Positions 1-64,000 of a DNA stretch of 64,000 nucleotides are shown here, in pieces. Source of the stretch: Imbricaverruca yamaguchii (lineage: Eukaryota; Arthropoda; Thecostraca; Neoverrucidae); assembly GCA_034440575.1 (NCBI GenBank), contig JAOTOL010001331.1, positions 343,501-407,500 on the forward strand, written 5' to 3'. The position numbers were made by a program, and so were the translations under genes. The notes beneath the pieces were generated by a model. That model worked only from the letters and a program-made list of their open reading frames with translations, searched no databases and was not told where the DNA came from. Each line of letters begins with the position of its first letter. The first letter of the stretch is position 1.

Positions 1-35
1 AGTGATACTGTGGAGCTTGCTTCAGGGTAAAGGAG

Positions 36-3000
36 ATGGATCCTACTGCACCTAAAGTATCAATTGTGCAAATATCTGAGTATATCGGCGATAAAAAACG
101 TTGTGCCATTGAGGGGGAAGCCGTACTAGATGTAGGGCACATAATTTCGTGTGGTACGATTGGGAAAGAACCTGGCAAGGTTACAGTGCAGGCGCCCTGC
201 GTAAAATCCAGCCACCTACGCGAGAAGCCCCATGAGCTACATGCTGTGGTTGAGTGTGGAAGATTCTGGGTACAGTGCTCCTGCAAAGCTGGTCTCTCAG
301 AAAGCTGCAAGCATTGCATTGCTCTGCTACTATACCTAAACAGGTGAAGAAAGTGAAGTGTTGAATGATTGCTATTATTGACAGAACTGCACATGGATGT
401 AATATTGAAATAGCAAATTAGCTTTAGCAAGGCGTAAAACCAGTAGGTTCTGACCCCTGATGACATCAGAATTTCCACCTATGCCTGGCATCATGCAAAT
501 GTGGAAGCCTTTTTGAATTATTGATGTTGGGAATATCTGATTCATCCACAAAGGGCACTTGTGTCTCATAGTTGCACTGGTCTATTTATGTTTTATGTCT
601 ACATTCTCTGAAATATGTTGTTATGCCAGAGCTTGAAGCTCATGCACTTTAGTATTGCTAGCACAACACCAACCAAAAGAAGCAATGCTATGCAACAGCA
701 ACATTTTGATTGACCTGCTAGTGGTCACACAACACCGGTATCCACCATGACAATTGTATGCACTTCAAACTCCTTTTAGGGTAAGAGAGAAACATGACAA
801 AGTATTTCAGATACTTTTATTCTTATTCAGATAAGGCATTTCAAGAAGACAATTTGTTGATGATGCATACTTCTTGAAGTGACTAAGATGATGTTCAGTT
901 TAGATACAAAATAAATCCATTCCATGTTTTTTTTACCATCAAGCAAAGGAGATAAGGCTGCGCTTGGATGATTCTATTTTAATTTGCACATTTTTAGAAA
1001 TGTTTGTGCATTGTTTGAGGATAATTAATTTCAATTCTTCTCCCAACTTGAAATGTTACACTAGGATAAGTTTTAAGATGGTAAATTTGTGCTTAAGGTG
1101 TTTTATAATTTTGGGGAATTTCTTTTTCCAATGCAATGTTTCTGGATGTGATCAACGTGATGTGATTACCTATTTTATGTGCAAATGCTCACTTTTCAGT
1201 TTGCATGTAAAATAACACGAACAAGGGGACTTTGAATTAGGTAGCATAGCTGTATGCCCATTGCAGTATATTTGCCCCAAAACCCAATAAACAAACAAGA
1301 ATTAGGCAACCTAACTAAAAAAAAGTAATTTTAGAAAATAATATGGATTAATCTAACCCAACTCCCATGTATGCAAGAAACAGATTGAAAAAAAAGTGGA
1401 ATCGAAGCGCCCCTAAGCCCAAATAACTAACTGAAAAAAATGGAACATGCTAAGCCTTTTTCACGATGTTCCGAACCAAAAAACAAAGTAACATAACCTA
1501 TCCAAACCTGCTGTTGGGAAAGAAGCTGATTAAATCAAACAAATGTGTATATTTTTAACAAAAACTGACCAAGCCTTACCTAACCAACACTACAACACCC
1601 ACCCTTTAAGTCTGCTTCATGCAGGGAAATATGTAGAAGACTTGTCTTGTTAATACAATGTAGCACAATACTTCCTATAAAATACCATCATACCTTTTCT
1701 TTGAAACGATTTCACCTTCAACCCCTTTTGATATCATCTCCCATATGAACTGAAAAGTATGCATTAGAACCAGAATTGAGGGGTCACATCATCTTAGTCA
1801 GTTCAAGAAGTATGCTCTTACAAATTGTTTTCTTGAAATTCCTTGGGAGCCCCAGGAGACATTTTAGAACACTGACATAAATATGCCTTGACAATGCATA
1901 TCCAACATCAATGCAAATTGTTTTCTTGAAATTCCTTATCTGAATTAAAATACAAGTGTCTCAATTAGTTTGTCTGTCCAGGAACTTGTGCAAATTTCAG
2001 TGTATTGAAGCATCAGTCAACAGGTGCAAATATTTGGGTGCTGATGCACATCATCAAGGCATGTGTCATGCTTTTCATCTAGACAGACACCCAGGCCTCA
2101 GGAGACATTTCGGAACACTGACATAAATAGACCTTGACAATGCATACCAATGTCAATGCATATTTGTAAGCTGATGCAGGCAATGCATTAGGAGGCAGAT
2201 CTACCAATTGTATTATGGCAGGGGGCACTTTTTGAGGAGAGGATTCATGTATCCAGAGGTAGCATCTTTTTAACCTTACAGAAATTATCTCAGCAGAGGA
2301 ACACTGATTGGGGGTGGGTACACTCAAGCATCTGAGGGGCAGCCCTTCTCACTCAAAGAGAGGTTGTATGTGTGGTGTGGCTGTGGCACACCTTGCCTAA
2401 TGATCCACCACTATAATGCGTATTTGCACCAAAGAGCACCAATGCTCATTAATGGCTGATGCCTGGTGTGCACCAATTTTCTGTTCTGGTCATCCTTCAC
2501 TTCCAGAAGTTACTTCCTCGTTTCTTTCTGCCAAATTCACCTGAATGTCTTGCCAATCTGACCTGTTTTGAAAAACAAGTGCACAGCAGTAATTGTTGTT
2601 CAACACATTTGCGTGTAAAATAATATATAAAGTATATGTAGGGTCTACAATTGTTTTGAAATTTTGGTAAACCACAGCCATTAGCTAATGGTCGTCTTCT
2701 GGATATAAAGAAGGGAATATCAAAACTTAGAACCCTTGAATTCCCTCATATTTTCAATACATGTTTGTTTCATTTTGGTTTTGTTTGCCAATGTATGTTA
2801 GGGTATGCATGATGCTTCTGATGGTGTTGTGTATATTCATTATTGATGTTGTTTCACCTTCTCAGGGTATCCCTGCAAGAGCTGAAAGAGTTGAGCTGCA
2901 CTGACACCACCCAGAAGTGGGGGCGTTCTGCAACTGCCGGCGTATGTCCACCGGTACCAGTAGAAGAGCTCTGCCATGTGGGTACTGTTAAGTATCAGGA

Positions 3001-3913
3001 ACGAAGTGGTCCATCAAACCCTGGGCTGTACACAGATGATCTGCTGTCCGTTGCTCCAAAGTCTGCTCTAGCCTTGTATCGCAAGCGCCGCTTAGTAGAT
3101 AATAGCGATAACAAGAGCCCAACTGAGAAGAGCTGCAAATCACTGGCCAAATTAGTCACTTCCAGGGCACATATCCCTTCCTCAAGACAGACGCCAATGA
3201 TGGAAAAGGAGGAAGCTTTTTTCAATCGGTTTGTGCATGTGACATGTGATGGTGCTGCCAAGATCTGTTCGGCCACCTTGTCACAGACAGGCAATGTGTG
3301 GGAAAATGAGAGAAGGGTGCGGATGACAGCCAGCTGTGCCTATCAGTGGCTTACGTACAAGGGTCCAAATTTGGAGGAAAAGGTGACTAGGTTCTTCAAG
3401 AACCGTGAAGTCTTCCAGGGCAACTCGGCAACGGCCCACGGCCAGCATTACGAACCACGTGCAATCGAGCTATATGCTGAGTGTTCTGGTAGCCAGGTCG
3501 AGCGACTGGGCCTTGTAGTGCCACCTAGTGCTCCGTGGCTAGGCTGTTCACCAGACGGCGTTGTTGTAGAAAATGGCGATATCAAGAAGCTCCTTGAGGT
3601 AAAGTGCCCCTTCGCAGGCAAGGATATGAAGCTGGAGACCGTCGTCGCCACAAACCAACTGAAGTACTTGGACTGCTCAATGAAGGAAGATATACGTCTG
3701 AAGAAGAAGCACACCTATTATGGGCAGGTACAGCTGAGTTTGGCGATACTGGACCTTCCGAGCTGCGATCTCCTCGTGTATGGTGCAAAAGGAGACGAGA
3801 TCATCATCATCAGTGTGAAACGAGACGAGGCATTCATCTCGTCAATGCTCAAGAAGCTTGAACTGGTCTATTTCCAGCATGTGCTACCATACTTGGCAAA
3901 GACCTTCGGATAA
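36..3913 (+). CDS. SWIM zinc finger + YqaJ-type nuclease protein, two exons (36-343, 2866-3913)
   Basis: Exon 1 (ATG at 36) carries a SWIM finger: C81, C83, C91 and H93 (CSCKAGLSESCKH). It ends in CAG|GTGAAG at 343. Exon 2 starts after TTTCACCTTCTCAG at 2866. The join is in frame, and 308 + 1048 nt gives exactly 452 codons, so 451 residues with no internal stop. Residues about 250-395 form a YqaJ/lambda-exonuclease-like domain: RMTAS near 258, HYEP (E about 299), SPDG (D about 333), LLEVKCP (E about 347, K about 349) and GQVQLSL. These are the expected metal-binding D/E-x-K residues of PD-(D/E)XK nucleases. In this family the SWIM finger is thought to bind DNA or protein. The gene runs tail to tail with a THAP/DDE transposase, so it is probably the second gene of a DNA transposon; a host or domesticated gene is the alternative. 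An upstream exon is possible, because TTGCTTCAG precedes the ATG and a stop lies in frame at 3-5. Confidence 0.8.
490..600 (+). mobile_element. CR1-like LINE 3'-end fragment
   Basis: The stretch 'gtctcatagttgcactg' followed by TTTATGT-type repeats matches the ends of the CR1-like fragments near 31.87 kb and 63.43 kb. It is a 5'-truncated copy of the same family lying in the intron. Confidence 0.5.
1246..1298 (+). mobile_element. Hairpin-tail retroposon, 53 bp, diverged
   Basis: The segment ends in 'aaacccaataaacaaacaa' and is flanked by a 12-bp target-site duplication, 'gaattaggtagc' (1234-1245) and 'gaattaggcaac' (1299-1310). The body aligns loosely to the hairpin consensus shared by the other copies in this window. 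Confidence 0.5.
1402..1432 (+). mobile_element. Hairpin-tail retroposon, 31 bp, 5'-truncated
   Basis: The segment 'tcgaagcgcccctaagccc' plus 'aaataactaact' is the 3' half of the hairpin and the tail. It is flanked by 'gaaaaaaaagtggaa' and 'gaaaaaaatggaa', a slightly diverged target-site duplication. Confidence 0.6.
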
Positions 3914-4029
3914 ATAGGCCATCACGGTTGGCCGTCTGTGACTTGGCTCGCGGACCATCAGTGGTGCAGGGCGTCCACCATCTTGTGCAGCGTGCCGGCC
4001 GTCAGGGTGCCACGCGCCTGCTGTCTGCA

Positions 4030-4198
4030 GTGCCGCTCGCCGGCCGTCAGTGGTGCTGCGCTCCAGTCGTTGCTGGTGCAGCCTCAGCTGTGGTGCCGCT
4101 CGCCGGCCGTCAGTGGTGCTGCGCTCCAGTCGTTGCTGGTGCAGCCTCAGCCGTGGTGCCGCTCGCCGGCCGTCAGTGGTGCTGCGCTCCAGTCGTCG
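4030..4198 (+). repeat. 63-bp minisatellite, about 2.7 copies
   Basis: Units start at 4030, 4093 and 4156 with 'gtgccgctcgccggccgtca'. The unit is a multiple of three, so reading frames pass through it; those peptides have no independent support. It lies between the two convergent transposon genes. Confidence 0.85.
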
Positions 4199-4381
4199 GG
4201 CAGTAGTTTCACCACGTCGAAGTACCTCGCGCGCGTTTCGGATTGACGGCCGTAACATGACCTCACTGTGGTGTACGTGATACAGAAAACACAAATACGA
4301 TATATTGGATCAAGTCAGTGTCCGTGAATTCCCTACAAACCGCCGAAACCACCCACATGGTGGCAGGCTGGTCAAACTCAA

Positions 4382-4402
4382 TCACACACACACACACACA
4401 CG
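4382..4402 (+). repeat. (CA)n microsatellite
   Basis: About ten CA dinucleotides lie just past the 3' end of the transposase gene. Confidence 0.9.
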
Positions 4403-4464
4403 CAAATAAACACATAGCCTATGTACGAAGCGCATACTCATACCACTTCCTAACCTCGACCATC

Positions 4465-7159
4465 CTAGGCGTCGATCGCGAACTTGTCTTCCGCAAGAAT
4501 TGGAGAGCACAGGTTGGTAAGCCCACAGATGACATTGAGCAATGATGACACATATGGCACCATCCTCCACGGCAGTTTCGCATTCAAAATACTGAATTGC
4601 CTCAAACGTCCGATTACCCTTTCAACGTGTACTCGAGCTCGAGCAAGATCTGCAGTGTGCAACGCATCAGACTTAGGCAGCTGTTTCTGCTTGCGGAGGT
4701 ACGGGGGCCGATGGAGGGCGATGCCGCGTTGAAAAAGTGCATCATCTATGAGAAAGCCTTTATCGGCCATCACGGCATCTACAAATGGTTCCAGCTTCTC
4801 GCACAGTCCGCTATGCTCAAATATAAATTTGTCGGACACTCGTCCACCATACACACGACTCATAAATGTCACAGTACCCGCGGGCGATACACCAACGATA
4901 AACTTCAGTGTGTGTGCCTTTATAGTGGGAGTAAGTAGCCAGCCTACAAGAGAGACATTTTGTACGCTCGACAGGTACCTCAGTGCAGTCAACTACCACT
5001 CTGGTGTTTTTGTATTTCCCAAAGCAACGTGGCATATTTGCCATTACCTCGGCTTTGTCTGGCCACAAGATTGCGTCACTTAGCACTGCACTTAGAGTTG
5101 GCAAAGTCTGATAGAAGATATTACTACATGCAGTTCCGGATTTACGACAGAGTATTGCCAAAAAGCTGAAAGAAAGATTGAGCTTAAGCTTCATACATAC
5201 AAGAATGATGCCTGTGGACATGTCTATATCCTTCCCTACTTGTTTCTTGCAGCAGGTGTCAAGTGCATTAAGCAAAGCAAAACTGTTAATTCCAGTTGCT
5301 ACTCGCAGCTTTTCTTCTGTATCCAGCATGTTCATGATCGTATGGTTGTGCTGGTTGATGACGTCTGGTGATGATATTCCGTGCTGTTTTAGAACGGAGT
5401 GCACGGCGTCCATGCTGGGCAGCTGAGGTACATTTTCAGTGTCCACCAGAGTTTCATCAGACACCTCCGCCGACTCTTGGTAGGCAACTAAAGGAGTTAC
5501 AATTTCGATGTTATGCAAGTATGAGAAATTATGTACATACACAGATGTTGCACATGACAATGGAGGCTGGGGCTTCGTCAATTTATGAACGTGACCAAAA
5601 CCAGTTGAACCAATTGTTCCCATGCAGTTCCACGCCAAGTGTGCAGAAGATTGCATGGCCACGCACCTGTACACCTGCTAAAATATTACAAACAGCATAG
5701 TATTGAATGCTGTGATATCAATAGCAAGACTAATGTATGCCAAGAAAAGGCACAGCCAATTATCTGAACTATGCGATGGGAAAATTAACAGCATAATTCT
5801 GATCAAGGCACTGACCTGACTCCTGGAGAATGATCTCAGGGTCAAAGATGCTGTGGACGTGCTCCCCCCATGCAGGAAGAGGAGCTCTCAGTTCCTCATG
5901 CTGTTCCTGTACATTTTCATCTCTGAGTTGTTTTCTCAACCGGCGGAAATCAAGCTGAGCATTCTGCTTTGCAGAAGTAGCTCTAGAACAGCTCAAAACA
6001 GGCAGATTTTGAGAAGGCAAGGTGTTCCTCTTCAAGTAAGGTTTCTTCGATGGGTACGCTGCAATTAGCAACAGAAGTTAGCATAAGAGCATGGAGAGCC
6101 ACATCTTTCATCCGATCAGTAAGTGGTCTGAGACCTGAAAAGGGTAAATGGGCACTGAATGACGAAACTTGGTCGATGCACCCTAAAACTCAAATAACCA
6201 ACCAACCAATCAATTCGATTAGTGCCTACCTATATTTCATAGCAATTGCGAAAAGTAACAGCAAAGCATTCCATATTAGCTTGCAGAAAAATGGGAATTA
6301 AATATTTATAGAGTAATCATTCTATTTTTCACTGGCACATGTTCATGGATACATCAACCACTGCGATTGCCGACATTGGTGCAGCATTAATGTGGGACAA
6401 GTATAACAATTACAACATGAGTATGCATGCTACATTACCCAACATTAGGTATACAATAGTGGTGAATCCCTGATTATGCAACACCAATAGCAGAATTACT
6501 CTGGAAAGAAGACCAAGAAAGCGAAGAATCATGAGACCAAAATGTAGCAGTTTTTATCTAAGCTAATGCACTGTCAAGCAAATGAACTTTCAGAGTGAAT
6601 ATTAAGAGGTAAGAAAATAGATTTAGAATGATATGTTACTTAGAAAGTTGAGCGATGTCCATAAGATGCCACTGGTAAGATATTGTATGCAAAAGATATC
6701 AAAAGGGTAATAATAAGAGATAGACAAAAAATAATTCATTTGATGTAGAAGAATATGGTCAGTTGCATAATAGGCTTCACCACGAGTCCAAAACTGGCAC
6801 AAAACTTTATATAAATACCAAATAAATTTGAACGCATCCCTTATGTGCACATGATTTAAATACCGACAATTCCTCACCAACTGCTGGTAACACCAATAGT
6901 TTTATGAAGCCTTCATCCATATATACATACCAGAAAGTATATAATCATCCTTCTTGAAGTGCTTGCTGCATACCTTCATGTGCCTTGATGCTTTCTTGCC
7001 AATTTTTAAAATGTTGTGCCACTTTTTTGAAAGTAACTTATCTCTCGGGAAGCGATGGAAGCTGACTTCAGGTTCCCTCCTGTGCAATGATTTGCATTGT
7101 GGAACACAACAATATGTATTGGACTTGCTCACCTTATCCACTTGATTCATCATGTTCAC
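4465..7159 (-). pseudogene. THAP-domain DDE_Tnp_4 transposase, three exons, one frameshift
   Basis: Exon 1 (7159-6931) encodes a THAP finger (CCVPQC ... CSKHF) and ends TTTCTG|GTATGT. Exon 2 (6058-5816) follows TTGCTAATTGCAG, carries a basic, coiled-coil-like stretch and ends GAGTCAG|GTCAGT. Exon 3 most likely starts at 5487 after TAACTCCTTTAG. All three join in phase 1. Exon 3 contains a helix-turn-helix segment, then D1 (VVVDCTEV), D2 (DAVMADKGF) and E (HVERVIGRL). This is the layout of PIF/Harbinger, IS4EU and ISL2EU-like transposases, which bind transposon ends through THAP and cut with the DDE site. Near 4925 the frame breaks inside a CACACA run between D1 and D2, consistent with loss of one CA unit. 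The product would lose D2 and E, so this copy is probably inactive. The gene ends at 4465. Confidence 0.75.
6147..6208 (+). mobile_element. Hairpin-tail retroposon, about 60 bp
   Basis: The segment runs from 'aatgggcactgaatgac' to 'accctaaaactcaaataacc' plus 'aaccaacca' and matches the hairpin-tail consensus throughout. No clear target-site duplication was seen. It lies in the first intron of the transposase gene. Confidence 0.55.
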
Positions 7160-7191
7160 AGCTTTGCAAGAGCCCTCACACTCTCAAATTT

Positions 7192-7237
7192 CAAGGACCC
7201 GAAATAGTATGAGTTTACAAGGACCCGAAATAGTATG
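7192..7237. repeat. 20-bp direct duplication upstream of the THAP exon
   Basis: 'caaggacccgaaatagtatg' occurs at 7192-7211 and again at 7218-7237, 26 bp apart, just upstream of the THAP start. It could be a subterminal transposase-binding repeat of the transposon, or a simple duplication. Confidence 0.6.
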
Positions 7238-7470
7238 TTTCTGATAGCGCGCCAGATTTGTCACACTTTTATCCCCCCAACTGTAGTTCAACGTTTCTGC
7301 CGGCAGGCGGCAACCCTTTCGCCTTGAACGGTCAATTGCATCCTTACCGAATGCTTAGAGGACCGCATCCAAAGCCATCAGATGTCGTCGAGGGTTTCTT
7401 CGCCGTTGTACAGTCGAGTCTGACGAATTTGTCTGTGGAGTTTAAAACTGGAGATCCTGGTTGGTACCGG

Positions 7471-8057
7471 TGTAGCGGATGCGGATCCGCCGGCCATCTG
7501 GCGGCCAGCTGGTAACTCGTAGCCGCTGGTGAGCGCGCGCCCGCCATCTAGTGTCTCAACTTGTAGTTCGCTCTATTGACGCTAGAGGGCAGTGTTGTTA
7601 ATTATGCATCCAGGCCCGTTTCATCTCATTTCTCCGCTCATCTACAATGCTCTATGTCCAGTAGACATCTGACATAATAGCCTTCCACTTCACTGAGCCG
7701 ACTTACCTGTATACTTAGCTCGCTTGCATTTACCTCTCCAAAGCTGCGCACATTAGTGTCTTTACTAGTACACTGTATGTTCTAGTCAGCGTGAAGTACC
7801 GCTATGTCGTCGTGTCAATACAGAGTTCTCGTACCCAGACCCAGCGAGTGGTTTTACTGGGCGCTGGCGACGCGACTCCGGCAGAGGTGGCGACGCGACT
7901 CCGCAGCGGCAGCGTAGGTATCCCCATGAGACGCCCGTCCGCACTGAGAGGCCTGTATAGCACTGCTGTGCACGGTCTAGGTGTCAATTGGTAAAGGCGT
8001 CTCTCCCAGATCACCATACTCCTATCCACACATCCACACGCACCCCTAGGCGCTACA
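7471..8057 (+). repeat. 5' LTR (587 bp)
   Basis: The repeat is bounded by TG...CA with short inverted ends (TGTAGC / GCTACA) and is followed one base later by the primer-binding site. It repeats at a 2,303-bp offset. Confidence 0.92.
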
Positions 8058-8058
8058 T

Positions 8059-8076
8059 TGGTGACCCCGACGTGAT
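8059..8076 (+). promoter_or_regulatory. Primer-binding site for tRNA-Trp
   Basis: TGGTGACCCCGACGTGAT is the complement of a eukaryotic tRNA-Trp 3' end including CCA. It starts two bases after the 5' LTR, where minus-strand DNA synthesis would begin. Confidence 0.85.
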
Positions 8077-8341
8077 CTGGGAGCCACTGTGTGTCTCTCT
8101 CTCCACTCGGCGCACGCCCCGCCCGGTCCTGTCCCTTTCTCTCCCTCTCCCTCTCGCCGGAGGCCTGATGGCACCACCCGGACACAGAGGGACCGCCCGT
8201 CTCGCCGCTGCGTCGCCCCATCTGCGCACGCCCAGCTGGCCGTCGCCAACCACCGGATACCGACGCTCCGTCAGCAACTGCACACAAGGTGAGGTCTCTG
8301 CTGGCGGATTTCCAGCAGAGATCACTTCTGTGGCCCACTGA

Positions 8342-9263
8342 TGACGTCACGGACGCCGACGCCGACACCAGCTGACGTCACAGCCGACTCACTGGCTGAC
8401 GTCACAGTTCTGGCCGGCTCACCGTCTGATGTCACATCAGCCCGCTCACCGAAGTCGACATCGCTGTGTCAGCCGACTCACCGCTGACATCGCATCATCC
8501 GCTGGCGCGCCGTCCAACGTCCTGGCTGACGTTAAGGCATCTGTCAGCTCACCAACGTCGACGCCGCATCATCTGCTCGCCCAACGATGTCGGCGTCACG
8601 GTACCAGCCGGTACGCCAGCTGATGTCACAGCCGACTCACTGGCTGACGTCCCAGCACCAACCGGCTCACCGTCTGACGTCGCACCATCTACCCGCTGAA
8701 CGATGTCGGCGTCACGGTACCAGCCGGTACGCCAGCTGATGTCACAGCCGACTCACTGGCTGACGTCCCAGCACCGACCGGCTCACCGTCGGACGCCGCA
8801 TCATCAGCCTGCTCAACGAAGTCTCTACGTCACGGTGTCAGCTGGCGCACCGTCTGACGTCACAGCCGACTCATTGGCTGCCGTCACGGTATCGACCGGC
8901 TCACCGTCTGACGTCGCATCACCAGCCGACCCACTGGCTGGCGTCGCTCACCGTCTAACGTCCTGGCCGACGTTACAGCATCAACCGGCTCACCCTCTGG
9001 CGTCCGGATTGACGTCACGGTATCAGCCGTATCACCGTCGCACCGCAACACAGCCAACTCACTGGCTTCTTCAGCGCGACCTCAGCCGACCCACCGGCTG
9101 ACTGCAGCCGACTCACTGGCTTCCTCAGCTACCTCGGCAGACCCACTTGCTGAGTTCTCGACCTCAACCGACCCACCGGCTGACTTCGCAGCCGACTCGC
9201 TGACGATCACCATCAGCAACTCATCGCCTAACGTCAACTTAGCCGACTCACTTGCTGACGTCA
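8342..9263 (+). repeat. Degenerate tandem array rich in CRE palindromes (TGACGTCA)
   Basis: About 0.9 kb of imperfect repeats built on 'gctgacgtcacagccgactc' and 'caccgtctgacgtcgcatca'. Exact TGACGTCA occurs at 8342, 8373, 8397, 8855, 9010 and 9256, with many one-mismatch variants (TGATGTCA, TGACGTCG, TGACGTCC). TGACGTCA is the CREB/ATF consensus. Frames rich in Ala, Asp, Pro, Ser and Thr run through it, but no domain is recognisable. Confidence 0.75.
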
Positions 9264-9396
9264 TGTCAGACTCGACGGCCGCACGTAGCCGACACCGTCC
9301 GGCTCGACCGCCGCTCGATGCCTCCCGCTCGGTGCCGCTGCTCGCGGCATACTCGACTTCTGCAGTGTTCGATCGCATTTGCCCACTCCTCGCCGC

Positions 9397-9753
9397 ATGA
9401 GTGCTCCCCGAGTGTTCTCCATCGACCGCGTCAAACCTGCCGACTTGGACCCGCCGTCCGGCACCGCAACCGCGAACGGATCGTCGTCTGTCCCAACCAC
9501 AACCACGTTCACCATGGATGGACCACGACTCCTGCTGCACCCGTCGACCGCCCGTCCGCAGCTCTCGTCTCCGCAGCTTGTGCAGCGCTCGTCCGCTCCT
9601 GAACAACCCCCGCCGCGTGACGGTAGTCCCGAGTGCCTGCCACCACGTCCGGCTGGTCCAGAGTGCCCTCCGCTGCGCTCCGCTCTGCGCACCCGCTCAG
9701 GTCGCGTGGTAGTACCCCCGGCACGTTTTCGTCACGTCACCTTTAGCCAATGA
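9397..9753 (+). pseudogene. Remnant of a gypsy pol C-terminal tail
   Basis: An open frame from the ATG at 9397 ends '...RTRSGRVVVPPARFRHVTF', stopping 20 bp before the 3' LTR. The motif R-S-G-R-x-x-x-P-P-x-R-F just before the LTR is typical of the end of Ty3/gypsy polyproteins, downstream of integrase. The upstream pol domains are absent. It may be non-functional, or kept because it overlaps cis signals near the 3' end. Confidence 0.6.
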
Positions 9754-9773
9754 CGTGTCTGGGGAGGAGGTGA

Positions 9774-10360
9774 TGTAGCGGATGCGGATCCGCCGGCCAT
9801 CTGGCGGCCAGCTGGTAACTCGTAGCCGCTGGTGAGCGCGCGCCCGCCATCTAGTGTCTCAACTTGTAGTTCGCTCTATTGACGCTAGAGGGCAGTGTTG
9901 TTAATTATGCATCCAGGCCCGTTTCATCTCATTTCTCCGCTCATCTACAATGCTCTATGTCCAGTAGACATCTGACATAATAGCCTTCCACTTCACTGAG
10001 CCGACTTACCTGTATACTTAGCTCGCTTGCATTTACCTCTCCAAAGCTGCGCACATTAGTGTCTTTACTAGTACACTGTATGTTCTAGTCAGCGTGAAGT
10101 ACCGCTATGTCGTCGTGTCAATACAGAGTTCTCGTACCCAGACCCAGCGAGTGGTTTTACTGGGCGCTGGCGACGCGACTCCGGCAGAGGTGGCGACGCG
10201 ACTCCGCAGCGGCAGCGTAGGTATCCCCATGAGACGCCCGTCCGCACTGAGAGGCCTGTATAGCACTGCTGTGCACGGTCTAGGTGTCAATTGGTAAAGG
10301 CGTCTCTCCCAGATCACCATACTCCTATCCACACATCCACACGCACCCCTAGGCGCTACA
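9774..10360 (+). repeat. 3' LTR (587 bp)
   Basis: It has the same length and ends as the 5' LTR and lies directly after the polypurine tract 'ggggaggaggtga'. Confidence 0.92.
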
Positions 10361-10465
10361 CCGGGAACTGTTGCCATTGTGGTTATTTATTATGGCTTGG
10401 CTTTGGCGATTGTTTCTTCGGCCTCCTACTTACCATGGTAGGAACCTACTTAGTGTCCTGGTGAG

Positions 10466-10860
10466 CAGGGTGGGAATTAAGGCACTTTTTAAGAGATTTC
10501 ATCTCTTAAAACATTTTTGCACTCCGAATTCATACTGGATAGAATGGGCTTCACATGCACTCCGACACAAACATGCAGAAGGAACAAATATACCACTAAA
10601 AACAAAGACAAGACTGAAGGAAATATCCACCAAACAGCATGTTATTCTACTTACGATTACCAAATAAACTAGCCACTTTTCGTACCATCAAACACCGCAT
10701 ACAGCTTCCCGGCACACACTCCCACACCCAAACACAACCACCAGAAATGTCCACAACAACGCGCCAGACCGTGCGCATGCGCACTTAAGAAAGTGCCCTC
10801 CGGTCGCTCCGAATTCGGCCGAGGCGTCTCCAGAAGAATGGTTTCGAGCCACCCTATAGT
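10466..10860 (-). repeat. Promoter-like dispersed repeat, copy 1 (partner at 49.3-49.7 kb)
   Basis: On the minus strand this 0.4-kb block closely matches 49300-49710 (+). Shared segments include 'ggagacgc.tcggccgaatt', 'tgcgcatgcgc', 'gatggtacgaaaagtg', 'cgtaagtagaataacatg' and 'ggtgggaattaaggcac'. Both copies carry an NRF-1-type palindrome followed about 100 bp later by a GTAAGT donor, so the block looks like a duplicated promoter with a first exon, or the 5' end of a transposon. Confidence 0.65.
10772..10783. promoter_or_regulatory. NRF-1 (alpha-Pal) palindrome
   Basis: TGCGCATGCGCA is a perfect match to the NRF-1 consensus. It lies in a CpG-rich stretch, and an equivalent site lies at 49398-49409 in the inverted partner copy. 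Confidence 0.55.
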
Positions 10861-11985
10861 GGGAAAAAGTGACATCTTTAAGAGTCGTCTTTCGGAGCCG
10901 CGGAGTGCACTGTTCAGAATTGGCTGCGTTGGTGTTTTCTGTTCTGAAATCTGGCTGACGACGAATCGAAGCAACGCAATTTTGTTATGGCGTCACAAAA
11001 GTTAGTAACTTTGAACGCATCGTTAATCGCGTGGTGCTAGAATGACACCACCTTGACGGGCGCGTGCTCGGCGAAGTTTTCTGTGGGAGGAAAGTTCATT
11101 GGTAGGTTTCTACTTGCAAATGGTATTCATGCGGTTGAGTTAGGTCGGTACGAGGTGGGTGCGTGCATTTAGGTGGACTATGGAGGCGAATTGTGAAACG
11201 TGAAGTAGCTTTGTTTCTTCTTTTTTTTCGCCTGGCCCAGTGTTGAAACTAGCGTAAACGTGAAGCACCTAGCATTGGCAATTATAGCGCCAACGCTCAC
11301 CTTTGTTCCTCGGCATCGGCACCGAACAAAGAAAAAATGTCATAGCGAGACGCAAACGAGCAAGCAAAGGGGCTATGTATGGTTATGCTTCTATGCCAAG
11401 TTCAACATTTATTCCCAAAAACATCCAACATTAAAAAAACAAAGGTAACAACAAACAGACTGGAGATTTGGGTTGTGGATTTTACTCTCCCTCCCTTGTG
11501 GGAGGGGGAAGCAAGATCTCGCCTATTATACCTAGAGTAACACAATTTTCAGGGTAGATGGATATGATGGTAGCCTCTATTGTGTGCAAATTTCATGACA
11601 TTAGGTCAATGGCTTCAAGGTAAAAAGAGGTCAAAATGTGACCTCATTTTACCTTATGGTGCCTTTACCTTATGACCTCAAATATGATGTGAACTTACAT
11701 CATATTTGACTTGTTTTGCATGGTTTACCTTGACAGCATTATTGGTTTCTGCAGTTGTTTAAATTCTCCTAAATTGGGATCAATGATGTTTTGAATATAA
11801 CTAATTATGTAAAATGCAAGTCAGTTTTGCAGTGGCAATTTGCTTGCCTGTCCAGTCACGTCACATTTGATCATTCCATGTCAATCCTTGGCAAGGATTG
11901 ACTTGAAGCAAGGATTCCTTGCTTCAACTAAACATTCCAGACATGAACTAAAAAAAGCTGATTAAACCTTAATATTAATAAGAAT
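10861..11985. other. Non-coding stretch, CpG-rich then AT-rich
   Basis: After the promoter-like repeat the sequence stays CpG-rich to about 11.2 kb; an ATG at 10987 opens only a short frame. From 11.45 kb it is AT-rich with small local duplications ('ggtcaaaatgtgacctcat', 'accttatgacctcaaatatg') and a small palindrome near 11885 ('tcaatccttggcaaggattga'). I see no gene. Confidence 0.5.
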
Positions 11986-11989
11986 TGGT

Positions 11990-12440
11990 TTTAATAAATA
12001 TTCTGAACTTTTTCAGAAAAAATGCTTCATGGTGAGAATAAAAGATTTCACAAATTGTTCTGTGTATTTTTTCTTAAACCATTTTATATTCCACTCTAGC
12101 ACCACTGGACATTTTGCAATCCTGCGGCCTACCGGCAAAACAGTGTGGGCGGCGACATTAACAGTGAATGGGCATAAAATTGTGTGGTGAACCAACCAAT
12201 AAACAAACAAACAACATTTTATATTCCAAAACCAACACAACTATAGTCAGCAAGTAACATCAGTTGATGCACAAGCATCCTACTCATGGGATGTGTTGTG
12301 AACATTTATTAGTTGTGTTTTGTGAGCATGTCAGATGTCAGAAGTGACAGGTATGGCTATGGGTATGTTATCATTTCCTCTACTGTTGCTCAGGAAGATG
12401 GCTTATAACCTCATCCTTCACTAATTTAACCACAGTGCCA
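11990..12440 (+). repeat. Old dispersed repeat, copy 1 (partner at 31.0-31.34 kb)
   Basis: Shared order of blocks with 31010-31340: 'attccaaaaccna', 'agtaacannntcagttg', 'catcngtgtcctact', 'gtgtgagcatgtc', 'gggtatg', 'gttatcatttnntctnctgttgct' and 'ggcttataac'. Neither copy codes. Copy 1 is split by the insertion at 12094-12214. Confidence 0.55.
12094..12214 (+). mobile_element. 5'-truncated LINE tail (121 bp) with target-site duplication
   Basis: It is flanked by a perfect 14-bp duplication 'cattttatattcca' (12080-12093 and 12215-12228). Its 5' half resembles the 3' UTR of the I-clade LINE just before its terminal hairpin ('tgcggcctac', 'acattaacagtgaatgggc'), and it ends in 'aaccaaccaataaacaaac'. 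The GCGCCC arm of the hairpin is decayed. Confidence 0.65.
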
Positions 12441-12889
12441 ATTTGTCATCAGGCAGTTATTCATTGGCTGTCATATTACATAGAGCTGTGTGCAGTCTGC
12501 ACATAAATGAGAAGGCATATTGCAGTTTGCTGATGGTTGTAAGTTCACTTCTACTTATTTTCAGCAGCATCAATAGTAAAATAAATTTCATGATTAAAAC
12601 TGATGTAAGAATTTGATTCTGTGGTTGCTTTTAATTTATACACATAATTATGCAGGATCTTCTCCCTCTGTCTTGGTCCTTAGAACACATGACCTGGGAG
12701 CAAATTTCTGCTGTAAAACTGACTACAGATGAAAGATTTGGTGTTTGACCTTGGGTCACATGTCAGCTATTTATCAGGGCAGTTACCAGAACCAGGCCAC
12801 CTGCCAGGCAGGTGGTGGCCTGGTACAATTAGATTCTCTAAGAAAGGGCTGAAATACATGAGTGAAGTATGAAAATGTTTAGGTTCACA

Positions 12890-14245
12890 ACAGGGATAAG
12901 TTATTTGTGAAATAGGGTGGAATATACCACTCTGAAAACCCAATCAACATCCTTGTCCAAGAAGTATTGACATCCTGATTCTTGATGCATGCTTATGTAG
13001 TCCTTGTGTTTCCTTGCACTATCAATAAGGAATGATGATACACAAACATTTTGCAATGCAATTTCAGGTGTTTATATGTGATGTGATATAGAGTATAATA
13101 CCAGTTTGTAGCATGGGTATGATTTTCTCTATCCAGAATATAGCTCTTCCTATATCATGAATCTGAAAACAACTAATAGGTACAGTCATAAATGCCTAAA
13201 CCATTTGTTTAAATTTGAGTCTGAAAGGTTTTAAAAGCATTTTAATGACACTAATTCCATGTAAAATTTTGACATCCTGCTGTGCTTGTTCCGATATGTT
13301 ACACCTAACAAAAAACAATTATTTTAATCCTGCATCCCACCCACCCTTTTTTCTGTTGTTAAAATTATTTGTCCCCTTCCAGAATTATTTGCAAGCATCA
13401 ACTCAATGTCCAGATGCATATGTCTCACACCCAAAATCCTGATTGCTTGTATTGTCACACAATACCAATCAACCTCAATGTAAACCTGTCATCCCATTCC
13501 ACAACTTATGCTAATTGAATTCAGTTCTGCACCACTTTCACAAGTCAATCAACAATACTTTCATTTAGTTTCATCCTACTTATTACTTCATTCCAATGTT
13601 CCAACACCTCACCAAGATGCAGCCAATTTGCATGGATCTAAAACAACACTAAGGGCGCTGCATGACCTCTGCAGTTGATGTGCCCCTAAACCCCAATAAC
13701 TAACTGACTAACTAAAACAACACTAAATCAGTGTCCAAAGATAACTGCTTGACTGTTGATGCCCTGACCCGAAGCATTTGGAGTTTGCCCTGTTTGCATT
13801 CTGGTGATGTCTGGTCAGAAGGTTGCCCTGGTTGCCCTGGCATCACATTGTGGTGATACCCATGGCAAGAAGTCTACAAAAGTGCATGAGGACCTGATGA
13901 ACATTAGTGATGCCTCTGGTCACCCTTTAAAAGAAGAACATGCAGAATTTTGACACAATTGTCTAGTGATGCCATTGCCCAGAATGACATCCTGGTTTCC
14001 ATGGCACAGTGAGAGATTATTTGACAAATAGGGTGTAATCTACCACTTTCCAAATGTTCAATTGACATTCTTCTGCAAGAAGTATCAACATCCTGCTCTT
14101 TGGAACCTACACCACAACCTCAAAGTTGAGTCTGGGGCATCAAAAGCTCTTTAAATGACACTAATTGTATGACAAATTTTGACATCCCACTGTGCTTGTT
14201 TGAACATCCCACACCTAATGAGGAACCATTATTTTAACCCTAGTT
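12890..14245 (+). repeat. Two diverged copies of one repeat (12890-13335, 14000-14245)
   Basis: Shared blocks in the same order: 'aaatagggtg.aat.taccact', 'caagaagtat..acatcctg', 'tttgagtctg', 'ttaatgacactaatt..atg', 'ttttgacatcc..ctgtgcttgtt' and 'aattattttaa'. Copy 1 carries about 220 bp of extra DNA in its middle. No coding capacity was seen. Confidence 0.6.
13653..13711 (+). mobile_element. Hairpin-tail retroposon, 59 bp, well preserved
   Basis: It starts exactly at GGGCGC, runs through 'tgcatgacctctgcagttga' and 'tgtgcccctaaaccccaat' to 'aactaactgactaa', and is flanked by a perfect 15-bp duplication 'ctaaaacaacactaa' (13638-13652, 13712-13726). This is the clearest copy on the plus strand. 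Confidence 0.85.
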
Positions 14246-14249
14246 CACA

Positions 14250-16440
14250 ACAACAAAACCAAGTTTTAAGTAGGCAGTAGCATGCAAAATTGCATGAAGC
14301 ACAGGACTATTATTTCAGTTTGTGTTTATGAGAACCTTACAAATGAATGAGTGGTTGCATTGACCTGTCATGAACTTGACCTGAGTTGACATTAGTGACC
14401 TAGCATGATCTTGAAACAATATAACATAATATATATAACAAAGAAGCTAGTATTGCTGTGAACACTTCTCTTGCTGATATGTTGGAAGTGCATCAGCACT
14501 GATTTTTGTGGTGTGATGATACAAAATGTTTTGACAGCCTTAAACTAAAAACAAATTTGCAGATTTGTGTTCTTGTTTTAAGCAATGCAGCAGACATTTC
14601 TAACCATGTATGCAAAGAGTGGCATATATCAACTGGTATAACCAGGAGTCATTTTTGAAGAATATGTTGGGTGGGCAGGTTTCCCCCATCTGCACAACAC
14701 ATTTTGCACACATTTGCCTCCATGATGCAGACAAAGATAGGTAGACAGACTTTGTTGAGGTCATCCACAATGGACTTGTGGCTATTATGACATCTCATGA
14801 AATAGATAAAACAACACAGCACAAAAGGTAAAAAAAGTGTGTTAAAATCACATAATAAAATAAAAATAAATGAAATACAGCAAGTTGAGCAGTCAATCAG
14901 TCTGGCACAGGTGGCACATCAAATAGGTACTCCAATAGGTGGTGACCAAAGATCGACAAAGGAAGTCATGTCAGCTCAGGTGGCAATTAGTTGTAAGTGT
15001 GTGGTGCTCTGGAACTAAAGTGCTACACATGTATAAATGAGTTTAGTTTGACTAGGATATTTTATTTTTGTGAAGACAAAAAATTATTGCAGACTTTTTC
15101 TGCAACGAGAGGTTAGTCTAGGTTAGATTTTGTTGCATTTTTATTATTTTTTAAACATTTATTTTCATACTGTTGTATGCTTTTCATTGTATATCTGAAC
15201 CAAAACAAATTTGTGTGGAGTTATCTTGCTCACAACCTGAAAAGTAAGCATTTGCACAGAAAATGAGTGGTCCTATCATCTTAGTCACCTTCATAAACTT
15301 TGTATTGGGAAGTTCAATTCCAAGCACTCATAAAACAATTGAAAGCACAAATTTACAAAAAAATTTATAGTTTTTCTTCAAGAACAGCTTAGGCTGCATA
15401 AACATTGCATTTGGAGGTTGCATCACACAAAAATGAATAGATCTTAATGCAAAGTTTACCATTTTTAAGTCTGCATTTGTTTTGTGTTTACCACAAAAAA
15501 GCCAATAGTGTATGTATGTGTGAGTGTATATGTATGAAGTAGGGGTCATAACCTCTGGCAAAATAAGTCCTGTTTTAAAAACAGCTGCAAACAATACATG
15601 CTTTTGTCCTATAATGATTTGTGCATAGCATATGTTGCCTAGCTCAAAATTTTCCTAAATGCATTTATAGTATTGTACCCTCATAGGCTAACAATACTTT
15701 TAAAAAGTGATCATCAAAATGATATTGTAGTGTTTATGGGAAGCATGAGCATTGTGCATTTTGCCCATTGAAAATATCTCCTTTCCTTGAGTACAAGGCA
15801 CACATGATCCAAAATGTGAAGTTTTTGCCATGGATGTCTCAAATTACAGTAGTGACCCCCACGCCCCCTACCTCTCACGCTTGCAAAGTATGAAAAGTGA
15901 TAGATATATGTAATGCTCATCTGCCTTAATACATGACAGATATGTCCATAGGACATGTTGTACCATGAAAACATTTTGCTTAAAACTGGTACATTTTGCT
16001 GCCTGGCTTAGTATCATATTTGATGTCATGTCATATTGTCGTATGTCATATTGTTAGTATCATATTCGATGTTGATGTCCTACTGGGGTAACATGGGACT
16101 GCCTATTCTGAGTAGAAACCAGCTGATAATGATATATAGCTTGTTTTATGAAGGTTAGCTTAAGGCTTACCTGAACATATGCCCTGCAAGTCTGAAGTGC
16201 TGCATGAGTTAGGAAACACCTGCTTCTCTTTTTCAGAATCCAGGAAAACAAATTGTAGGGCAGTGACTTGGTTTGTGAACCATAGTTTACTGTCTTGTGG
16301 TGGTGATGTAATTTTTCCTCCCCAGATGCCAATCCTTGTATTTGAGTACTTAAGGGTGAGATGCAAAGTGAGTTTGTCGAAAAGGACGTGATTTACTGAG
16401 ATGAGAAGTTGCTCTTCAAATATCATCATCTGAAAGCACT
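14250..16440. other. AT-rich non-coding stretch
   Basis: No gene, RNA or domain was seen. A diverged copy of the intronic repeat of 1.75 kb lies at about 15230-15330. The short frames have no domain and poor codon character. Confidence 0.5.
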
Positions 16441-16445
16441 GAAAT

Positions 16446-19400
16446 ATGGCACCACGAAAAAAAGAAAAAGTGCAACATGCTACATTTGCAATGCCATCCT
16501 TCGTAACGAGAAAAACTTGAGCAGACATTTCCATCCTCGCCATGCAAACGAACTTGGTTCGCTGGGCGGCAAACAAGGAAGGCGGTTGTCTCAGTATTTG
16601 TTGTTGATGTCGAAGAGAATTCGCTACAAGGCCTATACACAGGCATCAACAAAAAGCCTGCCACCTGTTGATAAGGAACAAGGGATTAGTGTGAGCGAAT
16701 CTACCAAATCAGCCATGCAAGATGTCATTCATGTGATGGAATCATCTGAATCTGATGGTCAAAAGGATGATTCATGTAATCCAGTGCATGGCGAGACGTC
16801 GCCCGAGGCGCATACATCCGGACTTGGCAAATTGCATGTAGCCGGTGTCTCGGACCGAAATTTACTTGGAAGTATTAATCCCTCACAGCATACCAATAGT
16901 CATCTGGCAGGCTATTCGACAGCCACACAGGTAGCTGATCTGGCCTTACCAAGTAGTCGCAAGGTGGGAGAAACAATTCCTCCACAGCCAGAAGTTATTG
17001 AACAACCATGTGATGCTGCTGAAGATTCTTCGACTAATCCTCGTGAGTTAATCCAGATGGTTGGCAGAACAACACAAACACAAACCAGTGATGAGGCTGC
17101 AGGAATTGGAACTATAAATTTGGATTTTTTTTGGCAAGTCTTCTGTGAATGCTAAAGATCAGATGGAAGCACATATTTCACACTTCACAGCATCCTAACA
17201 GAATTGTCGAAATTGCACACTGCTGTTAATGATCTGGGCAGCAGGCTGGCTCCCTCGGCCAGCAGGGACGCACCTACCGAAAACGAAAGCCGTGGCTGTA
17301 AATTGGATTGGGTTCTCAATAAAGATACCCTGCAGGGACCCTTTGGGTTTTGTTCTGTTTGCATGCAACAAAAATACTTTATTGCATCAAAACATGGAGC
17401 AGCAAAGGCACTTAATTGGGTTATATCTGGTGTGAAAATCACCAAACCGCATGTGTTCAAGTTTCGGTGTGTGAGACACGAGACAAGTGCTATGCATAAG
17501 GTAGCAAAGTCAAACCTTGCATTGATGAATGATTCCCAGAGACTAGACGCAAAAAGGCGGGAGCTCGACCGTTCTCTAACTAGAGATGTGCTGCGCATAG
17601 CATACTATGGGGTAATGAGAAACCATTCATACCGAGATTTTCAGCTTCTCATGCGGACATTGTTCACTTCTTTGGAGAACGGTCCAAACTTCAAGTTGAT
17701 AGAACGCAACGTTCACAGAAAAACGGCAGCTAGTGCCACAGATGTTTTCTTCAAATCATACTCTGGCATGCTGAACCATTTCCTTTGTTCAGCTAGTGTC
17801 GTCACAGGAAGAATGCGACACCTGCAATTGAGTGCAGATAAGGTGACTACAGGTAACATCACTCGACAGGTCATTAATGCCCGATTCATAGATGTGGATG
17901 GTAAACCGAAAGTGGTTAATCTCTCCATAGATGTAATCCGTAACCGTGCATCAGCTGAGGATCGAGAGCTGGGCATTCGCCACCAGTCAGATGCCATTGG
18001 CTGCTTTGAACACATCGTCAACACACTGAGTACTGTGATTCTTTCCTTGCATGATGATGACATCTCAAAGATGGTGTTGGCGTTGAGCACAGATAAAGAG
18101 GCAGTTTACGCTGGTGTGCATAGCGGCGTTGCTTCCCTTTGGAGGAAGAAATTTGGGAACAAAAAGTTTTTGCATCTAACTGATAGAGCCCACAAGGTAG
18201 AGAAGTTGCTGGATGCAGGATTGATGTGCTTTGACTGGGCGCGAGAAATGGTGAAGTCTCGTTTACCACATATTATAAATACATTCAGGAATTCTTCGAG
18301 GATGGAGCGACTGGCAAGGAGTGTGAATCCTGCCTTCAAAAAACTTCGTAACACTGTGGAAACTCGATTTTTGGAATACACATTCACCTCGCTCCAGTCC
18401 GTCATGAGTCAGCTCGGTGATATCATTATGGCAGTGGAAAATGCTGATCGTTTGCAGGCGAACGATCCATCTCGCTTGTCCACTTTACGGTACCTCTCTG
18501 ACCCAGATTTTGTGCCATCCTGCTTGGTGTTGATGTATACAATCCGGTGTGCTTTGAATATCAGCAAAAAGAGTCAAAAGATCACTATTCTGTGTGGGAT
18601 GATCGTGATGCGATCAGAGTTTCGCTGGAAGATACAGCAGCTGAAAATAAATCCCTTGACAAATGCTCTGCTTCGAAGGCATCGTTGTGAATATCACACG
18701 GGAAAATTTCAAGGTTTCGATCTGAATGAAACAAGGAGTATGGTAGCATCTCACACGCGACATAGCAGGGCATGCGATGAGACAGCCGTAATAGATTACG
18801 CGCTTGCATTTCAGAAGTCACTTGAGCGTCAGTTTGAAGTCGCGGACAGGCTCATTTCAGTGTTTGATGATTTTCTTGATGTGCATGAGGTAGAAACGAA
18901 TTTGGCCTCCGTATTTGATATCACCACATATCCACAAGACATGACTTACCTTCAAAGTTTTCAGAATCAGGAGTTTCTCGCTGTATGCGAGTATTTCAGT
19001 GATGATGGCTTATTGCATTTTCCAAAGAAGCACTGCTCAACTATGTGTGAACTAAGATATTGTGCATGTTTAGAAAATCAGTTCGTTATGTTCAAGAGCC
19101 GCGTGGTGGAGCGTATACGCTCATGCGAAAGCTGGTACATACGGCGTGGTAATGAAAAGAGCCTATGTGTAGCGAACGCTCTGGCGCATTTTCTAGTACC
19201 TGAACATAACCTACACCTGGAGATACCGGATGTAGTTGAGCTGATTGAAATTGCTTTGCTCTTGTCCCATTCACAATCGGATACAGAGAGAACCGGGAAA
19301 GTTTTGAAAGAAACATCTGAAGTACGCTTTTCTGGAAAATTTCATGATTGAAACCAGAGAGTCGGGATCGTTGTGCGAAAGAGATGTTCGTCAAATCTTT

Positions 19401-20154
19401 TGGGGTTCCAATAAACGAAGCTCCACTAGATGTGTTTCACCGGGTTTGGCTAAAAGAACACAGAGGGGTTTTGACACAGAAGCCGAAGCGAGCTTCAGGT
19501 TACATGAAACGTTTGACAAAATCACTCGTGCGCTTTGTAAAGTGTTCTGAGTTCGACGAATGCCTTCTGCAAATTAAACGAAGCATGTTCGAGGATGGTC
19601 ACCCTGAGGATGACTTGTCGCCTGAAGCCACACCTGCGCATTCTCTGACTAGAAGTGGTGACATATCCGATGCGGACGCGTCCACGTATTCAGACATTGA
19701 AACGTTGCCTAATAGTGGAACCATTTTACAGCGACAGAGCAAACAATTAAAGTTGGACAAATACTTTAAGAAGGTTGGAGATGCCTTTCTTCATGATGCA
19801 TCGTCTCAAGAGTCTTGTGAGTCTGTTACAGAAAATGTTCCGGTTTTCGGGTACGATGCATCGTCTGGAAACTCACAAATTGCACATAGTACGTCGAGCC
19901 CACAGCATAGCATTGCTGAATCGGTTGTTCGACCTTCAAAGCAGATGAAGTTAACATCATTAGTCAATGATTCAACAACAGACAACTGCTCGCTGGATCT
20001 TTATGTCTTTAGTTTCAATATGTCCCCAACAGACTTCCCGCAGTCAACTGGTGCACATGCTCTTTTCCGGTATCGCATAGCAATGAATGCATCACCAGCT
20101 ACGGTTCACTCGACGGTTGTAGCTGGAATATTATGTCGTCTTAATTTACAATGA
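16446..20154 (+). pseudogene. hAT-like transposase with N-terminal zinc finger, decayed
   Basis: Reading from the ATG at 16446 (MAPRKK) there is a one-base slip in an A-run, then a C2H2-type finger (CYICNA...HFHPRH), a Ser/Thr-rich linker, a stop at 17153 bracketed by two compensating slips, then about 715 codons to 19351. That section shows a Cys-rich segment (FCSVC), a catalytic-type D (LSADKVTT), a second D (LSTDKEAVYAGV) with DRAHKVEKL, and a C-terminal dimerisation-like motif (SHSQSDTERTGKVLKETSE). A further slip near 19350 leads into an acidic, serine-rich tail ending at 20154. The order matches KIAA1586-like/hAT transposases, which cut and paste with an RNase H-like fold. At least four frame lesions mean it is inactive unless sequencing errors explain them. 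Terminal repeats were not found. Confidence 0.62.
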
Positions 20155-20428
20155 TACCTAATATGTGGTGCAAAGTATTGGAGTAAAGTGGGGACGCAGC
20201 GTCCTAGATTTGTGTGGATTTCTGCCGATGGATTGGATACGTAATGCTTTTGGCATGATTTCAACGCAAATACGAATTGTTGCGCGTGATGCGAGCGACA
20301 TTGCCAACATTGCCATGCATTTCCAAAATCTTGCAGTTTGCGGAGTTCATGCCAACACCCGTTATATTCTCATTTTGATATTTGAAAGCATGGATACCCA
20401 GCACTGAGTATTTCTTCAGTGCTGGGTA

Positions 20429-20485
20429 GTTAGTTAGTTATTAGGGCTTAAGGGCGCATCGACTACATTGGTCATGTAGCGCCCA
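20429..20485 (-). mobile_element. Hairpin-tail retroposon, 57 bp, perfect duplication
   Basis: On the minus strand it reads TGGGCGCTACATGACCAATG then TAGTCGATGCGCCC and a TAACTAACTAAC tail. It is flanked by a perfect 14-bp duplication 'ttcagtgctgggta' (20415-20428, 20486-20499). The inner arms CTACAT/ATGTAG pair as well as the outer GGGCGC/GCGCCC. Confidence 0.88.
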
Positions 20486-20731
20486 TTCAGTGCTGGGTAT
20501 TCATTCTTCAGTACTTCTACGCGCCCCAGGAAAACACTGGTGAACGAGTCGCGATCTAGCCGTCTTGCTCATCGGTAGCACAGCCAGCACCCACATGGCG
20601 TCCAACGAGGAACGGCAGCGATGGGCAAATGGAAACACAACGTGGAAAGCGGTGGTGAGCGACAATATAATGGACGGGCGTCGGCGCCGGTAGTGACAGG
20701 TCACGGTCGATCTCCACGTGTCCGTCCATCG

Positions 20732-21077
20732 CGACGGCCGGCCACAGCCGCACCACCTCACGACGGCCGGCCACAGCCGCACCACCTCGTAACGGCCGGC
20801 CACAGCCGCACCACATCGCGACGGCCGGCCACAGTCGCACCACCTCGTAACGGCCGGCCACAGCCGCACCACATCGTAACGGCCGGCCACAGCCGCACCA
20901 CATCGTAACGGCCGGCCACAGCCGCACCACCTCGTGACGGCCGGCCATAGCCGCACCACATCGTAACGGCCGGCCACAGCCGCACCACATCGCGACGGCC
21001 GGCCACAGCCGCACCACATCGCGACGGCCGGCCACAGCCGCACCACATCGCGACGGCCGGCAGCAGCCGCACCACCA
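20732..21077 (+). repeat. 29-bp GC-rich minisatellite, about 12 copies
   Basis: Unit 'gacggccggccacagccgca' + 'ccacatcgc' with small variation at its edge ('atcgcg', 'atcgta', 'ctcgtg'). Every unit contains GGCCGGCC. Frames cross it on both strands only because the array lacks stops. Confidence 0.9.
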
Positions 21078-21079
21078 GC

Positions 21080-23600
21080 TATACCACTTGGCGCCTCCCA
21101 TCTCCAAGCTCTCCGTTCTGGTGGCGCCCTAATGGTGTGGCGAGCGTGCTGTGCGGGATCGTGAATCATGCAATGGCATGCAGTTCCCGTTCCGCTGAAC
21201 GCCGTCACTGCGCCACTCCGTCTCGTTCATCTTCGGCACCTGGTCCACAGGGCTCTAGTCCCGCATGCTGAAGGAGTCCATGCTGGCCCCCTGCCGAAGA
21301 ACGTTGGGTCAGCGGAACTCGCGCTGGAAATGAGCCTGCACGGCACCCCGGGGCAGGCTCAGGTCGGGCGGGCACGGGCCGGCCGGACTAGGTCCATTAG
21401 ACCAGGCCTGTATCAATAGAGTAGCGCAGCTCCTCGCGGATATGGGTACATAAAAGCGTGGCGAGTTGAACCATGCTATCCAAGTGCTGAAAATCGTTAT
21501 GTTCGGCTCCCCTGCCCTACGAAGAAAGGCGCTTTCATCACGCATATTACGTGCTGACTATATTGAGTTTTAACGTCGGTTAGCGGGTTCGAATCACCAA
21601 AAAAAAAAAAAAATGGGCTCCAGTGCACTCCGACTCCAGTCGACATGCCCTCCGACTCCAAACCCTGGAAGTAAGTTTCCCACTCTGCTGGTGAGTGGGA
21701 AGTGGAAATAATCAGATCCGTGCTGGGTTAGGTATGTGAACTGCAAAGCACTGACTTTTATTTGCATCAATTTGCTATTTTAGCACTTCAATATTACTTT
21801 ACTTTACCATCTGTGGTTGAGCCACATTTTTATGCCGTATGGTTATATATAAGCAAATTTGAAGCAAATGGGAAGCAAATTTGATAGCAAATTACCACAG
21901 AAAAAAAGGGAACATCTTGTCTAGGAAAAGCACAGAACAAAAATATACACAAATTCAACCCAACATGACCAAGGATGAAATAATTCAGGCCACTCAAAAT
22001 GCACCTTTGAAGCAACACACGGTCCACCAACAATCCAATCGGTCTGATGGCATTCCAGCAGGCCATAAAGTTCAGAAGGTAAATCTGGATGAATTTGTAA
22101 TCAGAACTACTAGGAGTGGAGCAGCCAAAGGAGCTAGGGGTCGAGGAAGGGATGCAAACAGTGATCAGTGATAGACACATATGCTTTCCCCATGAAATGG
22201 AACATAAAACTGGTGGATGGACTTATGAGTGTGTAATTAACTTAGGCATCAACCTACCCATGAACTGGATGGCACGTTCTGATCTGAAGCATTCCATGCT
22301 GATTATTGAGTCACAGCAGCTTTTGTGGAAGAAGTTTAGACTCACAAGCAATGAATTATTCCAAAGACACCCTTGGCCATACTCCCATTCATACTGCCAT
22401 TGTGCTATTGGTATGATGTGGGTTTATGGGAGTGAATGTGTGTGCTTGAAGTATGAAACCTGAAATGGTTTGCTTCCATGAAGCTCTTTAAACCTGTGGC
22501 ATCAGGGGTGCCAGTGCAATACTCCTGAGCACATTGTCAAATTATGGAGGACCAAACATCTGAGAGATGATGGTCAAACAAACAACAAATGCTTAGTGGT
22601 GCCCACTGGGCAAGCTTTGTCACATATAGGTACATGTTGTACCTGCCTGCCAAAGCTGGGTGCTTCCAATCTGAGCAGGCTTGTAATGGAGTTATGGATG
22701 TGCCATCTGTGTTCTGTATTTTATTGAGGTATTATTTGTATGCTTGTTTTCCTTTTGGGAAGTTGTATGCACACATCTTTGGTCGATGCATACAAAATTG
22801 AACCATTCCAGAGTATGATATGTGGAAATATTTCTCATAATTTGTGTGTGACTCACCTTACCCCTTTCACCTGGTTGCACCTAAATTTAGCTATATCTTC
22901 AATGGTATCAATAGATCAGCTGATATAAAATGAATCTAAATTAATGATGCCTTTGACTTGTTTTCTAAATGCCCACTGGACATCTCTTCTGTTTTTTTTT
23001 CTTCTCATTAATGTGCTATACAGGGCCTGCCATATCTTGGTGCCTGCATGAATGCCCAGTTGCCATGTGCTATACAGGGTTTATAGGCCACTACCCACCC
23101 TGGAACTACTTGATAACCATGAATGGTTGTGAGTACACGTTTGTTTACCGGGTAAGAGGCGGCCATGATTTTTGGTAGTGAGCTTAGATACTGTGTAGCA
23201 ATTACATTGACAATATAAGTTTTATATTGAAATAAAAAATATAATACTTGTTTAATCATCAATATTCCCACTAAATAAGTTTATTATAATCTAGCTGCAG
23301 TACATCACTGCATATTCTAACTTTTTTTTAGATATTATTTAACTTAATTATCATGCAAGCAGCAGCTGATGCAATTATTTTGATATGTTAGTACAATATA
23401 TATATTCATATGTTTAGGTATCCATCTGTTCTTGGTGAATAAATGAGAAAAAAATGTACCAATCCGTTTTGGGTATAGTACTAATTTATATGTAGATTAA
23501 TTAAATATACTGAATTAGCAGAATTTCTGTTCTGGCATCCCTGATTTTTTGGGTCCCCACGGACAGGACACGTTCTTGTCTGAAGTTGGATGGTGGTTTG
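21080..23600. other. Unassigned non-coding stretch
   Basis: A GC-rich start (to about 21.4 kb) gives way to AT-rich DNA. 'ggttcgaatcacc' followed by 14-15 A residues near 21588-21613 resembles a tRNA B box plus poly(A), but no A box is visible. A near duplication of 'tgtgctatacaggg' lies at about 23011 and 23067. No gene is supported. Confidence 0.4.
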
Positions 23601-23612
23601 AGGTGAGGGCTG

Positions 23613-26600
23613 GTGCTAGGTATTATTGGCATGGATATACTGCAAATTGAAGGGAACCAAGATAATTTAGGAAGATACTCACAAGACGAGTTTCGGGAAG
23701 ACTTCTCAGATCATATTATGGCTAATTGTAACTACACAGTTCCAAACTCTCTGTGTTTGGAGTGGGGAGGGGGTTTTTCTATAATACATTTGAATGCTAG
23801 ATCCATTAAGAATACATTTGATGATATACAAGTTTTCCTAGCTACCACTGGTATCAAATAGTCAGTGATATGCATATCTGAAACTTGACTGAAGTTTCAG
23901 ATATGCATACTGAAAAATACTTTGAAATTAATGACTACACCATGTTTGCATCTAGTGGTTGTTACAGGGAGGGTGGGGGTTCAGCAATATATGTTTGCAA
24001 TTCCTATGTAGCAAAATGCATGAATATTATTGAAAGCAACCTCGTTGAAGCCTCATTTGTTGAAGTAAGCCTTGAAAATGAAAACAAACATAAATCCATA
24101 ATAATTTGCCAGATGTACCATCCCCCATGTTCCTCACACAGTGATTTCCATAGCATGTTTGATGGATTATTAGACAGCCTAGAAAGCAAAGGAAAACTTA
24201 CTATCGTAACAGGAGACTTCAACTATAACTTACTGAACATCAGAAATGATAGAAACAGTAAAGCCTTCCTAAACTTGCTCACATCTTATGGATTTTGGCC
24301 TACCATAACAAAGGCCACTAGTATACATAGTTTTGGTTTGACATTGCTCGACGATATATTTATAAATAACCTTTCCTATATCTGCTCTTCTGGGATATTG
24401 CTTGAGTACTTATCGGATCATCTTCCCATTTTCATGACTAACTTTAGATAAAAACCAAACTTCAACAAAAGGTCATATAACAGCATTTGATTACAGTGAG
24501 GTGGGTAAACTAAATGATTATTTGGCATTGGCATTGCACAATTATGATAACAACACTGATGCTAATATTGCATGCTCTCAGCTGATTGAAGCATATATAC
24601 ATGGCATGAAGCTTTGCACTAAAACATTTTCCCACAGTAGAAGGAGAACTCCTATAAAACCTTGGATTACTGCAGGAATATTGTGCTCCATAAACAAACA
24701 AAAATAAATTGTACAAGAGGTACATACAAAATCAAAGCATACAAAATGAATTGGAATATATACAGTATAGAAACATTCTAGTTCATATTTTGAGAGATAC
24801 AAAAAAAAAACTATTATCAAACAGCATTAGGTTGCAATCGGCAGGATGGACATAAAACATGGAAAATCCTAAATGAACTGATCAATAGGAAAACAGCCAG
24901 GTTAAAACTTCCTGATATGTTAGTAGATGAAGATGCCAATGAATATGACAGGAATTGTGTACCTAATGCATTTAATACTTCCGTTGTCTCTGTTGGAGAG
25001 AGATTGGAACAAAAGATAGATTTGATAGAAAAAGATCCAATTGAATATATAGCTGAACCTACCTATGCAAGGTTTTCTGATCATATAAGTACTAGTGAAA
25101 TTCAAGTAGAATCAATTATTAAGAACATGAAATCTGTTGGAGGTGGCATAGATGGAATCAGCACAAAAATATTAATGCTTACCTATTAAAGTATCTTGAA
25201 GCAGATTACCCACCTCTTTAATCTTTGTCTGCATGGTGGAATATTTCCTGATGATTTAAAGAAAGCAGTTGTTGTACCTGTTTTCAAGGCAGGAGAACAT
25301 CACAAATTCACAAATTATAGACCTATATCTTTACTCCCTATCTTTTCTAAAATTTGGGAAAAAATATTGCATGCATATATTTCAGCATATTTGGAACAAA
25401 ATAATGTACTAAGCCCTTTCCAATTTGGCTTCAGAAAAAACCATAGTACATACATGCCCATTATGCATTTATATAATGAAATAACCAAGTCCATAGAAAA
25501 TACAGAAATTGTTTGTGGTTTATACCTTGATTTGAAAGAGGCCTTTGACACAGTTAGCACAGATATACTAGTCAGAAAATTACAATTCATTGGACTTCAA
25601 GGACCCCTTCTTAGAATACTAAAATCATACCTTAGAAATAGATATCAGCAAACTAAAGTACATGAGACTCTATCTGAACCAGAATTAATTTCTATGGGTG
25701 TTCCTCAGGGTTCCATTCTGGGGCCATTATTATTTATCATATATATATATAAAAGACTTGCCCAGAATTTTGAATGAAGTAAATATGTACCTTTTTGCTG
25801 ATGACACAGCAATTATTGTTAAGGCAAAAAGTATAGATGAATTACAAAATAAAATGAATTGCATTGTTCCAGAACTAACACAATGGTTCCAAGCAAATAG
25901 GATGTCACTGAATGTAGGGAAGACAAATTACCAAATATATTCTGGAACTCCCATTAATGACATAAATATAATGATCAACTCCGTTAAAGTGAAAAGAAAG
26001 CAACAAGTCAAGTATCTTGGCATGGTGTTGGATGAAAAATTAACGTCGTATGGGCACATCGATTATATTACATCCATCATTAGTAGAAACTTGGGTATTA
26101 TGGGGAGGGCAAAATACTTCATAACAAGTTGTGAACTTAAGTATTGATACAACTCTTTAATCCTTCCCTATTTAAATTACTGCACTGTGATTTGGGGTAA
26201 TAATTATCCCACTAGACTAAACCAAGTCATTAAATACCAGAAACGTGCCTGGCGAATTATTGATTACAGATGTGATACATACCCTACAAATGAATTATTT
26301 ATTAAGTACAATATTTTGAAATTCACCGACATGGTGCAAGAACAAAACATATTAATTCTGCACAAATTTGTCAATGACGCATTGCCACATGCTATGACTA
26401 ACTTTTTTTCGATATACAACACCTAGTACAAGAATCATTCAACATTTCTCTATACCATTTACATATCGACAATATAGGCTATATGCTATTACTCACTCTG
26501 CTCCAAAATCATGGAACAATGTAATATGCAAAATCTTTCCCAGTATTCAGCAAGTACCAAGGAAAAAAGATGTGCTAAAGAAAAGCATTAGACGTCACTT

Positions 26601-26631
26601 TATGGAATTACATAAATCAAAGGAAAACTGA
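23613..26631 (+). pseudogene. CR1/Jockey-type LINE ORF2, decayed
   Basis: The endonuclease domain starts with FSIIHLNARSI, followed by SVICISET and TGDFNYNLL (a typical APE catalytic block). The reverse transcriptase domain has NYRPISLLPIFSKIWEKI, QFGFRKNHST, LDLKEAFDTV, GVPQGSILGPLLF and LFADDTAII (catalytic DD). The C-terminal part (LNYCTVIWGN, QKRAWRII) continues to a stop at 26629. In life it would nick target DNA and copy its RNA there. At least six frame changes or stops interrupt it, for example near 23862, 24452, 25190, 25740 and 26148, so this copy is dead. The 3' end lies soon after 26.7 kb; no tail repeat was identified. Confidence 0.8.
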
Positions 26632-26639
26632 AGTCAGAC

Positions 26640-28010
26640 TATAGCTCATACAATTCCCAAAGGTAGCTTTAAAGGTTGCACCCTGCTAGATTTGGTATCA
26701 GTGTTGATATATGAAAATGTACAAATGTATGTGATTGATTGAACTTTTTGTGTTTCTTTTGTGTCGAAGGATATTGGTAGGCTGGTACACACCTATCTTA
26801 TTCTGCACGAGACATCTCCATATAAATCTGTTTTCAACATTTCTGTACTCCCCTAACATTTTCATCTTGTGACCCTGGGAACTCTGTGGGAATTACTAGC
26901 TTGCTATCAGTCCGCGGATTTCCCAGGGTCGCATTTCCTTTCTACTAATTGGTGGTGGTCTATCTGCAAAATGAAAAGAAAAGAAAAACAGATGGGATGC
27001 AAATTATATTTAGCTAAACACATCAGTTTGCATTGTTATTTGTATCCCGGGGCACCCTTGTGTTAGCTGCCTTGATCTATGGGCAGCTCACCAAGGAATG
27101 CCACACATTGAAAGATCCAATGAAGGTGCATACAGCCAAAGGAGATAGGCTGCTGCCGCATCTGATATGGGGGACGACAATTGGGGAAGAAAAAAAAAGC
27201 ACCTACCTAGGTAGGTAGTTACCTATCTAGCCTACCTATGTAGATACCTACCTACCTAAAATGAGAATTGATTGATCAGTGCATGCTTAAATCAAGATGA
27301 AATCCTGCAAAATATATTGATGCTACCAGCATTCCAGTTGGTGGCACATCTTTTGAAAGGTTGATGAAAAATGATTACATGATTCAAGGAATATCCACCT
27401 AGCTACCTACCTAAGTACCTACCAATGTAGAATTTGGAGAAATATTTTAAATTGAATTCAGAATTTGGTATTGGATGGGGTGTTTAGTATTCTTGTGTCT
27501 ATGCTTGTAGTATCACAGGAATATGGTGGTTTTAGTTTCCATCTCTGTAAACTCAATTAAAACAAAATTATCATTGTGAATTCCGACATATTAGGTTTCC
27601 CCATATTTGGAAACTCTTACCTATGTCATCACTGCACTCAAATCAATGTTAGTGTGAAGTAAAGAAAAATTGTGTGTTGCATATCTTCATTTTGATATAG
27701 TGTCATCTTATTAGTTACATTGGTTTGGTTCTCGATGAAAGAAAACTCAGTTGAAGTATGGTATTAACATGTTTAAAGGCAGCATCAATGTGTTGGATAT
27801 TTCTCTGATTAAAGTGGGCTAATATGTTGTTTTATTCACATCTGTTATGTTGTAATCTTGTATTTACTCACAAAATGCATTGTGTACTGCAGCAGCTGGG
27901 TCAAGTGGGTGGTGTGATTCTTTTCCTTGTATCAAGCAACAATAGGCAATGTTGCAGCTGCAATTTACTATCCTGTTTAGTTGCTTTAGATCCTTCCATG
28001 CCATTATTTG
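26640..28010. other. AT-rich non-coding stretch with CCTACCTA repeats
   Basis: CCTACCTA/TAGGTAGG tetranucleotide runs in both orientations occur at about 27200-27260 and 27395-27425, making short inverted repeats. No gene was seen. Confidence 0.5.
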
Positions 28011-28885
28011 CTCCAATTAGAAATACAGGGAAGCGTTTTAAGTGTAGCATTATTTGCTGTCGCTATTAATGATGTGGCTACATCACTGCCCACCTCCGTA
28101 GGCAAAGCGCTATTTGTAGATGATTTCGCCGTATGGTGTTCTTCGCGCTCTGTTCGCACAGTGGAGAGACAACTCCAGCTGGCTGTCCGGAATGTTCAGG
28201 GTTGGTGTGATGAAACGGGCTTTGTTATGTCCACGTCTAAAACCATCGCTGTGCACTTCTGCCGCAGGCGCTGGTGCACCGACCCCATTATTATGCTCAA
28301 TGGGTACCATATTCCCATTCAAGCCTGCTGTCAAGTTCCTAGGTATATGGATGGACCGCCGACTAACGTACAACACCCACATCAAAGATCTTGCGCAGAA
28401 ATGCACTAAGAGGCTGCAGGTGATGAGGACTGTCTCCAGGTGCTCGTATGGAGCAGACAAAAGTGTTTTGCTTCTTATGTACCGTCGCTCGTACGCTGTA
28501 TAATCGACTATGGATGTTTTATATATGATGGGGCGTGCATTACAACGAAACGCCGTCTGGACGTAATCCACAATACAGCCCTTCGTATTGCCACTGGAGC
28601 TTTCCGTACTTCACCGGGTAGTAGCTTAATGGCCGAGACTGATGAACTTCCTCTTGCGTTACGCCGTACACTACTGGGAGCGAGATACTCATGTAAGGTC
28701 GCACAGAACCGGAAGCACCCAGCATACAAATGGATACTTTCAAGGCCTTCGCCGCCACTCCGTCCAGTCAGTAATCAGCGTGTCCTACCTTTTTCTGGAC
28801 GCATGGCCCCGAGATTTCGTAAGTGCAACATCAAACCGGGTTCTGTGGCACGCGCTGTCACTCCGAGTCTCCCCCCTTGGCAGGT

Positions 28886-29880
28886 TTATTTATTTATTTA
28901 TTTATTTAACAATACATGCCCTCCACGTGCAGTGGCTATTACGGACAGTCTGGGTCACAGATATTTACAAAGAAAGGATAGATTTGTGGTCAGTAGTGGG
29001 AGCAGATGCGCAACAACATTCGTACACCAACATAATACAATACCCATATCACTCTCTGCACTACAAACACCGTGCTTGCAATACTAGCTATAAACGAGTG
29101 GTTTGTAGAAGTGATAGGAAAGCGATTTGCCACCCCTGGCGCCGCGCCTGCCCCGGCGTGTGTTCTTGGTGGGCGTTGTCACGGCGACGGCGACGCTCCC
29201 CTCGTCTGGTTTTCTCACTTGGGAGGGGTGTCGACTGGCGGGGGCGTCCAAGGTCGAGGCTTTGATGACGTCACAGTGATGCGGGCGCTCGACGTCGCGG
29301 CCCTGTTCGGCTGCGTGCACGTTGATTATGGGGGGACGTGATGGTATTTGGCCAAGGCGATGGTTAGCAGATCCGTATGTATGGTAGAGCTGAAGATGGA
29401 AACCTGGTAGACCTGAAGCTAGACGATAGGAGGTAGACGATCACTGTCGTTGAAGACACAGGAATTCCGAGCGGCACCAGTCGTCAGTGAGATAATTTCC
29501 TTCTCAGCCGCAGTGCAGGAAAGAAGACGGGCAGTAGCTGATGCTTGATGGAAGGGAAGTCACTATGGAGAAAGACGCTGTCGCTTCTGCACTCACTCAG
29601 TTTTTCCGGCGTCCATTCACTGCTCTGTAAAATAGTAGAGTAATAACCAGCAGAAAGGTCCACTGAGTCCAGCCACTTCGCACACGTGTAGCGTATAAGT
29701 ACGCCGGTTTTGTTCAATGGTTCACTTTTTCTTCCTTTTTTTCCTCGTGCACTGTTCACTTGTTCTGTTCACTTCTCACTCACACCTTGCAGTTTCACAC
29801 ACCTTGCATACAGAGGCAACAAAGAGGGAAAGGGAAAAGGTTGGGCGAGCGGCCGAGACGCGTCTGCTCGCGGCGCCGCG
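28886..29880 (-). mobile_element. About 1-kb insertion with a TTTA tail inside the I-clade LINE
   Basis: The LINE protein reads up to '...SLPPWQV' at 28884 and resumes with 'NPDKPCSVLL' at about 29895. Between them is foreign sequence that begins with five to six TTTA repeats, which would be the (TAAA)n tail of a retroposon on the minus strand. The interior is CpG-rich and non-coding. No target-site duplication was clear. Confidence 0.5.
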
Positions 29881-30887
29881 CTCAAGCCAACTCCCAATCC
29901 AGACAAACCTTGCTCTGTCCTGCTAAAAGAAGGGTAGTGTCAATCCTGAAGAATTCCGCATGTTGGCGTTGGAGAAAATACACCAGTACCGTGAATTCTC
30001 TCGCATATACACAGACGGCTCCAAGTCTGCGTCGGGAGTAGGATGCGCGTGCGTCGGTCGACGCGGTATTGGATACTTCCGCTTACCGAGGCAGGCCTCG
30101 ATTTTTACTGCTGAACTATACGCCATTATGCAAGCTCATTATTTTATACAGGATGACCAGTCCACAAATCACGTGGTTTTTACTGACTCCTTAAGCAGTC
30201 TGCTGGCAATGAAGTCTTTCAACCCAGATAACAGGCTTGTCCAACGGATTCTCCGCATCGTCAAATACCAAACTGTTCTCGACAAAAATATCGTATTCTG
30301 CTGGATCCCTAGTCATGTTGGATTTGCTGGAAATAAAGCTGCCGATATGGCCGCCAAGCACGCTACCAGTAATGGCCGTGAAATTCTCTCGCATATACTT
30401 CTTCCGACAAGAGATATATCCCTCCATTTTATCACATAAACGATCTGAAGGACAATGAGCCTGGAATTCCAAGCCCAGTAAACTGAGAGTAATAAAACCA
30501 GAACTAGGATTATGGCAGTCCTCACACCAGACCTCGCGACGAGAGGAAGTGACGCTTTGTCGATTAAGGATAGGGCATGCCTTCGCGACACACAGCTATA
30601 TGCTGGCCGGTGATGACCGACCTTTGTGCCCACGGTGTTCTGACCCGCTTATCGTTTATCATGTTTTAATAGGCTGTTTATCATTAGAACCTCTACGACA
30701 CCAGATTTTAGGACGTGTAAACAGAGACACTGCGTATGCTGCTAAAGGATGATTCTGAGGTCGTGTCGTCTGGGGACATTTTTCCCTTCCTTCGACAAGC
30801 AAATTTTGATGTTATCTATCGCCGTCCCTGAATATTTTATCTTGCTGCCTACTGTAGGAGCATAGTAGTTAGCCTGTAAACACAGTT

Positions 30888-30937
30888 ATGGGCGCAAAAT
30901 GACCATAGCAGTCGACGCGCCCCTAAACCCCAATTCA
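30888..30937 (+). promoter_or_regulatory. 3'-terminal hairpin and tail of the I-clade LINE
   Basis: GGGCGC (30896-30901) pairs with GCGCCC (30921-30926), followed by 'ctaaaccccaatt'. In stringent-type LINEs such a 3' structure is what the reverse transcriptase recognises. The same structure ends the SINE at 35.6 kb and forms the whole of the tiny retroposons. Confidence 0.7.
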
Positions 30938-31009
30938 TCATCCACTTAGAACATTCAAGATATGGATTAGAAATGTATATCACATGTCATTTAATATTGA
31001 TAAAAATTG

Positions 31010-31340
31010 TCTTCAGTCAATTGTTTGCAGCTTCTTCATTGACACCAATTGTTACTTGGTGGTAGGAAGAAAGCCATTTTGAACAGTGTTTCAATAAAAA
31101 AAATTAATGGAGCTATTTTACATTCCAAAACCCATCCCCAAATATGTGGCAGTAACAAATCAGTTGGTGCATCAGTGTCCTACTTGTGAGCTTTCTTCTT
31201 TTTGTTTGAGTGGTGTGAGCATGTCTGGAGTATTGGGTATGGATGTACAAACTTAGTTACACATTGATGAAGTATACTTTTGTTATCATTTTATCTGCTG
31301 TTGCTTGTCAAGTTGGCTTATAACTAATTTATTTGTTGCT
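31010..31340 (+). repeat. Old dispersed repeat, copy 2 (partner at 12 kb)
   Basis: Same blocks and order as 11990-12440, without the insertion found there. It starts soon after the I-clade LINE end. Non-coding. Confidence 0.5.
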
Positions 31341-31449
31341 TCTGATTTCTATGATTTTATGATTCAGGCCACCTTTGGAATACTGTGTCCAAGCTTAATC
31401 TCCTAGTTATGAAAAAGACTGTTGGCTTTTAGAGAAAGTATAAAAGGGG

Positions 31450-31975
31450 GCTACAAAAATGGTTAACGGTATCAGTAACCCGGCATATCAGGAAAAACTG
31501 AGGAAATTGAATGTTTTCACCTAGATATTGAAAGCTGAGAGGAAAGCTCATGGAGCTCTTTAAATTTCTTCATGGTCAGAAGGAATTTCTCATGGTAATA
31601 TTTGAAGTTCTATTTTTGGTTCTTCTCATGGTAATAACAGAAATGATGCAATAAGAGGTCATTAATTAAAGATTAAAGTTAACCACATCAGGGCAATGCT
31701 AGGAGTCATTCTTCGCCAACAGGGTAACAGAACTCTGGAGGCAGCTGCCAGAAACCATTGTCAGTAGTAGCAAATTGAACATTAAAAAAACAGCATGGAC
31801 AATGATAAGAATAGAGGGCTTGCTTTTCAACATTCCAGGGAGGGCTGATCAACATATTTGGTGGGCAACTGGTTGAGCATCCAAAGTGCGGCCAAGAAGG
31901 GCCCTTGTGACTCATAGTTGCACTGATCCTTTATGTCTATGTCTTTATGTCTTTATAATGTTTCTGAGCTCAGTA
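31450..31975 (+). pseudogene. CR1-like LINE, C-terminal part and 3' end
   Basis: The frame shows 'KMVNGISNPAYQEKLRKLN', then 'RVTELWRQLPETIVSSSKLN' and 'FNIPGRADQHIWW', the usual end of CR1-like ORF2 downstream of the reverse transcriptase. The 3' UTR has 'actcatagttgcactgatc' and a (TTTATGTC)n tail, shared with the fragments at 0.55 kb and 63.4 kb. Frames are broken. Confidence 0.65.
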
Positions 31976-32104
31976 ATGGGATCAGTAATTTTCAAACAAC
32001 CCAGGTTATCCTTTGGCAACCAAAGAATGGATAATTTATTGGAGGATAATGTTCTATATGACGAGCATCCAACACACAATATTTCTTATCCCCAGGGGGG
32101 CTGA

Positions 32105-32345
32105 GGAATAGTGTGAGGTATGTGAGCAAGGAAGTAATGAAAAAAGCTCTCCTTGGCCTGTGTCCAACCCCACTTGGAATATTACATGCAGATATTAAGC
32201 CTATATTTCGAAAGAGATGCAGATGTGCTAGAAAGAGCCACTAGTCTAATCAGTGGACTAGGTACGTTAAAATATGAGACAGGCTTACAACATTAGATAT
32301 GTACTCACTCAAGTGAAGGAGGTCCATGCATACCCTACAAATAAC
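32105..32345 (+). pseudogene. CR1-like LINE fragment
   Basis: In broken frames: 'LRNSVRYVSKEVMKKALLG', then a segment matching the LxxPxLEYxxQ...ERDxDxLERATxLIxGL pattern of CR1 C-terminal regions. It is a separate or rearranged piece of the family next to it. Confidence 0.5.
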
Positions 32346-32349
32346 AAAG

Positions 32350-34345
32350 TAATTGGGCTATATAGATGTTGGTGTGTATAATGTTGATGGATAGTTCCAA
32401 TGGAATTTCCAATGCAGTATTGATTGTGGTGCTGGGTATCTTGTTATCCCAAGTTATAGTATCTTCTCTGTCCAGGCTTAGCCCAGATTTGTCTGTGTAG
32501 GTCTTGCTAAGTCTGAGCATCTTTTGACTTTGTGATCTTATATGAGTTAGAGAAGATGTGGAAAAGGGATGCATAAAATAAAATGTAATAAATCTTCTGG
32601 ACCTCATGGTGCATACCTTATCCAAGGTAAAAAGGGAAAGTCTTCCATTTTTGCTGCATTCTGTTCCATGTTGCTACTATACGGAATGAAGAAACATTCG
32701 GTGCTGCCAGATGGGCAGTACAGGCTCACTCATGAAGAGCATTCCAGATCCTTGCCAGGAACCTAGGGATTCCGGTTTTCTTGAGGAAGGAGTGGCCAGC
32801 GAGTTGAGATGCACTTATTTCTAACAAATTACGGACAATTTAGCCATCACTCGGTCAGTGTCCCTCGTGATAGCGCAGGACAAGGCGAGATGAGGTGACA
32901 TTATGCTATCTTCTCATTGGTCATGCTTATGTCATGCATGATAGCCTACTCAATGGCGATAATAAGGGACTGTGTCGAAGATGTGGTGCAGTGTAAATAT
33001 ATCGTCACACTCGCATTCTAATTTCATCTCCGAGGTATGCTCTGGGGCGTCGACGTGATTTCTGGAGTGGTAAGGCTCACTGTAAGCATTCTTAGGTGAC
33101 GACGAAGCATGGGTATTTCAGTCTGGAAACGTCTTCGACTTTCTTTCTGATGTTTTTTGCTATGACAGAATTTTGTGCTATCTACTCTGGTCGTTGGCAT
33201 CAATGTCGCATATAAAGAAGGATGCATATAGTATAATTGACGTGGTATGGTAACCTTTTGAGCGATTCATTATTATTCTCCAGCGCGTCGTGCAACCAGT
33301 GTAATTATTCATGAACTTTGAATGATTATTTGTGGCTGGAAAAAGATATCAAAAGCGATCAAAAGATGTCAAAAGCGATGTGACAACGTTGTTTGGTGTC
33401 TATTTTGACTCAGCTGTTGGAATTTGCGAATGCTTCACTGATCATGCCGATTTCCCTGTCTAACCTGCTCATCGTTTCTGATAAACATGCTCATGTCTGC
33501 CCTGCCACCAGATGGGGCTCTCCGGGGTGAACGGCTTCGTTGGTACTATCTACCTAGACCATCGAGATGTACGACCCGATACGAGAATACGTGGTACATC
33601 TGCAGCGTCATGAACTACCATCAGCTGTGCGATGATGTGGACATGGTGTGTTCGCCGCCCAGCGAGTGCCAGCTGTGATGACCTGGAGCGGCCACATCGC
33701 CGACTATATGGCCGACCACCCTCGGCACGCCGGCTCTGTTCGCAAGTCCTAACTGTGACACTGATGGCGGCAGTCAGCACAGAGACCGACGGACCGGACG
33801 AGCTAGTGGGACGAAGCGGTACAGGCACCAATGTGCTGCCGGGTGGCCAGAGATGTGTGCCCTGGAGTTTACTTCTCACTCTCGGCCGCGATGCTAGTGT
33901 GACTGTATTCGAACTGAGACCCACCGTCACCTTGGGGGCGAGGTGGATGGTGAAAGTGAGATCCGCCGCCCGAGTGTGTTCGCGGAACGCGCCGTGGAAT
34001 GCACACGAAGCGGTGTGAATGATAATGTATCTGGCATTGTCGAATGCCATCCACGACTGTGTGTATTCCGTTGTGTGTATTCCGCCTTTCCCCATTGACG
34101 CATTGCTCCGCATTATATCGTTCATCAGCCCAGCGAGAGGTGGCGATACGTGTCACGTTGTTTAACGCTGGATTTCGAGTGCATGATTGTGTGTTTAAAG
34201 TCTTTTTGTTGTACATTTTGTATTGTGTTACCCCGAAGAAGACCTGTAGCTGAGACGTTGGTGATTTCTTTGTTTATAAAAAATATAGTTTTCTGACTGT
34301 GCCACTTATGCATAAGTTGTCCAAATATAATTTATATATATACAT
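32350..34345. other. Unassigned stretch with a CpG-rich block
   Basis: AT-rich to about 33.45 kb, then CpG-rich (33.47-34.15 kb) with long but domain-free frames on both strands. Near 34.24 kb 'gaagaagacctgtagctgag' plus 'acgttgg' resembles a motif often seen near the ends of Penelope-like and some other elements; this is only a resemblance. Confidence 0.35.
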
Positions 34346-34347
34346 TG

Positions 34348-34349
<2 letters not shown>

Positions 34350-34411
<62 letters not shown>
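34350..34411. repeat. (AT)n microsatellite
   Basis: About 30 AT dinucleotides, followed by a small palindromic 'acaaatgtatacgtatacat' segment. Confidence 0.95.
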
Positions 34412-34415
<4 letters not shown>

Positions 34416-34419
34416 ACAT

Positions 34420-35165
34420 ACACAAATGTATACGTATACATATACATTTGTGTTGATTCATGGCAGTTATTGAGGGAAAAGTGCTACAGGATTGCTGTAT
34501 GTATAAGATGCAGCTTTTGTATAAAATGCACGTACGAGAACCCGCGCACCGGAGGTGAACGGGTGGAATTCGCCCACTTCTCAGTTTTTATTTTTGTTAC
34601 GATATCTCATAAACAGGCAGTGTTATTGTACTGCGTTCTTGTGACTTCGTTACGGATTGATAAGCGCATCCTATGCAACAGAAATCATCGAAATCCGTGA
34701 GTAAATATGACAATTTCGTGAGTGTTAAATCGGGTCCGTATCACAAGTACCCAAACTCATAAGTACCAAGATTCATAAGTTCCAAAGCTGCCAGATAACT
34801 TCTAGAATATCTGCGGGTAGGACGAATTCACAAGTACCCGGTGTCATAAGTTCCAAAAATAGTTCTGAATTCTACCGCTAGATGACAACGTAAGTATTAT
34901 GCACCAGAGCTTACTTGCGTGCCGACAGACGGCAGGTCGCATTTGCTCTGTGCTTCAAAAAGGCTACCAAATTCTTGAGCCGGGAAATTCTCAACAAATT
35001 ATAGAGATTTTGTGTCTAGAAAAACCAAGTGTCCCCAAACAAAGGAATGCCGCTGGTTTAGTTCCAGCCTGCCGTAAATTCGTCAAAGTGACGACATATT
35101 CATATTCATATTCATTTCGCAAATTCTCCGAATATCTAAGAAATACAGACTCTTCAGAATTCCTT
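34420..35165. other. Unassigned stretch between microsatellite and satellite
   Basis: Short repeats of 'cataagtaccaa' / 'cacaagtaccc' / 'cataagttccaaa' occur between 34740 and 34865. No gene was seen. Confidence 0.5.
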
Positions 35166-35991
35166 CAAAATTGGTACACATGCAGTACTGGATGAACTGA
35201 TCATCATGACTATAAAAGCTAAGCAGGGCGCCCTTAAACAGCTGAGATATTCCAGGTAAAACGTCTGGGTCATTCAGGTCGTGAACTCCTCATAATTCCT
35301 TCAACATGGGCACAAATGTACTCTTGAATGCATTGATGACCATGAGCATAAAACCTGAAGGGACGTTCATGAAAGCAAAATTATGTGTATCAAAACCTCT
35401 CCTGGAAAAATTATCCTGTACCAAGGCAGCGATTCAAAACACAAAGCTTTTCTTTTTTAACTTGCACGTCAAGTTATATTGATATTCGATCCCTACATGT
35501 GGAACATCGTGGAAACGAGCATGCTGGTGGACCTCGGTACACTGATTATCGTGAGCACAATCAAGAAGCCGCATTGCTGGTTGGTTATAGGTTTTACGAC
35601 ACATCGACCGTTGAGTCATGTAGCGTCGCCAATCTCTCACGCCGATTGGTCGCGGGCGAAGAGTAGTGACAGGTGAGACTCGAACCCACAACCTTTCGAT
35701 TGTGAGACGAGTAACTTACCCCTAGGCCACTCGTCCCCAAGAAGAAGCCGCATTGCAAAACATCACTGGGATATTCATGGTCAAAGGTCAAAGGTCATCG
35801 AGATTTCCTTCGAAATTAGCAGATGGGTAGTACTCGATACACCAATTACATGAGCATACAAGCTAAGAGGAGCATTCACGATCAGCTGAGATATGTAATG
35901 TCAAAGGTTAGAGTTATTGAGGTTGGATTCTTCAGATTCCGTTAAAAATTGGTGGAATAGTCATAATTGATGCACGGATCATCATGAACAC
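35166..35991 (+). repeat. Diverged satellite, block 1
   Basis: Monomers of roughly 115-170 bp share the theme 'gatcatcatgagcataaaag', 'ctaagaggggcgttcataaa', 'cagctgagttattcaaggtc', 'agggtcattgaggtcggact' and 'atttccttcaaaattggcac'. The block includes 'ggtcaaaggtcaaaggtca' at 35779-35797 and is split by the SINE at 35578-35741. Confidence 0.7.
35578..35741 (-). mobile_element. tRNA-derived SINE with LINE-type hairpin tail (164 bp)
   Basis: It is flanked by a perfect 15-bp duplication 'aagaagccgcattgc' (35563-35577, 35742-35756). On the minus strand the head is tRNA-like: A box near TGGCCTAGGGGTA, B box GGTTCGAGTCT, and a good T arm (GTGGG TTCGAGT CTCAC), but the anticodon arm does not fold, so it is not a functional tRNA. 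The 3' end reads 'cgctacatgactcaacggtc' then 'gatgtg' and 'taaaacctataaccaacca', aligning to the hairpin and tail of the I-clade LINE. It would be transcribed by Pol III from its own boxes and copied by the LINE's enzyme. Confidence 0.8.
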
Positions 35992-38763
35992 TAAGAGATG
36001 CTCGTACGGTAAGAGATGCACTGGGCACTCGTACGGCCTGACGGGAGGCGCCGTCTGGTGGTGGGGGTCGGGTACCGCTGGCCGCGACATGCCGTGGCTG
36101 CCCTGAATGCGGACTTTTCAGATTTAGAATGCCAGTACCAGCAAATTTTGATGGACTACCCTGCTTCCCGAGTTCTCATTATGGGTGATCTCAACTGTGA
36201 TTTTCTCAAAGATAACAATGATAATGCAAAGAAACGCCTATGTGAATTTTTCTCGGATTTTGATCTCTCACAATATGTCACTGCTCCTACCTACCGTACC
36301 GGCTCGCTTCTTGATGTTCTGATGTGCAATGATGACGATCTGGTCCGATGCTGCGGTGTGAAACATTGTCATTTTAGCCCTCACAAATTTGTACGTGCTT
36401 ATTTATCTGTGCCGAAGTGGCGGCAGGCCAAAGTTACTGTTCAGACCCGCTGTTTACGCCGCATTGATACCCAGTCATTTCATCACGATTTGGTGTCCAT
36501 CGATTGGAGTGGGGTGTATTTGTCACCAACTGTTTCCGAAAAGTGGGACCAATTTTTAGGGAAATTTATGCCGGTACTCGACTCCCACGCCCCCCTTGCG
36601 CTCGGTTAAAATCAGAAACCCCAGCGCCCCCAAGCTCTCTGATACTACAAAAGCCCTTATGGCCCGGCGCAGGGAAGCCCTGACAGAGGTGGGACATGGA
36701 TCAATACGCTATAGCATCCTAAATAAAGCGGTGAAACGCGAGATTCTCCGTGATAATCGAGAGGAGTATAGCAGGAGAATAGAGGAGGGTGGCGCGCGGT
36801 CTGTATTTAAAAGCATAGACACCGCAGTTGGTCGAAACAATTTCGACAAACGCGTCATCCCTACCGCGTCCCCAGATGACCTCAACACTTACTTTGTGGG
36901 GGTAGGTCCCCGTGTAGCAGCGGAGGTGGCTGCGCAGGGTAGTTCCCCCAACCTACCATGCTTGCTACCCCGTGTGGGTGCCTGCGCGTTCAGCCCCTCC
37001 CCCCTCTCACTGGCGGATTTTCAATTACTGGTCCTGGGGATGCGGTGCTCTGCCTCCGCAGGAGCAGACGGGATTTGCATGCGGATCGTGCGTCTGACCC
37101 TCGACGTGTTGGGAGATATATATCTTCACCTGGTCAATTCCTGTCTTGCGAACTCCGACTTCCCCCCACGCTTGGAAACATTCCCTCGTTTTTCCGGTTT
37201 ATAAATCAGGCGATTCATCCTTGGCTTCCTCTTTCCGTCCAATTTCCATAGTTCCCACCATCGCTAAAATTGTAGAGCGTGCTGTACACCAGCAGCTCTA
37301 CATCTACCTGTCCTACAATCGCCTCCTCTCCCCTACCCAGCACGGCTTTCGTCCCAATCACTCTTGCGAAACCGCACTCCTGTCCCAATCCGACCGTATC
37401 CTTTCCGCCAACGACCGTGGGGATGTATCTCTTCTGTGTCTCCTCGACCTCAGCAAGGCATTCGATGTGATAAACCATGAGAAGCTCCTCGCCAAATTAA
37501 GCATCCACGGCATTGAAATATCCTGGTTTTCGGCCTACCTGAGTGATCACACCCAGAGCGTCAAAATTACCGATCGTTTAGGCAACACAAAAATATCTTC
37601 CCGGCTTCCCAACAACGTCGGTGTGTTCCAGGGTAGTTGTTTGGGACCGCTCCTGTACAGCGTGTTCAGCAATGACCTCAGCCTCTTTGTCGAAGAGGCA
37701 GAGGTCACTCAATTCGCAGACGACACGTCCTTACTCGTCAGCGGCAAAAAACGGGATCTAATATCCACTTCAACCACCGATACCCCACCCCTGATCGCCC
37801 GTCTCGAGCGCGTCCTGGAATGCCTTGATCAGTGGTTTCGTGCGAATGGCCTAAAAGTGAACGCTGCCAAGTCGCAACTTCTTCTTTTGGGCGGACCTCA
37901 AAATTTGCGCAACATCCCCGACTTTTCTGTAAAATTCCGTGATCAAAATCTCGTCCCCTGTTCTCAAGCCAAAAACCTCGGTGTCATTTTTGACCGCACG
38001 CTGTCCTGGACGCCCCATGTTACCCAGCTCACCGGCCGTTGTTTCGGCACCCTCATTGGTTTGTCACATGTGAGGCACAGCCTACCGTCCGAGATTCTCA
38101 CTACCCTCGTTACAGCCCTGGTCATCTCCCAGATCCGGTACTGTATTTCGGTTTATGGAAACTCCACCCAAGAAAACACCAACCGGGTACAAAAAATTAT
38201 CAACTTCGCTGCTAAGATGATTTTCGGCCGCAAAAAAATTCAATCACGCCTCGGATCTCATAGAGGAACTGGGCTGGCTGAGGGCGGATGAGTTAGCCAG
38301 CTACCACACACTCACCACGCTCCATAAGATCCGTAGGCAGGGAGTCCCTGAAGAGCTGGCAGATTTGTTTCGAACGGTGGGTGAGCTGAGGGAGAGAGAG
38401 GTACCGCGTCGAGGCGATGACATCCATGTCACTCGGTAGCGCACCGAGATGGGCAGGCACAGATTTCGGGTCAGGGCTCCCATACTGCACAATGCATTGC
38501 CTCCGGAGCTCAGAGAGCTACCAGTGTCGAGGTTCGGCCGAGCTTTGAAGCGCCATATTGTTAGCGGCAGGGAATGATTTATGCTATATGACCCATGTGT
38601 GTATACGGTTTTGTTTTTAACATCTCATTTATCATATAGGCATGTATGCTAGTTTCACCTTTTAGCCTTTTATACCTGCATGCAGTTTTTAATTCTTGAC
38701 TTTGAGCCGTAATAACCATGTCTTTATTGGATGGTTCAATAAACAGTCTGAGTCTGAATCTGA
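35992..38763 (+). pseudogene. CR1/L2-like LINE, 5'-truncated, nearly complete RT
   Basis: It is inserted in the satellite with a short duplication 'gaacac' (35986-35991, 38764-38769). It opens inside the endonuclease (VLIMGDLNCDFL, TYRTGSLLDVLMCNDD), continues through a linker (RVIPTASPDDLNTYFVGVG, SAGADGICMRIV) and, after a frame change near 37.2 kb, a 381-codon RT frame: SFRPISIVPTIAKIVERAV, QHGFRPNHSCETALL, LDLSKAFDVINHEKL, GVFQGSCLGPLLYSV (F for P in the usual PQGS) and QFADDTSLL. The C-terminal part continues past a frameshift near 38245 and a stop near 38440 to TGA at about 38577. The 3' end is 'atggttcaataaacagtctg' with TCTGAG/TCTGAA repeats. Only a few lesions suggest moderate age. 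Confidence 0.82.
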
Positions 38764-39295
38764 GAACACAAAGGCTAAGAGGGCCGTTCATAAACAGCTG
38801 AGTTATTCAAGATCAAAGGTCGAGATCATTGTGGTCGGACCACTGACATATATTGTTAATGGCACACATGTAGTCAAGGACTAACTGACGACCATAGGCA
38901 TGAATGATAAAGCGGCGTTGCTAAACAGTTGAGCTATTCAGTGTCAAGGGTCAGGGTCAATGAGGTCGGACTATTAAGATTTTCTTCAAAGTTTGTACAC
39001 GCGGAGTAATTGATGCAATGACCATCATCAGCATAAAATCTCAGAGGGCGGGGTCATTGGGGTGGGACTTCTTATAATTCATTCAAAATAGGCACACATT
39101 TATTCTAGGATGAACTAACCCTCATGAGCATACAAGCCAAGATGGTCGATCATAAACGGCTGGATTATTTGTGTCCAAACATTTCTGGGTGTGCATATGT
39201 AGCGATTAATAGCACAAAACGAATATCAATATGCACATCAAGCAACATTGAAATTTCATTTTTACAGGGGAAGCATCGTGAAAACTAGCATACTG
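38764..39295 (+). repeat. Diverged satellite, block 2
   Basis: It resumes the same monomers directly after the LINE ('aaggctaagagggccgttca', 'taaacagctgagttattcaa'). It includes the higher-order segment 'gcatcgtgaaaactagcata' + 'ctggtag', interrupted there by the 16-bp minisatellite. Confidence 0.65.
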
Positions 39296-40665
39296 GTAGG
39301 GTAAACGGACAAATGTACGTAAAGCAAATGTATGCGTGACAGATGTCCATACTGAAATGTACCGAAGCAAATGTACGTAGGCATAGATGTACGTATGGTA
39401 ATCGTTCGTCAGCGCATATGTACATATGACAAATGTAGTTAAGCGCAAATGTACGTATACGCAAATGTACGGAAGTGCAAAAGTGTGTATGCTCTAATGT
39501 TCGGAGACGCAAATATACGTATGCATAACATGTTCGTAATTATACGCAAGCGCAAAAGTACAGATGGCAAATGTACGTATGCGCAAATGAACGCATGTAC
39601 AAATGTACGCATGCGTAGATGTACGCAAGCGCAAATGTACGGATGTGCAACTGTACGTATGCGTAAATGTACGTACGCACAGAAGTACGAATGAACAAAG
39701 GCACGTCAGAGCAAAAGTACGTATACGCAAATGTGCGCATGTACAAATGTATGTATGCGCAGATGTACGTAAGCACAAATGTACCTAAGAGCAAATACAG
39801 ACATGTGCAATTATGCGCATGTCTAAATGTACGTAAGCGAAATGTACATAATCTCCAAAAGCACCTATGCGTAAAGGAGCGTATGTGCAAAGGTACATAT
39901 GCGCAAATGTACGTAAGTGCAAATGTATGTAAGAATAAAGGCATATAAGAGCAAATGTACGTAAACGTACAAGTATGTAAACGCACATGTACGTAAAGTA
40001 AATGTATGTATAAGCCAATGCGCGTACAGTTACGCATACGTATCTTTACGTTTTCATACGTTTGGCTGGATACGTATGCCATACGCACATTTGCGCTTAC
40101 GTATATTCACTTATGGACCTTTACCATGCGCATAATTGTTCTTGTGTACATCTGCCATTCATCTATTTCTCATGAGTATTTTTGCGCCTTCGTACATCTG
40201 CACTTACGTTCATCTGCCTCATGTAAGTTTGCGCATACGTCCATATGTGCCTGTATGCATTTGCTCTGACATACTTTTGCGCTGACGCATATTCGCAAAC
40301 ACGCGTACGTACATTTGCAATTACGTACTTCTGCGCATTCGTATATCTGCTCTGATATATAATTGCGCATACGTACATTTGCGCTTACATACATTTATGC
40401 TAACGTACTTTTGCGTTTACGTACACTTATGATTGCGCTTACGTCCATTTGCGCTTACGCATATCTGCGATGATGTATTTTTGGATCACGTACATATATT
40501 CAAATAACAGCAGTGATATATATCGGTTACACGGACGTCCATTTGCGCGTACGTACGTTTGCGCTGACGTATCTTGCGTACATTTGTCATACGTACCTTT
40601 ATGCATACGTGCATTTGCTTACTTACATTTACTTAGGTGTATCGTCATGCGTACATTTGTCCGAG
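39296..40665. repeat. 16-bp minisatellite that switches strand midway
   Basis: From about 39300 to 40020 the unit is 'gcgcaaatgtacgtat' (variable). From about 40020 to 40660 the array runs as its reverse complement ('atacgtacatttgcgc'). The two arms of 0.65-0.7 kb meet near 40020. It interrupts a satellite unit: '...actggtag' before and 'accagttgagctt' after. Open frames here are by-products of a stop-poor repeat. Confidence 0.88.
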
Positions 40666-41300
40666 AATCTACCAGTTGAGCTTGGTGCACTGATTATCAT
40701 GAGCATATTTAAGAAGCCCTATCACAAAAATCTACGGAGATTTCCGGAGCCAAGGGCCAAGGGCCATCGAGACCGGCCTCGTCTAGATTTCCTTCAAAAT
40801 TGCTGCACGGGTAGTACTTGATGCACTGAACATCATGAGTATACAGGCTAAGAGGGGCGTTCGTAAACAGCTGAAATACTCAAGGTCGAAGTCGGGATCA
40901 TTAAGGTCGATCTCTCATAATCGTTTCAAGATTGCCACACATATAGTCCAAGATGCTCTGACGGTCCTGAGCATGAAGGCTGACAAAGGCCTTCATGAAC
41001 AGCTGGATTATTTGGCCAAAATATTTCCCGGTGTGTTCATGCAGCGATTCAAAACAAAACACCAATGGCAAACTGCACGTCAAGCTAAATCAATACTTGA
41101 TGCTTCCCAGTGGAACATCATGAAAGCCAGCATACTGGTAGAGCTCGGCATCCTGATTAACATGAGCAAACACAAGAAGACGTATTACACAACACCACAG
41201 ATATATTTAGGGTCAAAAGTAAAATGTCATCGAGGTTGGACGCCTCCGATTTCTTTCAAAATTGGTTCTCGGGAAGCACCCCTTGCAGAAGGGCAGAAAT
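40666..41300 (+). repeat. Diverged satellite, block 3
   Basis: It contains two higher-order segments like those in blocks 1 and 2 ('cactgattatcatgagcata', 'gcagcgattcaaaacaaaac', 'tgcacgtcaagct', 'tggaacatcatgaaagccag'). A 184-codon frame (40835-41389) crosses it and shows no known domain. Confidence 0.65.
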
Positions 41301-41464
41301 CGAAAGTTATAGAATTGATTGACCCGTGCCAAAGCATGCAAAATAAACGTTCATTCCATTCGGGTCCAAGTTTTAGGAACGTAACGTGAAGAGTTACTGC
41401 CCAATTGGGGAACGGGTGGCATATTCCCTTTTTAATTGAATATATGATGCTATTGTTTTTGCGA

Positions 41465-43200
<1,736 letters not shown>

Positions 43201-43202
43201 AG

Positions 43203-43398
<196 letters not shown>

Positions 43399-43399
43399 C

Positions 43400-44095
43400 G
43401 TCCTGGTCATCATCTAAGTACCAGTTAAGAGGGGCGTTCATAAATAGCTGGGCTATTTGAGTCGGGATTTCTTCATACATTCTCGGTGCAGATATGATGG
43501 ACAGCGATGCAAACTAAAAAAATATGGAAGTAAGGTTATGTTGCTTTTTGAGTATTGCGCGTGGATCATAGAGCATGATACTCTAATCATGATGAACACC
43601 ATATATAATCGTACTACAATACGCAGCGAAGATATGCTGGGTTAAAGTACAAGTGTCACCGTCGTCGGACTACTCAGATTTCGTTAAAATTGACATGCAG
43701 ATACTCCTCCATATCCTGATAAAGGCACATAATACACATAAAGACTAAGAAGAGTGCTCATAAATAGCCGTTAACAGACGCCAAAGGCCAGGGTCACGGA
43801 AATCGGAGTGCTCATATTTCCTTAAAACACACAGGTAGATCTTGATGTGCTGATCGCATGAGCATGGAACCAAAGAGTTCATAAACACATGAGTCATTCA
43901 AAGTCAAATGACAGGGTCAGACTACCCAGATTTCCTTAAAAATTGGCACGCAGGTGGCCTTTGACGCGCTAACCAGCATGACCCTACACGCTAAGAGGGA
44001 CGTTCATAAGCAGCCGTGTTAGTTAGTTATTTGGGCTTTAGGGCGCTTCGAACAGAATTGATAATTCACACCCAAGCTGAGTTATTCAGTCAAAA
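43400..44095 (+). repeat. Diverged satellite, block 4
   Basis: It has the same monomer theme ('gaggggcgttcataaatagc', 'cagggtcacggaaatcggag', 'agatttccttaaaaattggc') with the CATAAA landmarks about 110-130 bp apart at 43.76, 43.87 and 44.00 kb. A hairpin-tail retroposon lies in its last monomer. Confidence 0.65.
44019..44070 (-). mobile_element. Hairpin-tail retroposon, diverged
   Basis: 'ttagttagttatttgggctt' + 'tagggcgcttcgaacag' is the tail and one hairpin arm on the minus strand; the other arm is decayed. It splits the satellite phrase 'cataagcag...ctgagttattcag', so the insertion point is clear even though the duplication is worn. Confidence 0.6.
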
Positions 44096-46990
44096 CTTCG
44101 TCTTGCATTGACGGTATAGATATAACTTACGGCGATAAAACTAATGTGAATCTGTACGTCAACGACTTCTTCAACCGTTGGCGCTCTCCAAGAGGAGAAA
44201 AGGCTTTCTTTTCCGCAGACAATTCCTCTCCACCTGCCGATCACTATTCCAAGATCTCCTTTATGGTGCCGTTATTGCGGTGTGATGTGTCCTGATCCCA
44301 GAAGTGTTCAGTGCATGCACTTTCTTTCTTCACGTCTGGTGGGATGCCCTGCCACGATCAACATTAACAGACCCGCCTCTGCCAACAACAGTTGAGGCCT
44401 GGAACCCTGACAGAACCTGGGTCGCATCCGCTGCTCTAAGACTCATCCATGCGGGTATTACGTGTGACTCGCGCTCGTGTTACTAGACCACTCGTGTTGC
44501 GCGATATCGGGGGGATGTGGTGTGGATGTACTCGGGTAGATAGTGCCTGTGGAACTCGCGATGTAATCTTGATTGGGTGTTTTTTTTTTCGGTGTACGTT
44601 TTTCCTGTTTCACATAATCTTGTATATATAGGCTTAACCCAGATACGCCCGTGTTGATCTCACTTGACCTCAACACTTTATGACTTCATCCCACGATTTT
44701 CCCGACGATGCCCTATTGAATTATAGTACCGTGACGTCACACGAGCGCCTTATTTGCTCACGTATTTTATCAACATATTTTCGGGACGTTTCCACTAGAC
44801 ACAGATTCGGCGGTAGCACTGGGTAAACGACAGTACCACTGCTGGGACCTGCAGGAGTCTACTCGCTCGTTTTTCTGTTTACGTTCCATGCTGCCCGGAA
44901 GGCAATTCATTTTCAAGAATCTATGCCCTGTCCCAAAGGTGTCACTTTACATACGATGGGCACTGATCCCCCATCCAATCATTAGTTTGCCCTCCCCAAT
45001 GATTGATTTCCCCCTCTCCCAATCAGACATATTCTTAACTATGGGGCCTGTAGAGCCGAAAATTAAGAAAGTTCGGAATATGCCCCTTCTGCGCTCAACG
45101 ATTTTTGTTTAGCCTATCCGGAGACACATGCTGTATGAAAGGTAAATTGGCCCCTTAGCCAATATCACAAAGTGACACCCATATCCCGCCCGAAAGTTTG
45201 CTTCCTGTTAGCCGTTCGGAGCTGTCCGGATGACCAAGAATCCTTCTGACACCATATATATTTATTATCCCAAAGGGTAAAGCAAATATTCTCCCGGACG
45301 GACAGAATATTATAATATTTAATTATTCAATATTCTAAGTTACTTGGTAGATCGACGCTATCATTGCGCTTATCACTTCAATTAGGTGCATGGTTCGAGG
45401 AAGCGCCCCCGGTAATCGATAAGCGTTGAGGTTACAGGGATATTATAGCAAAGTCAAAGTAGAAAATCGTCTTTGTTCCGCGCCGTAGTCACATAGTGTA
45501 TATGTTCTATCCCTTCCTTCCTCTTCCGATCGGTCAGACACGCACCAGCGGCGGGCAAGACACTTAGTATTACATCCACGCGAAGCACGATCCAACGCTC
45601 CGACAACAGTCCGCTCTCGGCTCCTCACGCCACATCACTGCCGCCGGCCGGCTGGGCGTGAAATCCCGAGTTTCTCACTCGGCCGCTAGGTGGGCTGTGC
45701 TCAGGACACAACAGTATATGTATATATTTGCCGCGAATTTGACACACCAACACTTAAGCCGACGCATGGACAAAACATGGTTGACGCTCTCCGAACGCGT
45801 GGATAAGGACTCTATCGGACGTTCGATAGATTCCGGACACCTATTTTCGCCCGGGAGTCCTGTGAAGCACGCTTTACCTGGCTTTCGGGGCGAGGAATCG
45901 ACCATAATTAGTTTAAGGCTACATAAAAGGTGTAGGTCGAAGCCCTTGGATGCTGCCACGATTATTGTTTATTGCAATACGGCATATTTATGACGCATGT
46001 TGAGGGCTTCCCCCTATCCGTTTGCGAGATATTTTTGTATGATGATACACGCGCAATAATCGAAGATCAATATAACATGGCCAGCGGCGGATCTAAGATT
46101 TAGTAAGAGGTTGGCACCCATAATTTATGTGCACCGTCTGTAGGTGGAAGTGTTCCTATAATGAAAATATGGCCTCACAAGGATGGGATGCGCTCCGAAA
46201 ACTGCGTGTAGTTTCTGACGGCATAGCACCATAGCAGGTATTAGTCTTTGTGACATTTATCAAGGTAGTTTGGAGCGCATATCTCCGAAAACATTACACC
46301 GCCTGAGAGTTCATCTCGTTTCCTCTTCGATGATTTATAATTCGTCACATCGGCCACCATGTGGAGATGTGGCCCCACATGTCAGTCCAGGGATTCTCAC
46401 ATTGGTCCGAGGCCTCTCGTGTCGGTTTAGGGGCCCCATCACGATTGCCCTGCCGTTGGATTTAGCGATGAATGGTGTGGTAGAATGTCAACCGAGAAGT
46501 TCCGCGTATCGGATGTGCATTCAAAACCTTCTGAGAAATGCGAAACATGTCTGCGTCTTTTTCATACCGTGATGCACTTCATATATTGCATTCGATATGT
46601 CTTAGTCAAATAATGGGGCTTATAATCAACACGCAATAGCATTTTACGTGCTTATGTGCTCAGTGTGTTTGCGAGGACACCGTCCATATCTTCGGACACT
46701 TGAGCCACCCCAATCATTTTCATAAAACGACATACCTGGGTGAAGGTCACGGATTGTTTTGTTTGTGTAGATATCCAGCTTTATTAGCCTGACACATGGA
46801 TATACGATAGCAACCCGAAGCATCACAGGTTGGTGTGAACAGCAGGGTATCGTGAAGTGCAACACACTAATATTCGGTACATGTCCCCCTTGGTGTTAAA
46901 GCTTCGCGGAGTTGTTGCAGCTCACGTTATACGCACAAATACGGCGAAATGCTCTAGTCCCTTCACGGCTACGGCAACATTCCATCATAA
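44096..46990. other. Long unassigned stretch
   Basis: Mixed composition, with moderately CpG-rich parts (45.5-45.7 kb). Frames up to about 110 codons show no domain or splice support. I see no gene or recognised repeat. Confidence 0.45.
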
Positions 46991-46993
46991 CTA

Positions 46994-47043
<50 letters not shown>
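46994..47043. repeat. (TA)n microsatellite
   Basis: About 25 TA units, ending just before the first of the two 0.34-kb direct repeats. Confidence 0.95.
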
Positions 47044-47046
<3 letters not shown>

Positions 47047-47052
47047 ATGTGA

Positions 47053-48412
47053 TCACCGAAGCTGGCATCATATGACTGTGCCAAATGTTCCTGCAGTCGC
47101 ATGCCGTGTGACGGCAGACGCGGACACCGCATTGTGCGCACGAGCTGCACACCTGCCGGGCACTGTTCAGCTGTATAAGCTAGGTCACAAGGTCAAGAAA
47201 AATACACAAGACACAGTATTATTCAGCTTGACACGATGGGTGGTGGAAATAAATATATAATGGAACAGCGGATATGGACATAATATCGAGCATATGGACA
47301 CCAACATTGTTCCATATCAACTAGATCCTCTCTGGATAGCACATGGATGCTGATTGTATCGCTGCCGAAAGCCGGAATAAATTGTCCACAGGTACGGCAC
47401 ATCACGAACAAATCAAATCAAATACATTGCCAAGGTAACCATTTCATTTCGCAATGGGTGTGATCTGTGGTAGACGAAAATACTACTGTATTTCACGCCA
47501 CAGGTAACCTCAGCAGCACGTGCGATCATGTTTACCGTGTTTGTTGCGACATGACGGGTCGATCGCTATCAGCCACATGGTCATGTTCCACAATGCTAGG
47601 ACCTTACAGCGCATCTCCCTGATGCCACCACCAATGTGACTTGCACTCAATAACGCTTTGAGTACTTGACGACGGATTCTGACGCTACGGTTTATACATC
47701 TACTGACGCTGCGGGTACAGCGTCCTCGTTCGCTCACTAATGTTGCAACCGTACAAAGATGGCTCCTGTCACTGGCATTGCGATGGTGTTCCACAACGCT
47801 TCCGTCAGGTGGCGTGCGATCACGGAGACATCAGCCGTGCGACGTGTGATCCAATCGATTCAGTCCCAGGGCTCGCTCTCATCGACGCCGCGTCAGAAGA
47901 CGCTTCTTGGCACTGCCGACCTTTTGACACACCATCAGTGACGATGCATCCGCATCATGTTGGCTAACTGACCGTGCGAACGTTAAGCGTACGCCCTGTG
48001 ACGATTCGCTTGTAGGATGTCAGCGCATTGCTGGTGCAGCCACGTTATTTCCTCTCACTGCCAATATGACTGTATGACATGCGTTCACTGAAGCTGGCAT
48101 CATATGATTGTGCCAATGATCCTGCAGCCGCATACCGCGTGACAGCAGTCGCGGACACCGTATAGCGCATACGGGCTGCACACCTGCCGGGCACGGTTCA
48201 GCTGTATAAGTTATGTCACAATGTCAAGAAGACACAATACGCAGCATTATTCAGTTTGACACGAGGGATTGTGAAAATAAATATACAATAGGATAGCGGA
48301 TATGGACATAATATCGAACATATGGACATCAACATTCTTCAATGTTAACTGCATCCACCTTTGGATAGCACAGCACGGATGCTGATTGCATCGCTTGCCG
48401 AAAGTCGGAAGA
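47053..48412 (+). repeat. Direct repeat pair (47053-47392 and 48092-48412)
   Basis: Two diverged copies (perhaps 80-85% by eye) about 1,035 bp apart. Landmarks: 'gaagctggcatcatatga', 'gctgcacacctgccgggcac', 'ttcagctgtataag', 'agcggatatggacataatat' and 'gatgctgatt.catcgc'. The DNA between them (47.4-48.08 kb) shows no domain. They could be LTRs of an old short element or tandem duplicates; TG...CA ends were not evident. Confidence 0.65.
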
Positions 48413-48464
48413 AAAACTTTTTTTTGGGAAAGGGAGATGAACGTATGAAACACTATAATTATCC

Positions 48465-48840
48465 TGCCCATGAGTATGCAGAAGACAGGTGACCTTAGTT
48501 GACACCATACAGCATTTCGGATTATGCTAAGACACACAGAGACGAATCACATGGAAACACTGGTCTCTGAGGGTGATCTAAGTGAAGAATAGTTTGTGGA
48601 TTAAAAAAAAGGCGAATAAACAATAAGCCGTAAATCACATACACATGCACACACATGCATACACACATATACATACATATATATAAGCACGCATATGTAT
48701 ATATATAAGCATGTGTGAGTGTGCATGTGTATGTAATTTAGGCCTTATTTGTGTTGCTCTGTGACTCGTCTTTGTGTGTCTTAGCATAACCCCAAATGCC
48801 ATATGATATCAACTAAGGTCACCTGTCTACTTCATACCTA
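48465..48840. repeat. Fold-back (inverted) repeat element
   Basis: The left arm (48465-48660) contains 'agacaggtgaccttagttga', 'atgctaagacacacagagac' and 'aatcacatacacatgcacac'. The right arm (48715-48840) is its reverse complement. The loop is a short AT/CA-rich tract, and the left arm has about 40 bp extra. A third partial copy ('acacagagacgaatcaca') lies near 48927. Confidence 0.65.
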
Positions 48841-49299
48841 TGGGTATACACATGCATGCATGTATTTATGCATGTATATATGCGGGTATGTACATATGTA
48901 TGCATTTTGGAATTTTGCTTGCATACACAGAGACGAATCACAGTGCATCACTGCAGTTAAAAAAGGATGGATTAAGCAAACCCATGGACAGGTGGTGCCA
49001 TTCTCATGAGCATCGGCACTTCTCTAGAAGGCTTCAGTGCATCCCCTCCCATAAATCGACTATGCTGCATCGATTGGTGACGGTTTCGTTCAATTCGGTG
49101 AGCGGGTTATGAGCATGGGCACGGCAACACTTTCAAAATGATTTCAAAATGGCCGCTCCATGTTTGAGGGGTAATCTTATAGCTTTGCGTAATGGTAAGA
49201 GTCCCCATATTCAAAAGTCCCTCATAAATCCACCCAACTGAATCTATTGGTGAAGGTTTGGTGGAATTTGGTTCGGTAGTTTCTGAATATGGCCACGGC

Positions 49300-49710
49300 A
49301 ACAGCCCAGGGCAACAGAGTAGACCCACCCGGCTCGAAAGCTGGTTTCTGGAGACGCACCGGCCGAATTTGTAGCGGCCGGAGGCCATTATATTCAGTGC
49401 GCATGCGCGAAGTTTGGCGCGTTGTTGTCGGTATTTCCGCTGTTTGTGGTTTCGTGTGGTGTGTGTGTTCGGTTGGTGTCTATGTGCTTGATGGTACGAA
49501 AAGTGTATAGTTATTTGGTAACCGTAAGTAGAATAACATGTTTGGTGGATATTTTCTTCAATCCTGTATTAGTTTTTTAGTAGTATTTTTGTTCCTTCTG
49601 TATGTTTGTGTCGGAGTACATGTGGAGCCCATTCTATCCAGTATGAATCCGGAGTGCAAAAATGTTTTAAGAGATGAAATCCCCTAAAAAGTGCCTTAAT
49701 TCCCACCCTA
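49300..49710 (+). repeat. Promoter-like dispersed repeat, copy 2
   Basis: Reverse-complement partner of 10466-10860. It has an NRF-1 palindrome at 49398-49409 (TGCGCATGCGCG) and 'cttgatggtacgaaaagtg' followed by a GTAAGT donor near 49523. A short frame starting at 49289 ends just before that donor, as in the other copy. Confidence 0.65.
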
Positions 49711-50207
49711 GCCTTGAGTTTCAGTACTTAGACACTAGCAGAAAGTACAATAGGTTCCTAGAAATATTATCAGCTCTTGTAAATTTGTATGCACCCATTG
49801 TTGTACCAAGGGGGCATCCTCCATGGCCAACCAGACCTCAAAGTTGACTAAGCAGGAGAAAGGATGCATGGACAAAGTACAAACAGGACGGAAACCGATT
49901 TGGGAGACAGTCTGCACAGGCAGATCATTCACTGAGATCTTTGCAAGATTTAAATACAGTATATAAATTTTAGTATTCACTCCCAGATTAAGTATGAATT
50001 GTCATTAATTCACAAACTATCTTCCAAGGAATGTCACTCCTACATACGACAGAAAATCAGCAAAACATCCCTCGGGCCATTGAGGGGGAAATATGGAATC
50101 ACAAGTGACTGCCAGGAAATCGGTGAAATATTTGCAGGGGCTTTTTCCTCAGTATACTGCACAAGTAGACTAGCAAGCCCGGCCCCACACCAAACCACTG
50201 AAGCAGT

Positions 50208-50249
50208 CACGTTTTGGTTGAAGCGCCCCTACACTCAAATAACTAACTA
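50208..50249 (+). mobile_element. Hairpin-tail retroposon, 42 bp, perfect duplication
   Basis: 'gaagcgcccctacactcaaa' + 'taactaacta' (3' half of the hairpin plus tail) is flanked by a perfect 14-bp duplication 'accactgaagcagt' (50194-50207, 50250-50263). Confidence 0.82.
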
Positions 50250-50354
50250 ACCACTGAAGCAGTGCTGCAGAGCATCAATACTTCTGAAGCTGATGTGCTC
50301 AAAATTTTGAGTGAGGTGGATGAGTCCTCCAGCATGGGCTCAACCCTCCATTAA

Positions 50355-50530
50355 TTGTATCGGAGACGTATCATAACCTCCACAGGTCGTAACCTCCACA
50401 GGTCACAACCTCCACAAATTCAACACATCGCAGCGGTCGTAACCTCCATAGGTCATAACCTCCACAAGTCCGCAGCGGTCATAACCTCCACAGGTCGTAA
50501 CCTCCACAAGTCCGCAGCGGTCATAACCTT
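50355..50530 (+). repeat. Minisatellite of 'cataacctccacaggt' units
   Basis: About nine degenerate 16-17-bp units, some joined by 'ccgcagcggt'. It sits within the CR1-like fragment. Confidence 0.8.
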
Positions 50531-51779
50531 GTTATATATGTGCTCAAGTTTAGCAGTTCCCCTCAATATTATTATTTTTCTGGTAAACTGACATAACAGA
50601 AAATTGGCAAAATACAAAGGTATACATTTTCAAAAATGGGGAGTATGATGTGTAAAGGAAGCTACAGGCTGGTCAGTTTCACCTTACCAATGTGTAAGGT
50701 ACTGGAAAAATTGGCCAAGGATTCAGGTTCAGGCTTATCTATCTTGATAGGCACAACCTTTTAAGGGATACTTTAACATGGGTTTTGGTGTAGGAGATCT
50801 CGCTTAGCTACCCGGTAGGCTAGTTAAGTGAGATCTCCCGGACCAAAACCCATGTTGCAACATGGAATTGGTCACAAAGTTCAATGTATGATAGAGGCAT
50901 GGTTAAGTGGTGGAAAACAAAGGACGGTGTTAAATGTATGTGAATGGAAGGATATTCTGAGTGGAGTGTTACATGGCTATATTCAAAGTGCGCTTCTCAC
51001 TATCATCTTTGTGAACAACATTAAGGCATAGCTTTGGAGAATTCAAATTCAAATTTATTCAGTCTTACAGTATTCAAATTTGCTGATGACATGAAGCTGG
51101 TAAGAGTGGCTAACAGTAGTGATCAATCTAGTAATATTCAACTGGACTCGCAGAACATCAAAAAGTTGGCTGATCAAGGACAGATGCCTTTCAATGATGA
51201 AAAGTGTTAGGTTATGCATCTGGGGTCTGAAAATGACACATTGGATTGTCCAATGGGAGGTTGGGATGTGGATGTCATTGTAGAGGAACAAAATTTAAGT
51301 GTGGTAGTTTCAAATGACTGTGCAGCAGGGAAACAATGCACTTCAGCTAGGTACATGTTACAAAGACGATGTTTTTGTCGATGTCATGATGTGATTTGGG
51401 GATTCGTACAATCCTCTGAACAAGTATGTTCTGGTTGAAGGATTCCAATATTCAAAGACTGATCAGTATATATGTGAAAATGACATGCTTTGTGGACTGA
51501 ACATCCTGTATAAAAGAGCAAGCTTGACTAACTGGATGCAATTGAGAAATAAAAATAGATGTGTGTCTAGTTAAACAAAAGGGTCGAAGACCGTTTCCAC
51601 TGATGTCTGTCCCTTTGTGTGTCCATTTGTCTGCCTGTGTCTTCATCTGTATGTATGTGTCTATCTGCTTCTGTGTCTCTTTCTCTGTGTCTGTCTGCCT
51701 GCCTGTCTGCATGATCGTGGTTGAGGTATCCGTATTATTGGTGTAAAGAAAACTTATGCAACTAGTCATCACCCACAGG

Positions 51780-52160
51780 AAAACAGCGAGTGAAAGCGAA
51801 TGATCCGCACCGTCACTGACATGTTGGCGGAATACCTTTCAGAGAATCATACCGAGTGGGAACAGCACCTGCCATTGTTGATGATGAGTTATCGCTCACA
51901 GGTGACCCGGTCTCTTGGCTAGTGTGTACGCTCTGATATTTAGGTGTGAGCCTCGATTACCTATATATTCCAAAAGAATCCGCCCACTTGCGTTCAGATC
52001 TGTTTCGGTGGCCAAGTACGTCGACAACTTGTGTGGAAATCTTCGTGACATGTGTCAGTCTGCTATTCAGATGTCTGGCAGGAGTCACTCTCGCAACAAC
52101 AGGGCATGTTGCCGTAAGTTCAGTACGTTTGAGTTCACTCAAGTGACCCTATGATATGTA
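51780..52160 (+). pseudogene. Ty3/gypsy integrase fragment
   Basis: Translated pieces read 'MLAEYLSENHTEWEQHLPLL' and 'MMSYRSQVTRSLG', then 'YALIFRCEPRLPIYS' and 'AKYVDNLCGNLRDMCQSAIQ'. This matches the end of the integrase core (W...LP...YRS...S.G) and the segment after it in gypsy-like elements. A stop at 51921 and the lack of RT or LTRs mark it as a relic. It may continue in poorer condition to about 52.55 kb. Confidence 0.65.
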
Positions 52161-52554
52161 CAGCAATGTTTTCGGCTATCTGCGTTTATCAAGCCAGGGC
52201 GTCATCTTGATTAGCATTGATGGCACGGTGTGAGTTGGGGTTAACTTGATTTGGGTGCTCATAGTTCATATGCTCGTTTTGAACTTGTATTACCTGTCTC
52301 ATGGTGTCCTCGTTTGGTTAGTACGCGGTCATGGTGTTCAGACCACGAGTTGAAGTCGCTATTGCTAAATCAGAACTGGGCCGCATGGTGACCAGGAGCC
52401 CATGGTCGAACCTTTGACAACTTCTATGAGTGCGTTTCCGAGCGGGATGTGTGAATGTGCGAAGTCGTCACAATTCGCACCATGCTGATGCTCACAGACA
52501 TCGATCTTCCGACAGGACCGAACGAGAGCCAATCCAGCAGAAGGAGGAAGTGTG

Positions 52555-52607
52555 GGGCGCAAAATGACCCTAGATGTCGACGCACCCTTAAACTCCAATC
52601 CACCACC
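52555..52607 (+). mobile_element. Hairpin-tail retroposon, 53 bp
   Basis: It starts at GGGCGC and runs 'aaaatgaccctagatgtcga' to 'cgcacccttaaactccaatc'. It is flanked by 'aaggaggaagtgtg' (52541-52554) and 'aaggaggaagtatg' (52608-52621). The 5' end lies exactly at the hairpin base. Confidence 0.85.
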
Positions 52608-52724
52608 AAGGAGGAAGTATGTAGAAGAATGTGATTGTGCGGACGACGCCTACGCTGGTTGTGATGCCGGTCATGTGACATGATGGCTGGTTGGTCAACT
52701 TCTTCCCTGTGCGTCTCTGTTGCG

Positions 52725-52895
52725 GATGACGGCGGCAGCTCAGTAGCTAAGCTGAGCCGCTGGCGTGCCAGAGGTACGAGGTTCGATTCGCGGCGGTGCC
52801 CGCCCTTCCTGCCAGGATGGAAGGCAGACGATGTCGTATGGCCTCAGCTGCTCAGTGCGTCGTACAGCCATGACCAACCAATCGACCGACCAATC
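52725..52895 (+). mobile_element. tRNA-derived SINE, second family
   Basis: The head has 'tagctaagctgag' (A-box-like) and 'gaggttcgattcg' (B box) about 45 bp apart, then a body 'gcggtgcccgcccttcctgc' and a tail of AACC/GACC repeats ('gaccaaccaatcgaccgacc'). A short 'ctgttgcg' duplication flanks it (about 52716 and 52898). Its 3' end is not the hairpin of the other SINE, so a different LINE partner is likely. Confidence 0.6.
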
Positions 52896-52964
52896 ACTGT
52901 TGCGTGGCATTCTTGACCTTGACGGCGGGCGTATCTGTTCTGTCCGTGCCCATGGAGGTTTGTA

Positions 52965-54240
52965 ATATACGACAGCACCATGAAGCTCGGAAAGCCTTTA
53001 TTCTCGATGGCGTCTACAACTTCACAAGTACAGCTCCCAGGGACGCTCTTCAAATGTGCCCCAACAAGGCGGTCACCTCGCATGTCCGCGGCCTCCGTCG
53101 TGACATATCCTGCTGCGTGAAAGCAGAGCAAAATAACTCCTCTTCGGACAGTTTTGACCATGCATTTAGGCACACCGCGCATATCTGAAAAATGGCATTC
53201 GATGGACAGGCGCAAAGCCAAGTGTCAATGAAAAAACAATTATGCCAGTAAAATTTCTTCCTGCTGCCGGCATAGCGAGTGAAACATGCGTGGGGCCGTG
53301 GAGCTAACCATTACCTATATATTTTCCGGATCCCCTCCCCCAGAATCCTCGCCATCCCGCCTAAGATAAGGGGTGGGCTAATTCATCTCCTAAGGGTTGT
53401 TGGTAAATTGATATCAAGCCGAATGTTGGTTCCAGAAATTGCTGATCCCGGCTATGAATAATGCGACAATTGCTGATCCCGGCTAAAGCGGTGTGTGTGG
53501 TAGCCAACAATAAAAAAGCACAAATAAATTAAATTATTCAGCGCTCTGGCGCGAAACATCATGTTGTCAATATCATACAATGGCCTTTCCTCGATGCTTA
53601 GAAATTACAGTCGAAAGTTATTTTGCTCTTTGCGTATATTCGGGTACAACCCGTAATGAAACAGCAAAAGAGCAATTCCATCTAGCGATCGAATTCTCAC
53701 CGCTATATTGTATTATCTATGGCATGTCCCGCCTTGTTAATCATAGGCGTTTTGATTCCGAAAACGCCTTCAATGATGCTACCTACAAGACAGATGTCTT
53801 GTACGTAACATCATTGAAGGCGTCCCCGGAATAAAAAAAGCCTATGCTTAGCAAGGCACGACATGATAATGCATGGCAATGATAATTCGACTGTTAGATG
53901 GAAGTGTTTCTTTTTTTGTGGTTGTACAAAGGGTTGTACCGAAATACCAGTGCTGTTATATTCTAGTTACATGGGTCAACAGAAGCGGGTTGACGCACAA
54001 GCCTGGCTCAGCCACACGATGTAGTCGCCACAGGTCGTCTGAAGCGGAGCATGGGAAGTCAGGAAGACCTGTTCTCGTCCCGACCGGGGGTAGATATACC
54101 GGCCTGCTTGGGTCCGAGCTTTGCCCTGACGAGCAGTCCCCCCCCTCCTCTTATACTGGAGCTACAGGTTGACCTGCTCCCACCCACCTGCCAATTGCGG
54201 ATCCGTATTTGTGACAATCCGGTCCAGTCAAAAACTCTGA
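52965..54240. other. Unassigned stretch
   Basis: No domain. A small inverted segment lies near 53715-53860 ('cttgttaatcataggcgttt...gcctatgcttagcaag', 'aacgccttcaatgatg...catcattgaaggcg'), possibly a small MITE-like palindrome. Confidence 0.4.
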
Positions 54241-54243
54241 CAC

Positions 54244-54486
54244 ATTATCTCTGACTCTCTCTCTCCCTCTCTCTCTCTCTCCCTGACACTCTGACACTCT
54301 CCCTGACATTCTCTCTGACACACACACACTAGCTTTATCTCTCTATCTCTCCTCTGACATTCTCTCCTCTGGCACTCCGCTGATACTCCTCTGACACTCT
54401 CCTATGACACTCTCTCCTCTGACACCCTCTTCTGACACTCCTCTGACACTCCTCTGATACTCTATCCTCTCTATCTCTCACTCTCA
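54244..54486 (+). repeat. CTCTGACACT-type microsatellite
   Basis: Degenerate runs of CTCT with 'ctctgacactctcc' units over about 240 bp. Confidence 0.85.
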
Positions 54487-54899
54487 CCCACTCTCGACAT
54501 TTAGACAAAGAATGTAGGAAGTACCGCATTGTTGATTATCACGAAAATGACGAGCAGCTGAGTGAACAGCTTGGGGGCGACACGGAAGGTGGCATCCATT
54601 TAAAGTTGCAGATGCCTCTCGGTCTTGGCAGCTTCTACACCACGGTAGCAGCGAAGCCCAACGCAGCCTGAGAAACACGTAATAAATTCGTTATCCAGCG
54701 TGCAATGCGATGTAACAGTGCTGGGAATGCGCCGTTCCTAACAACTCGCAATTTCCTTCCATTTTTTTGTTCAGATGATAAGAGTAATATGAACACCACG
54801 CCACAGCGGCGTACCGAAGTGGCGAGGGGTGGGGGCATTGGGGGCAATTGCTCCCCGCCTCTGGGAAGTTGTGGTGCTCCCAAGGACCGCGCCGGTGTT

Positions 54900-55115
54900 T
54901 TGAAAAAAAAAATTGCGCCAGGCTCTCTAGGTATCCCACTATGGCCACCAAAAATCGCACCTGGGTCCTTGAAATTCGTGTTGAGGGCCCAAAAAAGTTG
55001 CGTAGTGGCGCCTGATTATGCCCACAAAGCCGCACCGAGGCCCTTGAAAATCACATTGTGCCCACAAAAAAATCGGTCCGGTGCCCCTAAAAATGAACCT
55101 ATCGGTGTTCGCCTT
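54900..55115 (+). repeat. Degenerate tandem repeat, units about 40-48 bp
   Basis: At least four units share 'gcccacaaa..tcg..ccgg.g' and 'cccttgaaaatc'. It abuts the broken end of the recombinase-like gene. Confidence 0.6.
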
Positions 55116-55141
55116 CTGGCGCTGGTCGAAGCTGTCGACAC

Positions 55142-56340
55142 TCAACCCGCCTCTCCCTGCCGCCGCCGATTGAATAATATTATGCGTGCGAGGAGTGGTT
55201 CGCAGGGCGACTTATACGTGGTGGGCGATGGGTGACCTTCAAGAGCTGCTTTGTGCGTATCGATGGCTTCATCTAGAAACTTTTGCAGCTTTTGTATGTC
55301 CTCCGTCAGTGGCAACACAACTTCTTTGTTCCATTTGTCCTCTTTTAGAGACGACAGGGCCCCGCGCGATACTTGGTCAGTCCATTCCATTACCTTCAAC
55401 TCCATGAACTTCGAAATCATTGTTGTATCTTGTCCCCTGACCAGCTTAGCAGCCTTCACTATCACCGCGCACTTCTGGATACTCTGTCCAAGTTTTAGCG
55501 CCAGTGATGGAATCCCAAAGGTGTTTTTATCACCATCGAAGTTGCAGAGCTTCCTAACCGCGGCGGTGATGGTGGCGAATTTCTCTGGTACCAGAAAGTC
55601 TTCCAGCTGGCAACTGGGTTCGTCCTTATGCAACTCCTTAACCAGTCTTGCAAGTTCTCTCATCTTTGAACTGATATGTTGATCGTTGTGTGGTTCGTGC
55701 CCCAGTCTCATGACTAACTTTTCCCCGAAGTTGACAATGGTGGGATCCGTCTTGCAGATCAGAGTCACGTCGTCAAAGTGCATCGAATTCTGGACTCGAC
55801 GCAGACCAGAACTCACATATTTATGTGATGGTACCATGTCCCGAGCCTGGTTCTGCACTCTCCCAGTGCTTACCACGTCGCCCTTACTACCACAGTGCCT
55901 CTTGTGCCGCCACAGAGTTTTCCGATAAAAAAAACCCATTGCAGTGATCGCATACCAGGAAGTCATCAACCACTTTTTCAGAAGTTGCCCTTCGGCATGG
56001 AATCAATACACCCACCCGTCTTCAGTCCACATCGGATCTTTATATTGTGGGCATAGTTCCCTTTCAGCTGGAACACGTGAAGAGCTTGAAGCCGCTCTTT
56101 GGATCCTTTTTGGAGCATAAGCGCCCTTTGGACTTCTGCTTCCTTGAGATGATGTCGCTGCATGTGTCGAGCCAATTTGAGAACAGGCTCGTTGCAGAAC
56201 AAGCACACATTCTTTCTGTCCCAGACCCGTCTTTCATTTGTGATGTGATGCATTACATATTGTACGGGTCGAGTTTCAAATGCCGCTCTGTGCCAGAATA
56301 AAACGCGCTCCCGTGTTGACGTAAACAAGATGGCATGCAA
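55142..56340 (-). pseudogene. Zinc-finger protein with possible tyrosine-recombinase start, broken
   Basis: Reading on the minus strand from 56340: a C2H2-like finger (CLFCNEPVLKLARHMQRHH), a linker with GNYAHN, a second finger (CDHCNGFF...YRKTLWRHKRHC), then a helical region (MHFDDVTLICKTDPTIVNFG, KMRELARLVKEL) ending in 'LFNRRRQGEAG' at 55142. The order resembles large uncharacterised metazoan proteins in which an R-R-x-GE box opens a tyrosine-recombinase-like catalytic domain, as in Crypton-related elements. Two frameshifts flank the second finger (one in a T-run near 55928), and a TGA, likely from CGA, cuts the frame just after the GE box. The catalytic half is missing, replaced by tandem repeats. 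The recombinase link is from memory of family patterns. Confidence 0.5.
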
Positions 56341-56344
56341 TGCA

Positions 56345-56650
56345 CTTTTTAATTGGTTTCATTGCCCCAGGCAATATCTATAAAATGTTTTTTTAGGTGA
56401 CATGGCGTTTCTAATAGCTTGAACTGCTGACACCAGATTCCAATGAATGTTTAGCATCCGGCAAACCCATTAGAAACTACAGGGTCACCAGTCAAGGAAA
56501 CCAAGCCCCCAGTGATGCTAAAACAATGATAAATAATGAATAGCCGAGGGAGATGCACAACCACGACTGTGAGATCATAATTTATATAATTAGGATGCTT
56601 GATGAGTTCCTGGCTTACACTTAAGATCGTTCAATCTCGTAGAACCTCAT
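56345..56650. other. Unassigned stretch beyond the putative last exon
   Basis: AT-rich with no domain, and no AATAAA was noticed on the minus strand. It separates the two minus-strand genes. Confidence 0.4.
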
Positions 56651-56653
56651 CGC

Positions 56654-59600
56654 TCATTGCTTGATCATTCCAGTTATCGGTAGCTCCTCTAAACCCTCAA
56701 CGAACTTCATGCAAACAAAACCAATATCTGGACTATTGGAAGGAGTTTCAGTCAGGTCTGTATCTTGCACTACCAAGATGATATTTCCTGTCATCTGGTT
56801 AGTTATTTTGGCTTTAGGGCGCATCGACCATGTTTATCATATAGCGCCCATTTTCCTATCATCAGTCAGCAGCCCAGAACTGCAGAAAACCTTGCGTTCA
56901 GCATATGCATGGAATACAATGTTTATAATGTATATAATGTACAGAAGCACCTAATATTGCACCAGCTCAATCTAAGCCAACACAATGGTGGGACAACCGT
57001 CAATTTGTCACATGTTGATTTCTGTAACACCGGAAATCTCCAACAACAATGTCATCCAAATCTGTTTCATGGTTTCTGATACATGGTTTCTGATACATGA
57101 GCACAGGGATACACAAAGGATCAATATACGTTACTACCTAAGCAATTAGGTAGCAGGACCTACCTATACTATGTGACAGGAGAGCCGACAAATAATTTGT
57201 TTTGGGTCATTTAGGTCAACATGGGATTTTCGATAGAGTAGAAATGGAGCACATAGAAAGACAATTCGCATAGGGCGCGAGCATAACCGATTTCGTAGAT
57301 GAGGTATGAGCTAGGATGAGAAGCGATAGTTCCTGTCACACATCGCACGGAACTACAATCGCGTACAGCTGTGGCCATGCCTATTCTCTTCTATCCTAAG
57401 ACAGGTCTGCAAGCCTGTATGCCACCTCTCATCAGCCACGTATGCCACCATGCAATCACATGCACCATTACGACCAGATACCTTAATGATTCCGCCATGT
57501 TCTTTGCAAATAGACAGAAGCTCCTTGAGATAGCTATTCAATTTGTCAGGTTGTTGACTATACGATGCATTACATTTTATGCACCACCACACGGCATGCG
57601 ATGTGGTGGTATGCTCTGTCCTCGGACGTAATACGCCACGTGCCAATCTAAGTCATCACAGATGACAGTGGGCCGCTTGTTGACTGTTTAGTAAGCTTAC
57701 GTTAGTTTCATTTGCATGCATATTTTGTATACGACAAAGGAACATAATCCCACCTTGCGATGCTGAGCGACGTTTCTGTACTTTGAAGAACAGTGGTACT
57801 TGGTGCCTTCTGCTCCTCATTTTGGCCCCCTAGCGCCTGGAAGAAAAGAAGTGACTGATGTTATATTTGCAGGAAACTCCATTTACACTTGACAATCACA
57901 TCTAGCTATTACCAAACAGGATAATACCACGTGTGTAACATACGCATTCGTGTAAGTCAATGCTACGATACGACGCATGCAACACATAACACAACAATAA
58001 TGGTACGCAATATTGGTCGGACACTACAACTTTGGACGAACCACCATAGGAAAAAACTTGGTTAAATTAAATGATGACTGCATTACGCAGGTATGAACGG
58101 CGTACCTTCTTCGTCAGCTCATCCCCCTTCAAGTCGTCTCCTCCATCGTCGCCTCATCCCGGAAAAAGCAGACGGCTCAAGCCCTGCAGGCATTTCATGA
58201 TAAATCAGCATGGACAATGCACTGATACGTTTCATTCTGCCGATCGGATTTTAAATATTTTAGAGGAGGAATTCCTACAACACCGAGCGGAGGCTCCTGT
58301 CACAAAATGGCTCTGGGGGAACAACCGACAAATATGCTGCGTAACAGCATAACTTTGTTTGAATACTACAGCCGACCAATCACTCAAAACAATTGCAAAT
58401 CAACAAAAAAATTCGCATTACATACCACCATCAACACTGCGTACTCACGTTTGCTAGGATCCGATCTGACGGTTCAGTGGAACGGACTGAAAGGACAAAA
58501 ATTGTGGATAATAGGATAGCAGCATAACAATGGTATGTGAGTTGGTTTTGTGACATCACTTGGTCCGACAAAAAAAAATTATGCTAGTCAGTGTGACAGG
58601 TTAAATTGACCAAGTTAAAGGCACAACTTACAAAACCATTTTACCCATACAAGCCCTTTTTCAGAATGGTAGACGAGCTAAGCATGCATGGTGAAAACCC
58701 ACCCACCTACTAATGTGTTAAGAAATAGACAATAGAAGCAGCAAAGAGTCATCAGTATTATCGAAAACCATTCACGGGACCGATATGGCAACGGCTCTCA
58801 AAATTTCATAACGCCATCAATGTATGGCATCCAGCGTTACAAAGCCAAACGAAGTCAGCAGTTCTACATACCATCACGGTGGGATAATTATGTGATTACG
58901 GACTGGGGACAATCACAGTTGCAGGATGAAGTCTTACAAACTGGCACGATAAGGGAAGCAAATACGGAGCAAAGACATCTCAGTTGATTGTTTAAATTCA
59001 AATACCTTTAAGGCAGACTTACCCTTTGCGAAAAGAATCCTTTTCAAAGACTCCTTCGTCAGATCCTTTAGTGGCACCCATAGTGGCCAGCTTTAACATA
59101 AAACAGAAGGTAGTTAGAACATATAGGAAAGAGGTCCAAACGATAATTTAAAACGTTGACTACATGCGTGGAACGAAGTTTACTATTCGGATTTCAAGTT
59201 GACGACGAAAAGATATTGACTATTCGGATTTCAAGTTGACGACGAAAAGATATTGACTATCTCGAAGAGAACTTCAAGGCAAAGATCATCTGACCTGATT
59301 ACGAGCCGAAGCTGTGTAAGCTAGCACGATGACAACGCCAGCATCGTAAAATAGCAGGAAGCGAAAACGGAACCAAACATCAAAATTTAGTTTTATTTGT
59401 ACATGTCTAAGTCTGCCCACTTGACCAACTTACATAGTCAATTACTGATGAACTTTATGATAGGGCTGCTGGCTTAGATAACATATTGCGGATAATGCAC
59501 ATACAAACACTGTCACCAATTGCAGTAAACCAATATATCAAGAAGTGAATGTCATTCGCTCAGCTCCCAGAGTAATTCCAGGTCGAAGTCCATTCTAAAA

Positions 59601-59882
59601 TCGAGGTACTACTGTACTGTTGAGAGGCCGAAGCCAAAGCTGTCAAAACGCCTGATTTCTTGAAGGTGAAGCCGACTTTGTGCCCCATCACGATTTAAAC
59701 AAATCCATTTGAAAGCATCGTGTTCCAATGTTTGTCATACAGTAGAAGCCATGCTAAAATTCGTAAACCCTAAGGTAATATGTACAATCGCAAGGTTCAA
59801 CTTACCGCAATCCTTGCACAATTGTGAAAGCACGTTCTCCAGACAGCTGCGTAATATCTAAGGCGTCCTTCATGACAGATGA
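56654..59882 (-). CDS. Putative unrecognised host gene, short spliced exons
   Basis: Minus-strand exons with splice sites and consistent phases: 59882-59806 (acceptor TTTCATTACAG, donor GTAAGT), 59090-59023 (TTTTATGTTAAAG, GTAAGT), 58152-58106 (weaker acceptor, GTACGC), 57836-57754 (TTTTCTTCCAG, GTGGGA), 57533-57482 (GTATCT). They join without a stop into about 109 codons: SSVMKDALDITQLSGERAF, TIVQGLRWPLWVPLKDLT, KESLKRILFAKG, then an acidic stretch GGDDGGDDLKGDELTKK, a Thr/Ser-rich stretch, and SYLKELLSICKEHGGIIK. A probable last exon (about 56787-56654) encodes NIILVVQDTDLTETPSNSP, DIGFVCMKFVEGLEEL and PITGMIKQ, then TGA. The phase from the fifth to the last exon needs an extra exon or another acceptor. 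I do not recognise the protein. Further 5' exons probably lie above 59.9 kb; 60345-60235 is a candidate with a different phase. Confidence 0.5.
56796..56851 (-). mobile_element. Hairpin-tail retroposon, 56 bp, at a splice site
   Basis: On the minus strand it reads AATGGGCGCTATATGATAAA, CATGGTCGATGCGCCCTAAA, then 'gccaaaataactaacca'. It is flanked by 'tttcctgtcatc' (56784-56795) and 'tttcctatcatc' (56852-56863), an 11/12 duplication that spans the likely acceptor of the last host exon. Confidence 0.8.
59183..59256 (+). repeat. Exact 37-bp tandem duplication
   Basis: 'ctattcggatttcaagttga' + 'cgacgaaaagatattga' occurs twice back to back (59183-59219, 59220-59256) inside an intron of the putative host gene. 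Confidence 0.95.
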
Positions 59883-59889
59883 CTGTAAT

Positions 59890-60715
59890 GAAAGGATAAA
59901 GCTGTGAAGTCATTCTTAGGCATACAACTTCTTCGCGTTGTAGCAGTATTTCAAACAATCTTCGCCGCAGCAAGATACAATGGGTGTTACATGCCCAGCT
60001 CCCAAAGCTTAACACTTTGCGAGCCACAGAAAAAGCTCAGGTTTTGTGATGCCCTATTCCACACGGTCAAGGACAAATTTAATTAAAGTCGTAAGCTGCA
60101 TATTCATACAGAATTCGGTGACAATACGCCGTTTATGTTTTTATTTGTAAAGCTGGCATTCCATAACTTCACAATATGCCATCAAATTACCTTGGAATAT
60201 TTGTTTTCACATAAAGGTATTACAAAATCCAATCGTGCTTACAGCAATCACAAGATCTTGTCCTAATTTCACCATTTTTGGTCGCAAACAAAAAACGATC
60301 GTGAAATGTGATGACACAGTTCGTGATTTGGATCACACTGTTTGTTACCAGACTGTGAGTACAACAACAATAGTGGAATTGCCCCAAAATTGTCATCGAA
60401 GTGAACAGCCATATGTTATATGGGGAGCTGCAGCTCGTGCTGAGCAAATTCTTCCGTTGTTTTGCAAAATTTGTTTGGTTTTGTTTTCCAAATTTTGTCA
60501 TTTATTTTGCAACAAAAACCTTAGTAGCCAAACAAATAACCAGCATACAAAAGCCACGCGCAGTATTTGTAATGAAGGGGATGTGGAAAATGTAAGGTAG
60601 ATTTCTTAAAATGCCACTCCGTTCGCGTAATGGCGCCATTTGCGTAATTTTTCGAATATTAACATTACATTTGCATTTCGCGAATCTTTAGGTGCTTCAG
60701 AATACTCCATAGACT
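59890..60715. other. Unassigned; possible further minus-strand exons
   Basis: A segment 60345-60235 (minus) is bounded by TTGTACTCACAG and GTAAGC with one open frame (LVTNSVIQITNCVITFHDRF...). Its exit phase does not fit the next exon, so it is unproven. Confidence 0.3.
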
Positions 60716-60717
60716 CC

Positions 60718-61180
60718 TTAAAAATGATACCTAGTGGACCTGCCAGAGCTTGAGCACACTACTGAGATCCTAGCAGATATATCGTCCTGGCCAGAAGTTT
60801 TATGAGGTTGTGTATTCCGCAACTGTTTTTCTACATCTTCTGCAATTATTGCACGATCTTCCAAAATATCACCTGTCATGGCAACACCTTCAGTTATTTC
60901 GAATGCACCTGAGTGCTCTTTGGTAAACATCGAGGGCAATTGGTTGATTAAGGCCTCACACTCATCAATTAATCATAATTATGAACTATTATTTCACGAT
61001 CTCCTTTCGGTGGCCCTACATTGCGTATTTGATTTAAATTTGAAGAAGGTAAAGAACCTCTTAGCCTTGCATGCTGAAAATGTTCGAGTTAATTTACATT
61101 TAGGCAGTCATTTAGATGCCGTGACATACCTCTCAACTGTATTTACAGCTGCTCTATATGCTTCTAGATTTTAATCAGAG
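60718..61180 (-). pseudogene. CR1-like LINE fragment, linker before RT
   Basis: The minus frame reads 'QLPSMFTKEHSGAFE', then 'DVEKQLRNTQPHKTSGQDDI', the CR1 pattern F.SVFT.E ... V...L..L...K..GPD.I just before RT. Weaker matches continue upstream to about 61180. Broken and short. Confidence 0.55.
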
Positions 61181-61220
61181 CTAAGATCTTTTAGTTTCTT
61201 AAATTTCTGCTTCTTTAACT

Positions 61221-61275
61221 TCATTGGTTATTGTAGTATATGGGCTCATTGACTGCATGGGTCATATAGCGCCTA
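61221..61275 (-). mobile_element. Hairpin-tail retroposon, 55 bp, diverged
   Basis: Minus strand: 'taggcgctatatgacccatg' + 'cagtcaatgagccc'. It is flanked by 'tgcttctttaact' (61208-61220) and 'tgcttcttcgact' (61276-61288). Confidence 0.75.
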
Positions 61276-61299
61276 TGCTTCTTCGACTCCAGTAAACAT

Positions 61300-61560
61300 T
61301 TTGTTTCCTTGATCAGCCATGAAGGGTGTTTAAACTCGTTTATTATCATTTACATTTTGGGAATGAGCCTATTCAGTTCTAGAAACAGTTTGTCTTTTCC
61401 AATTCTCAACATTTCACAAGCATCCAAACCCATCCAAAACTCGTCCCAATGAATTTGATACAGGTAGATCTTGAACTCATAGTCCCCTCTAGGTTTTATT
61501 CTTCTCTGGTGACCTAAAGAATGCCCCAATCTATAGTCTTATTTCATTCTCTAAGATAAT
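61300..61560. other. Unassigned AT-rich stretch
   Basis: Nothing recognised. Confidence 0.4.
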
Positions 61561-61599
61561 ATTTAAACATGAAGTTTGTACTCCTATGTCTAAGGGTAA

Positions 61600-61868
61600 A
61601 ATTAGGAAGGAAGAACAGCCAGCAAGAATAAAGGTACAAAGAAGTAGAACAGCACAATAGTTGAAAATAACAAAGAAGAAACAAATACCAGTAAAAAAAG
61701 AATACAAGCTAAAAAGAATATAAATAAAAAGCATCAGTGGAAACATAAAAGTGCACAAGAATAAAAGTAAAAACAATACGTCAAAGTTGAAAAATACGTC
61801 AAAAGCATGAGTAAAAATAGGAAGTATGAAACAAACAAGTTGGGAAGAAATACATCGAAAGAATAGAA
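61600..61868 (+). repeat. A-rich 16-bp minisatellite, block 1
   Basis: Degenerate units around 'aaaaagaataaaagcc'. The minus strand gives frames full of Phe, Leu, Ile and Tyr that look like membrane proteins but follow from the repeat. Confidence 0.7.
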
Positions 61869-61926
61869 TGGTTGGTTATTGAAGTTTAGGGGCGCGTTGA
61901 CTGCGTCGGTCATGCAGCGCCCATTT
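61869..61926 (-). mobile_element. Hairpin-tail retroposon, 58 bp, perfect duplication
   Basis: Minus strand: AAATGGGCGCTGCATGACCG, ACGCAGTCAACGCGCCCCTA, 'aacttcaataaccaacca'. It is flanked by a perfect 12-bp duplication 'gaaagaatagaa' (61857-61868, 61927-61938). It inserted into the A-rich array. Confidence 0.88.
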
Positions 61927-61939
61927 GAAAGAATAGAAG

Positions 61940-62475
61940 AAAAGATTACGTCTTTGATATATCTAGTACCTACCACCAACGATACCCTCGGCCTATTGGG
62001 ATGGGCCAATAGTTGGGAAGCCAATAATTTGGGAGATTACCCTCCTGACATGTCCAGGTTTACCTAGGCAGGTAGCTAACACACTTATTATCACTATTTC
62101 AAATATATGCTATGGCATGCCGTATTTTCGAACTATTAAAATGTACTGATCAAGTACAAACTAATATTAACCTAATTTAGACGAACATTAAAAAAAAAAA
62201 CTATGGTGGGCAAGTTCGTCTTTACATACGGTACAATCGACCCACCCGATAAAGCATCTTAGGTGTAACAGCTGGGCACTATGAGACATTGATGTGCTTG
62301 GTATGTTCGGTTAGGTATGTTTTTTTTGTATTCAGGGGTGACTCGATCAGTGTTATGATATTAGCACCAAGCGCTTGGTATGTCCATAAAAAGGTGTCCC
62401 CTCATATTCCTGCCTGAGTCGCATGCAGTTAGAAAATGGCTCTGTCATGCCAAACTGGACGTCTCGGTGCTAGGA
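61940..62475. other. Unassigned stretch between A-rich arrays
   Basis: Nothing recognised beyond short AGGTA/TACCT repeats near 62050. Confidence 0.4.
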
Positions 62476-62479
62476 GGAA

Positions 62480-63060
62480 AAATAAAAGTTAAAAAGAACA
62501 AAATTTGACAAGAGTTAAAGTCAACGAGAATAAAAGGTAAAAATAATATAAGCAATAGAAGACAAAAAAGGAAACCAAAAGGAAATTAGCCACCCCAAAA
62601 ACTGAAAAGAATAAACGCAGAAGAGAATCCAAGCCGAAAAGAATTAAAAGCTGAAAAAAATAAAAGCTGAAAAGAACAGAAGCCAAAAAGATCAGCTGAA
62701 AATAATAAAGGCTGAAAACCAAAAATCTGAAAGGAAAACGGCAAAAAGAATAAAAGAGCAAAAGCTGAAAAGAACATAAGGCGAAAAGAATATAAGCTGC
62801 TAATATAATAGCCAAAAAAAGAAGAAAACCGAAAAAGAATAAAGCCGCAAGAATAAAAGCTGAAAAGAATATAAGCAGGGAAGAATAAAACCAAACAAGA
62901 ATAAAAGCTGAATAGAATAAAAGCTGAAAGAATAAAAGCCAAAAAGAATAAATGCCAAAAAGAATAAAAGCCGAAAAAATAAGCAAAATAAAAGACGAAT
63001 GCGAAAAGCAAAAAGAATAAAAGCCAAGAAGAATACATGCCAAAAAAAGCCGAGAAGAAT
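62480..63060 (+). repeat. A-rich 16-bp minisatellite, block 2
   Basis: Same units as block 1 ('gaataaaagccaaaaa', 'gaataaaagctgaaaa'), about 35 copies, degenerate. Confidence 0.85.
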
Positions 63061-63079
63061 GGATAGAGGTGTGGCTTTC

Positions 63080-63470
63080 AGAGAGACAACAAAGAGTGAT
63101 GCTAAATGGTACAAAGTCATCACGATAAAATGTTCTTAGTGGAGTCCCCCAGGGGTCAGTACTGGGGCCACTACTGTTCATTATATTTGTAAATAACATT
63201 GAAAGTGGCCTAAGCAGTAAGGTTTTGAAATTTGCGGATGATTTGAAGATCTTTAGGGCAATACAGGTCAAAATGAGCATATCACACCGCAAAAAGATTT
63301 AGACGAACTTGTGAAGTGGTCCGAAAAATGACAAATGAAATTTAATATTTTCAGTATTTCAGGGAGGGCTGATGGACGGATTTGGTGGAAAACTGGTTGA
63401 GTGTACAGAGTGCAACCACGAATGGTCCTTGTGCCTCATAGTTGCAGTAATATTTTATGCCTTTATGTCT
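63080..63470 (+). pseudogene. CR1-like LINE fragment with internal deletion
   Basis: The frame 'SGVPQGSVLGPLLFIIFVNN', then 'ESGLSSKVLKFADDLKIF', holds the RT B motif and the catalytic DD. After about 63345 it jumps to the family 3' end ('cagggagggctgatgg', 'cctcatagttgcagtaat', TTTATGTC). The central part is deleted. It sits between two blocks of the A-rich array. Confidence 0.7.
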
Positions 63471-63474
63471 AAAA

Positions 63475-64000
63475 GCCAAAAGGAATAAAAGCAAAAAAGA
63501 ATAAAAGCCAAAAAGAATAAAAGCCAAAAAGAATAAAAGCCAAAAAGAATAAAAGCCAAAAAGAATAAAAGCCAAAAAGAATAAAAGCCAAAAAGAAGAA
63601 AAGGTAAAAGGAATAGAATCCAAAAGGAATATAAGTTAAAAAGAATAAGTCAAAAAGAATATAAGGCAAAAACATAAAAGCCAAAAAGAAGACAAGTCAA
63701 AAGAATTAGTAAAAAAGTATAAAAGCTGGAAAGAAAAAAGCAAAAAAGAATAAAAGCTGAGGAGAATAAAAGCTGAAAAGAATAAAAGCTGAAAAGAATA
63801 AATGTTGAAAAGAATAAAAGCCGAAAAAAAGCAGAAAAGAATAGAAGCCAAAAAGAATAGAAGCCGAAAAGAATAAATGCCGAAAAGAATAAAAGCCGAA
63901 AAGAAGAAAAGCTGAAGAGAATAGAAGCCAAAAGGAATATAAGTTAAAAAGAATCAGTCTAAAAGAATATAAGGCAAGAAGCATAAAAGCCAAAAACAAG
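63475..64000 (+). repeat. A-rich 16-bp minisatellite, block 3, runs off the window
   Basis: Near-perfect 'aaaagccaaaaagaat' units at 63475-63600, more degenerate afterwards. The array continues past the window edge. Confidence 0.9.

Follow-up and report, generated by a model that had tools for sequence, protein, structure and literature searches.

Most solo copies of a LINE and SINE hairpin tail share a 5' boundary near the hairpin base within a 64 kb window

Why should one stretch of DNA carry insertions that consist of a hairpin and a short repeat tail, are flanked by target-site duplications (TSDs), and differ so little in length? A preliminary description of the window, by which we mean the whole 64 kb stretch analysed, listed 11 copies of this hairpin and took them for a hairpin-only family in its own right. 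All 11 are genuine and lie where they were reported, and a consensus of 60 bases recovers every one of them in nhmmer (E 2.8e-13 to 0.02), but two more had been overlooked (30886-30949 and 35578-35741), so that the window holds 13 hairpin-tail copies. The first of these two is the twelfth nhmmer match, and the tail of the second (match at 35580) is detected by blastn alone (E 0.006). A covariance model made from the 13 copies and searched without filters across the window recovers its own 13 copies at E values of 2.2e-7 or lower, the next match having an E value of 1.5, and a 24-base core with at most three mismatches occurs five times in the window vs 0 in 100 shuffles. The window itself appears eukaryotic, with several LINE remnants (reverse transcriptase or endonuclease domains) and the remnant of a DNA transposon. 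The copies, whose 5' ends are counted from the first G of GGGCGC as 0, and the LINE to which one of them belongs are as follows.

1246 to 1298, + strand: solo tail; a diverged copy with a weak TSD
1402 to 1431, + strand: shortened tail of about 30 bp, with its 5' end in the hairpin's 3' arm; TSD A-rich and approximate
6147 to 6206, + strand: copy of the hairpin tail in which no TSD is recognisable; 5' boundary unassigned
13653 to 13711, + strand: solo tail of 59 bp, starting exactly at GGGCGC; perfect 15-bp TSD, CTAAAACAACACTAA
20429 to 20485, - strand: solo tail of 57 bp, one T and then GGGCGC; perfect 14-bp TSD, TACCCAGCACTGAA
27990 to 30949, + strand: decayed LINE with a reverse transcriptase fragment, RNase H, C-terminal-like pieces and a 3' UTR
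30886 to 30949, + strand: 3' end of this decayed LINE, formed by the hairpin and tail
35578 to 35741, - strand: tRNA-headed SINE of 164 bp; perfect 15-bp TSD, GCAATGCGGCTTCTT
44022 to 44074 (previously listed as 44019), - strand: solo tail of 53 bp, one T and then the hairpin; weak, imperfect 10-bp TSD, AGCCGTGTTA/AGCTGAGTTA
50208 to 50248, + strand: shortened tail of 41 bp, with its 5' end within the hairpin; perfect 15-bp TSD, AACCACTGAAGCAGT
52555 to 52607, + strand: solo tail of 53 bp, starting exactly at GGGCGC; 14-bp TSD with one mismatch
56796 to 56851, - strand: solo tail of 56 bp; 12-bp TSD with one mismatch; 5' end at -2, ambiguous in an A run
61221 to 61275, - strand: solo tail of 55 bp; weak TSD of about 13 bp with two mismatches; 5' end at -1
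61869 to 61926, - strand: solo tail of 58 bp; perfect 12-bp TSD, TTCTATTCTTTC; 5' end at -4, AAAT and then GGGCGC

The traits of a target-primed retroposon, a TSD and a 3' repeat tail, are present in nine of the 11 copies listed earlier (two of them weak) and in the SINE. The duplications previously claimed for nine copies were recovered, and those at 13653, 20429, 50208 and 61869 are indeed perfect: the scores are 15 for 13653 and 50208, 14 for 20429, 12 for 61869 and 11 for 52555, followed by 9 for 1402 and 56796 and 8 for 1246 and 61221, against random flank pairs that score at least 9 in 4 of 386 cases and at least 8 in 22 of 386. In a stricter control at fixed location a score of 8 was reached by 152 of 5000, 9.5 by 96, 11.5 by 55 and 12 by 52. 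Such scores are reached often owing to the many simple repeats of the window, and the duplications of 1246 (8), 61221 (8.5) and 44019 (5) are, therefore, individually weak. That of 44019, an imperfect repeat of 10 nt, ranks fourth in a wide search, with a higher-scoring alternative (7) elsewhere, and its fixed-location score is reached by 606 of 5000; the flanks of this copy, read by eye, match adjacent repeat units without the insert. For copy 1246 a TSD of GAATTAGG(T/C)A(G/A)C gives 53 bp and a 5' end at +1, and the exact 8 nt alone give 57 bp and a 5' end at -3; copy 61221 would measure 60 bp if its exact 8-nt repeat alone were counted. When the search was widened to 600 bp upstream, stronger matches were found farther away for 56796 and 1402 (11.5 vs 9.5). 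The far duplication of 56796 (at -475, score 11.5), which would imply an insert of about 530 bp, was rejected and the near one kept, since no match to the LINE or SINE remnants appears in those 475 bases at E 10 and a score of 11.5 is reached by 10 of 200 random sites in the same wide search.

As to the origin of these insertions, the hairpin is the 3' tail common to a LINE and a SINE, and a stand-alone family by origin is not supported. The hairpin with its CCCCTAAACCCCAAT tail sits 3' of remnants of reverse transcriptase (27990-28409; PF00078, E 1.9e-8) and RNase H (29927-30439; PF00075, E 9.5e-10), and this copy at 30886 has the sequence TTATGGGCGCAAAATGACCATAGCAGTCGACGCGCCCCTAAACCCCAATTCATCATC. 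C-terminus-like pieces reach a stop at 30829-30831, about 60 bases 5' of the hairpin; the piece at 30492-30749 has no Pfam match above the cut-off, and the coding part is frameshifted and possibly interrupted. From the translation we infer that the reverse transcriptase, RNase H, C-terminal-like pieces and tail formed one LINE. Its RNase H after the reverse transcriptase makes it I-group-like, a placement by domain match, and we take the group to comprise I, Nimb, Ingi and allies. The RNase H has 19 relatives, including a horseshoe crab and a mosquito, and one open reading frame of the window has three. The SINE is built of a tRNA-like head (35667-35735), a short body and a 3' tail with the hairpin (35578-35630). 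Its head scores 28.8 bits against the Rfam tRNA model, just below the cut-off of 29 (E 0.00032 for the 301 bases searched), and its tail scores 52.1 bits with the covariance model, of which it is itself a building row.

As the same tail also ends a LINE and a SINE in this window, the short copies are most simply seen as solo 3' tails moved by the LINE machinery, which weakens the idea of an independent hairpin-only family. A family of its own origin is further weakened by 52555, which is closest to the LINE tail (86% identical over a comparison of 45 columns only) and shares with it AAAATGACC, absent from the other solo tails. The previously reported lack of a tRNA-like head in the solo tails was borne out: ARAGORN finds no tRNA anywhere in the window, Rfam yields no family there at its gathering score, and a head derived from a small RNA gene, as expected of a SINE, is thus not seen in them. 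By analogy with other LINEs, the hairpin with CTAAACCCCAATAACTAAC, which ends an RNase H LINE and a tRNA-derived SINE, may serve as the recognition tail to which the LINE protein would bind.

Zebrafish LINEs have been described in which the ORF2 protein binds a 3' stem-loop that is essential for retrotransposition (PMC4176376), and a stem-loop 3' end shared between LINE and SINE is the arrangement of stringent LINEs (PMC3747384; PMC4176376). The tails of UnaL2, ZfL2-1 and ZfL2-2 (L2 clade) resemble the one studied here in their 3' stem-loop, short repeats and common use by LINE and SINE (PMC4176376; PMC3747384); in the known cases they are recognised by the LINE protein. Unlike in these systems, the LINE here has RNase H, and 10 of the 13 copies in this window are tail-only insertions, eight starting at the hairpin base and two inside the hairpin. 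With its head, short body, LINE tail and TSD, the copy at 35578-35741 is like other tRNA-derived SINEs bearing LINE tails, whereas the solo tails have neither head nor body. The solo tails also resemble 5'-truncated LINE copies, with an intact 3' end, a TSD and a missing 5' part, yet their 5' ends, rather than being scattered, gather at a single structural point. A literature search of titles and abstract openings found no tail-only retroposons of this size, which is weak evidence of absence.

The outer stem of the hairpin, GGGCGC/GCGCCC, is kept in 86% of cells (84.7% paired in the covariation test) with double changes at two pairs, but overall covariation among these 13 related rows is no better than in shuffles (40 of 500 reach it). 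The inner arm pair of the preliminary description does pair in 58% of cells and includes three double-change pairs, but an alternative, GAC/GTC, pairs in 80%, without double changes. Taken jointly, the two inner pairings are equalled by 1 of 500 shuffles, and for the same 13 related rows a slide by -2 columns is nearly equal (0.154 vs 0.177). A pseudoknot of the inner pairings 11-13/24-26 and 16-18/27-29 was rejected, as the structure slid by -2 columns is almost its equal and its loop lengths are, in our judgement, unfavourable; we prefer to regard the two pairings as mutually exclusive options. Of 10 copies folded by minimum energy, eight place GAC/GTC within the outer stem, 13653 has the earlier pair and 44019 another. 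Folding z-scores over these 10 copies range from -2.67 to -0.12, the energies of 61221 (-0.70) and 6147 (-0.12) being ordinary, so that folding in several decayed copies is at the level of shuffled sequence. Beyond the window, six bacterial loci in genome contigs match the covariance model over the hairpin only (12.3 to 28.1 bits) and never over the tail; they were taken as chance, one of them having been read as sequence. Among viral contigs, three pattern scans gave 0 matches, and an RNase H scan gave seven pattern matches, none of them confirmed.

The uniformity of the solo tails can be stated in terms of insert length, taken as the distance between duplications and, for 44019, also from the neighbouring repeat units. 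In agreement with the description of short retroposons with TSDs, uniform length and 5' ends at the hairpin base, eight copies measure 53 (1246), 59 (13653), 57 (20429), 53 (44022), 53 (52555), 56 (56796), 55 (61221) and 58 bp (61869), with 5' ends at +1, 0, -1, -1, 0, -2, -1 and -4, respectively. Eight of the 13 copies thus start in a 6 nt interval (-4 to +1) around the hairpin's 5' base, with boundaries that are firm in five and weak in three (1246, 44019, 61221). Leaving aside the LINE, the SINE and 6147, there are 10 assigned solo inserts, of which eight start within the 6 nt at the hairpin base. In a scan statistic, eight of 10 ends fall within 6 nt in 89 of 200000 draws (0.0004) if uniform over 25-60 nt, a null that is lenient to chance, and in 0 of 200000 if uniform over 25-150 nt; for the whole sample (8/13) the counts are 1371 and 0 of 200000, and for the five firmer and two shortened copies (5/7) they are 6919 and 55 of 200000, respectively. 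The excess at the hairpin base therefore has good support when set against long-range truncation, and weaker support when truncation is confined to the last 60 bases. None of the assigned solo inserts measures 60-160 bp, 6147 being without an assigned boundary, and nine upstream flanks show no resemblance to the SINE body or the LINE 3' UTR, the best E value being 0.13. At three of the eight 5' junctions there is an overlap of 1-2 nt with the AAAT found just before the hairpin, and one insert (61869) contains AAAT.

One of two options put forward earlier was that reverse transcription stops at the hairpin base. The 5' ends do cluster there, but a simple block would act on the other side: the enzyme arrives from the 3' side and reaches the 3' arm first, so that blocking predicts ends like those of 1402 and 50208. 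A cDNA that ends at the 5' base instead implies that the whole hairpin was copied, after which either there was no more template or the enzyme came off. The reading that we favour, an evenly balanced one in our estimation for this window of 13 copies, is that the hairpin is a LINE and SINE recognition tail whose solo copies come mostly from trimmed RNAs. To judge from better-studied LINEs, the LINE protein would bind the hairpin and start target-primed reverse transcription in the short repeat tail; most solo tails would derive from LINE or SINE RNAs that had lost everything 5' of the protein-protected hairpin before they were copied, and the enzyme would run off the template end at the hairpin base, leaving a tail-only insertion of 53-59 bp. 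The copies of 41 and 30 bp would be the minority in which the enzyme failed within the hairpin. Trimmed templates are favoured by the tightness of the ends and by their presence in tails of more than one type, 52555 having the 5' boundary of the other solo tails despite its different tail. Exonuclease-resistant RNA structures leave trimmed 3' fragments, and by analogy only, such RNAs would give 5' ends a few bases upstream of the structure, as in the DNA here. The explanation by trimming is weakened by the three weak boundaries of eight and by the 5/7 result, which is not rare under 25-60 nt. Outer-stem covariation at the level of shuffles and the ordinary folding energies of 61221 and 6147 also speak against it. 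We consider it possible, though doubtful, that solo tails form a discrete genome-wide class made from RNA fragments of about 55 nt left by 5' degradation to the protein-bound hairpin.

A second, tentative explanation is that the template is full-length and that the enzyme, in melting and copying the hairpin to which it is anchored, gives up its own anchor and is released within a few bases of the 5' base. Such a release would produce the same clustering of 5' ends, and it draws on the binding of LINE proteins to a 3' stem-loop (PMC4176376). The AAAT at -4 in 61869 and the 1-2 nt overlaps at three of eight junctions would fit a template that continues upstream, which counts against trimming. 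Against it, the 164-bp SINE and the LINE in the window got past that point, and a structural roadblock would be expected to halt the enzyme on the 3' side. It is improbable that a short RNA gene or master locus yields a hairpin RNA of about 55 nt, the solo tails then being an independent non-autonomous family as the preliminary description suggested: the uniform insert length would follow, but 52555 is nearest to the LINE itself and the others to each other (over the same 45 columns), the solo tails lack a tRNA-like head, and nine copies have no upstream sequence in common. Strong 5' truncation is common in LINEs, yet random 5' truncation of a LINE or SINE, with the uniformity due to small-sample luck, detection limits and weak boundaries, is the least probable source of these copies, since the two ends within the hairpin, the three weak boundaries and the 5/7 count for 25-60 nt speak for it, whereas the rarity of 8/10 under both nulls and the missing inserts of 60-160 bp speak against it.

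The uniform length of the solo tails is, in this one window, a real oddity of a known kind of sequence, the 3' tail of a LINE, and the boundary on the 5' side points to templates trimmed to the protected tail or to release of the enzyme just after the hairpin is copied. Should the peak at the hairpin base hold genome-wide, the inserts would record, at base resolution, LINE template ends or points of enzyme release, and the passage from recognition of a 3' hairpin to processive copying would become testable from sequence. In that case, solo LINE tails may also account for some of the short repeats now filed as unknown. If they do form a discrete class, solo tails would be the smallest possible target-primed retroposons and a DNA record of the footprint of a LINE protein on its RNA.

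Two further LINEs lie in the window:
36013-38775 (+), second LINE, carrying domains for endonuclease and RT
23882-26960 (+), third LINE remnant, with endonuclease and RT
The second LINE has the 3' end CAATAAACAGTCTGAGTCTGAATCTGAG, which is unlike the hairpin tail (the GGGCGC/GCGCCC hairpin with its short-repeat 3' tail), and its final 75 bases have no further match elsewhere in the window. No hairpin tail was detected in the third LINE remnant by the covariance model built from the 13 hairpin-tail copies.

The remaining features are open frames, a transposase remnant and repeats:
16400-20154 (+), long open frames of 251, 731 and 268 aa
4465-5677 (-), DDE_Tnp_4 transposase remnant
7471-7770 and 9774-10073, direct repeat of 300 bp, copies 100% identical, spacing 2303 bp
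20669-21161, tandem array of a 29-base unit
39429-40009, array with a period of mostly 16 bases
62484-63998, array with a period of mostly 16 bases
35225-44026, dispersed repeat whose unit is GGGGCGTTCATAAACAGCTGAGTTATTCAG; its 10 matches are diverged, showing at most 9 mismatches

The first of the three open frames matches a GAGA-factor-like zinc finger; for the second, a Pfam search gave no match, and three relatives were found. A weak HTH_Tnp_4 match is present in the transposase remnant. The two arrays with a period of mostly 16 bases differ in sequence. One of the ten matches of the dispersed unit is interrupted by the 44022 solo tail, an insertion of the hairpin tail alone (44022..44074, minus strand, 53 bp).
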